Below, in pieces: positions 1 to 64,000 of a stretch of 64,000 bases of DNA. The stretch is from positions 100,714-164,713 of the forward strand of contig WHVA01000238.1 of assembly GCA_015179125.1 (NCBI GenBank), read 5' to 3'. The notes beneath the pieces are model-generated. The model worked only from the letters and a program-made list of their open reading frames with translations, made no database searches and had not been told where the DNA came from. The stretch's first letter is position 1. Each line of letters starts with the position of its first letter. This DNA comes from Gautieria morchelliformis (taxonomy: Eukaryota; Basidiomycota; Agaricomycetes; Gomphales; Gomphaceae). Both the position numbers and the translations under genes were made by a program.

Positions 1-27
1 ACATAGTTGTCAATGTGAACATCCTCC

Positions 28-3000
28 TTGGAGCTTGCCACACTCCGAGCTTTCATTGATGAGCACCTGAATTTGGGTACATTCAGCCCACTCAGTCCTC
101 CCACGGAGCCCCTATCCTCTTTGTCAAGAAGAAGAGTGGCGAACTTCGGCTCTGCGTGGATTTCCAAGCACTCAACAATAAGATCACGAAGAAGGACCGC
201 TATTTTAGGAATAATATATCAGATATATTGGAATGGATATATTTGGTAACTCAGGGAGTGGGAATCCTTCGTGCACCCCTGTGCACAGTATATGCATGAG
301 CTGACTAAGCTCTGTGGGGCGAGTGCGTCACTGATTGATGTAGGTCACGTGACTGAGTCGAGGAAGAAACAGGTGAGAACAGAGGAACAAGAGGTCCGAA
401 GCTTTCGCTTTCGGAACAGTATAGTGTAGCCAGTTATAGTAGACTCTCAACAAAGAATTAGAGAAATCTATCAAGAAATAAGCTCTGTAGCTATCAAACA
501 AGTCTACAGTGACTTCAGGGGTGAAACAGATGATTCTGGATATTTCTGAATGATATTCTGGATGTTTTGTTCGTACATTTATGGTCGCTACTTATACTAA
601 AATAGTAGTGACTACCAGTGTTCAAGATAGTGATAGAATGGGTCAGGATAATGTGGAAATGCTCCACAGGCTGCATACAGCTGTGGAGCAGGAACAATGA
701 TGGGGATACTTGTCCTACTGACAAGTATCTAAGCTGGGACCTTGGAGCAATGTGCAAAGCCCCTTTCAACATGTAATACAGCTCGTAATCAGTGGAGCTG
801 GTCAGGGGAATAGAATAGAATAGAAAACTTGTGTGTCCTGTGCTGTATGCCTACAGCAGCCTTGGCAAGGCATTTGCCGTCTCTGTACCTCTCTCCTGAG
901 GTAGCTATTCAGTAAGTCCATAGATAGGACTGTATACTGTAATCTCCATCGTGTCCGATGTCCCTGTATGGGACTATTAGTCCCATAGCAATATTTCTTC
1001 TGACCAGGGCCCAGGTGCCTGCTTTCCAGGGCAGGCACTGTGACTGGTGCATGGATTATTTCTCCCAGATGTTAGCTCAGTTAGATGATTGTATAGACCT
1101 TAGAATAATGTTTGAAATAGCTATCCATTTATTCTAACACGCTACCCACTCCCATTAATTACCAACTTGTTGGATGCACCCCAGAAGGCTCGGGTTTATA
1201 CCAAAATCAACCTTCGGCATCCATTTCACCTTGTCTGAGTCGCTGAAGGCGACGAGTGGAAAACAGCATTCCGGACCCAGTACGGCCCTTTCAAATGGGC
1301 TAGTCATGCCTTTCGGCTTAACCAATGGTCCTGTGGTTTTTCAATGTTTTATGAATGATGTCTTTGGAGATATGCTTGATGTATGCATTGTCATGTACCT
1401 CGACGACATACTCATCTACTCTGATGACCCGGTCAAACACAGGGAACACGTCCATGAAGTATTGTGGCGTCTTCGGAACCACAGTCTCTATGCTAAACCC
1501 GATAAATGCGAATGGCACTGAGATTCTGTGGAATTTTGAAGGTATATGCTGTCTACCAACGGCTTTACCGTGTCCACAGACAAAGTCCAGACAATCTGTG
1601 ATTGGTCCAAACCTTGGAAGGTAAAAGACATGCAGTCCTTCCTCGGCTTCACCAATTTTTACTGCCACTTCATCTATAACTATTTGGACATCACGGTCCC
1701 CCTAACCCAGCTTACTCATAAAGGCACCCCTTGGGTGTTTACCGAAGAATGTCAAAAGTCATTCAATTACCTCAAAGAAGCTTTCACTTTGGCCCCGATT
1801 CTGTTGCATTGGATTCCCGACCGACCCATGGTTGTGGAAACCAACGCCTTGGATTATGCCCTTGGCGCAATCCTGTCCTTGTTTGATGAAGAAGGCATCC
1901 TGGACCCGGTTGCTTTTCATTCCCAAACATTTTCCGGTGCGGAATTAAATTATGAGCTATTGGCAATTTTTGAAGTGTTTCAACATTGGAGACACTATCT
2001 GGAGCACTCCAGCTCCCCTACAACATTGTCACTGATCACAAAAACTTGGAGTACTTTGCCACCACAAAGTTGCTAACTCGACAACAAGCCTGCTGGTCCA
2101 AATTCCTCTCGCAATTTTACCTCATTATTCGGTTCTGTCCTGGAAAACTTGGTACAAAACCCGACACTCTAACTAGATGATGGGATGTCTACCTTAAAGA
2201 GGGAGGTAATGACTACAGCTCAGTCAACCCACAGAACTTCTGACCAATTTTCACAAATCAACAATTATCAGAATCCCTCCGAGCAACTTGCTTGCACCCG
2301 TTCTCCAGGCAAGTGCTGTGATGGACTCTGAGAAGCTTCATGCCGACATTTTAGCTAACCTGGCATCCGAACCCGTAGCCGCTAAGCATCTCGGTGATAG
2401 TTCTGACCCAAGATGGACGCAAACTGAGGACAGCTTTCTCCGCCTCGATGGCCATATATACATTCCCGATGCTGACAACCTCCGGCTCCGAGTACTTCAA
2501 TACAAACATGACCATGTACTCTTGGGACATTTCGGTCAAAACAAGACCTTAGAACTTATTCGATGGGAATATACATGGCCCGCACCTCGGTCTTTCATCA
2601 TTGACTTTTGCAAGTCCTGCACTACTTGCTTGCATTCAAAGTCACAGCGTCACTGGCCTTACAGCTCCCTGCAGCAGCTTCTGATACCCGAGCAACCTTG
2701 GAATTCAATCTCCATGGATTTCATTGAGCAGTTGCCGGCATCTTCGGGATTCACTGCAATCCTTGTAGTAGTTTGCCACTTAACCAAGCAGAGCATATTC
2801 ATCCCGACCTATGACATGGTCACATCCAGACCTCGCTCACCTGTTTGTCTTGCACATTTTCTCGAAGCACGGTGTCCCTTGTCATGTAACATCTGACTGA
2901 GGTTTGGAATTCGTCTCGCACTTTGTCCATGCCCTGGGTAAGGCTCTCGACATGAAACTGCATTTCACCTCAGGATATCATCCCGAAGGTGATGGTCAAA

Positions 3001-3771
3001 CCAAATGTGTCAACCAAACTCTGGAACAGTATCTTTGTGTGTCTTGCAATTATCAACAGGACAATTGGTCCGAGTTGCTACCACTCGTCGAGTTTGCATA
3101 TAACAATGCTCCCAGTGCAACTACTGGCATATCACCCTTCTTTTCCAACAAGGGATACAACCTGAACCTCATGGTTCACCCCGAACGAGACTTCACAGCT
3201 GACCTTGACCAGCTTCACGCTGCCTTGAAAGAGCAAATCAAATCCACTCAATCTCGGTATCAGGTCTCGGCCAACACGCGCCACGCTCCCGCTCCCGAGT
3301 TCACGATAGGATCCTCTGCGTTTGTAAAAGTGCAGTTCTTCTGGATAACCCGGCCCTCAAAGAAGCTGGCTGAGAAGTACCTTGGTCCCTTTGAGATTAT
3401 TGGCCAGGCTGAATCCCGAGATTACATTCTATGCCTGCCAGATAGCCTTCAGGCAGTCTACCCAGTCTTTCATGTCTCCATGCTCCAACCCGCAATCCCA
3501 AACACCATTCTGAACTGGGTTCAGTCTCCACCACCTCCAGTCGAGATCAACAGCGAGACAGAGTACGAGATTTCTGAGATTCTTGATTCCAAGATTGACC
3601 GATGCCGTAGACCCTGTAACCTCCTGTACCTTGTCTGTTGGGCTGGTTATGAAGGTACCGACCAATGAAGAGACATCATGGGTCCTTGCGACCGAGCTCG
3701 GCCATGTGGCCGATATCGTGACCGATTTTCACTTGGCCTACCCTGCCAAGCCTGGACCATGGGTTCCTTGA
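28..3771 (+). pseudogene. Ty3/gypsy (chromovirus-type) pol relic: RT, RNase H, integrase, chromodomain
   Basis: Decayed polyprotein of an LTR retrotransposon, readable only in pieces. Reverse transcriptase begins at about 70-202 (a frame containing [13 protein letters not shown]), is interrupted by a solo LTR, and resumes at about 1145 with MPFGLTN and the catalytic YLDD box (codons 1396-1407). RNase H covers about 1740-2180. The integrase zinc finger (HxxxxxxH, then CxxC) lies in 2500-2650, and the integrase core runs from about 2700 to 3250 with MDF near the first Asp. The position of the catalytic Glu (codon 3003-3005) reads Lys. A chromodomain (YLVCWAGYEGT, then ETSWV) covers about 3548-3765 and is split by a frameshift near 3665. 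There are also stops or shifts near 1230, 1520, 2075 and 2895. The chromodomain and domain order are those of fungal Ty3/gypsy chromoviruses. The upstream gag, protease and 5' LTR lie outside the window. Confidence 0.9.
203..1139. repeat. Solo LTR inserted in the Ty3/gypsy RT, TSD CGCTA
   Basis: A 937-bp block lies between two copies of CGCTA (198-202 and 1140-1144). Its ends are inverted: TTTTAGGAATA at the left (probably a mutated TGTTAGGAATA) and TATTCTAACA at the right. Removing the block and one CGCTA restores an uninterrupted RT frame across the conserved RYPLPLI segment, so both borders are well supported. No coding region is seen inside, and the orientation is uncertain. A solo LTR left by LTR-LTR recombination is the simplest reading. 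Confidence 0.8.
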
Positions 3772-4318
3772 GCCCGAGCTTTGGCTCTCCTGTTTCCCTT
3801 CACTCATTTTACAGTCACTTTCTTAGTTAGACACAACACTCCTTTCTATCTTTTATCTCAGCCGTTTTGCCAAATAGCTACACTTATAGTTCTCCGCGTT
3901 TCCTTTCTCTCTGCCTGTCCTTTTCACTTCCGTCCCCGATCCCGATTTCAAAACAAAAAAGCACCAAGAAAAAATATTCACATTAAGATAGAAAATCCGA
4001 AAGTAGTTAATTATCCTCCATTGGTGCATCCTCATCCGCATCCTTTCCCCCGTCATCCCACTCATCTTCCTCGTCCCCATCATCCAAACCTGAACCTGCT
4101 TCTGCTTCCGCTCTTTCCTCTGTCTCCTTCTCTTTTCCCTTATTCTTTCCTCCATTCCCTTTTCCCTTTCCACACTCCTCGAACCCAAACCCAAACCCAA
4201 ACCCAAACCCAAACCCCCAGCCAAATCAAACCCACCCGAATCTGAACCCGAACCCGACCACAAGGCCACGACAAGGCCACGTTCTTGGCCACTGCAGTCC
4301 ACAAGTGAAGCTGCTTGT
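3772..4318. other. Non-coding segment between pol and the antisense ORF; (CCCAAA)n microsatellite
   Basis: Pyrimidine-rich sequence (many CCT/CTT runs) downstream of the chromodomain. It contains about five tandem CCCAAA hexamers at roughly 4187-4216. No credible gene is seen: the open frames on both strands here are low-complexity. Confidence 0.5.
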
Positions 4319-5351
4319 TCAGTCTGGAATTGTGCCGCTCAATTCACTGCACAAAGTCCAATACCCCCCAAAGTAAATGGTTGCTTCACTCCAGCTGCTG
4401 GTTTTGTTGGGACAGCAAGTCCCCACCATCATGGAAACCTCGGCTCCCGAAAACCCATTGGGTTTTAAGCCTTTTATCCCCAATACCGACGGCCCCGCAC
4501 AGATGTCTACCGTCGATATGGCTCCTGACAGCTTGACCGAAGCCACCTTGGCCTTCTTCAGCCCCAGTTCCTCAGTTTCCCCCTCGTCCTTCCGTTTCCA
4601 TTTCCCATACAGGAAACTACACCGGACTTTCCAGTCCACGCACTGCTGGCAAGCGGTTTTCTTCCGGCGCGGACACCAAGCTTGGTGACACCTGCATGCA
4701 TCGCAAGGTTCACGCTGAAAATAAAAAACATAAGTCCAGCTGAACGGACCCCACCCGAGGACTTACCTCTTCATTCGACTCCTCCTCATCTGACTCCTCA
4801 GTTAGTTTCCTCTTCTTTGATCCCAAGGCTTTTGGCTTTGCCTTAGCCACATTTCTTTCAGCTGCATGTTTTGCTGCCAAGAACCAAGCCTGCGTGATTG
4901 CCAAGTCCACAATTAATGGCTTGTGCAATGGGATGTGGTAATTCTGATCCACATTGGCTTGTCGGATCGTTTCAGCTTCCAATAAATCGAGAAGTTGCTG
5001 TCACTCACGCTTGAATGCCAGCCCCATTGCCTTCCGAGCCTCATCAGCTTTTGCCTTCAAGGTTTTCTTTTCCGCCTCCCACGCTTCTTCAGCTTTCCGT
5101 GCCTTTTCGGCTTGCCAGGCTTCTTCCGCTTTTCCTGTAGCCTCAGCCTGCGCCTCCCATTCCTTCCGTTCCACCTCAGGTTTTTCCTCATCCTCCCGCT
5201 GTTTCTTCTCCACAGCTTTCTTGCACTCTTGCGCAAGTCGCCGCTTCTCTTGCAGTGCCTTCAGCCGCTCCTCAGCTTCATGCTTTGCATGCAAGAGCTC
5301 CACATCGAGCTCCTGGATCTCATCGATGTTTACTTCAGGAATGTCCAACAT
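4319..5351 (-). pseudogene. Antisense ORF carried by the Ty3/gypsy element: coiled coil plus cysteine cluster, one intron, one nonsense codon
   Basis: Reads opposite to pol, between the chromodomain and the 3' LTR. From an ATG at 5351-5349 it encodes a long Ala/Glu/Lys-rich coiled-coil region. An in-frame TGA follows at 5003-5001; the frame continues unchanged past it (QQLLDLLEAE...), so this looks like a C-to-T change of CGA. Next come a basic/acidic stretch (KKRKLTEESDEEE), a phase-0 intron at 4766-4715 (GTAAGT...TTTCAG, 52 nt), and a cysteine-rich exon with the pattern CDACRCHxxWC...CxxC...C. The frame ends at the TGA at 4319. The intron joins two frames exactly and creates the Cys cluster, which supports a real spliced gene rather than a shadow of the plus strand. 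The function is unknown; the Cys cluster suggests zinc binding. Confidence 0.65.
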
Positions 5352-5488
5352 GATCCGCTGGAGTTTTTGATGATGATGGGAGAAGGCAAGAAGCAGAACG
5401 CGAAACAAAGCTTATGTAACACCCCCAAGCCGGCAATCTCCAGGATCTCGCTTATGGCCTCATGGGTTCGGCCATAAGGAGGAGGTAC

Positions 5489-5946
5489 TGTTACGACCCG
5501 TTCCCAAATCCAGACCCGAAGCCTCAGCTCGGCTCTTGTTCAAGAACCTCAGGTTATTCTCTGCTTTCCTTCTGGTTTCACTTTGCACTTCCCATCCCCC
5601 TGATTCCCTTTTCTAGTTAGTTCCCCATTTGCCTGACCCTGTTCCCCCTGACCATTGATCTGATCATGTTCTCTTCACGACCCTGCATGCTACCTTAATA
5701 TATAGACTTCCAGTCCATGTATCGTAGTTCCCCAGTTCAGATATTGAATTAGCTTATCGTACTTAAGACCTCTGCTTGATATCAAAACCTGCTTCTTGGC
5801 TTATAGCCAAGACCGCTCCCGAAATTAGGGCAGAACACTGAGTGGGCGCAACCCACGAGGTTGAAGCCAAGCCCTCTGACCCGAGACCCGAGACCCGAGT
5901 TCAGCCTTGGTAAAGCTGAACTACAGTATGACATACAACCTTAACA
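5489..5946 (+). repeat. 3' LTR of the Ty3/gypsy element
   Basis: Starts TGTTACGACCCG and ends CTTAACA, giving TGTTA/TAACA inverted ends. It is preceded by a purine-rich tract (AAGGAGGAGG at 5477-5486) of the kind used as a polypurine tract next to a 3' LTR. A TATA-like AATATATAG lies near 5700. The partner LTR is outside the window, so the target duplication cannot be tested. Confidence 0.65.
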
Positions 5947-6263
5947 TCTCTATGATTTATATAGTCATCATTCTCCTCTGGCATGGCCTATAGGTCAAAG
6001 TAAGATAGAGTGAAGTGGGTGTTTTCAATAGTGAGCAGCAACCTTCGAAATACAAGAGAAACTCATTCTAATCATACTATGAGTCCAATGTTTGCAAAGA
6101 GCCATTGTTTTTGCATACTCCTTTCACTGTCCATTGTCCCTTATATTTCTCACAACCCTATATCCACATCTCAGTGTCGAGACGTGTCATCCTGCCGAAG
6201 TGCGAGGCACACCAATTCCCTACTTGGCCATGGAGGTATGATGACATAAGTGGCATCTAGCAA
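5947..6263. other. Flank between two retrotransposons, nothing recognised
   Basis: About 320 bp of unremarkable sequence between the Ty3/gypsy LTR and the copia target duplication. One short open frame on the plus strand has no recognisable features. I see no RNA gene or repeat. Confidence 0.4.
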
Positions 6264-6268
6264 CCCCT

Positions 6269-6489
6269 TGTGGAACGAAGGAGATATAATGATCTGTTAT
6301 TCTACGATCTCAAGTAGATCGTTCTGCCTTATATACAAAATATGATGTCCATTGTATTACCAATCTCTTCGAGCTGCTGTGCCGATGCGATGCCGGTGCA
6401 CCAGCAACCCGGGTCGAGAGCGATCTCGAACCTCCGGCTAAATGCGTGCCGGCTCTGCCTCGGCGGTGTCATCGTCCCGATTACTAACA
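6269..6489 (-). repeat. 3' LTR of the copia element
   Basis: 221 bp, apparently identical to 10540-10760. The gag-pol stop codon lies inside it, so the last 17 or so codons are LTR-encoded. Confidence 0.93.
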
Positions 6490-9400
6490 CTCCCCCTCAG
6501 CGAGAAGTCCCTTCGGCAAAATCCTAATTTCCCTAATAGATACCTGTGTTGATATAAGTCCAATCCCTTTGTAAATATGTCCGCTATGTTCTCCTTCGTC
6601 GGTACGTATGTAAGTGATGCCTCGTGAGAGACCACTTTCTCACGGATGAAATGATATGCGACATTGATGTGTTTGGTACGCGCATGATACGTTGCGTCAT
6701 GCGATAGTGTAATGGCGCCTAGATTGTCTGATCGAAGTGACGTGGGCTGGGTTTGATCGATTCCAAGTTCTTCGATAAAACGCCTCAGCCAGATTAATTG
6801 CTTGGCGCCCTCGGTAAGTGCCATGTATTCGGCCTCCGTGGTAGACAGCGCGATCGTTCGCTGCTTCTTCGAGCTCCATGCGATAGCTCCCCCTCCTAGT
6901 ATAGCTACATAGCCGCTAATAGATAGTGCGTCGTTTCTATTAGCATAATCCGAGTCGACAAATATTTCGAGGTCGAGACCAGCGTCTCGTCGGAAGATTA
7001 TGCCGTCGTCACGTGACCCCTTGAGGTACCTGAGCGCGTGCTTGATCGCCGTCCAGTGCTCGGTTCCGTAAGTAGTAGTGAATTGGCTCAAGTGTTGTAC
7101 GGTAAAAGCCAAATCAGGTCGCGTGCTGAGTGCTGCATACATGAGTGATCCGATCGCTTTAGCATAGGGTACTTCGGCAGTTGGACCTGTTGAGTCCATG
7201 GGTGTCGTGAGTTTGATCATTTTATGCAGAGGTGTAGATACGGAATGTGCTGTTGTCATGTTGAATCGATCGAGTATGATGTCGATGTAATGCCCTTGTG
7301 ACATGATCAGTGTTCCCTCATCCCTATTCCTCTCAACTCTAATTCCCAAGATTTTCTTCATTTCTCCTAAATCTGTTAAAGGGAATTTCCCATGAAGCTC
7401 CCCCTTGAGCTTAATCATCCCTCCTTTGGAGTCAGCAAATAGTCCAAAGTCGTCCACATATACTGATATGACTTCGATTGAATCCTTATCTTGTCTGATG
7501 TAGACGCATTCATCGGCTGTACTTTGATGGAAGCCGAGATCGAGTAGTAATTTGCGTAAGCGCTGATGCCAAGCTCGCCCCGATTGCTTGAGTCCGTAGA
7601 GCGCTCTGTATATTCTTAGAACGCGTCCAGATCCATCATCAAAACCGTCGGGCTGGCACATGTAGATCTCCTCATCTATGGTTGAATTGAGGTAGGCGCC
7701 TTTGACATCCATCATTTCGATTTCCCAATCAAGTGTGTTTGCGATCGCTAATAGAACACGTAGTGAATCGAATTTGACCACGGGTGAGGTTATCTCGTAG
7801 TAATCCATCCCTGGCCTCTGTGTGAATCCTTGAGCCACAACCCTTGCTTTAGCCTTATCGAATTGTCCGTCCGGTTGTGTTTTGACAGTGTATACCCATC
7901 GGCAACCGATAGCTACTCGTCCGGGTGGTAGTTCTGTTAGCTCCCATGTTCCTAACGTCTTGTGTTGGTCCATCTCAATTTCCATCGCTTTCTCCCAGAT
8001 CGGCGCATCATCACGTGATACCGCCGCTCTGTAATTCTCAGGTTCAGTGACAATTTCTCTTGTTATGTAAACCTGCTCGGTGCGTCCTGAATTATTCAGC
8101 TTCCGGTAATCCGGTCTTTGAGTGATACGCGCGCTCCGTCGGATCTGTGGAGCTGGCGCTTGTTCAGGTGGGTCAGGAACGGGCGTCGTGTGGGGTGATG
8201 ACGTCTGTGGGGTAGATGTGATCGGGTCCGGCACATGCTCGCGCGGTGAGTGCTCCCCCTCGAGCGGTGCCGTGTCGTCATCGTCGTTATCTGGGATGGG
8301 GTAGAGTCGGTTGTCATTTTCGTCAAATGTAATGTTCCTAGATACTTGAACGTGCTTTGAGGCTTTATTGTAGTACCTCCAGGCTTTTGCATGTTCTGCT
8401 ATTCCGACGAATATATGCTCTTCTGCCTTTGGATCAAGTTTGGCTCGTCGTTGATCCGGCACCATAACCCAACAGTTTGTCCCGAATTCCTCTAGACGTG
8501 CTATGTTCGGCTTCTTGCTGAATAGTGCTTGGAACGGCGTTGCGTCATCTCCAAGCGCTCGCGTGGGTGATCGATTTTTGATATAGCACGCGTAAGCCAC
8601 GGCCTCGGGCCAGAGTATTTTTGGCAGGTTCTTGGCAAATATCATTGCCCGTGCGTGCTCGAGTAAGGTCCGGTTGAGTCGTTCGGCAATTCCATTCTGG
8701 GCTGGGGAGTATGGAGCTGTGGTCTCCATGATAATGCCATATTTTGCACAAAATTCCTTGAAATTTTTATTGACATATTCCCCTCCATTATCCGAGCGAA
8801 ACCTCTTCAGTTTCTGACCTGTTTGGGTCTCGAGGAATGCCTTGTACGTCTCGAAGTGTTTGAGCGCTTCATCTTTGGTGCTCCCAAAATAGATTACGGT
8901 GTACCTCGATTTGATGTCCATGAAAGAATAAAAGTATTTCTCATGCGATGGTCCCTCGGTCTGGGCAGGTCCCCATACATCGGATACTGTCAGGTCACCG
9001 ACCTGTTCTACAGTGTCCTCGGCTCTTTTGGGGAACGGCTCCACATGCCGCTTGCCTTGTATGCATGCCTTGCACTGGCTCGGCTCGGTTGACTTGTCGA
9101 TTTCAAGTCCAGTAACTAGGTTGTTAGATTTCAACATTTTAATTGAGTTTATGTTGACGTGCCCGAGTATCCTGTGCCATTTGTCCCATGACCATCCTTT
9201 TGCCGCTGCAGCAAAGTCCCGTGCCTCGACTGATCGAGTGACCCGTGCCTTCATACAGAACAGCCGCCCACGCTTCTGTCCCTGTGCGAAGGTAACTCCG
9301 GCGCGTGATTTGAATTCGACGCCGGTGCCTGAAAATGTGGCCGTGTTGCCCTTATCAGTTAAACGCCCTACGCTGATAAGGTTGTTCGGCGCATCTGGTG

Positions 9401-10460
9401 CATGCTTGACGTCACGTAGTTCGATCGTGTTCGTCTTGGCACCGATCTTGAATTCCATGTAGATCGTGCCTCGGCCTTGTGTATGTAGTACCGCATCGGG
9501 TGAAATTCCTTCGATTTCAGATGGTTCCTCGGCATAGCTAGCGAAATCGTTTCGGCTTCTAGCTATGTGTGTTGTTGCCGCTGAATCGGCTAACCAGTCG
9601 GATGCGGATATAGCACTGTATGCTACCTCCTTAGATACAAATGCGAAGTCCTTTTCTTCTGCTTGTTTGACTGTTTCTTTGTTCCCTGATTTGAACCATT
9701 TCGGTGCTTGGCCCTCCTTGCCGCCACCTTTCGCCCAACAGTCCTTTACGTAATGACCCTTCTTGCCGCAATTTCGGCACTTTCCCTTTGTTGCTCCTGA
9801 GTCATCTTTCCTGGTCCTGTGACGTTGTTGCGTCTTAAGCGCCGTCTGCCGTGCCGATCCAGCTTTCCGTGCTCGATCCTCATCGAGGACCCGAGCTATT
9901 AATATATCAGCTGTTGTCCCGGCTCCACTGGCGTTTACTGCCGTAATAAACGCCGACCAAGAATCTGGTAATGACGTCAGCAACGTGTTCGAGAACTCGG
10001 TGTCACTGATGTAATGCCCCCGCGCATTCAATTCCTGTTGAATGCCGCGGAGCTTGCGTACGTGCTCCTCCATGTTCGCGCCGTCCTCGGCAAGCATCCG
10101 GAAGAAATCTCTTCGGAGATTTACAATCCCCACTGCTCCCTTAGATTCGAATATTGCTTGTAGACTAGTCCATACAGCAAACGCAGACATCGTCTGATTG
10201 ATGTAAACTAGTTGTTCATCGGCAACTCTGAGGCAAATTTCTTTTCTGGCCTTCTTGTCCTTCCTTCTCCAATCGTCGATCTCCTGCTGCTCGGTCGCAG
10301 TGACGTTGTCGGCATCTGCCAGTCTCGGTTCCGTCTCCCTGCCAATAGCCACGTCCCACAGATCTAAGTCATCGAGTATCCACTCGAGCCGCCGGCGCCA
10401 CGCCGCGTAATTATCCCCGTTCAAGGGGTCGATCTTGTACGCGTTGTTGCTACTCGACAT
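6438..10460 (-). CDS. Ty1/copia gag-pol polyprotein
   Basis: 1340 codons without a break, starting at the ATG at 10460, 67 nt downstream of the primer binding site. Domains in order: gag with a CCHC zinc knuckle (C228, C231, H236, C241); aspartic protease with active-site DSA (292-294); integrase with the zinc-binding H429/H434 and C463/C466 and a DD35E triad (D494, D557, E593); a Pro-rich linker at about 745-775; reverse transcriptase from about 850 with YVDD at 1001-1004; RNase H with D1169, E1209 and D1245. Protease, integrase, RT, RNase H is the order diagnostic of Ty1/copia. All catalytic residues are present, so the protein is probably functional. Gag and pol share one frame with no frameshift site, so processing presumably relies on the protease. 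The C-terminus runs through the polypurine tract into the 3' LTR. Confidence 0.97.
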   Translation of the reverse strand: MSSSNNAYKIDPLNGDNYAAWRRRLEWILDDLDLWDVAIGRETEPRLADADNVTATEQQEIDDWRRKDKKARKEICLRVADEQLVYINQTMSAFAVWTSLQAIFESKGAVGIVNLRRDFFRMLAEDGANMEEHVRKLRGIQQELNARGHYISDTEFSNTLLTSLPDSWSAFITAVNASGAGTTADILIARVLDEDRARKAGSARQTALKTQQRHRTRKDDSGATKGKCRNCGKKGHYVKDCWAKGGGKEGQAPKWFKSGNKETVKQAEEKDFAFVSKEVAYSAISASDWLADSAATTHIARSRNDFASYAEEPSEIEGISPDAVLHTQGRGTIYMEFKIGAKTNTIELRDVKHAPDAPNNLISVGRLTDKGNTATFSGTGVEFKSRAGVTFAQGQKRGRLFCMKARVTRSVEARDFAAAAKGWSWDKWHRILGHVNINSIKMLKSNNLVTGLEIDKSTEPSQCKACIQGKRHVEPFPKRAEDTVEQVGDLTVSDVWGPAQTEGPSHEKYFYSFMDIKSRYTVIYFGSTKDEALKHFETYKAFLETQTGQKLKRFRSDNGGEYVNKNFKEFCAKYGIIMETTAPYSPAQNGIAERLNRTLLEHARAMIFAKNLPKILWPEAVAYACYIKNRSPTRALGDDATPFQALFSKKPNIARLEEFGTNCWVMVPDQRRAKLDPKAEEHIFVGIAEHAKAWRYYNKASKHVQVSRNITFDENDNRLYPIPDNDDDDTAPLEGEHSPREHVPDPITSTPQTSSPHTTPVPDPPEQAPAPQIRRSARITQRPDYRKLNNSGRTEQVYITREIVTEPENYRAAVSRDDAPIWEKAMEIEMDQHKTLGTWELTELPPGRVAIGCRWVYTVKTQPDGQFDKAKARVVAQGFTQRPGMDYYEITSPVVKFDSLRVLLAIANTLDWEIEMMDVKGAYLNSTIDEEIYMCQPDGFDDGSGRVLRIYRALYGLKQSGRAWHQRLRKLLLDLGFHQSTADECVYIRQDKDSIEVISVYVDDFGLFADSKGGMIKLKGELHGKFPLTDLGEMKKILGIRVERNRDEGTLIMSQGHYIDIILDRFNMTTAHSVSTPLHKMIKLTTPMDSTGPTAEVPYAKAIGSLMYAALSTRPDLAFTVQHLSQFTTTYGTEHWTAIKHALRYLKGSRDDGIIFRRDAGLDLEIFVDSDYANRNDALSISGYVAILGGGAIAWSSKKQRTIALSTTEAEYMALTEGAKQLIWLRRFIEELGIDQTQPTSLRSDNLGAITLSHDATYHARTKHINVAYHFIREKVVSHEASLTYVPTKENIADIFTKGLDLYQHRYLLGKLGFCRRDFSLRGSVSNRDDDTAEAEPARI
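6490..6500 (-). other. Polypurine tract of the copia element
   Basis: The minus strand reads CTGAGGGGGAG directly before the 3' LTR, the expected site for plus-strand priming. It lies within the gag-pol reading frame. Confidence 0.8.
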
Positions 10461-10526
10461 CGTCGATCGGTATTGAGTTATTGGAGTATAGAGCGTAGTT
10501 AGATTTGTAGTAGTTTAGTTATGCGC

Positions 10527-10539
10527 GGGGCCCATAACC
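10527..10539 (-). other. Primer binding site (half-tRNA type, initiator tRNA-Met anticodon region)
   Basis: Immediately inside the 5' LTR the minus strand reads GGTTATGGGCCCC. This is complementary to an anticodon stem-loop containing GGGCCCATAACC, with anticodon CAT. Drosophila copia uses the same internal tRNA-iMet site rather than the 3' CCA end. The assignment is by analogy; the host tRNA is not in the window. Confidence 0.75.
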
Positions 10540-10760
10540 TGTGGAACGAAGGAGATATAATGATCTGTTATTCTACGATCTCAAGTAGATCGTTCTGCCT
10601 TATATACAAAATATGATGTCCATTGTATTACCAATCTCTTCGAGCTGCTGTGCCGATGCGATGCCGGTGCACCAGCAACCCGGGTCGAGAGCGATCTCGA
10701 ACCTCCGGCTAAATGCGTGCCGGCTCTGCCTCGGCGGTGTCATCGTCCCGATTACTAACA
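10540..10760 (-). repeat. 5' LTR of the copia element
   Basis: 221 bp. On the minus strand it runs TGTTAGTAATCGG...CTTCGTTCCACA. A TATATAAG motif on the minus strand at about 10606-10599 is a plausible core promoter. It appears base-for-base identical to 6269-6489. Confidence 0.93.
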
Positions 10761-10765
10761 CCCCT

Positions 10766-11115
10766 CACAAAGTTCATCTTTGCAGATGGTTCAGCAGAAA
10801 ACCCAGGTTGTTTTTCCCATGGGGGGTTGCCACACAGAATTATCCAGCTCTTGGAATTGATTAATGTAGTCATAAATCAGATCCTTGGACTGGTGCCAGC
10901 CAGTTCCTTCAAGCTTGGTGAGGGCTGGGAGCTGCTTGTTCCTTGGGCAAAATGAGTCAACAAATTCCTCCTCAAAGTCTGCCCAGGTCCCAAAGTGCTG
11001 GGCTCAGGATTTTGCTTCAGAGTGCAGCACCCAGTTGGTGAAGTGGGTGGCCCATCCAGACTTGAAAAGGGACAGGGCCCAGCGGATATACACTATAGAG
11101 CTCGACACATCAAAT
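10766..11115 (-). pseudogene. Relic of a Ty3/gypsy gag capsid
   Basis: The minus strand encodes a capsid-like stretch: IRWALSLFKSG near 11090, then HFGTWADFEEEFVDSFCP, then TKLEGTGWHQSKD and DYINQFQEL down to about 10840. It has an in-frame TGA at about 11010. The pattern (WALS...SG, then W..F...F...F, then LxG) is that of the retrotransposon-gag family in fungal Ty3/gypsy elements. The relic abuts the right target duplication of the copia element; no continuation is found on the left flank. No protease or pol is nearby, so it is a fragment. Confidence 0.65.
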
Positions 11116-12545
11116 CCCTTACCGTTGCCTGCCTCGTCCATATCCGAGTCGACTCGGAAAGCTGGATGGGCGCAACTCCCGGCGACGAGACCGGTGACCC
11201 GCCTGAGGACCGACGCCGACATGGAGCCTGCGATCGCGTCCTGCTCGCCCCGGTCCACGAACGACGTGGGGCAACCTTTAATTTTGGTTTTATCCATGAG
11301 ACCACACCTCAGACCTGGGGAGTACCTAAGTACCTCCCAGCTGCAACGATAGAAATTATCACGAAGCTAGCCAGGGTTTTATACCTTTCAAGTTGGAGAA
11401 TCAGCCACGTGCACAAGTATATAGTAAATCACATGTATGGTCTCCCGTGAACTGAAACAAGATGTCTGACCACAACATCTTGCTCAGAAACGTTTCAAGA
11501 GGTCAGACAGTGACTGGCTGGGAGTCGGGGACCTGAGTACTGACCTGCGAGTGGCTCGAGCGCATTCCTGTCATTATCTTCCACCATGACTGATGCATCA
11601 ACGCACGGTCAGAGTAGAAGCAGTCGGAAATAAGGCCTAAATATGGCCAACAGTGCTGAATTTCATTCAGTTTCCAGCACCGGAGACAAGTAATATCACC
11701 AGGATGTCTCTGGCAGTGCCCAGGTTCAGAGTCGAAGTGTTCTATGCCAGCCACCCTCCCGCTTTTGGGTCCTCTGTAGTTGCGGGGGACGCACAATGAG
11801 GCCTTCGTTGGCACCTTACTTACTAGTAGCTTCAAGCAATTCCGAGGGCAACGCTGTAAAATGACACAACATACCGTAGCATAACTCTTTAAGACCTAGA
11901 ATATAATTTTGGGGTCTGAAGAACAGCCGCAATATTGTGGCGAACAACGTGAATTAATCATTCCGGCAAGTGTTCTGAGCGAGATTGGAAAGACATCAAG
12001 CCCAATTCGCACGGATAGGAAACATCACCCAGACCTTGGTGAGCCAAAAGACGATTTCTGGGTCCGAAGGATATCCTAATGTCTTCGTAGTGTATTGTCC
12101 AGACTGGCTGAAAGTGAAACCCCCAAATCCCGTAACGTATCTTCGGGGACAGCAGCATAAACAAAGTTGAATGATGAGACGAATGGAACTGAGAATGTCC
12201 CAAGAAATCTATGACACAGGGGTGTTAATATGCGGACAACTCCCCTGGCTAGAGATAGAAGCGTGCAATAAAACCAACGCTGCCCACGTCACGACTCCCG
12301 AGTTAGGATAAAAGGTTGGATAAAGGGGCCTTAATTACAACTGATCGTATTAACACGGGGCAAAGTGCTGGGTTGACGCATGCCGAAACTTGAGAGGAAG
12401 TTGAATGTACCAACGACTATCATATTTCCCTTTGATTGCCAATATTTTTACATAAAAAATCTGTGTTTTCAAGATCCCCGCACGCGGAAATCTGGCGGTC
12501 AGCGCCTTCGTTTCGCATTCGTGGCAGAAAATATCATCCTGCGCA
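11116..12545. other. No gene recognised between the gag relic and the monooxygenase
   Basis: About 1.4 kb. The longest open frame (minus strand, 11835-11503) lacks an ATG and any family signature. Minus-strand frames between 12240 and 11600 give patches that look like decayed coding sequence, but stops and frame changes are too frequent to model a gene. The part next to 12545 may be the 3' UTR of the monooxygenase. Confidence 0.35.
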
Positions 12546-14628
12546 TTAATCTTTGACAAGCCCGAGCTCTCGTGCCTTGATTTGCAGAGCCTACAGTAAG
12601 TTTGTCATTGTCACGTATTTTGGTTTGTTGATCTTCATATAGTACTCACGAGTGATTTAGAGTAGTACCTGGAGGTCATGAAATCGCCTATAGCCCACCA
12701 CAGCTACATATTTCATATACATCAGTAAATCGCGCGTGCGTGCCCGTTTGAGACTCACACCGGGATGCCCGGAAGGCGTGTAGGCTCGTCTGCTCTCCCC
12801 TTCTTCGTCTAGCCCCCACACCGGAGTGACCTTGGCAGATAGCACTTCTCCGAAGATATCGCGTATACTGTTCTTTATTGGCTCATAACCAGTAGCAAAG
12901 ACGACGAGATCTGCATCAAGACTCGAGCCATCTTTGAACACAAGCCCATTATCGGTGAAATAATCCGGTTCTGTGCCTTGCTTGATTTTGATAGCGCCTT
13001 TGATGATCAAGTCTGCTGTACCAAGATCCAGCCCTAGATGCAAGGTAAATGTTACTGAATTCTCGAACCGAAAGGAATTTCGTACAGTATCCTAAGGGAG
13101 ACCAATCGTTAGTGTGTTACGGCAGGATCAATGGCATACGACATGATATACCTCCAAGCCTTTCAAAGACCAGGAGTGCCTGGCCAGCTCCTTCCCGGCC
13201 TTGGTTGACGTTTAGACCCGCCTTCAACAATCCATCGAGCATCTCTTTATGATGCGCTATCCTACTCTCCTTCCTGCCTATCTCGATCTGTTTCAGTAAT
13301 CCAAGGGGCATCGATGCCGACCTGAAATCCCCAACTAATGGATCAGAATGCATGGGCCATATGCTCTCTAATTGCTGTACTGTGTACTCGCACGTAACCA
13401 CAACAGTACTTGAACGCTGCACCATAGTAACGGAAGCTGCCCCGCGAGAGGCAAGGTCTTGGCAGATGTCTGAAGCGGTCTGGCTCGCGCCCACGACGAT
13501 GGTTTTTTTCCCAGCGAAGGGTGGCGCGCCCTTGAAATTAGTAGCATGAAGGGAAGTTCCTCTGAAGTCATCCCTTCCGGGAAGAGGTGGAATCCAAGGC
13601 TTTCCTAGAGTGCCTATTGCTAGGACAATGTGGTAAGGGTTCAAAGTCACCTTGACCCCATCTCGAAGGATATTGACGGTCCAACGCTTAGTTATAGAGT
13701 TGAAGGACGGCGTCGGAAGTATCGTGGTGCGATTCCAAATAACTAAGTCTTGGTTGTAAGCGTAATGCTCTAACATAGCTGCTACCTTATCGCGAGGGGT
13801 AAATTTTGGCGCATTTGTCGGGAATCGATTGTAAAGCACTGAACGACAACGTTTGAGTTGGAATTTTCCGTGACCTAGATGTAAGTATCCACTCACTGGT
13901 ATGGTGCGTATTGTGGGTGTGTAAAGTTAACGACGGGTAGCGTTTTCTCCAGACATCCCCAACCACATCTTCTTTTTCAATTAAGAGGGTCGGAATGTTC
14001 ATCTGTCGGAACCGTGCGCCAACATTTAGCCCATTCTGACCGGCACCAACTATCACGGTGATATTAACATTGAGTTGATGAACTACCGGCGAGACTCACT
14101 GATGATAACGTGCGGGTCCCTTTCACTGCGAGCTTTCTCCTCCTCATGGACCTCGTTCCATGTTCTTGTGTGACCATCATAGTGCCCGCTCTCGGGACCT
14201 TTCTCCTCATGTCCCTTGAGATCATCGAGCGTCAAAAAGAAAGTGAATGCCTTCCATTTTCCATCCCTATCCCGCATCAATCGAATGTGACCTCTACCAT
14301 AAGCAGTAGGCGTTTCGAAAGTGAGAGCAGCTTCGATCATTTGTAGCTTGGGATCGTGGTTTGGCTTAATACCATGGTCCTCATCAAGCCTAACGTTGCT
14401 GATGTTGGCTGGACCGAGAGTATTATCCAGATAATCGAAAATAGCATCATGGCCGCGGAGGGAGCGGTGTGTCCAGGTGAAGACAAGAATATCTCTTAGC
14501 CAACCGACCTTCAAGAAAAGAGGAAGGATTGCCTTCACGTTTCCAGAGGCTGCGGCATCGGCAAACACAGCTAGCCATCGTTTGACAATGGCTGTAATAC
14601 CTTGGGCTGTGGTGTCTGACGAGTCCAT
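12546..14628 (-). CDS. Flavin-containing monooxygenase with N-terminal SnoaL-like domain, seven exons
   Basis: Predicted NADPH- and FAD-dependent monooxygenase of 582 residues. Exons: 14628-14100, 14049-13897, 13838-13152, 13091-13086 (6-nt microexon), 13033-12759, 12703-12650, 12590-12546. All introns are GT-AG and 50-60 nt. Residues 1-175 resemble a SnoaL/NTF2-like fold. The FAD-binding GAGQNG is at 178-183. The FMO fingerprint FRGTSLHATNF is at 319-329, and NADPH-binding VVGASQTASD at 342-351 (the last Gly of the motif is replaced). ATGYE is at 505-509, and the end reads GDFMTSRYYSKSL then ALQIKARELGLVKD. The domain pairing is common in fungal enzymes annotated as FAD/NAD(P)-binding monooxygenases. 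The substrate cannot be inferred, and no biosynthetic neighbours are present. The start is the first ATG, preceded by A/T-rich TATA-like sequence near 14690-14725. The intron model is inferred from frame and motif continuity. Confidence 0.9.
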
Positions 14629-15034
14629 GAAAGTTGAAGACCGGCACTTGCGATGCTGATGGTGTCAGTGTGAACACAGATACGATTTAAATATATGAAT
14701 AGTAGAGTTAAGATATATATAGGAAATGATGCACCTTTGCTTCTCCCGAAACTCCCATGTTACCGCTTCCAGCTAGCAATAAAGCCTTTGCTGCATGCTT
14801 GGGTTACAGCTTCTCTTGAAGGTACATACTGCTTTCCCTCGTTGTTACCTATGTAGTGAGTTTCTCTTATTGTATGCCATGATTCGCGAATCACTGTGAA
14901 GGCGCGGGTTAGTCGTGGTGCCGAAAGGATGGTTACGTACGCACAGCCAAACACAACCTCCAGCTTCGGATCTTGGCAGTCGGATGATGCCGCTCATTTT
15001 TTATTTCGAAGAAGTACGACTACATCTATATCTA
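14629..15034. other. 5' flank of the monooxygenase up to the Helitron border
   Basis: Contains TATATATA near 14712-14722 on the monooxygenase side, a plausible promoter. A minus-strand open frame (14954-14760) has no recognisable domain. The segment ends at A15034, which on the minus strand is the T expected after a Helitron 3' CTAG. Confidence 0.4.
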
Positions 15035-18000
15035 CTAGGTGGGTACCCGCGCTTCGCGCGGGGGTGTAGGTCAAACGCATCGGTAAGGTCAAGTGCATTG
15101 GGGAAATAAAAGTAACCAATTTGCATCAAGTAAAATCAAGTAACACACATAAACCATATCAAGAGAAGTGGATATAATAAAATCAAGGAGCTCTAAGTAA
15201 TACATCTTTATATACAATGTTGGTTGTGTCCAAACCCTCCTCAAGCAAGACCTTCACTCTGTTTCAATTGGTCCCTCTTGATACACCAACATACAACTGA
15301 CCATGTCCAAACACTGGATATCTCAGGTCCAGCCCAACTGTACCCAAAGACTGTCCTTGAGACTTGTTGATAGTCATTGCAAATGCCAAACGCACTGGAA
15401 ACTGCCTCCTTTGCAGCACAAATGGCAACTCTCCCTCTGATGGCTTAATGATGATCCTGGGGATGAAAGCAATATTGCCTGCACATGGACCTGAGATGAT
15501 CCTGACCTCCAACACTCTAATGCTTATCCTCACCAACCGCAACCTTGTCCCATTGCATAGTCCTTGCTTCTGATCCAAATTGCGCAACAGCATCAGAGGC
15601 ACTCCAGGCTTGACTTCCAAGCGAGCAGGAGGAAGACAGCCCATCTCTATGGAATTCAGATACTCCACAGGATACCGATCTGCATCATCGGATTCTTCAA
15701 TGGAATTTGCGCAGTGCAAGACCTGAGCATCACCTGGAAACTCCCTAAACACCATGGAATTGATCTCATTGACCTCAGTGTTTCTGGCACAGAGGATGGC
15801 ACGCTCCAAAAAGCAATTGTCCTGGGCAGGGACATGATTGCCAATGCCAGGGTATATTTCCTGGATCAGATCTTCAATTCCAGGGCCACAAACCATGTGA
15901 GGAGGGAGTGAGAACGTATGAGCTAGTGGGAGATCCTTTCCCTGGCCCACATTCTGCAGCCATTCTGCAAACCTGGCTCTGTCAGGGTCATTTCTCTGCC
16001 GAGCACGCTCTGGCTCATGATAAGGAATACCTGGTTCCCATCCCAACTCTCCCTTGGGAAAGAGCAAGACATAGTGCAGTGAGGCATAGTTTGCATTGGT
16101 ATCCAATACCCTTCTGCAAGGTCCACCTCTGAGCTGGACAATAATATCCCTAGGTCCAGGGTCGATGCCATCTCCAAGAAGAACGACTGCAATCTCATCT
16201 GCAGTTGGGACATTATATCTCCTAGGATCCCTGTGTGCCCTGTACGTGAGCCTTGCCTGGATGTCACCATTCTGTTCTTGAGCTCTGAGCCTCTCAGCTG
16301 CTTGTTTATATGTGCGCACATGAGGATTGCATAGCAGGAGCATTTCCTGCAAGTCTCCCATGATAGTTGGAGACAGACGCTCATTACGATTTTTTCTCTT
16401 TGCCAAAGCCAGTGCAGGATCATATATGTAAAGCTGGGCATACTTTGGATCGTCTTCATTGTCAGGGAGGAGAGAGCCATGGAGATGATACAGTTCACCC
16501 TGTAGCTTGAGCACATATGGACCACGACCCTCCCGAAGCAAATCTTGGTCAAAGTCGGCCCCCACAGAAGTGAATGCAAAGGCAGCATTATACTGCCTGA
16601 TATTCTGGCGAAATCCTTTTGCCTCAGGGTCCTGGCCTTCTAAGAGCTGTTTCAATGGCTGAGGGGGCTCTGGCAGGTCTTCCAGCTGCACCTTTCCTTC
16701 CATACAGCAATCACCAAACCTGGGCCGCACATTTGAGGATTTCTGCAGACGTTCTGCCCTCCAGTGTAATGCTCCACAGTCAGGGCAGGGAATAACCATG
16801 GGACCCAAATCATGACGCTGCACATCTGCCTCAATTATTCTAGAGCGACCAAGTGGAAGAGGAGGAGGAGGTCGCTGAGGACGCTGCCAAGGTACAGGGA
16901 GCGGCTGAGGAGGTGCAGGGAGCAGCTGAGGAGGTTCAGGGAGTGGCTGGGGAGGCTGAGGAGGTGCAGGGAGCGGCTGAGGAGGTGCAGGGAGCGGCTG
17001 AGGAGGTGCAGGGAGTCGCTGAAGAGGCCGCAAAAGTGCAGGGAGTAGCGGCGGCATTGGTCTTATTGCATTGGCCTGAGCACGCAATGCTGCCACTCCT
17101 GCAGAACCTACTACAGGAGGTCTAGGAGCTGGTTGTACAGGTGCTTGCCTGTGTCTTCCCAAGGGCTGTGCTGGGATAGGCTGTATCCCAGCAGCCTGAG
17201 CACGCAAATCTGCCACCGCTGTAGAGCCTACCACCGGATGTCCAATTCCAGCTGCCTGAGCACGCAACTGAGCAATAGCCGCTGAACCTACTATGGGAGC
17301 GGGCTGTACAGGGTCTGGCCTATTTCTTCTCAGGGGCTGTAATGGTGGGATAACTGCTAACTGTGCACGAAGGGCTGCCACCTGCTCTCCAGCACTGAGA
17401 TTAGGAGGACGCGATGGTCCTGCAAGCATAGGAGGACGTGATGGCCCGGCCACAGGTTGTTGAAAAGGATCAGCGACATTGCTTCTAGGAGGAGGGTGGG
17501 GGATGGCAAAAGGCTGTGGTGGAGGGGGTGGCTGGTCCTGAGCTCTGACAGCAGCAGCAGCAAGTGCACGCGCTCTCCGATCAGTGGGCGACGTCATATG
17601 ACCCTCCTGCACCTCCCTCGCCCTTTCACGCTCCTGCTGACGATTTCTCTCTGGAGTAGATGGATCCCTGAGAAATGCAGGCATAAGCTTAGAAGAACAA
17701 TCAAGCTACCCCACTTCAACTTACATTTGCAAGCAGATGCAGCTGTTGTTAATTTTTCTTGGGCAAAGTCAGGGGAATTTATTAATTTCTAATTAAAATA
17801 AAATAAATAAATGTCAGATGGCTCACACCAGAGCACAGAGAAATATATACGTACCAAGGATGGGACTGAGAATTTGTTTGTTAGGCAAAGTCAAGGGAAT
17901 TTATGATTTTCTATTTAAAATAAAATAAATGTCAGATGGCTCACAGCAGACCAAAGAGAAATATATACGTACCAAGGAAGGGACGGGGAAATTGTTTGAT

Positions 18001-18604
18001 GAAAATATCCAAGTCTTCTTTGGCTATCCAACTGGAATAATTCCAGTAAAAGGTCTTGGTCCTGGTCCTGGTCCTGGTCCTGGGGAGATGTCTTCTTCAG
18101 CCACCAGTAGTGCAAGTCAACACTAAGAGAACTGCAATGCAATTGTGGCTCCCTCTAAGGCAGCCTGGGATGACTACCTGGCTCCTTAGCAGAGAAAAAG
18201 CTGCCCCACTGAAGAGGTCAACCCCAATAGTTCACTGCAGAGATCTCCCTGGGAAGAGATCTTTTGTGTTCTACACTATATAGGCTATCTATTAATTCAC
18301 TCTCACGCAATTTTATTCTATCTAGTGGGCAGAGAGGAGAGGAGGGTGGTGGTGGAGTGCGCAGACGCGGCTGCGCAGTGTTCTGCCAGCGCGTTCTGCC
18401 AGCTCAGCGCAGGGTTGAGCGCTGGAGCCGGAAGATCGGCGTGAACCGCCAGGAGCTCGCGGCTGCGCCGCTCGCGCGCTCCAGGTTCACGCCGGTCTGC
18501 CGGTCACGTGACCGCTGCGCAGCGTTGGTGCTGACATAAGTTTTACGTAATATTATTTGTAAGCGCGCCCACAACCTCCCACCGTGCTGCTTTCACCTAT
18601 AGGA
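15035..18604 (-). mobile_element. Helitron A: internally deleted autonomous-type element
   Basis: 3570 bp. On the minus strand the 5' end is TCCTATAGGTGAAAGCAGCA at 18604 and the 3' end is CTAG at 15038-15035. CTAG is preceded by the hairpin CCCGCGC-GAA-GCGCGGG and followed by T (complement of A15034). These are the hallmarks of a Helitron: 5' TC, 3' hairpin plus CTRR, host T. It is the only unit of the array on the minus strand. Its leader (17726-18604) is homologous to those of the elements at 23892, 38608 and 49497. The RepHel gene inside has lost its middle third. Confidence 0.88.
15183..17726 (-). pseudogene. RepHel remnant: N-terminal region fused in frame to the C-terminal helicase half
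   Basis: Split start codon AT at 17726-17725, intron 17724-17668, then frame onward (a contiguous frame also starts with ATG at 17684). The N-terminal Gln/Pro-rich repeats, the CPDC...GDCC zinc-binding motif and the Helitron-like N-terminal domain are intact to GIPYHEPERARQ. There the sequence jumps (near 15992) to RNDPDRARFAEW, which belongs about 860 residues further on in the full-length relatives. The Rep HUH motif, catalytic tyrosines, Walker A and Walker B are therefore absent, but helicase motifs V/VI (INKSQGQSLG, VGVSRG) remain. A TGG-to-TGA change at 15266-15264 stops the frame about 27 codons before the ancestral stop at 15183. The product cannot nick or hydrolyse ATP normally. Confidence 0.85.
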
Positions 18605-18882
18605 ATTCCTATAGGTGAAAGCGGCTCGGTGGGTTGTGGGCGTTGAGCTTATGTCAGGTTTTAGGTCAGCCTTAGTCAGCTGGCCAATCGGATGCGAGCG
18701 GCGCAGCCGCGAGCCAAGAACGCTGCGCAGCATGGTCACGTGACCGTTTGCGTTCCAAATTAGGTCAGCAGCGAGCGGCGCAGCCGCCCGCGAGCATGGA
18801 ACGCTGCGCAGCGGTCACGTGACCCGTTCGCGACCAGAGCGCGCATACGGGAGCGTGGTCCGTGCACGACACGCGCGCGTGG

Positions 18883-18888
18883 TATAAA
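18883..18888 (+). promoter_or_regulatory. TATA box of type II Helitron copy 1
   Basis: GGTATAAAGG follows GTGGTCCGTGCACGAC and two GGTCACGTGACC palindromes. The same arrangement recurs in all seven non-autonomous units. Confidence 0.55.
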
Positions 18889-19775
18889 GGCCGAATGGTA
18901 AGGAGGGAACGCCAGGAACCTGCCCAACCGCTGATTCCTCTGTCTGCTGTCTGCTATGTGCTCTGTCTGCTCTGTCCTCTGTGCTGTCTGCTATGTGCTC
19001 TGTCCGCTGTCTCCTCCTTTAGCTGGCTGCCTGTCTATTGCTTGGCTGGCTTTCTATTGGTAGGTAATATGTTTTGTTTAATGCATTGCCATGTATTTTA
19101 TTCTATTTGTGTTTGTAATTTTATTAGTTCTTTGTTTTTTCATAGTGTATTATATTTTGGTGATTTTTTTCGAAAATAGATTTAAATACCATCCAAAGAC
19201 TGCTGAAAAAAATGTATTTTAATATCAATATTTTTCAGGTTTTTTCGAAAGTAGACATCAATAAGTTCCCTCTAAAATTAATGAGATTCTGCTTTTAAAT
19301 GTGGTTTGTTTTATTGTTTTATTCACTGTAAAGCCACTTACTAGCCACTCCTCTCTGGCTATACTGGTGGCTGGCTTACTATGGCTTTGGCTGGGCATTA
19401 ATAACAGCCTCTGCTTCAATGTACTGTACTTTTTTGACATTTTTTCGCAGATAGATGTCAATAAATTATCCTGACTTCAGCTTAAATGTACAGTGCATTT
19501 TTTTTGACATTTTTCAAAAATAGATAATCTTGACTCTGCTAAAATTAATAACAACTTCAGCTTAAATGTACTGGACATTTTCTTGACATTTTTTCGAAAA
19601 ATAGATAATCCTGACTTTGCTAAAATTAATGACAGCAGCTGCTTAAATATGGCTTCCTTTACTATTGTATTTATGTCTGTATATGTCACAAAATAGATAT
19701 TGATACATGTCCCTGAGTTTGCGAAAAATTAATGATAAGTATCAGCCCCTGCTCGCTTCACTTTGAAGCCCTTGG

Positions 19776-20365
19776 GGATGTGCTACACATGCCATTGGGA
19801 CATGCTATGCATGCTATACTTGAGGGGCATGCTACACACACTAACATGCATGCTATGCTTGGGGACACGCATGTTATGCATGGGGACACGCATGTTATGC
19901 ATGGAGACACGCATGTTATGCGTGGGGACAAGCATGCTATGCATGGGGATGTGCACACTTTATGTGGGGACACACTATGCTTGGGGGACATGGTACAAAC
20001 AAGGGACACACTACAGGGGAATACACTACAAACACGGGACATTCTACACATGCTATACTTGGGGGACACGCTATGCATGGGGGACACACATGCTATAATT
20101 TAGGGACACGCTATGTTTGGGGAAATGCTACACACCAGGGACATGCTATGCATGTGGGACATGCCATGCATGTGGGACATGCCATGCACACTGTACTTGG
20201 GGATATGCAACATGTGGAGACACACTATGCATGGAGGACATGCTACACACACTATACTTGGGGACATGTTATATGTGGGCCAGGGACACAATAAGCATGC
20301 TATATTCGAGGCTATGCATGGAGGACATGCTATGCATGCTATACTTGGGCACATGCAGACATGTG
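19776..20365 (+). repeat. 21-bp minisatellite (GGGGACACGCATGTTATGCAT-like)
   Basis: Degenerate tandem units built on GGGGACAYGCTATGCATG with variable spacing. The related 17-bp array of type I elements shares the core GGGGACACGCTA. Several frames on both strands stay open because of the repeat; these are not genes. Confidence 0.85.
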
Positions 20366-20499
20366 TAGAGAGATTACCTATCTTGATGTGTTACTTATAG
20401 CTACTTCCATTGCAATGAGATGTGTTTTACTTATCCCAAGTTTGATTTACCCAATGCGTTTGACCTACACCCCTGTGTGAAGCATGGGTATCCACCTAG

Positions 20500-21980
20500 A
20501 GGTAAGGGTTCAAGAATCGAGTTAAGTTGGATATCAGAAATCGAGTTGGAAGGCAGAGAGACAGAGGCCTTGCAAGTACTTGCTGTGGTAAGAACAGGAA
20601 ACAGTGCAAAGGGAGTCACATATCAAAGTCAATTATCTCATTGCAGAACAGAGGCATATATGACTGGGTTTTATACAAAGAGCTGAGACAACATGTCAGA
20701 AGGTAGAGGTAAGCAATTCCAGTGCAAACAAAAGTAACTAGGATAAATGGAGTAAGTAACTAATACGGAACAAGAGGAACTACAAGGGGGTGCCGGGTAG
20801 AACTAAGAACAATCAATAGGCAAAAGAACAAGGGGAATGTGGGTCTAATTGATTGTTATGTATCGGAATTCCCAGAGGGCGGAACTGGAAAGGACAACAG
20901 CTTCAACTTATGTGTTGCACCCCTGATGAACTACCGTCCTAAGTATTTCGGGATTGACTTGCGGATATCGGAGAAGGCAGAAGTTAGGAACCGAGTACTG
21001 AGAGTCGAGGTTCGAGGGTCGGAGAACAAAGGTCGGAAGAGGTGGAAGAGGCGGAGGACAGAGGGTCGAGAGCGGAAGGAGACAAGACTAGCAAAACTCG
21101 CTGTGCTAAGAACAGGAGACAGTGTGAAGGGAATCATGTATCGAAGTTGATTATCTGATTGCAGGAATGGAGGCATACATGAGGGGGTTTTATACAAAGA
21201 GCTGAAGCAACAGGTAATGGTATGGTACTAAGCAAATTCTGGAGAGTGCAGGAATCGGATAGACATACGGGGCAAGTAACTAATGCGGAACAATGGGATG
21301 ACAAGGGGGTGTGCAGGGTAGGGTAAGTACAATGGCAAAGAACAAGGCGAGTAAGTACAATAGGCCTCGGAAGAAACGGAATTGCGGAAATGGTATCTTG
21401 CTGTGCTCAGGGTCGAGTACGGGGGCCGGTATCTGGAGGTGGCCAGGGGTACTGAAATCACAAGGGTTGAGGTAGAGGGTTGCAGATGGTGCGGATGTTG
21501 CGGAATAGAGTCGGAGGTGGTGCGGAGGCGGTGCAGAGGTGGTGCGGAGGATATGCAGATATGGCGGAGATGGTTGAGCGGAACAGTCGTAACATTGATA
21601 GTGGAACAAATGGATCTCCTGATGCTCCAGACTTGCTATGCTAAGGGTCAAGTAGGGAAGGCCAGCGAATAGAGTCAAAAGGGGAAGTATGTGAATAGTA
21701 AAGAACAAGGGGATCAAAAGGACAAAGTGTGGATGTTGCGGGATAGAGCCAGAGGAGGCATGGAGGTACCAGAGTTGGTCGAGCAGCATGGTCATAACAT
21801 TACCTACCTTGATGTGTTACTTAGAGCTACTTTCAATCAATAAGATGTGTTTTACTTATCTGAATGAAATTTTCTTATCCGAATGTGTTTGACTTATCCC
21901 AAGTTTGATTTACCCAAGGCGTTTGACCTTACCGAGGCGTTTGACTTGCACCCCCGCGCGAAGCGCGGGTATCCACCTAG
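20500..21980 (+). repeat. Truncated LTR plus Helitron 3' tail (X segment, copy 1), carrying a nested solo LTR
   Basis: Begins directly after CTAG with AGGTAAGGGTTCAAG, the interior of an LTR whose fuller copy is at 37397-38037. That LTR is interrupted by another one (20854-21594) and ends ...CATAACA at 21799, followed by TTACC and a Helitron tail with a perfect CCCGCGC-GAA-GCGCGGG hairpin and CTAG (21977-21980). I interpret it as the 3' part of an LTR-bearing type II Helitron. Equivalent segments are at 38219-38607 and 46871-47534. Confidence 0.65.
20854..21594 (+). repeat. Solo LTR with target duplication TTGAT
   Basis: 741 bp, TGTTATG...CGTAACA, flanked by TTGAT at 20849-20853 and 21595-21599. 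The paralogous segment at 47221-47240 reads straight through a single TTGAT, giving the empty site. This proves the borders and shows the insertion happened after the segment was duplicated. Confidence 0.9.
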
Positions 21981-22210
21981 TCTAAGAGTTAAACGCGCTC
22001 AGTGGGTTGTGGGCGTCGAGGCTGACTAATAATATTACAAATAATGTTACGGAATAATTAGGTCAGCGGAGCGAGCGGCGCAGCCGCGAGCCCTAGGCCC
22101 TGGCCCAGGCCAGACCATTGACGCTGCGCAGCAGCGTCCCAGGTCACGTGACCGGTTCGCGTTCGTCGCGACCATACGCGAGGGTGGTCCGTGCACGACC
22201 CTTCGCTTGG

Positions 22211-22216
22211 TATAAA
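22211..22216 (+). promoter_or_regulatory. TATA box of type I Helitron copy 1
   Basis: TATAAAGAGAG, 58 bp after a GGTCACGTGACC palindrome and just after GTGGTCCGTGCACGACC. Confidence 0.55.
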
Positions 22217-22873
22217 GAGAGTGATGCTGCAGAACCGCACTCCCCACTGGTGTCTTCCTGTGTTCTGGCTGTACTGGTGGGCTTACTATTGCTTTGGCTG
22301 GGCTCTGGGTGTCTTTGTGTGTGTCTCTGGGTGTCTCTGGGCTTCTCTGGCTGTGAATTGACACCAGCTTCTGCTTCAATGTCCTGTATATTTTTTTGAT
22401 ATTTTTTCGCAAATACATATCAATAAACCTAACTTGCTAACCTTCACAATAGCCAACTTACATATCCTGTACATTTTTCGATATTTTTTCGCAAATAGAC
22501 ATCAATAAATCTAACTGGCTAACCTCAGCCACCTTAACTATCCTGTAAATTTTTTTGACATTTTTTCGCAAATGGATATCAATAACTTATACTGACTTTG
22601 CTCAAGTTGATAACAACATCTGTTTTAATGTAGTGTGTTTTTTTTTATCTTTTTTTGAAAAATAAATATACATATCAATGAATTATCCTGACTTTGCTAA
22701 AATTAATACCAGCTTCAGGGTAAATGTACTGTATATTTTTTGACATTTTTTCAAAAGGTAGATATCAATGAATTATCCAGGCTTTGCTAAAATTAATGAC
22801 AACAGCTGCTTAAATGTGGTTTCTTTTGCTATTTTATTTATGTCTATATAAATAGATACCGATACATGTCCCT

Positions 22874-23428
22874 GATATGTGTGAGGACATGTTACGTGTG
22901 AGGACACGCTACCTGTGGGGACACGCTACCTGTGGGGACACGCTACCTGTGAGGACACGTTACCTGTGAGGACACGCTACCTGTGGGGGACACACTACCT
23001 GTGAGGACACGCTACCTGTGAGGACATGCTACCTGTGGGGACACATTACCTGTGAGGACACGCTACGTTTGGGGACACGCTACCTGTGAGGACACGTTAC
23101 GTGTGGGGACACGCTACCTGTGAGGACACGCTACCTGTGAGGACATGCTACCTGTGGGGACACATTACCTGTGAGGACACGCTACGTTTGGGGACACACT
23201 ACCTGTGAGGACACGTTACGTGTGGGGACACGCTACCTGTGAGGACACGTTACGTGTGGGGACATGCTACCTGTGAGGACATGCTACCTGTGAGGACATG
23301 CTACCTGTGGGGACACGCTACGTTTGGGGACACGCTACCTGTGAGGACACGTTACGTGTGGGGACTCGCTACCTGTGAGGACACGCTACCTGTGAGGACA
23401 CGTTACGTGTGAGGACATGCTATCCAAC
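22874..23428 (+). repeat. 17-bp minisatellite (GTGAGGACACGCTACCT)
   Basis: About 32 tandem units, varying mainly at GAGG/GGGG and GCTACCT/GTTACGT. Because 17 is not a multiple of three, the array cycles through all frames. Confidence 0.92.
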
Positions 23429-23555
23429 TGCACTTTGGGTCTTCCCCCATTTCTGATTTTGGTATTGTTTCTGGTTCTGTGAGAGTGTCACCGGAGGATC
23501 AGCTGGCATATTGATGTAACCACATTGTCAACATTCAGGATCCCCAAGATCACTA

Positions 23556-23756
23556 TTGGATCTATTTCACAATGCACAAGCTTTGAAACCTGTTGATTAT
23601 GACAATAGGCGCAATCTTATAATCTCTGATGATTCAGTCAAGACTATTACCACTTTCATGTCTAGAGTCGCTGGGAGGCCCATCCCAGAGGTCGAGAGAG
23701 AGCTCTGCATGTTCGGCTGTTCCATGGGTGCATACATGATTCATGATACTATATGA
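23556..23756 (+). other. Conserved short reading frame of type I Helitrons (copy 1)
   Basis: 66 codons (DLFHNAQALKPVDYDNRR... to ...MIHDTI) with no ATG at the start. Nearly identical frames occur in the three other type I elements. Immediately upstream, a different frame encodes SPEDQLAY...YWIYFTMHKL, which overlaps it, as if a longer captured coding segment had suffered a frameshift. In this copy the upstream frame is broken by a TGA. No family is recognised. Confidence 0.4.
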
Positions 23757-24782
23757 TCAGGGATATATTTTGCATGATCCTATTTACCCTAATGCACTTG
23801 ACCTTACTGATTCACTTGACCTTACTGATGCATTTGACCTTACCAAGGCGCTTGACCTACACCCCCGCGCGAAGCGCGGGTACCCACCTAGTCTAAGAGT
23901 TAAACGCGCTCAGTGGGTTGTGGGCGCTGCTGACCAATGCTTGGTCACCAGTTTGTCAGCGGAGCGCGCGAGCGGCGCAGCCGCGAGCCCCTGGGCCCTA
24001 CCGGCGGTTTGCGCCACTCTGCCGGCTCCAGCGCTGCGCAGCGTTCTGGAGCGTGCGAGCGGCGCAGCCGCGAGCGGTTTACGCCGGTCTGCCGGCTCAG
24101 GCGCTCAAAGCAGCGCTGCGCTGGCAGATCGCTGCGCAGCCAGCCGCTTTGCGCACTCCACCACCACCCTCCTCTCCTCTCCTCTCTGCCCACTACTAGA
24201 TAGAATAAAAATTGCGTGAGAGTGAATTAATAGATAGCCTATAGTGTAGTACACAAAAGATCTCTTCCCAGGGAGATCTCTGCAGTGAACTATTGGGGTT
24301 GACCTCTTCAGTGGGGCAGCTTTTTCTCTGCTAAGGAGCCAGGTAGTCATCCCAGGCTGCCTTAGAGGGAGCCACAATTGCATTGCAGTTCTTTTAGTGT
24401 TGACTTGCACTACTGGTGGCTGAAGAAGACATCTCCCCAGGACCAGGACCAGGACCAGGACCTTTTACTGGAATTATTCCAGTTGGATAGCCGAAGAAGA
24501 CTTGGATATTTTCATCAAAAAAATTTCCCATCCCTTCCTTGGTACATATATTTCTCTGTGGTCTGGTGTGAGCCATCTGACATTTTTTTATTTTATTTTT
24601 TTAAATAGAAATTAATAAATTCCCGTGACTTTGCCTAACAAACAGACTCCCTGTCCCTTCCTTGGTATGTATGTATTTCTCTGTGGTCTGGTGTGAGCTG
24701 TCTGACATTGATTTAATTAGAAATTAATAAATTCCCCTGACTTTGCCCAAGAAAAATTAACAACAACAGCATCTGCTTGCAA

Positions 24783-27700
24783 ATGTAAGTTGAAGTGGGG
24801 TAGCTTGATTGTTCCTCTAAGCTTATGCCTGCATTTCTCAGGGATCCTTCTACTCCAGAGAGAAATCGTCAGCAGGAGCGTGAAAGGGCGAGGGAGGAGC
24901 AGGAGGGTTGTATGACGTCGCCTACTGATCGGAGAGCGCGTGCCCTTGCTGTGGCTGCTGCCAGAGCTCGGAACCAGCCACCCCCTCCACCACCTCCTTT
25001 TGCCATCCCTCACCCTCCTCCTAGAAGCAATGTGGCTGATCCTTTTCAACAACCTGCTGCAGAGCCATTACGTCCTCCTGATCCCAGTCCTGGACAGCAG
25101 GTGGCAGCCCTTCGTGCTCAGTTAGCAGCAATCCCAGCAGCACAGCCCTTGAGAAGATACAGGCAGGAGCCGATACAGCCACCTCCTAATCTTCCTGTGG
25201 TTGGTTCTGCAGGAATTGCACAGTTGCGTGCTCAGGCTGCTGAGCCAGCACAGCCCTTGAGAAGATACAGGCAGGAGCCAATACAGCCACCTCCCAATCT
25301 TCCTGTGGTTGGTTCTGCAGGAATTGCACAGTTGCGTGCTCAGGCTGCTGAGCAGTCTGCTATATTGCAGCAATTGGGAAGGGGTAGACAGGCAGCTAAT
25401 CCTCCTGTAGTAGGTTCTGCAGGAGTGGCAGCATTGCGTGCTCAGGCCAATGCAATAAGACCAATGCCGCCGCTACTCCCTGCACTTTTGCGGCCTCTTC
25501 AGCGACTCCCTGCACCTCCTCAGCTGCTCCCTGCACCTCCGCAGCCTCCCCAGCCACTCCCTGAACCTCCTCAGCCGCTCCCTGCACCTCCTCAGCCGCT
25601 CCCTGCACCTCCTCAGCCGCTCCCTGCACCTCCTCAGCCGCTCCCTGCACCTCCTCAGCCGCTCCCTGCACCTCCTCAGCCGCTCCCTGTACCTCGGCAG
25701 CGTCCTCAGCGACCTCCTCCTCCTCTTCCACTGGGTCGCTCTAGAATAATTGAGGCAGATGTGCAGCGTCATGATTTGGGTCCCATGGTTATTCCCTGCC
25801 CTGACTGTGGAGCATTACACTGGAGGGCAGAACGTCTGCAGAAATCCTCAAATGTGCGGCCCAGGTTTGGTGATTGCTGTATGGAAGGAAAGGTGCAGCT
25901 GGAAGACCTGCCAGAGCCCCCTCAGCCATTGAAACAGCTCTTAGAAGGCCAGGACCCTGAGGCAAAAGGATTTCGCCAGAATATCAGGCAGTATAATGCT
26001 GCCTTTGCATTCACTTCTGTGGGGGCCGACTTTGACCAAGATTTGCTTCGGGAGGGTCGTGGTCCATATGTGCTCAAGCTACAGGGTGAACTGTATCATC
26101 TCCATGGCTCTCTCCTCCCTGACAATGAAGACGATCCAAAGTATGCCCAGCTTTACATATATGATCCTGCACTGGCTTTGGCAAAGAGAAAAAATCGTAA
26201 TGAGCGTCTGTCTCCAACTATCATGGGAGACTTGCAGGAAATGCTCCTGCTATGCAATCCTCATGTGCGCACATATAAACAAGCAGCTGAGAGGCTCAGA
26301 GCTCAAGAACAGAATGGTGACATCCAGGCAAGGCTCACATACAGGGCACACAGGGATCCTAGGAGATATAATGTCCCAACTGCAGATGAGATTGCAGTCG
26401 TTCTTCCTGGAGATGGCATCGACCCTGAACCTAGGGATATTATTGTCCAGCTCAGAGGTGGACCTTTCAGAAGGGTATTGGATACCAATGCAAACTATGC
26501 CTCTCTGCACTATGTCTTGCTCTTTCCCAAGGGAGAGTTGGGATGGGAACCAGGTATTCCTTATCATGAGCCAGAGCGTGCTCGGCAGGCCAATCCCAAT
26601 CCAAACAGACGGACACAGGTCACCCAAATACAGTACCATGCGTATCGTCTGTTCCAGAGAGCGAGAGAACCTACAACACTCCTGCGTGGTGGCAAATTGT
26701 TCCAGCAGTACATTGTAGACTCCTGGGCTGCTGCAGAGCAAAGCAGACTGAGGTGGATCAGGGCCAATCAACACACTCTGTGCTGAGCAGTATAACCAGA
26801 TGGTAGATTCATATGGAGGCTTGGACAATGACATTGGAGATGCAAACAGCTTGGGCATAAAAGTCATTCTGCCTGCGACATTTCAAGGAAGTACACGGGA
26901 CATGAATCAAAACTGCCAGAACTCCCTGGCCATTGCAACAAAGAAGGGTCCCCCTGATTTATTTATTACCATGACTGCCAATCCAAAGTGGGATGAGATA
27001 GTGGCCGAGTTGCTCCCTGGACAAACTGCTCAGGACAGACCTGACCTGGTGTCGCGGGTGTTTCACCTCAAAAAGAAATACCTCATTGACTTGACCGTCA
27101 AGGACAAGATCTTTGGAGAAACTGTCGCTCGCGTTCACACTATTGAATTCCAGAAGAGGGGGCTCCCACACATGCACCTGCTTACCTGGTTCGATAGGGA
27201 GTCCAAGGTCAAACATCCACATGAGGTGGATTCTATGATTTCAGCAGAGTTCCCTGATCCAGAGACACATCCTGTCCTCTACCAGTTGGTCTGTGAGCTG
27301 ATGACACATGGTCCCTGTGGACAAATGAATCCAAACGCACCCTGCATGGAAAATGGCAAGTGCAAGAAAGGCTTCCCAAAGCCATTCTGTGAGGAGACCG
27401 TTGTGAATGTAGATGGATATCCAAAATATCGTCGCCGCAATGATGGAAGGCTGCACAATGTCAGAGGTGACATGCTGGACAACAGATGGGTTGTGCCATA
27501 CTCTCCTCTGCTCTTGCTCAAACTCCGGTGTCACATCAACCTTGAATTCACCTTCAGTGTGAGGTGCGTCAAGTATATCCACAAGTATCTATACAAGGGC
27601 CACGATCGGACCACCATGGAGTTTGGTGTCGACCATGATGAGATAAAGAAGTACCTGGACGCTCGCTATGTCAGTGCTCATGAGGCCTGTTGGAGGTTGC

Positions 27701-29930
27701 TGGAGCAGGAAATCCACACCCAGGTGCCTGCAGTCATGGCACTCCCAGTCCATGAAAAAGACCAGCAATCAGTCGTTTTCAACCCTTTTTCAATCCTGAT
27801 GCTGATCCGCTCACCATCATGAACAGGGTCGAGGGGTCAAAGACAGCGCTCATGGCTTACTTTGAGGCCAATGCTGCCTACCCTCATGCACGCGATGTGC
27901 TCTATGTGGATTTTCCTGAGCATTTTACCTGGAAAAAAGAGGAAAGGGTATGGACACCACGTCAAAGGGGATATAGCATTGGACGCCTTCACTTTGCAAG
28001 CCCAAAATCAGGAGAGAGATTTTATTTGCGCACTCTCCTCACGGTGGTCAAGGGGGCCAGATCCTTTGAGGAGCTTAGGACGGTGGATGGCATACAATGT
28101 GCTACTTACAAGGAGGCCTGTCTTGCCAGGGGACTTCTGGAGGATGATCAGGAGTGGAGGTTGTGTCTCCAGGAAGCCAGTGGCATGAAAACAGGCGCTC
28201 AGCTCAGACATCTCTTTGCCACCATCCTTGGTCATTGCATTCCCTCACAACCTGACAGACTATGGGATGCCTTCAAGGAGCACATATGTGATGATCTCAG
28301 ACATCGGCTCCAAATCAGGCACAATATCCAGGAGCCACGGGATGATCAGGTCTACGATTTTGGCCTCTTTCTCTTGGATAAACTCCTTCAGCGTAATGGA
28401 ATGTCCTTGAGCAGCTTTAAAGATATGCCTCGGGTGGTAGGCGAGTGGGAGGTCCGGATTGGAAACAGGTTCATAGCTGAGCAGAGGGACTATGACCCTG
28501 TTCAAGAGAGGCAGATGGCTGATGAGGAGGTTGCCAAGCTGAATGAGGGGCAAAGGTCTGCCCATGATCAGATGTTACGGTCGGCACTGGACATAGATGC
28601 TCAGGGGAAACCTAACGGACAAATGTTTTTCGTCACTGGCTCAGGGGGCGCTGGGAAATCATTCACATGGAACACCCTAATCCACTCCTGTAGAGCGGAG
28701 AGTCTCATTGTGCTTGCTGTAGCCTCATCTGCAATGGCTGCTCTTATCCTCACTAATGGGACAACCTCTCACAGCATGCTTGGAATTCCAATTCCTGTCC
28801 ATGAGGGCTCTCTCTCCTCCATCAAAAAGAACTCTGACCAGGCTGATATGCTGAGACTGGCCAGGCTCATCGTTTGGGATGAGGCTGCAATGCAGCATCG
28901 CCATGCCGTAGAGGCCATTGACAGGACACTGAGGGATTTCCTTGACCAGCCTGACAGACCCTTTGGTGGCATCACAGTTGCCTTTGGAGGTGACTTTCAG
29001 CAGACTCTCCCAATTGTCCCCAAAGGCTCCAAGGAGGATATCGTGGGAGCTACCCTTCAGAAGTCATATCTGTGGCCAAAGATCAAGGTCCTCCATCTGA
29101 CAGAGAACATGCGGGTGAGAAATGACCCTGACAGAGCCAGGTTTGCAGAATGGCTGCAGAATGTGGGTCAGGGAAAGGATCTCCCACTAGATCATACGTT
29201 CTCACTCCCTCAACACATGGTTTGTGGCCCTGGAATTGCAGAGCTGATCCAGGAAATATACCCTGGCATTGGCAATGCAATCCCTGCCCAGGACAATTAT
29301 TTCTTGGAGCGGGCCATCCTCTGTCCCAGAAATATTGAGGTCAATGAGATCAATTCCATGGTGTTGAGGCAGTTTCCAGGTGATGCTCAGGTCTTCCACT
29401 GTGCAGATTCTGTCAAGGAAACTGACTTTGCAGAGCAGTATCCTGTTGAGTATCTGAATTCCATAGAGATGGGCAGTCTTCCTCCTGCTCACTTGGAAGT
29501 CAAGCCTGGAGTGCCTCTGATGATGTTGCGCAATTTGGATAAGAAGCAAGGACTATGCAATGGGACAAGGTTGCGGTTGGTGAGGATGAGGAATAGAGTG
29601 TTGGAGGTCAGGATCATCTCAGGTCCACGTGCAGGAAATACTGCTTTCATCCCCAGGATCACCATTTCACCATCAGAGGGAGAATTACCATTTGTGCTGC
29701 AGAGGAGACAGTTTCCAGTGCGTGTGGCATTTGCAATGACCATCAACAAGTCTCAGGGACAGTCTTTGGGTACGGTTGGGCTGGACCTGAGATATCCAGT
29801 GTTTGGACATGGTCAGTTGTATGTTGGTGTTTCAAGGGGAACAAGCTGGAACAAAGTGAAGGTATTGCTTGAGGAGGGTTTGAACACAACCAACATTGTA
29901 TATAAAGATGTATTACTTAGAGCTCCTTGA
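24783..29930 (+). pseudogene. Helitron Rep-helicase gene, two frameshifts
   Basis: Homologous throughout to the intact gene at 50341-55377. Split start codon (AT 24783-24784, intron 24785-24841). The first frame to 26786 carries Pro-rich repeats, CPDC...GDCC and the Helitron-like N-terminal domain. A small deletion near 26775 shifts into a frame ending at 27822, which has the Rep HUH motif (RGLPHMH near 27168) and the KYIHKY tyrosine motif near 27575. A second indel near 27785-27795 shifts into the frame ending at 29930, which has the Pif1-like helicase: GSGGAGKS near 28645, WDEAAM near 28880, GGDFQQ, and INKSQGQ...VGVSRG near the end. All catalytic motifs survive, so inactivation is recent. 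An extra tandem copy of a roughly 34-residue N-terminal repeat (25120-25350) is specific to this copy. Confidence 0.92.
25485..25700 (+). repeat. Coding hexapeptide repeat in RepHel (PAPPQPL-type)
   Basis: Tandem 18-bp units CCTGCACCTCCTCAGCCG(CTC) encode a Pro/Gln/Leu array whose copy number differs among the RepHel genes at 16860-17045 (minus strand), 40080-40230 and 50990-51190. Confidence 0.85.
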
Positions 29931-30327
29931 TTTCTGATATCTACTTGATGCAAATTGATTACTTTGATTTTCCCCAATGCACTTGACCTTACTGATATGT
30001 TAGACTTACCGATGCATTAGACTTACCGATGCATTAGACTTACTGATGCATTTGACCTTACCAAGGCGCTTGACCTACACCCCCGTGCGAAGCGCGGGTA
30101 CCCACCTAGTCTAAGAGTTAAACGAGCACGGTGGGTGGTTGTGGGCGCCGCTGACAAATAATGTTACGTAAAAATTAGGTCAGCGGAGCGAGCGGCGCAG
30201 CCGCGAGCCCTAGGCCCAGGCCCAGGCCAGACCATTGACGCTGCGCAGCAGCGTCCCAGGTCACGTGACCGGTTCGCGTTCATCGCGACCATACGCGAGG
30301 GTGGTCCGTGCACGACCCTTTGCTCGG

Positions 30328-30333
30328 TATAAA
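30328..30333 (+). promoter_or_regulatory. TATA box of type I Helitron copy 2
   Basis: CGGTATAAAGAGAG in the shared promoter-like block. Confidence 0.55.
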
Positions 30334-31069
30334 GAGAGCGATGCTGCAGAACCGCACTCCCCACTGGTGTCTTCCTGTGTTCTGGCTGTGCTGGTGGGCT
30401 TACTATTGCTTTGGCTGGGCTCTGGGTGTCTTTGTGTGTGTCTCTGGGTGTCTCTGGGCTTCTCTGGCTGTGAATTGACACCAGCTTCTGCTTCAATGTC
30501 CTGTATATTTTTTTGATATTTTTTCGCAAATACATATCAATAAACCTAACTTATTAATAGCCAACTTAATTATCCTGTACATTTTTTTGATATTTTTTCG
30601 CAAATAGACATCAATAAATCTAACTTGCTAACCTTAATCACTGCCAACTTAAATATCCTGTACATTTTTTTATATTTTTTCGCAAGTAGACATCAATAAA
30701 TCTAACTTGCTAACCTTAATCACTGCCAACTTAAATATCCTGTACATTTTTTTGATATTTTTTCGCAAGTAGAAATCAATAACTTATTCTGACTTGGCTA
30801 AAGTTAATAACAACTTCTGTTTTAATGTAGTGTGTTTTCTTTTTATCTTTTTTTGAAAAATAAATATAGATATCAATGAATTATCCTGACTTTGCTAAAA
30901 TTAGTACCAGCTTCAGCTTAAATGTAGTGTACATTTTTTTGACATTTTTTCAAAAGGTAGATATCAATAAATTATCCTGACTTTGCTAAAATTAATGACA
31001 GCAGCTGCTTAAATGTGGTTTCTTTTGCTATTGTATATATGTCACAAAATAGATACTGATACATGTCCC

Positions 31070-31848
31070 TGATATGTGTGCGGACACGTTACGTTTGGGG
31101 ACATGCTACCTGTGAGGACACATTACGTGTGGGGACACACTACCTGTGGGGACACGTTATGTGTGGGGACATGCTACCTGTGAGGACACGTTACATGTGG
31201 GGACACGCTACCTGTGGGGACACGTTATGTGTGGGGACATGCTACCTGTGAGGACACGTTACATGTGGGCACACGCTACCTGTGGGGACACGTTACATGT
31301 GGGGACACGCTACCTGTGGGGACACGTTATGTGTGGGGACATGCTACCTGTGAGGACACGTTACATGTGGGCACACGCTACCTGTGGGGACACGTTACAT
31401 GTGGGGACACGCTACCTGTGGGGACACGCTACCTGTGAGGACACGCTACCTGTGGGGACACGCTACCTGTGGGGACACGCTACCTGTGGGGACACGCTAC
31501 CTGTGAGGACACGCTACCTGTGGGGACACACTACCTGTGAGGACACGCTACCTGTGGGGACACGCTACCTGTGAGGACACGCTACCTGTGGGGACACGCT
31601 ACCTGTGGGGACACGCTACCTGTGGGGACACATTACGTGTGGGGACACATTACGTGTGGGGACACATTACGTGTGGGGACATGCTACCTGTGAGGACACG
31701 CTACCTGTGGGGACACGTTACGTGTAGGGACATGCTACCTATGGGGACACGTTACGTGTGGGGACACGCTACCTGTGAGGACACACTACCTGTGAGGACA
31801 CGTTACGTGTGAGGACACGTTACGTGTGAGGACATGCTATCCAACTGC
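31070..31848 (+). repeat. 17-bp minisatellite, longest regular tract
   Basis: About 45 units of the GTGGGGACACGCTACCT type. Long pseudo-frames (for example 31146-31574) with a 17-residue period are a by-product. Confidence 0.92.
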
Positions 31849-31970
31849 ACTTTGGGTCTTCCCCCATTTCTGATTTTGGCATTGTTTCTGGTTCTGTGAG
31901 TGTCACCGGAGGATCAGCTGGCATATCGATATAACCACATTGTCAAAATTCAGGATCCCCAAGATCACTA

Positions 31971-32171
31971 TTGGATCTATTTCACAATGCACAAGCTTTG
32001 AAACCTGTGGATTATGACAATAGGCGCAATCTTATAATCTCTGATGATTCTGTCAAGACTATTACCACTTTCATGTATCGAGTCGCTGGGAGGCCCATCC
32101 CAGAGGTCGAGAGAGAGCTCTGCATGTTCGGCTGTTCCATGGGTGCATACATGATTCATGATACTATGTGA
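31971..32171 (+). other. Conserved short reading frame of type I Helitrons (copy 2)
   Basis: Same 66-codon frame as at 23556. Only a few residues differ (Ser to Tyr, Ile to Met). The overlapping upstream frame SPEDQLAYRYNHIVKIQDP is open here. Confidence 0.4.
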
Positions 32172-32522
32172 ACAGGGATATATTTTGCATGATCCTATTT
32201 ACCCCAATGCACTTGACCTTACTGATTCACTTGACCTTACTGATGCATTTGACCTTACCAAGGCACTTGACCTACACCCCGCGCGAAGCGCGGGTACCCA
32301 CCTAGTCTAAGAGTTAAACGAGCACAGTGGGTTGTGGGCGCACCGCTGACAAATAATGTTACGTAAAAATTAGGTCAGCGGAGCGAGCGGCGCAGCCGCG
32401 AGCCTAGGCCCCTGGCCCAGGCCAGACCATTGACGCTGCGCAGCAGCGTCCCAGGTCACGTGACCGGTTCGCGTTCGTCGCGACCATACGCGAGGGTGGT
32501 CCGTGCACGACCCTTCGCTTGG

Positions 32523-32528
32523 TATAAA
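32523..32528 (+). promoter_or_regulatory. TATA box of type I Helitron copy 3
   Basis: TTGGTATAAAGAGAG in the shared promoter-like block, after a GGTCACGTGACC palindrome near 32455. Confidence 0.55.
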
Positions 32529-33221
32529 GAGAGCGATGCTGCAGCACCGCACTCCCCACTGGTGTCTTCCTATGTTCTGGCTGTACTGGTGGGCTTACTA
32601 TTGCTTTGGCTGGGCTCTGGGTGTCTTTGTGTGTGTCTCTGGGTGTCTCTGGGTGTCTCTGGGCTTCTCTGGGCTTCTCTGCCTTTGGCTGTGAATTAAC
32701 ACCAGCTTCTGCTTCAATGGCCTGTATATTTTTTCAATATTTTTTCGCAAATAGCTATCAATAAACCTAACTTGCTAACCTTAACAATAGCCAACTTACA
32801 TATCCTGTACATTTTTCGATATTTTTTCGCAAATAGACATCAATAAATCTAACTTGCTAACTGCAATAACAGCCACCTTAACTATCCTGTCAATTTTTTT
32901 GACATTTTTTCGCAAATGGATATCAATACAGACTTTGCTCAAGTTGATATCAACTTCTGTTTTAATGTAGTGTGTTTTTGTTTATCTTTTTTTGAAAAAT
33001 AAATATAGATATCAATGAATTATCCTGACTTTGCTAAAATTAATACCAGCTTCAGGGTAAATGTACTGTACATTTTTTGACATTTTTTCCAAAGGTAGAT
33101 ATCACTAAATTATCCAGGCTTTGCTAAAATTAATGACAACAGCTGCTTGAATGTGGTTTCTTTTGCTATTTTATGTATGTCTATATATGTCACAAAATAG
33201 ATACTGATACATGTCCCTGAT

Positions 33222-34646
33222 ATGTGTGAGGACATGTTACGTGTGAGGACACGTTACGTATGAGGACACGCTACCTGTGAGGACACGCTACCTGTGGGGA
33301 TACCTGTGAGGACACATTACGTGTGAGGACACCCTACCTGTGAGGACACGCTACCTGTGGGGACACGTTACGTGTGGCGACACGCTACCAGTGGGGACAC
33401 GCTACCTGTGAGGACATGCTACCTACCAGTGAGGACACATTACATGTGGGGACCTGCTACCTGTGGGGACACATTACGTGTGGGGACATGCTACCTATGA
33501 GGACACGTTACGTGTGATGACACGCTACCTGTGGGGACACGTTACGTGCGAGGACACGTTACGTATGAGGAAACACTACCTGTGGGGACACATTACATGT
33601 GAGGACACGTTACGTGTGATGACAGGCTACCTGTGGGGACACGTTACGAGTGAGGACACGTTATGAGTGAGGACACGTTACGTATGAGGACACGCTACCT
33701 GTGAGGACACGTTACCTGTGGGGACACCCTACCTGTGAGGACATATTACGTGTGAGGACACCCTACCTGTGAGGACACCCTACCTGTGGGGACACCCTAC
33801 CTGTGGGGACACGTTACGTGTGGGGACACGCTACCAGTGGGGACACCCTACCTGTGAGGACATGCTACCTACCAGTGAGGACACATTACATGTGGGGACA
33901 TGCTACCTGTGGGGACACATTACGTGTGGGGACATGCTACCTATGAGGACACGTTACGTATGGGGACACGTTACGTATGGGGACACGTTACGTATGAGGA
34001 CACGTTACGTATGAGGACACGCTACCTGTGAGGACAGGTTACATGTGGGGACACGCTACCTGTGAGGGCACGTTGCGTGTGGGAACACGTTATGTGTGAG
34101 GACACACTACCTGTGAGGACATGTTATGTGTGAGGACATGCTACCTGTGAGGACACGCTACCAGTGGGGACACACTACCGGTGGGGACACATTACGTGTG
34201 AGGACAAGCTACCTGTGGGACATGCTACCTGTGAGGACAAGCTACCTGTGGGACACGCTACCTGTGGGGACATGCTACCTGTGGGGACATGCTACCTGTG
34301 GGGACACGTTACACGTTGGGACATGCTACCTGTGAGGACACGTTACGTGTGGGGACATGCTACCTGTGAGGACATGTTACGTGTGGGGACACGCTGCCTG
34401 TGAGGACACGCTACCTGTGAGGACACGCTACCTGTGCAGACATGCTACCTGTGAGGACACGTTACGTTTGGGGACACGCTACCTGTGAGGACACGTTACG
34501 TGTGAGGACACGCTACCTGTGAGGACACGCTACCTGTGCAGACATGCTACCTGTGAGGACACGTTACGTTTGGGGACACGCTACCTGTGAGGACACGTTA
34601 CAGGACACACTACCTGTGAGGACACGTTACATGTGAGGACATGCTA
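33222..34646 (+). repeat. 17-bp minisatellite, 1.4 kb
   Basis: Most diverged of the four arrays. About 80 units, with variants such as GTTACGTATGAGGACAC and single indels that break the register. Confidence 0.9.
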
Positions 34647-34779
34647 TCCAACTGCACTTTGGGTCTTCCCCCATTTCTGATTTTGGTATTGTTTCTGGGT
34701 CTGTGAGAGTGTCACCGGAGGATCAGCTGACATATTGATATAACCACATTGTCAAAATTCAGGATCCCCAAGATCACTA

Positions 34780-34980
34780 TTGGATCTATTTCACAATGCA
34801 CAAGCTTTGAAACCTGTGGATTATGACAATAGGCACAATCTTATAATCTCTGATGATTCAGTCAAGACTATTACCACTTTCATGTCTAGAGTCGCTGGGA
34901 GGCCCATCCCAGGGGTCGAGAGAGAGCTCTGCATGTTTGGCTGTTCCATGGGTGCATACATGATTCATGATACTATATGA
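34780..34980 (+). other. Conserved short reading frame of type I Helitrons (copy 3)
   Basis: 66 codons, near-identical to the copies at 23556, 31971 and 49179, with Arg to His and Glu to Gly changes. The upstream overlapping frame carries a TGA. Confidence 0.4.
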
Positions 34981-35386
34981 TCAGGGATATATTTTGCATG
35001 CTCCTATTTACCCCAATGCATTTGACCTTACTGATTCACTTGACCTTACTGATGCATTTGACCTTACCAAGGCGCTTGACCTACACCCCCGTGCGAAGCG
35101 CGGGTACCCACCTAGTCCTATAGGTGAAAGCAGCATGGTGGGAGGTTGTGGGCGCGCTGACCAATGCTGACCAATGCTTGGTCATTAGTTTGTCAGCGGA
35201 GCGCGCGAGCGGCGCAGCCGCGAGCCAAGAACGCTGCGCAGCATGGTCACGTGACCGTTTGCGTTCCAAATTAGGTCAGCGGCGAGCGGCGCAGCCGCGA
35301 GAGAACGCTGCGCAGTGGTCACGTGACCCGTTCGCGACCAGAGCGCGCATACGCGAGTGTGGTCCGTGCACGACACGCGCGCACGG

Positions 35387-35392
35387 TATAAA
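35387..35392 (+). promoter_or_regulatory. TATA box of type II Helitron copy 2
   Basis: CGGTATAAAGGCCGAACGG, the same context as in the copies at 18883 and 44833. Confidence 0.55.
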
Positions 35393-36424
35393 GGCCGAAC
35401 GGTAAGGACATAACGCCAGGAACCTGCCCAACCGGCGATTCCTCTGTCTGCTGTCCGCTATGTGCTCTGTGCCCTGTGCTCTGTGCTCTGCACTGTCTGC
35501 TCTGTCCGCTGTCAGCTCTGTGCTCTGTCTGATCTGGGTGCTGTCTGCTGTCAGCTCGGTCTGCTGTCTCCTCCTTTAGCTGGCTGGCTGTCTATGGCTT
35601 TGGTTGGCTGACTATCTATTGGCTTGGCTGGCTATCTATTGGTAAGTAATATCTCTTTTTAATGCATTCCAATGTATTTTATTTTATTTGTGTTTATAAT
35701 TTTATTGGTTCCTTTTTTTTTATCATATTGCATTCACATGTGCTTTATATTTTTGTGATTTTTTTCGAAAATAGATTTAAATAAAATCCAAAGACTGCTG
35801 AAAAAAAAGTATTTTAATATCAATATTTTTCAGGTTTTTTTCGAAAATAGACATCAATAAGTTCCCTCTAAAATTAATGAGATTCTGCTTTTAAATGTGG
35901 TTTGTTTTATTGTTTTATTTACTGTAAAGCCACTCACCAGCCACTCCTCTCTGGCTATACTGGTGGCTGGCTTACTATGGCTTTGGCTGGGCTCTGGGTT
36001 TCTCTGTCAGTCTCTGGGCTTCTCTGGCTTTGGCTGGGCATTAATAACAGCTTCTGCTTCAATGTACTGTGCTTTTTTGACATTTTTTCGCAAATAGATA
36101 TCAATAAATTATCCTGACTTTGTGAACAACAGCTCCAGGTTAAATGTACAGTGCATTTTCTTGACATTTTTCGAAAAATAGATAATCCCAACTTTGCTAA
36201 AATTAATAACAGCTTCAGCTTACATGTACTGGACATTTGCTTGACATTTTTTCGAAAAATAGATAATCCTGACTTTGCTAAAAATTAATGACAGGAGCTG
36301 CTTAAATATAGATTCCTTGACTATTTTATTTATGTCTGTATATGTCACAAAATAGATATTGATACATGTCCCTGAGCTTGCTAAAAGTTAATAAGTAGTA
36401 ACAGCCTCTGCTTGCTTCACTTTG

Positions 36425-37350
36425 AGGCCCTTGGGGATATGCTACACATGCCATTGGGACATGCTATGCATGCTATACTTGAGGGGCATGCTACACACAC
36501 TATGCATGGGGACATGCATATGCGTGGAGACATGCATGGGATGCGACACACACGCTATGCTTGGGGACACCCATGCTATGTGTGGAGACACTCATGGTAT
36601 GCATGGAGACACTCATGTTATGCATGGGGACACGCACACTATGCTTGGGGACACGCACGCTATGCATGGAGACATGCATGTTATGCGTGGGGACACGCAC
36701 GCTATGCATGGAGACATGCATGTTATGCGTGGGGACATGCACGCTATGCTTGGGGACACGCACACTATGCTTGGGGACACCCATGTTATGCGTGGAGACA
36801 CACACACTATACTTGGGGACACTCATGTTATGCGTGGAGACACGCATATTATGCATGGGGACACACATGCTATGCATGGGGATGTGCACACTATATGTGG
36901 GGACACACTATGCTTGGGGGACATGGTACAAACAAGGGACACACTACAGGGGAAAACACTACAAACAAGGGACATTCTACACAAGCTATACTTGGGGGAC
37001 ACGCTACACACACTACATGTAGGGACATGCTACACATGTGGACACGCTATGCATGGGGGACACACATGCTATAATTTAGGGACACACTATGTTTGGGCAC
37101 ATGCTACAAACCAGGGACATGCTACACACAAAATACTTGAGGGACATGTTATGCATGTGGGACATGCCATGCACACTGTACTGCATGTGGGGACACACTA
37201 CATATGGAGACATGCTACATGTGGAGACACACTACGCACACTATGCTTTGGGACACACTACGTGTGGGGACATGCCACATGTGAGGATGCAATACGTGTG
37301 AGGACAGATAAAGTGTGATGACACACTACAGGCAAGGACACACTACATGT
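36425..37350 (+). repeat. 21-bp minisatellite
   Basis: Units of the GGGGACACGCAYGCTATGCATG type. Both strands are open over several hundred bases (for example 36422-37318) as a repeat artefact. Confidence 0.85.
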
Positions 37351-37396
37351 GAGGTAGGGGACATGAGACATGGGAGAAATGTGTAGAGTCATTACC

Positions 37397-38037
37397 TGTT
37401 ATGTATCAGGTTTGGATCTAAAAGGACTGCAGCTCCAACTTATATGTTGCACCCCCAACTATCATCCTAAGTATTTTGGAGATCTGAGATTGGAAGTTGG
37501 AAGAGGTTGAGTATTGTAACTGAAGTAGTAAGGGTTCAAGAATTGAGTTAAGTTGGATATGAGAAATCAAGTTGGAAGATGGAGGTCAGAGAGACAGAGG
37601 CCTTGCAGGTCTAAGAACCGGAGACAGTGCAAAGGGAGTGACATATCAAAGTCGATTATCTGATTGCTGAACAGAGGCACACATGACTGGGTTTTATACA
37701 AAGAGCTGAGACAACATGTCAGAAGGTAGAGGTAAGCAATTCCAGTGCAAGTAACTAGAATAAAAGTACCTAATGCGAAACAAGAGGAACTAGAAGGGGG
37801 TGCAGTGTAGAACTAAGAACAATAGGCAAAAGACCAAGGGTCTAATTGGTAGCGGAACAAATGGAACTCCTGACGCTCTGGACTTGCTGTGCTGAGGGTC
37901 AAGTATGGAATGCTGGTGAAAAGAGTCATTAGGGGAAATATGTGAAGAACAAGGGGATCACAAGGTTGAAGTGCAGACATTGTGGAATAGAGTCAGAGGT
38001 GCGGGGGTACCGGAGTTGGTTGAGCATGGTCATAACA
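37397..38037 (+). repeat. Solo LTR with target duplication TTACC
   Basis: 641 bp, TGTTATG...CATAACA, flanked by TTACC at 37392-37396 and 38038-38042. Sister type II elements near 20370 and 46700 carry a single TTACC at the same place, confirming the borders. It is of the same family as the debris in the three X segments. Confidence 0.88.
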
Positions 38038-38218
38038 TTACCTACCTTGATGTGTTATTTAGAGTTACTTTCAATCAATAAGAAGGGTTTTACTTATCTG
38101 AATGAAATTTTCTTATCCGAATGTGTTTGACTTATCCCAAGTTTGATTCACCCAATGTGTTTGACCTTACCAATGCATTTGACTTGCACCCCCATGCAAA
38201 GTGTGGGTACCCACCTAG

Positions 38219-38607
38219 GGAATTGATAGCGGAACAAATGGAACTCCTGATGCTCCGGAATTGCTATGTTAAGGGTTAAGTAAGGAAGGCTGGTGAATAG
38301 AGTCATAAGGGGAAGTATGTGAATAGGAAAGAACAAGGAGATCAAAAGGTCGAAGTGTGGACATTGCGGAATAGAGTCAGAGGAGGTGCAGAGGTACCAG
38401 AGTTGGTCAAGCAGCATGGTCATAACATTACCTACCTCAATGTGTTACTTAGAGCTACTTTTAATCAATAAGATGCATTTTACTTATCTGAATGTGTTTG
38501 ACTTATCCCAAGTTTGATTTACCCAAGGTGTTTGACTTTGCTGATGTGTTTGACCTTACCGAGGCGTTTGACTTGCACCCCCGCGCGAAGCGCGGGTATC
38601 CACCTAG
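38219..38607 (+). repeat. Truncated LTR plus Helitron tail (X segment, copy 2)
   Basis: Only the last part of the LTR (from GGAATTGATAGCGG) plus the TTACC-flanked Helitron tail, with a perfect hairpin and CTAG at 38604-38607. Shorter than the copies at 20500 and 46871. Confidence 0.65.
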
Positions 38608-41600
38608 TCTAAGAGTTAAACGCGCTCAGTGGGTTGTGGGCGCTGCTGACCAATGCTTGGTCACCAGTTTGTCAGCGGAGCACGCGAGCGGCGCAGCCGC
38701 GAGCCCCTGGGCCCTACCGGCGGTTTGCGCCACTCTGCCGGCTCCAGCGCTGCGCAGCGTTCTGGAGCGTGCGAGCGGCGCAGCCGCGAGCGGTTTACGC
38801 CGGTCTGCCGGCTCAGGCGCTCAAAGCAGCGCTGCGCTGGCAGATCGCTGCGCAGCCAGCCGCTTTGCGCACTCCACCACCACCCTCCTCTCCTCTCCTC
38901 TCTGCCCACTACTAGATAGAATAAAAATTGCGTGAGACTGAATTAATAGATAGCCTATATAGTGTAGTACACAAAAGATCTCTTCCCAGGGAGGTCTCTG
39001 CAGTGAACTATTGGGGTTGACCCCTTCATTGGGGCAGCTTTTTCTCTGCTAAGGAGCCAGGTAGTCATCCCAGGCTGCCTTAGAGGGTGCCACAATTGCA
39101 TTGCAGTTCTTTCAGTGTTGACTTGCACTACTGGTGGCTGAAGAAGACATCTCCCCAGGACCAGGACCAGGACCTTTTACTGGAAGAATTATTCCAGTTG
39201 GATAGCCGAAGAAGACTTGGATATTTTCATCAAAAAAATTCCCCATCCCTTCCTTGGTACATATATTTCTCTGTGGTCTGGTGTGAGCCATCTGACAGTT
39301 TTTTTTTTTCTTTTAAATAGAAATTATTAAATTCCCTTGACTTTGCCTAACAAACAGACTCCCCATCCCTTCCTTGGTATGTATGTATTTCTCTGTGGTC
39401 TGGTGTGAGCTGTCTGACATTTATTTAATTAGAAATTAATAAATTCCCCTGACTTTGCCCAAGAAAAATTAACAACAACAGCATCTGCTTGCAAATGTAA
39501 GTTGAAGTGGGGTAGCTTGATTGTTCCTCTAAGCTTATGCCTGCATTTCTCAGGGATCCATCTACTCCAGAGAGAAATCGTCAGCAGGAGCGTGAAAGGG
39601 CGAGGGAGGAGCAGGAGGGTCGTATGACGTCGCCTACTGATCGGAGAGCGCGTGCCCTTGCTGTGGCTGCTGCCAGAGCTCGGAACCAGCCACCCCCTCC
39701 ACCACCTCCTTTTGCCATCCCTCACCCTCCTCCTAGAAGCAATGCGGCTGATCCTTTTCAACAACCTGCTGCAGGGCCATTACGTCCTCCTGATCCCAGT
39801 CCTGGACAGCAGGTGGCTGCCCTTCGTGCTCAGTTAGCAGCAATCCCAGCAGCACAGCCCGTGAGAAGATACAGGCAGGCGCCTATACAGCCACCTCCCA
39901 ATCTTCCTGTGGTTGGTTCTGCAGGAATTGCACAGTTGCGTGCTCAGGCTGCTGAGCAGTCTACTATATTGCAGCAATTTGGAAGAGGTAGACAGGCAGC
40001 TAATCCTCCTGTAGTAGGTTCTGCAGGAGTGGCAGCATTGCGTGCTCAGGCCAATGCAATAAGACCAATGCCTCCGCTACTCCCTGCGCTTCTGCGGCCT
40101 CTTCAGCGACTCCCTGCACCTCCTCAGCCTCCTCTGCCACTCCCTGCACCTCCTCAGCCTCCTCTGCCACTCCCTGCACCTCCACAGCCTCTTCTGCCAC
40201 ACCCTGTACCTCGGCAGCATCCTCAGCGACTTCCTCCTTTTATTCCACTCGGTCGCTCTAGAATAATCGAGGCAGATGTGCTGCGTCATGATCTGGGTCC
40301 CATGGTTGTTGCCTGCCCTGACTGTGGAGCATTACACTGGATGGCAGAACGCCTGCTGAGATCCTCAAATCGGCGGCCCAGATTTGGTGATTGCTGTTTA
40401 GAAGGCAAGGTGCAGCTTCCAGAGCTGCCAGTGCTCCCTCAGCCATTGAGACGGCTCTTAGAGGGCCAGGACCCTGAGGCCAAACAGTTTTGCAAGAACA
40501 TCAGGCAGTACAATGCTGCATTTGCATTCACTTCCTTGGGAGCCGAGTTTGACCAAGATTTGCTTCGGGAGGGTCGTGGTCCATATGTCCTCAAGCTGCA
40601 GGGCGAACTGTATCATATTCATGGCTCTCTCATCCCTAACCCTGGGAGGCGGATACAGTATGCCCAACTTTATATATATGATCCAGCATTGGCTTTGGCA
40701 CAGAGGAACACGCGTAACCCAGGTCTGTCTCCAACTATCATGGGAGACTTGCAGGAAATGCTCCTCTTATGCAATCCTCATGTTCCCATATATAGACAAG
40801 CGGCTGAGAGGCTCAGAGCTCAGGGACAGAATGGTGAGATCCGTGCTAGGCTCACATACAGGGAACACAGGGATCCTAGGAGGTATAATATCCCTACTGC
40901 GGATGAGATTGCGGTGGTTCTTCCCGGAGATGGCATCAACCCTGAACCTAGGGATGTTATTGTCCAGCTCAAAGGTGGACGCTTTCGAAGGGTATCGGAT
41001 ATGAATCCAAACTATGCCTCTCTTCACTATGTCTTGCTCTTTCCCAGGGGAGAGTTGGGGTGGCAACCTGGTATTCGCTATCGCCAATTACCAGACGGGC
41101 GTGAGCGAAGTGGGCATGTCACCCAAATTCAGTTCCATTCCTATCGTCTCTTCCAGAGAACAGAAGAACCTACAACACTCCTGCGCGCTGGCAAATTATT
41201 CCAGCAGTACATTGTAGACTCTTGGGCCGCTGCAGAGCAAAGCAGGCTGTGGTGGATCAGGACAAATCAACACACTCTCCGTGCTGAGATGTATAACCAG
41301 ATGATGGATGCCTTTCATCGCAATGACAATGACAGAGATCCAAACAACTTGGGCATAAGATCCATTCTGCCTGCCACATTTCAGGGGGGGACACGGGACA
41401 TGCAGGAAAACCTGCAGAACTCTCTGGCCATTTCAAGGAAGTATGGTGTGGCAGATCTCTTTATTACCATGACTGCCAATCCCAACTGGCAGGAGGTATT
41501 GGATGCATTGTTGCCCGGACAAACTCCTCAGGACAGGCCTGACCTGGTGTCGCGGGTGTTCCAGCTCAAAAAGAAATACCTCATTGACTTGATCGTCAAG

Positions 41601-44565
41601 GAAAAGATTTTTGGGGAAACCGTCGCTCGCGTGCACACCATTGAATTCCAGAAAAGGGGACTCCCACACATGCATATTCTTATCTGGTTTGAAAGAGATT
41701 CCAAGATCAGACATCCACATGAGGTGGATTCAATGATTTCGGCAGAGTTCCCTGATCCAGAGACTCATCCTGTCCTCTACCGGTTGGTCTGTGAGCTGAT
41801 GACACATGGTCCCTGTGGACAAATGAAACCAAACGCACCCTGCATGGAAAATGGCAAGTGCAAGAAAAACTTCCCAAAGCCATTCTGTGAGGAAACCAGT
41901 CTGAATGAGGATGGATATCCAAAATATCGTCGTCGCAATGATGGAAGGCTGCACAATGTCAGAGGTCACATGCTGGACAACAGATGGGTTGTGCCATACT
42001 CTGCTCTGCTCTTGCTCAAATTCTGGTGTCACATCAACCCTGAGCTCACCATCAATGTGAGGTGTATCAAGTATATCCACAAGTATCTCTACAAGGGCCA
42101 TGATCGGACCACCATGGAGTTTGGTCGCACCCAGGATGAAATTAAGCAGTACCTGGACGCTCGCTATGTCAGTGCTCATGAGGCCTGTTGGAGGTTGCTG
42201 GAGCGGGAAATCCACACCCAGGTGCCTGCAGTCATGGCACTGCCAGTCCATGAAAAGGACCATCACACAATCATCTTTGATCCCAACCAGGATGTGGACA
42301 ACATCCTGGAAAGGGCTGAGGCGAAAAAGACACCGCTCATGGCTTACTTTGAGGCCAATGATATCTACCCTGAAGCACGTGATCTGCTCTATGTGGAGTT
42401 TCCTGAGCATTTTACCTGGCAAGCACAGGAAAAGGTATGGACACCACGCCAAAGAAGCTTTAGCATCGGTCGCCTTCACTTTGCAAACCCTAAATCAGGA
42501 GAGAGATTTTTTGTGCGCACTCTCCTCACAGTGGTCAAGGGGGCTAGATCCTTTGAGGAGCTTAGGTCGGTGGATGGCATACAATATGCTACTTACAAGG
42601 AGGCCTGTCGTGCAAGGGGACTTCTGGATGATGATCAGGAGTTGAGGTTGTGTCTCCAGGAAGCCAGTGGCATGAAAACAGGTGCTCAGCTCAGACATCT
42701 CTTTGCCACCATCCTTGGCCATTGCAATCCATCGGGTCCTGGCAGACTATGGGATGGCTTCAGGGAGCACATATGTGATGATCTCAGACATCAGCTCCAA
42801 ATCAGACATGGTATGCAGGATCCACAGGATGATCAGGTTTATGATTTGGCCTCTTTCTCTTGGAAAAAATCCTCCAGCAGGGTGGAATGTCCTTGAGCAG
42901 CTTTGATGATATGCCTCGGGTGGCAGGCGGGTGGGAGGCCCTCATTGGAAACAGGTTCATAGCTGAGCAGAGGGACTATGACCCTGTTGCAGAGAGGGAC
43001 ATAGCTGATGAGGAGGTTCCCAGGCTGAATGAGGGGCAAAGGTCAGCGCATGATCAGATATTACGGTCGGCACTGACCAGAGATGCTCATGGGAAACCTG
43101 ATGGACAAATGTTTTTTGTCACTGGCTCAGGTGGTGCTGGGAAATCATTCACATGGAACACTCTAATCCACTCCTGTAGAGCGGAGAGCCTCATTGTGAT
43201 TGCAGTAGCCTCATCTGCAATGGCTGCCCTTATCCTCACTAAGGGTACAACCTCTCATAGCATGCTTGGAATTCCCATTCCTGTCCATGAGCGCTCTCTC
43301 TCCTTCATCACAAAGAACTCTGACAAGGCTGACATGCTGAGACAGGCCAGTCTCCTCATCTGGGATGAGGCTGCAATGCAGCATCGCCATGCCATAGAGG
43401 CCATTGACAGGACACTGAGGGATTTCCTTGACCAGCCTGACAGACCCTTTGGTGGCATCACAGTCGCCTTTGGAGGTGACTTTCAGCAGACTCTCCCAAT
43501 TGTCCCTAAAGGCTCCAAGGAGGATATCGTGGGAGCTACCCTTCAGAAGTCATATCTGTGGCCAAAGATCAAGGTCCGCCATCTGACAGAGAACATGCGG
43601 GTGAGAAATGACCCTGACCGAGCCAGGTTTGCAGAATGGCTGCAGAATGTGGGTCAGGGAAAGGATCTCCCACTAGATCATACGTTCTCACTCCCTCCTC
43701 ACATGGTTTGTGGCCCTGGAATTGAAGATCTGATCCAGGAAATATACCCTGGCATTGGCAATCACGTCCCTGCCCAGGACAATTACTTTCTGGAGCGTGC
43801 CATCCTCTGTGCCAGAAACACTGAGGTCAATGAGATCAATTCCATGGTGTTTAGGGAGTTTCCAGGTGATGCTCAGGTCTTGCACTGCGCAAATTCCATT
43901 GAAGAATCCGACGATATAGATCGGTATCCTGTGGAGTATCTGAATTCCATAGAGATGGGCTGTCTTCCTCCTGCTCGCTTGGAAGTCAAGCCTGGAGTGC
44001 CTCTGATGCTGTTGCGCAATTTGGATCAGAAGCAAGGACTATGCAATGGGACAAGGTTGCGGTTGGTGAGGATAAGCATTAGAGTGTTGGAGGTCAGGAT
44101 CATCTCAGGTCCACGTGCAGGCAATATTGCTTTCATCCCCAGGATCATCATTAAGCCATCAGAGGGAGAGTTGCCATTTGTGCTGCAAAGGAGGCAGTTT
44201 CCAGTGCGTTTGGCATTTGCAATGACTATCAACAAGTCTCAAGGACAGTCTTTGGGTACGGTTGGGCTGGACCTGAGATATCCAGTGTTTGGACATGGTC
44301 AGTTGTATGTTGGTGTATCAAGAGGGACCAATTGGAACAGAGTGAAGGTCTTGCTTGAGGAGGGTTTGGACACAACCAACATTGTATATAAAGATGTATT
44401 ACTTAGAGCTCCTTGATTTTATTATATCCACTTCTCTTGATATGGTTTATGTGTATTACTTGATTTTACTTGATGCAAATTGGTTACTTTTATTTTCCCC
44501 AATGCACTTGACCTTACCGATGCGTTTGACCTACACCCCCGCGCGAAGCGCGGGTACCCACCTAG
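38608..44565 (+). mobile_element. Helitron D: autonomous-type element with one frameshift in RepHel
   Basis: 5958 bp, TCTAAGAGTTAAACGCGCTC... to CTAG at 44562-44565 with a perfect hairpin. Its 5' 300 bp are almost identical to those of element C. The leader frame with GACCAG repeats lies at 39087-39320. Confidence 0.9.
39495..44416 (+). pseudogene. Helitron Rep-helicase gene, single frameshift
   Basis: Split start codon (AT 39495-39496, intron 39497-39553). The frame is open to 42896 and includes the Pro-rich region, CPDC...GDCC, Rep HUH motif (RGLPHMH near 41663) and tyrosine motif (KYIHKY near 42075). A one-base deletion at about 42845 (GATTTGGCC where the intact copy has GATTTTGGCC) shifts the frame. 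The rest continues to 44416 in another frame, with GSGGAGKS near 43130, WDEAAM near 43365 and VGVSRGTNWNR near the end. No catalytic residue is visibly lost. This copy is otherwise very close to the intact gene at 50341. Confidence 0.93.
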
Positions 44566-44832
44566 TTCCTATAGGTGAAAGCAGCACGGTGGGAGGTTGT
44601 GGGCGCGCTGACCAATGCTGACCAATGCTTGGTCATTAGTTTGTCAGCGGAGCGCGCGAGCGGCCGCAAGCCAAGAACGCTGCCTAGCATGGTCACGTGA
44701 CCGTTTGCGTTCCAAATTAGGTCAGCAGCGAGCGGCGCAGCCGCGAGAGAACGCTGCGCAGTGGTCACGTGACCCGTTCGCGACCAGAGCGCGCATACGC
44801 GAGTGTGGTCCGTGCACGACACGCGCGCACGG

Positions 44833-44838
44833 TATAAA
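44833..44838 (+). promoter_or_regulatory. TATA box of type II Helitron copy 3
   Basis: CGGTATAAAGGCCGAACGG in the shared promoter-like block. Confidence 0.55.
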
Positions 44839-45874
44839 GGCCGAACGGTAAGGACATAACGCCAGGAACCTGCCCAACCGGCGATTCCTCTGTCTGCTGT
44901 CCGCTATGTGCTCCGTGCCCTGTGCTCTGTGCTCTGCGCTGTCTGCTCTGTCCACTGTCAGCTCTGTGCTCTGTCTGATCTGGGTGCTGTCTGCTGTCAG
45001 CTCTGTCTGCTGTCTCCTCCTTTAGCTGGCTGGCTGTCTATGGCTTTGGTTGGCTGACTATCTATTGGCTTGCCTGGCTATCTATTGGTAAGTAATATCT
45101 CTTTTTTAATGCATTCCAATGTATTGTATTTTATTTGTGTTTATAATTTTATTGGTTCCTTTTTTTTTATCATATTGCATTCACATGTGCTTTATATTTT
45201 TGTGATTTTTTTCGAAAATAGATTTAAATAAAATCCAAAGACTGCTGAAAAAAAAGTATTTTAATATCAATATTTTTCAGGTTTTTTTCGAAAATAGACA
45301 TCAATAATTTCCCTCTAAAATTAATGACAATAGATTCTGCTTTTAAATGTGGTTTGTTTTATTGTTTTATTTACTGTAAAGCTGCTTACCAGCCACTCCT
45401 CTCTGGCTATACTGGTGGCTGGCTTACTATGGCTTTGGCTGGGCTCTGGGTTTCTCTGTCAGTCTCTGGGCTTCTCTGGCTTTGGCTGGGCATTAATAAC
45501 AGCTTCTGCTTCAATGTACTGTACTTTTTTGACATTTTTTCGCAAATAGATATCAATAAATTATCCTGACTTTGTGAAAATTGACAACAGCTCCAGGTTA
45601 AATGTACAGTGCATTTTCTTGACATTTTTCGAAAAATAGATAATCCTAACTTTGCTAAAATTAATAACAGCTTCAGCTTACATGTACTGGACATTTTCTT
45701 GACATTTTTTCGAAAAATAGATAATCCTAAAAATTAATGGCAGGAGCTGCTTAAATATAGATTCCTTGACTATTTTATTTATGTCTGTATATGTCACAAA
45801 ATAGATATTGATACATGTCCCTGAGCTTGCTAAAAGTTAATAAGTAGTAACAGCCTCTGCTTGCTTCACTTTGA

Positions 45875-46705
45875 GGCCCTTGGGGATATGCTACACATGC
45901 CATTGGGACATGCTATGCATGCTATACTTGAGGGGCATGCTACACACACTATGCATGGGGACATGCATATGTGTGGAGACATGCATGGGATGCGACACAC
46001 ACGCTATGCTTGGGGACACGCATGCTATGTGTGGAGACACTCATGGTATGCATGGAGACACTCATGTTATGCGTGGGGACACGCACACTATGCTTGGGGA
46101 CACGCACGCTATGCATGGAGACATGCATGTTATGCGTGGGGACATGCACGCTATGCTTGGGGACACGCACACTATGCTTGGGGACACCCATGTTATGCGT
46201 GGAGACACACACACTATACTTGGGGACACTCATGTTATGCGTGGAGACACGCATGTTATGCATGGGGACACACATGCTATGCATGGGGATGTGCACACTA
46301 TATGTGGGGACACACTATGCTTGGGGGACATGGTACAAACAAGGGACACACTACAGGGGAAAACACTACAAACAAGGGACATTCTACACAAGCTATACTT
46401 GGGGGACACGCTACACACACTACATGTAGGGACATGCTACACATGTGGACACGCTATGCATGGGGGACACACATGCTATAATTTAGGGACACGCTATGTT
46501 TGGGGACATGCTACAAACCAGGGACATGCTACATGTGGAGACACACTATGCATGGAGGACATGCTACGCACACTATACTTGGGGACATGTTATGTGTGGG
46601 GTCATGTTACAAACCAGGGACACAATAAGCATGCTATATTCAAGGCTATGCATGGAGGACATGCTATGCATGCTATACTTGGGCACATGCAGACATGTGT
46701 AGAGA
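45875..46705 (+). repeat. 21-bp minisatellite
   Basis: Same unit as at 19776 and 36425. Copy 2 and copy 3 differ by loss or gain of whole units. Confidence 0.85.
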
Positions 46706-46870
46706 CATTACCTATCTTGATGTGTTACTTATAGCTACTTTCAATTGCAATGAGATGTGTTTTACTTATTCCAAGTTTGATTTACCCAATGTGTTTGACC
46801 TTGCTGATGCATTTGACCTTATTGAGGTGTTTGACCTACACCCCCATGTGAAGCATGGGTATCCACCTAG

Positions 46871-47534
46871 AGGTAAGGGTTCAAGAATCGAGTTAAGTTG
46901 GATATCAGAAATCGAGTTGGAAGGCAGAGGTCAGAGAGACAGAGGCCTTGCAAGTACTTGCTGTGGTAAGAACAGGAAACAGTGCAAAGGGAGTCACATA
47001 TCAAAGTCAATTATCTGATTGCAGAACAGAGGCACACATGACTGGGTTTTATACAAAGAGCTGAGACAACATGTCAGAAGGTAGAGGTAAGCAATTCCGG
47101 TGCAAGCAAAGTCACTAGGATAAATGGAGTAAGTAACTAATACAGAACAAGAGGAACTACAAGGGGGTGCCGGGTAGAACTAAGAACAATCAATAGGCCA
47201 AAGAACAAGGGGAATGTGGGTCTAATTGATAGTGGAACAAATGGATCTCCTGATGCTCTGGACTTGCTATGCTAAGGGTCAAGTAGGGAAGGCCGGTGAA
47301 TACTGTCAAAAGGGGAAGTATGTGAATAGTAAAGAACAAGGGGATCAAAAGGTCAAAGTGTGGATGTTGCGGAATAGAGCCAGAGGAGGAGGCATGGCGA
47401 ATGTGTTTGACTTATCCCAAGTTTGATTTACCCAAGGTGTTTGACCTTGCTGATGTGTTTGACCTTACCGAGGCATTTGACCTTACCGAGGCGTTTGACT
47501 TGCACCCCCGCGCGAAGCGCGGGTATCCACCTAG
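46871..47534 (+). repeat. Truncated LTR plus Helitron tail (X segment, copy 3)
   Basis: Begins AGGTAAGGGTTCAAG directly after CTAG, the same junction as at 20500. Contains the empty site TTGAT (47226-47230) for the LTR at 20854. Ends with a perfect hairpin and CTAG at 47531-47534. A deletion near 47400 removes the LTR 3' end. Confidence 0.65.
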
Positions 47535-47734
47535 TCTAAGAGTTAAACGCGCTCAGTGGGTTGTGGGCGCTGCTGACCAATGCTTGGTCATCAGTTTGTC
47601 AGCGAGCGGCGCAGCCGCGAGCCCCCGGTCCCTTTAGGTCAGCCGCGAGCTACAAACGCTGCGCAGCAGTGTTCCAGGTCACGTGACCTGTTCGCGACCA
47701 TACGCGAGTGGTCCGTGCACGACCCTTCGCTTGG

Positions 47735-47740
47735 TATAAA
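47735..47740 (+). promoter_or_regulatory. TATA box of type I Helitron copy 4
   Basis: TTGGTATAAAGAGAG after GGTCACGTGACC near 47677. Confidence 0.55.
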
Positions 47741-48340
47741 GAGAGCGATGCTGCAGAACCGCACTCCCCACTGGTGTCCTCCTGTGTTCTGGCTGTACTG
47801 GTGGGCTTACTATTGCTTTGGCTGGGGTCTTGGTGCCTTTCTGTGTGTCTCTGGGTGTCTTTCTGTGTGTCTCTAGGTGTCTCTGGGCTTCTTTGGCTGT
47901 GAATTGGCACCAGCTTCTGTTTCAATGTCCTGTATATTTTTTGATATTTTTTCGCAAATTGCTATCAATACACCTAACTTGCTAACCTTAATAATAGCCA
48001 ACTTAAATGTCCTGTACATTTTTTTGATATTTTTTCGCAAATAGAAATCAATAAATCTAACTTCCTAACCTTAATAACAGCCAACTTAAATATCCTGTAC
48101 ATTTATTTGATATTTTTTTGCAAATAGATATCAATAACTTATTCTGACTTTGCTAAAGTTAATAACAACTTCTGTTTTAATGTAGTGTGTTTTTTTTTTA
48201 ATCTTTTTTCAAAAAATAAATATAGATATCAATGAATTATCCTGACTTTGCTAAAATTAATGACAACAGCTGCTTAAATGTGGTTTCTTTTCCTATTTTA
48301 TATATGTCACAAAATAGATACTGATACATGTCCCTGATAT

Positions 48341-49047
48341 GTGTGAGGACATGCTACCTGTGGGGACATGCTATTACCTGTGGGGACACGTTATGTATCG
48401 GGACACGCTACCTGTGAGGACACCTTACGTGTGAGGACACGCTACCTGTGGGGACATGTCACCTGTGAGGACACCTTACGTGTAAGGACACACTACCTGT
48501 GGGGACACATAACCTGTGAGGACACGTTACGTGTGAGGGCACGGAACATGCTGCCTGTGGGGGCATGTTACCTGTGAGGACACATTACGTGTGAGGACAC
48601 GCTACCTGTGGGGACATGCTACCTGTGAGGACACGTTACGTGTGGGGACACCTTTCGTGCAAGGACACGCTATCTGTGGGGACACGTTAGATGTGAGGAC
48701 ACGTTATGTGTGGGACATGTTATGTGTGGGGTCACGCTACCTGTGAGGACACATTACATGTGAGGACATGCTACCTGTGGGGACACGCTACCTCTGGGGA
48801 CACGCTACCTGTGAGGACACCTTACGTATGGGGACACACTACCTGTGAGGACACCTTACGTGTGAGGACACGCTACCTGTGAGGACACGTTACGTTTGGG
48901 GACACACTACCTGTGAGGACACGCTGCCTGTGAGGGCACGCTACCTGTGAGGACACGCTACCTGCGCAGACACGCTACCTGTGAGGACATGTTACGTTTG
49001 GGGACACGCTACCTGTGAGGACACGTTACGTGTGAGGACATGCTATC
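48341..49047 (+). repeat. 17-bp minisatellite
   Basis: About 41 units, GTGAGGACACGCTACCT type, with diverged units such as GTAAGGACACACTACCT. Confidence 0.9.
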
Positions 49048-49178
49048 CAACTGCACTTTGTGTCTTCCCCCATTTCTGATTTTGGTATTGTTTCTGGTTC
49101 TGTGAGAGTGTCACCGGAGGATCAGCTGGCATATCGATATAACCACATTGTCAAAATTCAGGATCCCCAAGATCACTA

Positions 49179-49379
49179 TTGGATCTATTTCACAATGCAC
49201 AAGCTTTGAAACCTGTGGATTATGACAATAGGCACAATCTTATAATCTCTGATGATTCAGTCAAGACTATTACCACTTTCATGTCTAGAGTCGCTGGGAG
49301 GCCCATCCCAGAGGTTGAGAGAGAGCTCTGCATGTTCGGCTGTTCCATGGGTGCATACATGATTCATGATACTATATGA
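49179..49379 (+). other. Conserved short reading frame of type I Helitrons (copy 4)
   Basis: Same 66 codons as at 23556. In this copy the overlapping upstream frame is open from before 49050 to 49209 (through SVRVSPEDQLAY and YWIYFTMHKL), the longest version seen. Confidence 0.4.
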
Positions 49380-49937
49380 TCAGGGATATATTTTGCATGA
49401 TCCTATTTACCCAATGCACTTGACCTTACTGATGAATTTGACCTTACCAAGGCGCTTGACCTACACCCCCCGCGCGAAGCGCGGGTACCCACCTAGTCTA
49501 AGAGTTAAACGAGGGGGGTGGGTGGTTGTGGGCCTGCTGACCAATGCTTGGTCATTAGTTTGTCAGCAGAGCCCGCGAGCGGCGCAGCCGCGAGCCCTAC
49601 GCCCTACCCGCGGTTCACGCCGGTCTGCCGGCTCCAGCGCTCGAGGCTGCGCAGCGTTCTGGTGGCTCAAGCGCTCAAAGCCGCGCTGCGCTGGCAGAAC
49701 GCTGCGAAGCCGCTTTTGCGCACTCCACCACCACCCTCCTCTCCTCTCTGCCCTCTAGATAGAATAAAATTGCGTGAGAGTGAATTAATAGATAGCCTAT
49801 ATAGTGTAGACTACAAAAGATCTCTTCCCGGGGAGATCTCTGCTGTGAACTATTGGGGTTGACCCCTTCATTGAGGCAGCTTTTTCTCTGCTAAGGAGCC
49901 AGGTAATCATCCCAGGCTGCCTTAGAGGGAGCCACAA

Positions 49938-50162
49938 TTGCATTGCAGTTCTTTCAGTGTTGACTTGCACTACTGGTGGCTGAAGAAGACATCTCCCCAG
50001 GACCAGGACCAGGACCAGGACCTTTTACTGGAATTATTCCAGTTGGATAGCCGAAGAAGACTTGGATATTTTCATCAAAAAAATTCCCCATCCCTTCCTT
50101 GGTACATATATTTGTCTGTGGTCTGGTGTGAGCCATCTGACATTTTTTTTTTTTTTTTTTAA
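49938..50162 (+). other. Short leader frame of autonomous Helitrons with GACCAG repeat
   Basis: About 75 codons (HCSSFSVDLHYWWLKKTSP, then QD repeats) lying roughly 450-230 bp before the RepHel start. Counterparts occur at 24378-24608, 39087-39320 and on the minus strand at 18142-17915. The opposite strand is also open (50136-49954, FDENIQVFFGYPTG followed by PG repeats). Repeat number varies by whole 6-bp units. It is undecided which strand, if either, is translated. Confidence 0.3.
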
Positions 50163-50340
50163 ATAGAAATTAATAAATTCCCTTGACTTTGCCTAACAAA
50201 CAAACTCCCTGTCCCTTCCTTGGTATGTATGTATTTCTCTGTGGTCTGGTGTGAGCTGTCTGACTTTTATTTAATTAGAAATTAATAAATTCCCCTGACT
50301 TTGCCCAAGGAAAATTAACAACAACAGCATCTGCTTGCAA

Positions 50341-53300
50341 ATGTAAGTTGAAGTGGGGTAGCTTGATTGTTCCTCTAAGCTTATGCCTACATTTCTCAGG
50401 GATCCTTCTACTCCAGAGAGAAATCGTCAGCAGGAGCGTGAAAGGGCAAGGGAGGAGCAAGAGGGTCATATGACGTCGCCCACTGATCGGAGAGCGCGTG
50501 CACTTGCTGCTGCTGCTGTCAGAGCTCAGGACCAGCCTCCCCCTCCACCACAGCCTTTTGCCATCCCTCGCCCTCCTCCTAGAAGCAATGTCGCTGATCC
50601 TTTTCAACAACCTGTGGCTGGGCCATCACGTCCTCCTATCCTTGCAGGGCCACCACGTCCTCCTATGCCTGCAGGGCCGTCACGTCCTCCGGATCCCAGT
50701 CCTGGACAGCAGGTGGCAGCCCTTCGTGCTCAGTTAGCAGCAATCCCAGCAGCACAGCCTGTGAGAAGATACAGGCAGGAGCCTATACGGCCACCTCCCA
50801 ATCTTCCTGTGGTTGGTTCTGCAGGAATTGCACAGTTGCGTGCTCAGGCTGCTGAGCAGTCTGCTATATTGCAGCAATTGGGAAGAGGTAGACAGGCAGC
50901 TAATCCTTCTGTAGTAGGTTCTGCAGGAGTGGCAGCATTGCCGGCTCAGGCCAATGCAATAAGACCAATGCCTCGGCTACTCCCTGCGCTTCTGCAGCCT
51001 CTTCAGCGACTCCCTGCACCTCCTCAGCCTCCTCAGCAACTCCCTGCACCTCCTCAGCCACCTCAGCCACTCCCTGCACCTCCACAGCGTCTTCTGCCAC
51101 TCCCTGCACCTCCTCAGCATCTTCTGCCACTCCCTGCACCTCCTCAGCCTCCTCAGCCACTCCCTGCACCTCGGCAGCGTCCTCAGCAACCTCCTCCTCC
51201 TATTCCACTTGGTCGCTCTAGAATAATCGAGGCAGATGTGCAGCGTCATGATTTGGGTCCCATGGTTATTTCCTGCCCTGACTGTAAAGCATTGCACTGG
51301 ATGGCAGAACGCCTGCAGAAATCCTCAAATGTGCGGCCCAGGTTTGGTGATTGCTGTATACAAGGAAAGGTGCAGCTTCCAGAGCTGCCAGTGCTCCCTC
51401 AGCCATTGAGACGGCTCTTAGAGGGCCAGGACCCTGAGGCCAACCAGTTTCGCCAGAACATCAGGCAGTACAATGCTGCATTTGCATTCACTTCCTTGGG
51501 AGCCGACTTTGACCTAGATTTGCTTCGGGAGGGTCGTGGTCCATATGTCCTCAAGCTGCAGGGCGAACTGTATCATATTCATGGCTCTCTCATCCCTAAC
51601 CCTGGGAGGCGGATACAGTATGCCCAACTTTATATATATGATCCAGCATTGGCTTTGGAACAGAGGAACACGCGTAACCCAGGTCTGTCTCCAACTATCA
51701 TGGGAGACTTGCAGGAAATGCTCCTCTTATGCAATCCTCATGTTCCCATATATAGACAAGCGGCTGAGAGGCTCAGAGCTCAGGGACAGAATGGTGAGAT
51801 CCGGGCTAGGCTCACATACAGGGAACACAGGGATCCTAGGAGGTATAATATCCCTACTGCGGATGAGATTGCGGTGGTTCTTCCTGGAGATGGCATCAAC
51901 CCTGAACCTAGGGATGTTATTGTCCAGCTCAAAGGTGGACACTTTCAAAGGGTATCGGATATGAATCCAAACTATGCCTCTCTTCACTATGTCTTGCTCT
52001 TTCCCAGGGGAGAGTTGGGGTGGCAACCTGGTATTCGCTATCGCCAATTACCAGACGGGCGTGAGCGAAGTGGGCATGTCACCCAAATTCAGTTCCATTC
52101 CTATCGTCTCTTCCAGAGAACAGAAGAACCTACAACACTCCTGCGCGCTGGCAAATTATTCCAGCAGTACATTGTAGACTCTTGGGCCGCTGCAGAGCAA
52201 AGCAGGCTGTGGTGGATCAGGACAAACCAACACACTCTCCGTGCTGAGATGTATAACCAGATGATGGATGCCTTTCATCGCAATGACAATGACAGAGATC
52301 CAAACAACTTGGGCGCAAGATCCATTCTGCCTGCCACATTTCAGGGGGGGACACGGGACATGCAGCAAAACCTGCAGAACTCTCTGGCCATTTCAAGGAA
52401 GTATGGTGTGGCTGATCTCTTTATTACCATGACTGCCAATCCCAACTGGCAGGAGGTATTGGATGCGTTGTTGCCTGGACAAACTCCTCAGGACAGGCCT
52501 GACCTGGTGTCGCGGGTGTTCCAGCTCAAAAAGAAATACCTCATTGACTTGATTGTCAAGGAAAAGATTTTTGGGGAAACCGTCGCTCGCGTGCACACCA
52601 TTGAATTCCAGAAAAGGGGACTCCCACACATGCATATTATTATCTGGTTTGAAAGAGATTCCAAGATCAGACATCCACATGAGGTGGATTCAATGATTTC
52701 GGCAGAGTTCCCTGATCCAGAGACTCATCCTGTCCTCTACCGGTTGGTCTGTGAGCTGATGACACATGGTCCCTGTGGACAAATGAAACCAAACGCACCC
52801 TGCATGGAAAATGGCAAGTGCAAGAAAAACTTCCCAAAGCCATTCTGTGAGGAAACCAGTCTGAATGAGGATGGATATCCAAAATATCGTCGTCGCAATG
52901 ATGGAAGGCTGCACAATGTCAGAGGTCACATGCTGGACAACAGATGGGTTGTGCCATACTCTGCTCTGCTCTTGCTCAAATTCTGGTGTCACATCAACCC
53001 TGAACTCACCATCAATGTGAGGTGTATCAAGTATATCCACAAGTATCTCTACAAGGGCCATGATCGGACCACCATGGAGTTTGGTCGCACCCAGGATGAA
53101 ATTAAGCAGTACCTGGACGCTCGCTATGTCAGTGCTCATGAGGCCTGTTGGAGGTTGCTGGAGCGGGAAATCCACACCCAGGTGCCTGCAGTCATGGCAC
53201 TGCCAGTCCATGAAAAGGACCATCACACAATCATCTTTGATCCCAACCAGGATGTGGACAACATCCTGGAAAGGGCTGAGGCAAAAAAGACACCGCTCAT

Positions 53301-55377
53301 GGCTTACTTTGAGGCCAATGATATCTACCCTGAAGCACGTGATCTGCTCTATGTGGAGTTTCCTGAGCATTTTACCTGGCACTCACAGGAAAAGGTATGG
53401 ACACCACGCCAAGGAGGTTATAGCATCGGTCGCCTTCACTTTGCAAACCCTAGATCAGGAGAGAGATTTTTTGTGCGCACTCTCCTCACAGTGGTCAAGG
53501 GGGCTAGATCCTTTGAGGAGCTTAGGTCGGTGGATGGCATACAATATGCTACTTACAAGGAGGCCTGTCGTGCAAGGGGACTTCTGGATGATGATCAGGA
53601 GTTGAGGTTGTGTCTCCAGGAAGCCAGTGGCATGAAAACAGGTGCTCAGCTCAGACATCTCTTTGCCACCATCCTTGGCCATTGCAATCCATCGGGTCCT
53701 GGCAGACTATGGGATGGCTTCAGGGAGCACATATGTGATGATCTCAGACATCAGCTCCAAATCAGACATGGTATGCAGGATCCACAGGATGATCAGGTTT
53801 ATGATTTTGGCCTCTTTCTCTTGGAAAAAATCCTCCAGCAGGGTGGAATGTCCTTGAGCAGCTTTGATGATATGCCTCGGGTGGCAGGCGAGTGGGAGGC
53901 CCTCATTGGAAACAGGTTCATAGCTGAGCAGAGGGACTATGACCGTGTTGAAGAGAGGGAAAAGGCTGATGAGGAGGTTCCCAAGCTGAATGAGGGGCAA
54001 AGGTCTGTGCATGATCAGATATTACGGTCGGCACTGACCAGAGATGCTCATGGGAAACCTGATGGACAAATGTTTTTTGTCACTGGCTCAGGTGGCGCCG
54101 GGAAATCATTCACATGGAACACTCTAATCCACTCCTGTAGAGCGGAGAGCCTCATTGTGATTGCAGTAGTCTCATCTGCAATGGCTGCACTTATCCTCAC
54201 TAAGGGTACAACCTCTCATAGCATGCTTGGAATTCCCATTCCTGTCCATGAGCGCTCTTTCTCCTCCATCAAAAAGAACTCTGACAAGGCTGACATGCTG
54301 AGACAGGCCAGTCTCCTCATCTGGGATGAGGCTGCAATGCAGCATCGCCATGCCATAGAGGCCATTGACAGGACACTGAGGGATTTCCTTGACCAGCCTG
54401 ATAGACCCTTTGGTGGCATCACAGTCGCCTTTGGAGGTGACTTTCAGCAGACTCTCCCAATTGTCCCTAAAGGCTCCAAGGAGGATATCGTGGGAGCTAC
54501 CCTTCAGAAGTCATATCTGTGGCCAAAGATCAATGTCCTCCATCTGACAGAGAACATGCGGGTGAGAAATGACCCTGACAGAGCCAGGTTTGCAGAATGG
54601 CTGCAGAATGTGGGCCAGGGAAAGGATCTCCCACTAGATCATACGTTCTCACTCCCTCCTCACATGGTTTGTGGCCCTGGAATTGAAGATCTGATCCAGG
54701 AAATATACCCTGGCATTGGCAATCACGTCCCTGCCCAGGACAATTACTTTCTGGAGCGTGCCATCCTCTGTGCCAGAAACACTGAGGTCAATGAGATCAA
54801 TTCCATGGTGTTTAGGGAGTTTCCAGGTGATGCTCAGGTCTTGCACTGCGCAAATTCCATTGAAGAATCCGACGATATAGATCGGTATCCTGTGGAGTAT
54901 CTGAATTCCATAGAGATGGGCTGTCTTCCTCCTGCTCGCTTGGAAGTCAAGCCTGGAGTGCCTCTGATGCTGTTGCGCAATTTGGATCAGAAGCAAGGAC
55001 TATGCAATGGGACAAGGTTGCGGTTGGTGAGGATAAGCATTAGAGTGTTGGAGGTCAGGATCATCTCAGGTCCACGTGCAGGCAATATTGATTTCATCCC
55101 CAGGATCATCATTAAGCCATCAGAGGGAGAGTTGCCATTTGTGCTGCAAAGGAGGCAGTTTCCAGTGCGTTTGGCATTTGCAATGACTATCAACAAGTCT
55201 CAAGGACAGTCTTTGGGTACGGTTGGGCTGGACCTGAGATATCCAGTGTTTGGACATGGTCAGTTGTATGTTGGTGTATCAAGAGGGACCAATTGGAACA
55301 GAGTGAAGGTCTTGCTTGAGGAGGGTTTGGACACAACCAACATTGTATATAAAGATGTATTACTTAGAGCTCCTTGA
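50341..55377 (+). CDS. Helitron Rep-helicase (RepHel) transposase, intact
   Basis: Rolling-circle transposase joining an HUH nickase to a Pif1-like 5'-3' helicase. A contiguous frame of 1664 codons starts with ATG at 50383. I favour a start codon split by an intron (AT 50341-50342, intron 50343-50399, then G), giving 1659 residues. Numbering from ATG 50383: Arg/Glu-rich start; VVGSAGIAQLRAQAA repeats; PAPPQP array at about 205-270; zinc-binding C298, C301, C324, C325; Helitron-like N-terminal domain; HUH His749 and His751 (RGLPHMH); catalytic Tyr884 and Tyr888 (KYIHKY); Walker A GSGGAGKS 1235-1242; Walker B D1315-E1316; GGDFQQ; NKSQGQ at 1604-1609; arginine-finger motif VGVSRG with R1634. Length and motif order match complete fungal Helitron proteins. 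No defects are seen. Confidence 0.96.
50343..50399 (+). other. Predicted intron splitting the RepHel start codon
   Basis: GTAAGTTGAAG...TTTCTCAG, 57 nt. The exon upstream ends ...GCAAAT and the exon downstream begins G GAT CCT TCT, so splicing creates ATG. Without splicing, ATG is followed directly by TAA. Equivalent introns: 24785-24841, 39497-39553, 17724-17668 (minus) and, in the divergent family, 57551-57610. Confidence 0.65.
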
Positions 55378-55498
55378 TTTTATTATATCCACTTCTCTTG
55401 ATATGGTTTATGTGTGTTACTTGATTTTACTTGATGCAAATTGGTTACTTTTATTTTCCCCAATGCACTTGACCTTACCGATGCGTTTGACCTACACC

Positions 55499-55526
55499 CC
55501 CGCGCGAAGCGCGGGTACCCACCTAG
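55499..55526 (+). other. 3' terminus of Helitron E: hairpin and CTAG
   Basis: 7-bp GC stem, GAA loop, 7 nt, then CTAG, immediately followed by TC of the next element. The same structure ends every type I, autonomous and X unit of the array. Confidence 0.9.
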
Positions 55527-55839
55527 TCTATAGTATAAAGTTCTAGGGGGGGCGGTTGTGGGCCTCCCTATATGAAAACAGCACGCTCCGCTGACATAAT
55601 CCTGACATAAGCCTGACATAATCCTGACTAAGACGCAAACAAACCACGCAACTATGGCGGGGCTTGAATGCGAGCGGTGCAGCCGCGAGCAGCGTCTAAT
55701 CCTGACTAAGACGCTGCGCACGACGCGCGTTCTCTACCCCCTGCCATCACGCTCTCCCACCGTCCTCCCAGCGTGCTTCTTTCATATCTATTTCTGTCTC
55801 AGGTATGTTCTCACCTCCTGGATCAATTGACTGACCCTG

Positions 55840-56640
55840 ATGAGGCATGCAGAAGCTTTTCATTCACTGGTGTGTCTCTCATTTAATTTTCGCTTTTTTA
55901 ACTCATTTTTGGCCCCTTTTTAGGCCAGATTACACCTCTCAGCTCCTCTTCACTCTGCCTGTGGGTGTCTGCCTGCATCCTGGTGAGCATCCTGGCCCCA
56001 TTTTCGCTTTTTTTGCATGGTTTGCTCATGCAAGCAGCTCTGCAGTGCCTTGGGTATGTTTTTCTCTTTTATTTTCGCTTTTTAGGCTTATTTTTGCCTT
56101 TCTCATGCCAGATCTATCCTCCCAGCCTCATATCTCTTAGGTATGGTTTCATCCTCTGAGCAATTCCCCTTTTCTGTGTTAATTTTCGCTTTTTTGCCCC
56201 ATTTTTCCCCTTTTCAGGCCAGATTACACCCCTCAGCTCCTTTTCACACTACCTGTGGGTGTCTGCCTGCATCCTGGTGAGCATCCTGGCCCCATTTTCG
56301 CTTTTTTTGCATGGTTTGCTCATGCAAGCTGTTCTGCAGTGCCTTGGGTATGTTTTTCTCTTTTATTTTCGCTTTTTTAGGCTTATTATTGCCTCTCTCA
56401 GGCCTGATCTATATTCCCTGCCTCATATCTCTTAGGTATGGTTTCATCCTCTGAGCAATTCCCCTTTTCTGTGTTAATTTTCGCTTTTTTGCCCCATTTT
56501 TTCCCCTTTTCAGGCCAGATTACACTACCTGTGGGTGTCTGCCTGCATTCTGGTGAGCATCCTGCCCTCATTTTTGCTTTTTTGCAGGGTTTGCTCATGC
56601 TAGAAGCTCTGCAGTGCCTTGGGTATGTTTTTCTCTTTTG
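55840..56640 (+). repeat. 295-bp tandem repeats in the leader of Helitron F
   Basis: About 2.7 copies. GGCCAGATTACAC recurs at 55923, 56217 and 56513. Each unit has T-rich stretches (ATTTTCGCTTTTT) and several intron-like GTATG/GTGAGC and TTTTCAG/CTTAG motifs. Confidence 0.85.
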
Positions 56641-57185
56641 ATTTTGCTTTTTAAAGTTTATTTTGGCTGTTTTTCAAGCTTACTTAGGCCTTTTTCATCC
56701 CAGATATACTTCCAAGCCTCCTATTCCTTTGGTAGGTTTTCGTTCTCATCACATTGTTGCTTTTTTGAAATTAATTTAGACTTTGTTATCAGGTCCTCCA
56801 ACAGGCCTTCCTGTCATTGGTGAGTTTGGCGGTCACTTTTACTTTTCTTGGATGCTTATTAGATATATCTAAGTCCCTCTGGTATATTTGGTTGTTTTAT
56901 ATAACTGTTTCAGGCTTGATTTAACCTCTTCATTCCAGATCTGTTCTCCAGGCTGTCACTCCTTAGGTATCTTCCTATTCTCATAGCAATTTTCCTTTTT
57001 GGCACCAATTTTGGGTTTGTCCATAACTGATCAGTTTGCTATTTCTTTCAGTCCCAGCTATCCAGTAAGGTTTTGCCATCTGTATGTTGGATTTTCAAGC
57101 TAATGTTGACTTGGCCATTAGTTTCCCTTCTTGGTTTTTGCTAGGCTCTGTGCGGTGCTAATCTCTCTGGCCTATAGTGATTGAG

Positions 57186-57540
57186 GTGGTTGGTTGGTTG
57201 GATTGTGCACTGGAAGCTTGCATTGCAGTTTGGTTCTGGCAAGAATTACAACTCCAGTGTGGTCTGTGAACTGGATTGGTTTGGTGGTGCATATTGGATT
57301 TAGGGGGTTTAGGTGGACATTGACCACCTTGCTGGTATCTGTGGTGGATTTGTTAGGTTGGGTGGTCAGTTGGTTGGATTGTGCACTGGGGGCTTGCATT
57401 GCAGTTTGAGTCTGGCCAGAGTTACAACTCTGTTAGCCAGTGTGGTCTGTGAACTGGGATTGGTTTGGTGGTTTAGACGGTTTAGGTGGACATCGACCGC
57501 ATCCCTGGTATCCCCTATTGTTGGTTGTGAGCTACAGTCA
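57186..57540 (+). repeat. 176-bp tandem duplication in the leader of Helitron F
   Basis: GATTGTGCACTGG recurs at 57201 and 57377, followed by similar GCTTGCATTGCAGTTT, TGTGGTCTGTGAACTGG and GTTTAGGTGGACAT segments in the same order. Confidence 0.75.
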
Positions 57541-57548
57541 TTGTGAAA

Positions 57549-60500
57549 ATGTGAGTATCCTTGATAAAAAAATTTTTTTTGGCTTGATTTGAAACTGACT
57601 GTAATCTAAGGGAGCCCTCTACACCAGAGCGTGATAGGCAGGAGGAGCGTGCTCTGGAGCGTCAGCGGCGGTTGCCAATGACGTCCCCTTCTGTGCGTCG
57701 TCGGGATAGGGTTCTCGCTGCAGCTCAAGAACGTCTTCGAAATCCTGACCCTCCACCTCCTCAGCCATTTCCTCGACCTCTACTCCCTCAGGACAATGCA
57801 ATTCCTTGGCCTCCTGTGGCTGGACCTTCAAATGCCATTCCACCTGATCTAAGTCCTCGGGATGCTGTACGTGCCATACAGGAACGGTTAGCAGATATGC
57901 CTCTAGCACCTGTGCGTCAGAGACATCCCCTGTTAGCACCGCCACCTGTTCCTGTAGGCTCTGCAGCAGTAGCGGCACTGCGGGCCCAGGCTGCTAATGC
58001 CCAGATAGCACCTCCTCCTGTCCCTGTAGGCTCTGCGGCGGTAGCTGCCTTGCAGGTCCAGGCTGCTAATGCCCAGATAGCACCTCCTCCTCCCGTCCCT
58101 GTAGGCTCTGCAGCGGTAGCTGCCTTGCGGGTCCAGGTCGCTAATGCCCAGATAGCACCTCCTCCTCCGTCCCTGTAGGCTCTGCAGCGTAGCTGCCTTG
58201 CGGGCCCAGGCTGCTAATATCAATCCTAGACCTCTGCCACAACAAAGACAGGCACGACGGCGCGCACGACACCCTGAACCTCTCCCAGATCAAATGCCAC
58301 TCCAGCAGCAGCCTGCACCACAACAACCTGTACCTCCTCTGCCTCCAGGGCCCCCTGTGCCTCCACAGCCTCTGCATCCACCTGCTCCTCCTCAGCCCCC
58401 TCCACTTCCACCGCCTCCACCAATGCCTTTAAGAACCCTTCCGCTAGCACATCGCCCTTTGATTGAACAACAGATTGCACCTCATGACCTTGGTGCTATG
58501 GATGACAAATGTCCAAAATGTAAAGCATGGCATTGGAAGGCAGAGCGTCTGTCCGACTCTACCATTGCTGAGCCCAAATTTGGTATATGTTGTTCAAAGG
58601 GCCAGATACACCTTGAATTGTTGATGGAACCTCCAGAACCACTAAAGACTCTTTTGGTCAGCCAAGACAGGCGTGGCAAACAGTTTAGAGAAAAGATTCG
58701 GAACTATAATGCTGCACTGGCATTTGTCTCTGTGGGAGTGAACATAGATGACAAGGTCGTGAATAGACCTGGGCCATATGTCTTCAAAATTCAGGGAGGC
58801 CTCTATCATATTCATGGCGCTCTTCTTCCTACTCAGGGTCAGGATAGGCCACCCAGCTATGCGCAGCTCTACTTTTATGATCCAGCAGAGGCTTTGCGAC
58901 GTAGGGAGGCCAATAACAGTTTTGATCCTTTGGATTCAGATGTTTTAAGTGACCTCCAAGAAATGATGCAGGCTCACAATCCATTGGTTCCAATCTATCA
59001 GCAGGCGATGGAAAGGCTTAGGAACCAGCCAGATAGGTTGACTGTGGAGGCCAGACTCACCTACAGAGCACATACAGACCAGAGAAGATATAATATTCCT
59101 ACAGCAGATGAGATTGCCATTGTGCTCCCTGGAGAAGGTGTGCCTGGAGGCACTAGAGACATTGTCATTCAGCTTAGAGGTGGAGAACTGCAACGAATTC
59201 AGGCCGAACATGCTTTGTATGCACCACTACACTATGTGCTTCTCTTTCCCAGAGGTGAATCAGGCTGGGATTGGGACATTCCACGGATAGACCAAGCTCT
59301 TCCACGACAAGGCCAGGAGGGGGAGGAGGAGGAGGACCCTTCAAGTGACAGGCGTGTGACCATGTCAAAATACTATCGTTATCGTCTTTTTCCAAGGGAG
59401 GGTGAAGCTGAAACTCTCTTCCTAGCTGGCAAGCTCTTTCAGCAATACATTGTGGATGCTTGGGCAGCGACTGAACAGCAGAAGCTAAATTGGATCAAAT
59501 ACCATCAACACGAGCTGCGAGCTGAGGTCTACAATCAGATGATTGATACATTTGGACCTGAGGACAATCAGGCCAATCCAGCTAACTTGGGACAAAAGGT
59601 CATCTTGCCTGCTACATTTACTGGGAGCGCCAGGGATATGAACGAGAATTTTCAAAATTCAATGGCAATCACTAGGAAGCATGGTCCAGCAGATGTCTTT
59701 GTGACAATGACAGCAAACCCCCAGTGGAAAGAAATCAAAGATGCTCTCAAGCCAGGCCAGACTCCCAGTGATCGTCCTGACTTGGTTGCAAGGGTTTTTC
59801 ATCTCAAGAAGGAGCAATTGATCAAACGTATCATGAAGGATGGTATCCTTGGTCGCACAGTTGCACGTGTCCATGTGATCGAATTCCAGAAGCGGGGGCT
59901 CCCTCATATGCACCTTCTTATATGGTTTAAAGAGGAGGATAAGATCAGGACACCAGAAGCTGTGGATGCTTTGGTTTGGGCTGTGTTTCCTGATCAGCAA
60001 GAGCATCCAAGGCTCTACAAATTAGTTTGTGATCTAATGACTCATGGCCCCTGTGGACAAGCGCGTCCTCGGGCTTCTTGCATGACAGAGGGCAAGTGTT
60101 CTAAACATTTCCCAAAGGAATTTCGTGAGGTGACATCTGTCACTGAAGATGGCTATCCAAAGTATCGCCGTCCTAATGATGGCAGACAGCATAATGTCAG
60201 AGGCAACATCATGGACAACCGCGACGTGGTTCCCTATTGTCCCACCCTCCTCTTGGAATTTGAATGCCATATTAATGTGGAACCCACATTCAATGTGCGC
60301 TCTATCAAGTACATTCACAAGTATATGTACAAGGGGCCTGACAGGACCACAATGACCATTAATAAGGAGAGGGATGAGGTTAAACAGTACCTCGATGCAC
60401 GCTATGTCAGCTCACATGAAGGTGCTTGGAGACTGCTGGAATATAAAATGCATGTTCAGGTCCCTCCTGTCATGGCACTTCCAGTCCATTTGCCAGGCCA

Positions 60501-62640
60501 GCACAATGTGATATTTGATCCTCATATGGATCCAGGCATGGCTTTGCAGAGGGCAGAGGATGCTAAGACCATGCTCATGGCCTATTTTGAAGCCAATGAC
60601 AGATATCCTGAGGCACGTGAACTACTCTATGTGGAATTTCCTGAGCACTATGTTTGGAAAAAGCAAGCCAAGCGGTGGCAGCCTCGCCAGCGGGGTTTCA
60701 GTCTTGGTCGCCTTCATTTTGCAAGTCCAGCCTCTGGAGAGCGCTTTTTCTTGCGAACCCTCCTTACAGTTGTCAGAGGCGCAACGTCATTTGAGGAGCT
60801 TAGATCCTTTGATGGTGACCTTTGTCCTACTTACAAGGCTGCATGCCTGGCAAGGGGCCTGTTAGAAGATGATTCAGAGTGGACACAGTGTCTTCAGGAG
60901 GCTGCACATATACAAACAGGTTTCCAGCTCAGGAGGTTATTTGTCACTATTCTCCTTCGGTGTAACCCTGCTCGGCCTGCTCAAATCTGGGAGGAGTTTC
61001 AGGAGCGTATTTGTGATGACCTGGAGTATCAGCTTCAAAATAGGCATGGCATTCACCATCCTACCAATGATCAAATCTATGACTTTGGTCTCTTTCTCAT
61101 TGACAAGATCATACGTCAGGGGGGGAAGTCTCTGGATGAGTTCCCAGATATGCCACAGATAATGGGGCACTGGGAGGGATTGGTAGGGAACCGTTGGATA
61201 GCTGAGCAGCGGGACTATGACCCAGCTACAGAGCTGGAAAAAGCCGCCACCAATATTGACAAGCTTAATGCAGAACAGAGGCGTGTCCATGATGAGATCC
61301 TCCATTCAGCCATAAATGGAGAGGGTCTTCTGTTCTTTGTCAATGGCCCTGGTGGTACAGGCAAAACTTTTACCTGGAACACCCTGGCTCATTCTATCAG
61401 AGGAAGGGGTCTTATTGTCCTATGCATTGCATCTTCAGGAATTGCAGCATTGCTTCTAATTGGGGGCAGAACATCACATGCTATGCTCAAGATTCCAATT
61501 CTGATTCATGAGGGTTCTCTATGTGACATCAAAAGAGGCTCACCATTGGCAGAACTTCTCAAGCAGGTCCATTTGATCATATGGGATGAGGTGCCTATGC
61601 AGCATCGTCATGTAGTTGAAGCTGTCGACAGAACCTGCAGGGATGTCCTAGATCGTCCAGATCGTCCATTTGGTGGTATTACTGTGGCTTGGGGTGGAGA
61701 TTTCCAGCAAACTCTGCCTGTCGTTCCTCGAGGTAACAAGGAGGAGATCGTGGGTGCTTCTATCCAAAGATCTCCTTTGTGGCATCATGTCAAGGTCCTC
61801 CATCTTACTCAAAATATGCGAGTCGACCCTCATGATCCCCAGAGTGAACAATTTGCTCAGTGGCTCTCTGATGTTGGTCAGGGAAAGGATCTCCCTTTGG
61901 ACAATTCATTCACACTTCCTCAGCACATGATCTGTGGACCACAGGTGTCAGATCTCATTGCAGCTATCTATCCTAACATTGGTACTGGGGAGGCACTCCA
62001 AGACAAATACTTTTTGGAACGTGCCATCCTTTGCCCTCGCAATATGGAAATGGATGAGATTAATGCTGAGGTGCTCAATGTATTCCCTGGGGATGAGCGT
62101 CTCTATCCCAGTGCGGACTCGGTCAAAGGAAATGAAGATGGCAATGTGTATCCTGTGGAGTATCTTAACTCACTCAACATGGGTGGGCTTCCTCCATCTC
62201 AACTCAGGCTTAAACCTGGAGTGGTACTCATGCTTCTTCGGAATATTGACCTTGGTCGTGGACTCTGCAATGGTACAAGGTTGCGTCTCATCAATATGAC
62301 CAACAGGGTACTCTTTGTGAGGATCATTTCTGGACCATTTGCAGGAGAGACTGCATTTATCCCTAGGATGACAGTGACACCCACCTCAGACCAATTGCCA
62401 TTTGAGCTCCAGCGTCGCCAGTTTCCTGTCAGGCTGGCCTTTGCCATGACTATCAACAAGTCTCAAGGGCAGTCTCTTGGCACGGTAGGCATAGACTTGC
62501 GATACGTGGTATTTTCACATGGACAGTTGTATGTTGCAGTGTCAAGGGGCACTAATTGGAACAGAGTCCATATTCTTTTAGGGGAGGGGAACAAAACTTC
62601 TAATATTGTATACAAAGAAGTGTTGCTGAAGCCTGATTAA
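57549..62640 (+). pseudogene. Divergent Helitron Rep-helicase gene with two 1-bp deletions near the N-terminus
   Basis: Start codon split by an intron (AT 57549-57550, intron 57551-57610 with GTGAGT...CTAAG, then G GAG CCC). The first frame runs to 58178 through an Arg-rich start and three VPVGSAAVAALRAQAANAQIA units of about 75-78 bp. In the last unit one C (near 58168) and one G (near 58189) are missing relative to its neighbours, which shifts the frame. From 58198 a frame of 1480 codons is open to 62640. Numbering from 58198: zinc-binding C105, C108, C131, C132; HUH H570 and H572; Tyr705 and Tyr709; Walker A GPGGTGKT 1050-1057; Walker B D1130-E1131; motif VI VAVSRG with R1450. All catalytic motifs are present, so only the N-terminal repeat region is damaged. 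An internal start could still give an active core. Confidence 0.9.
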
Positions 62641-62738
62641 ATATGTATTTCCATTTGTATTTAATGTATGTAGTTGCATTTCACCAAATAATTCTTTGAT
62701 TCTATTAACTACCCATGTGCAATGTTAACCCTAAATAA

Positions 62739-62768
62739 CCCGGTGCGAAGCACGGGTCTATTGGCTAG
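62739..62768 (+). other. 3' terminus of Helitron F and right border of the array
   Basis: CCCGGTGC-GAA-GCACGGG (one bulged base), then TCTATTGG, CTAG and T62769. Flanking sequence beyond has no Helitron features. Confidence 0.85.
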
Positions 62769-64000
62769 TCACCCAAGGAAGAAGCAACGCTTGGGACGTA
62801 AATTCCCAATATAATATTATAGAGGTCGCATGATAAAAACAGGCACGTAAAAACAGGCACAGCTCGTGCATGGATGGATAGCTGATTACTGATCTCAGGC
62901 ATTTGCAATTTGATTCCCAATGCAGCTCTTTGCTCATCCTGTTAGGAAAGTCGACAGGAGGCTGACGGAATGTATATAAACATGTTCTATAAAGTTCCTT
63001 TGTCGTGTCCAGAATGGCAGTTCTACATGCATAAAAAAGTAGTGGAAAAGGCTTTCCATTCGATGAAATGTATATCATTTAAATTTTTACCCTACTTATT
63101 TGTAAAATAGCAGCATAGTGAAAAAAATATTCATGTGGAACGAGGGCCCGGGCTTCATAAGCTTACAACAAAACCTAATCTATTTTTCAAATAATATTTT
63201 CTAAATGATTTTCTTGACGTGGTACGTACAGTTGGTGGCAAAACTTTGGTCACGGAGGTTGAATGGGAGACGTTCCTCTCAACGATCGATCCGAGCATAC
63301 GTCAAAGTACATGACAAGTATCATACTCATCCGTAGCGGCGCTCGTGCGCCAATCCCCGACTCCGCTTCGGGGACCACAACTTGGAAAAAAACAAGAGAT
63401 AATGATGAGAAAATACAATCGGCACTATTGGTGGAGTCTAATCAGCTCGTATATATGTCGCTGAACGTACCTGCATTCTTTTGATATCAACGCCAGTCCA
63501 TGCCCAAAGAGCGATGTCCAGGAACATAGGAATCCAAGCGAGCTTGTGTCGACAGAACCCTCGGAGTAGTGGACGAGATAAGATATGTAAAGGAGGAGGG
63601 CTAAAAACATGTAAGCGGCCTAAAAGAGAACATGAGCCCGAGATAACAATGAGAAAATACAACCGTGCAATGCGTATTGTCATCGTTATCTTGGGCTCGT
63701 GTTGACAAGCAAGATAGGAAGATATTACGCAGGGTAAAGAAAAAAAGAGGTTCATAATTAAGATAATCCGTCCAGGATCGTTGGAATCCGAGCGAGGTTG
63801 TGTCGACAGAACCCCCTCCTTTCAGTCGGAGTCGGGGATTACTGGTATACCTGGATGCCCTAGGTTCCTCAATGTACTTTCAGGCGGCCAGGGGTCGAGT
63901 TGACATCGAGTCTGGGGGCCGATTACTAAAACTACGACCTGCACCTTGCTCAAGGTGTTTTGGCAGGAACAATCGCATTCAGGGCCCAATACTCTTTCAA
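62769..64000. other. Right flank of the Helitron array, unrecognised
   Basis: No gene is recognised. A minus-strand frame at 63755-63438 contains a hydrophobic stretch (AWIPMFLDIALWAWTG) followed by a possible splice donor (CAG/GTACGT at about 63470), but nothing identifies a family. A 45-bp direct repeat (63516-63560, 63770-63814) and a 19-bp inverted repeat (63634-63652, 63680-63698) are present. Confidence 0.35.

Follow-up and report, generated by a model that had tools for sequence, protein, structure and literature searches.

How do a dozen Helitrons come to lie end to end at one place in a fungal genome? The window analyzed here, a 64,000-nucleotide stretch of a Gautieria morchelliformis contig, raises this question through an array of such elements that an original prediction had described from the sequence alone. 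Two origins were offered then: insertion targeted to the 3' end of a resident Helitron or read-through rolling-circle replication producing concatemers. The origin of adjacent Helitrons with G/T junctions was left open in 2008, and the hundreds of cases in this genome, together with its empty sites and off-register events, suffice to separate concatemers from sequential insertion; they also suit testing of whether RepHel recognizes resident left ends.

RESULTS

Extent and composition of the array

Positions 15025 to 62768 of the window are an end-to-end Helitron array (Table 1). Its existence was predicted correctly, with fifteen units; we count 12, because the ends at 20499, 38218, and 46870 are decayed 3' ends internal to units. 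Their hairpins have decayed, the next base is A or G rather than T, and matching internal ends lie inside copies elsewhere (L018, L021, L049, L058, and L064). They resemble former 3' ends that have undergone read-through. An internal old 3' end with a new one downstream, as found in U2, U7, U9, and copies elsewhere, is the arrangement of Helitron gene capture by 3' read-through (RTM1). The right edge at 62768 was given to the base, as two empty copies of the site go on there with TCACCC, but the non-host sequence starts at 15025 and not at 15035. The first two bases of the insert are ambiguous, TC being shared there with the host. The 10-bp TCTATATCTA at this edge is perhaps the remnant of a resident 5' end (U12 begins with TCTATAG) or a 5' extension of U2; it was set aside as proof that U12 came first, since U2 could have carried those 10 bp.

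TABLE 1 Units of the Helitron array and its host flanks in the window
Feature	Position	Strand	Remarks
Left host flank	15000-15024		Ends in target A (CTACA); matches empty-site copies C378 and C245 (L093, L094)
10-bp TCTATATCTA	15025-15034		Missing from both empty-site copies; non-host, outside U1
U1, inverted Helitron, broken RepHel	15035-18605	-	3' end CTAG at 15035; 5' end GGAA/TTCC at 18605
U2, Helitron without RepHel ORF	18606-21980	+	TTCC 5' end; decayed internal 3' end at 20499; matching copy on C1015
U3, Helitron without RepHel ORF	21981-23891	+	TCTAAGAG 5' end
U4, RepHel Helitron	23892-30109	+	Frame split in three ORFs: 24825-26786, 26800-27822, 27819-29930
U5, Helitron without RepHel ORF	30110-32305	+	Junction sequence
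U6, Helitron without RepHel ORF	32306-35115	+	Junction sequence
U7, Helitron without RepHel ORF	35116-38607	+	Decayed internal 3' end at 38218, within ~81% tandem duplication
U8, RepHel Helitron	38608-44565	+	Two ORFs: 39537-42896, 42860-44416
U9, Helitron without RepHel ORF	44566-47534	+	Decayed internal 3' end at 46870; probe match on C239
U10, Helitron without RepHel ORF	47535-49496	+	Probe match on C204
U11, RepHel Helitron	49497-55526	+	Single open frame 50383-55377 (1,664 aa); HUH, YxxKY, and Walker A motifs
U12, RepHel Helitron, second family	55527-62768	+	ORF 58198-62640 (1,480 aa); 3' end GGTCTATTGGCTAG; solo copy on C724
Right host flank	62769-64000		Begins with target T (TCACCC); joined to left flank in C378 and C245

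Ten head-to-tail junctions read exactly CTAG and then the T of the next unit (21980, 23891, 30109, 32305, 35115, 38607, 44565, 47534, 49496, and 55526), and all five examples cited originally are among them. The next unit was expected to open with TC, which holds at most junctions; at 44565 and 18605, it opens with TT. All units but the first were said to point the same way, and 11 of the 12 do so, with U1 inverted and meeting U2 head to head at 18605/18606 (GGAA/TTCC). Self-comparison places array neighbors in different subfamilies. It also reveals long internal tandem-repeat tracts of unequal length in U3 (22870 to 23420), U5 (31080 to 31840), U6 (33220 to 34650), and U10 (48340 to 49045).

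Of the five RepHel genes in two families claimed for the array, RepHel-type coding sequence is indeed present in five units, but U1 holds only a broken copy, an 806-aa ORF with Pif1_2B as its sole domain. Helitron_like_N, PIF1, and Pif1_2B domains occur together in the proteins of U11 and U12 and are spread over several ORFs in U4 and U8; a pattern search located HUH, YxxKY, and Walker A motifs in these four units. An HUH Rep with YxxKY and a Pif1-like helicase are the RepHel parts of canonical, Helitron1-like Helitrons. U11 and U12 keep an intact frame; that of U4, U8, and U1 is broken. U12 shares ~66% DNA identity with the other RepHel units over the common coding part and has a 3' end of its own. 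CTAG follows a hairpin at the 3' ends, in keeping with the CTRR end of canonical Helitrons; the stem measures 7 bp in two ends of the first family (z scores of -3.8 and -2.9) and is longer and less exact in the second family (z score of -2.8). The 5' ends open with TC in the TCTAAGAG and TCTATAG types and with TT in the TTACAC and TTCC types.

A single host insertion site

A flank search recovered the left flank twice more, on C378 and C245 (alleles or duplicates), and in both copies the left flank of the window runs directly into its right flank as CTACA^TCACCC. Therefore, the entire insert from 15025 to 62768 occupies one site between A and T (A^T), which is empty in two near-identical copies. 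Longer flank pieces match the window on both sides at 99.2 to 99.7% in four of the five stretches fetched; C378:14000-14600 gave no match to the window, and synteny far to the left is unsupported there. Insertion at A^T without target duplication is also evident at a second site, where the empty copies read GGCGAGCA^TACTAAT in seven of seven cases. At the L067 site, none of the four empty copies shows a clean A^T.

Outside the array, the window contains a Copia retroelement (6269 to 10764) with a 1,340-aa ORF on the minus strand. Judging from its flanking 225-bp direct repeats (6269 to 6493 and 10540 to 10764), which are 99.6% alike, this element is probably a young insertion. Part of an FMO-like monooxygenase lies near the array on the minus strand (13117 to 13896).

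Genome-wide junctions and their orientation

The CTAG/TC junctions that had been singled out for a genome-wide search are no peculiarity of this locus but occur hundreds of times. A looser pattern yielded 741 head-to-tail junctions (372 plus 369), with 0 and 0 in the reversed-pattern controls. Chance would produce ~0.15 exact stacks, given 1,126 3' ends (up to one mismatch) and ~8.4 million AT sites, a figure extrapolated from the AT frequency of the window. One junction type is present at 362 sites (up to two mismatches), and exact TCTAAGAGTTAAACG 5' ends number 312 genome-wide. Looking outward from the ends, 22 of the 28 3' ends read among the first 30 cut out abut another unit, and an exact 3' end lies upstream of 64 of the 100 TCTAAGAG 5' ends listed. 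The longest stack read has 12 units. Stacking crosses families, since a second-family 3' end directly precedes first-family units at L131 and L132.

Orientation is one-sided, with 741 head-to-tail junctions versus 5 head-to-head. The head-to-head pattern matched six sites (one in the reversed control), five of them Helitron pairs joined at or near their 5' ends; the sixth, L074 (C992:232664), is an unrelated near-perfect inverted repeat. The genome-wide pattern search found no true tail-to-tail pair, its sole site (C807) reading as an A^T insertion eight bases into the 5' end of a TTACAC-type element. AT is palindromic and would lead to head-to-head pairs in equal number, so the strand bias does not come from A^T targeting by itself.

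The bases next to the ends are equally regular. Of the 166 outer 5' ends listed, defined by a base other than C at position -5, 146 follow an A (58 of 66 in the complete set and 88 of the 100 listed of 142), and the other 20 are preceded by CTAG (8 cases), T (10 cases), or another G (2 cases). T follows 59 of 66 hairpin-bearing 3' ends, the remaining 7 being decayed internal ends.

Off-register and nested insertions

Several insertions lie a few bases away from a resident 5' end. At -2, two bases upstream of the resident, the sequence reads CTAG/TA/TTCC at L139 and in one row of the junction list, and head-to-head counterparts occur at L069 and L072. Others fall inside the resident 5' end, at +4 and +9 (L071 and L073), at +6 (both halves on C188), and at +8 (C78 and C807, with downstream halves at C263, C612, C656, C723, and C1103). 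Every one of these is at A^T. Two further off-register joins, L061 and L005, involve short 5' fragments that lack A^T at their end. Most off-register insertions read thus sit on A^T around the 5' end of a resident.

TCCTA precedes 15 of the 166 outer 5' ends; in all 15 rows, from 14 loci, between one and four copies of TTCCTA lie ahead of the 5' end. Additional copies in the same number range were noted at L098, L100, and L102 to L110, and C188 and C353 are mosaics of several 5' fragments. Abortive rolling-circle stutter was dropped as the source of these repeats, as nested self-insertion in the form outlined for Fusarium (PMC5148889) suffices and calls for no new process. The TAGTA 5-mers preceding some 5' ends were considered as TCTATAGTA fragments, a reading ruled out by L139, where they belong to the -2 insertion.

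DISCUSSION

Probable stacking at resident 5' ends

On balance, the array is probably a stack of separate insertions at one A^T site, chosen as a Helitron left end and used through nicking and joining by RepHel. The first element would have entered CTACA^TCACCC, and its first T, together with the host A, would remake A^T at its 5' boundary. A newcomer would then enter directly 5' of the leftmost element, leaving CTAG/T between the units and restoring the outer A^T. The G/T junction would thus arise because each newcomer enters between the host A and the resident T, with the target recreated at every insertion. Under this model, U12, the rightmost unit, would be the oldest.

RepHel of any related element may recognize and nick the resident left end (A/T, perhaps G/T inside the array). 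The 3' end of the incoming strand (CTAG) would be joined to that left end, in an in-trans form of the right-to-left joining that forms circles, and fixed strand polarity would make the orientation uniform. We propose this nick and the joining of CTAG because the strand bias and the repeated use of one A^T need explaining. Whether RepHel preferentially takes the left end of resident Helitrons as acceptor, whichever their family, nicking it and joining it in trans to the right end of another element, is, in our view, an evenly balanced call. The single site, the mobility of single units, the exact junctions, the A at outer ends, the genome-wide excess, and the orientation bias are observations; from them we infer the order of insertion and the nick-and-join chemistry. 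Against the model stand the joins at L061 and L005, which are not at A^T, and the L067 site, which is not a clean A^T; moreover, A^T by itself leaves the bias unexplained.

An unlikely alternative: entry at resident 3' ends

The idea of targeted resident Helitrons in the original prediction is supported. It placed the target at the 3' end, which needs G^T; the canonical A^T is present at the 5' end of every resident, where it gives exactly the CTAG/TC junction. Entry there, at a noncanonical G^T after CTAG, yields the same junction and draws support from contigs that share part of an array. C45 and C1074 have the left host flank and the first unit in common (98.8%) but not the second unit; on C74, part of U9 is followed by U10 and U11, as in the window, and then by another unit replacing U12. 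In both of these presumed allele pairs, the left unit is common and its right neighbor differs, as 3'-end entry would have it; the presence pattern of a maize pair, as given in PMC2267711, fits likewise. Because C45/C1074 and C74/window differ inside the arrays, strict growth at the outer 5' end is disfavored. If growth is otherwise at the outer 5' end, the patterns of C45/C1074 and C74 require later G^T insertion or recombination between units.

C42 and C43, in contrast, share the right flank and the apparent last unit and differ in the upstream 3' end type, which fits growth on the upstream side and speaks against 3'-end entry. All four pairs, C45/C1074, C42/C43, C20/C354, and C74/window, may be haplotypes, some of which differ in array content; C74, C45, and C1074 are short, and their overlaps stop inside repeats. 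Left-end targeting that includes internal G/T, or recombination between units, would reconcile the conflicting pairs. Entry at 3' ends demands a G^T target when A precedes almost all outer 5' ends, and, in a comparison centered on resident 5' ends, it leaves the head-to-head pairs and the -2, +4, +6, +8, and +9 insertions unexplained. We regard it as a rather unlikely route.

Mobility of single units

Read-through concatemers inserted in one step, or moves of multi-unit blocks, would account for the constant orientation, the single site, and the lack of intermediate states at the locus. Transfer in blocks also has one block-like exception in its favor, the conserved order of the U9 part, U10, and U11 on C74. 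Rolling-circle multimers would nevertheless have like neighbors from one template, and the neighbors here are unlike. We compared 47 junctions with at least 700 bases on each side, calling two sides alike at 90% identity or more over 400 bases. The left side was alike in 172 pairs and the right side in 43, and both sides were alike in 6 pairs versus 6.8 expected under independence; one of these six is C74 against the junction at 49496 of the window (>99.7% on each side).

Several units also have copies elsewhere. Probes of 200 bp from the 12 units gave 100% matches on other contigs for U1, U2, U7, U9, U10, U11, and U12 among the 40 of 3,112 candidates scored, with U7 on at least 18 other contigs; for the five remaining units, the window itself was the sole match listed within those 40 of 3,112, which is not evidence of absence. 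The U2 copy on C1015 has other units on either side, the U9 match on C239 differs in its 5' end and is followed by another unit, and the U10 copy on C204 is flanked by different units (the upstream one judged by its 3' end type). U12 is alone in host DNA on C724 and has host DNA on its left on C322. Among the 40 scored candidates, no other contig carried several window probes at 100% in order. Concatemers are thus unlikely, because junction pairing is random and copies of U2, U9, U10, and U12 have differing neighbors or none. Nor do they predict nested, head-to-head, or off-register cases, and we assign one-step or block insertion very little probability.

Passive accumulation and assembly artifacts as unlikely alternatives

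Ordinary A^T insertion in permissive chromatin, with resident ends going unrecognized, would be in keeping with the use of A^T by Helitrons and with fungal Helitrons being said, in a passage of PMC4289320, to land among Helitrons. Such a pile-up would scatter over many A^T sites, whereas at least 741 insertions lie at a resident boundary, against ~0.15 expected, and the orientation is 741 to 5; we consider it highly improbable. Misassembly of dispersed repeats is barely credible: C74, C45, and C1074 are short, error-rich, and end in repeats, but the sides of the junctions share no joinable overlap, the identical junction type recurs hundreds of times, and the empty-site copies fit both array edges to the base.

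Relation to known Helitron systems

A close likeness to the junctions described here is a maize pair reported in 2008 (PMC2267711), in which unlike Helitrons are joined as CTAG/TC with the same G/T junction and for which both insertion at A^T of a 5' end and insertion at G^T of a 3' end are named as models. Some maize lines carry the upstream element only, which points against growth on the 5' side. Single G/T junctions are on record for maize and bat, with the order unresolved. Maize offers one such pair; here, junctions number 741, the stacks read reach 12 units, and there are also an empty site and off-register and head-to-head insertions.

Tandem Helitrons of bat, rice, fly, and plant centromeres (cited in PMC2267711, PMC5148889, and PMC5876387) are perfect head-to-tail repeats, usually read as rolling-circle multimers or circles. 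The arrays described here differ in that neighbors are unlike and pair at random, and in their mixture of full-length units from two RepHel families. In Fusarium, one FoHeli4 sits 2 bp upstream of the 5' terminus of another element, and Chellapan et al. (2016, PMC5148889) derive multiple 5' termini from nested self-insertion, followed by mobilization of the stretch between the outer 5' terminus and the first 3' terminus. Such nesting fits the repeated TTCCTA fragments in our genome. FoHeli elements, as described there, have noncanonical termini and targets, in contrast to the canonical A^T and CTAG and the massive stacking found here.

Helraiser RepHel joins CTAG exactly to TC, and double-stranded circles with this junction are active donors (Grabundzija et al. 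2016, 2018; PMC4778049, PMC5876387). The ends joined there come from one element, and we propose the same joining between two. If this holds, rolling-circle transposition can be self-targeting, sparing host DNA and building long oriented stacks, and other genomes may show such arrays as satellite-like Helitron tracts. Neighboring Helitrons joined in this way are already published. Among the open-licence papers listed in our searches, none describes unlike Helitrons stacked across a genome at resident 5' ends.
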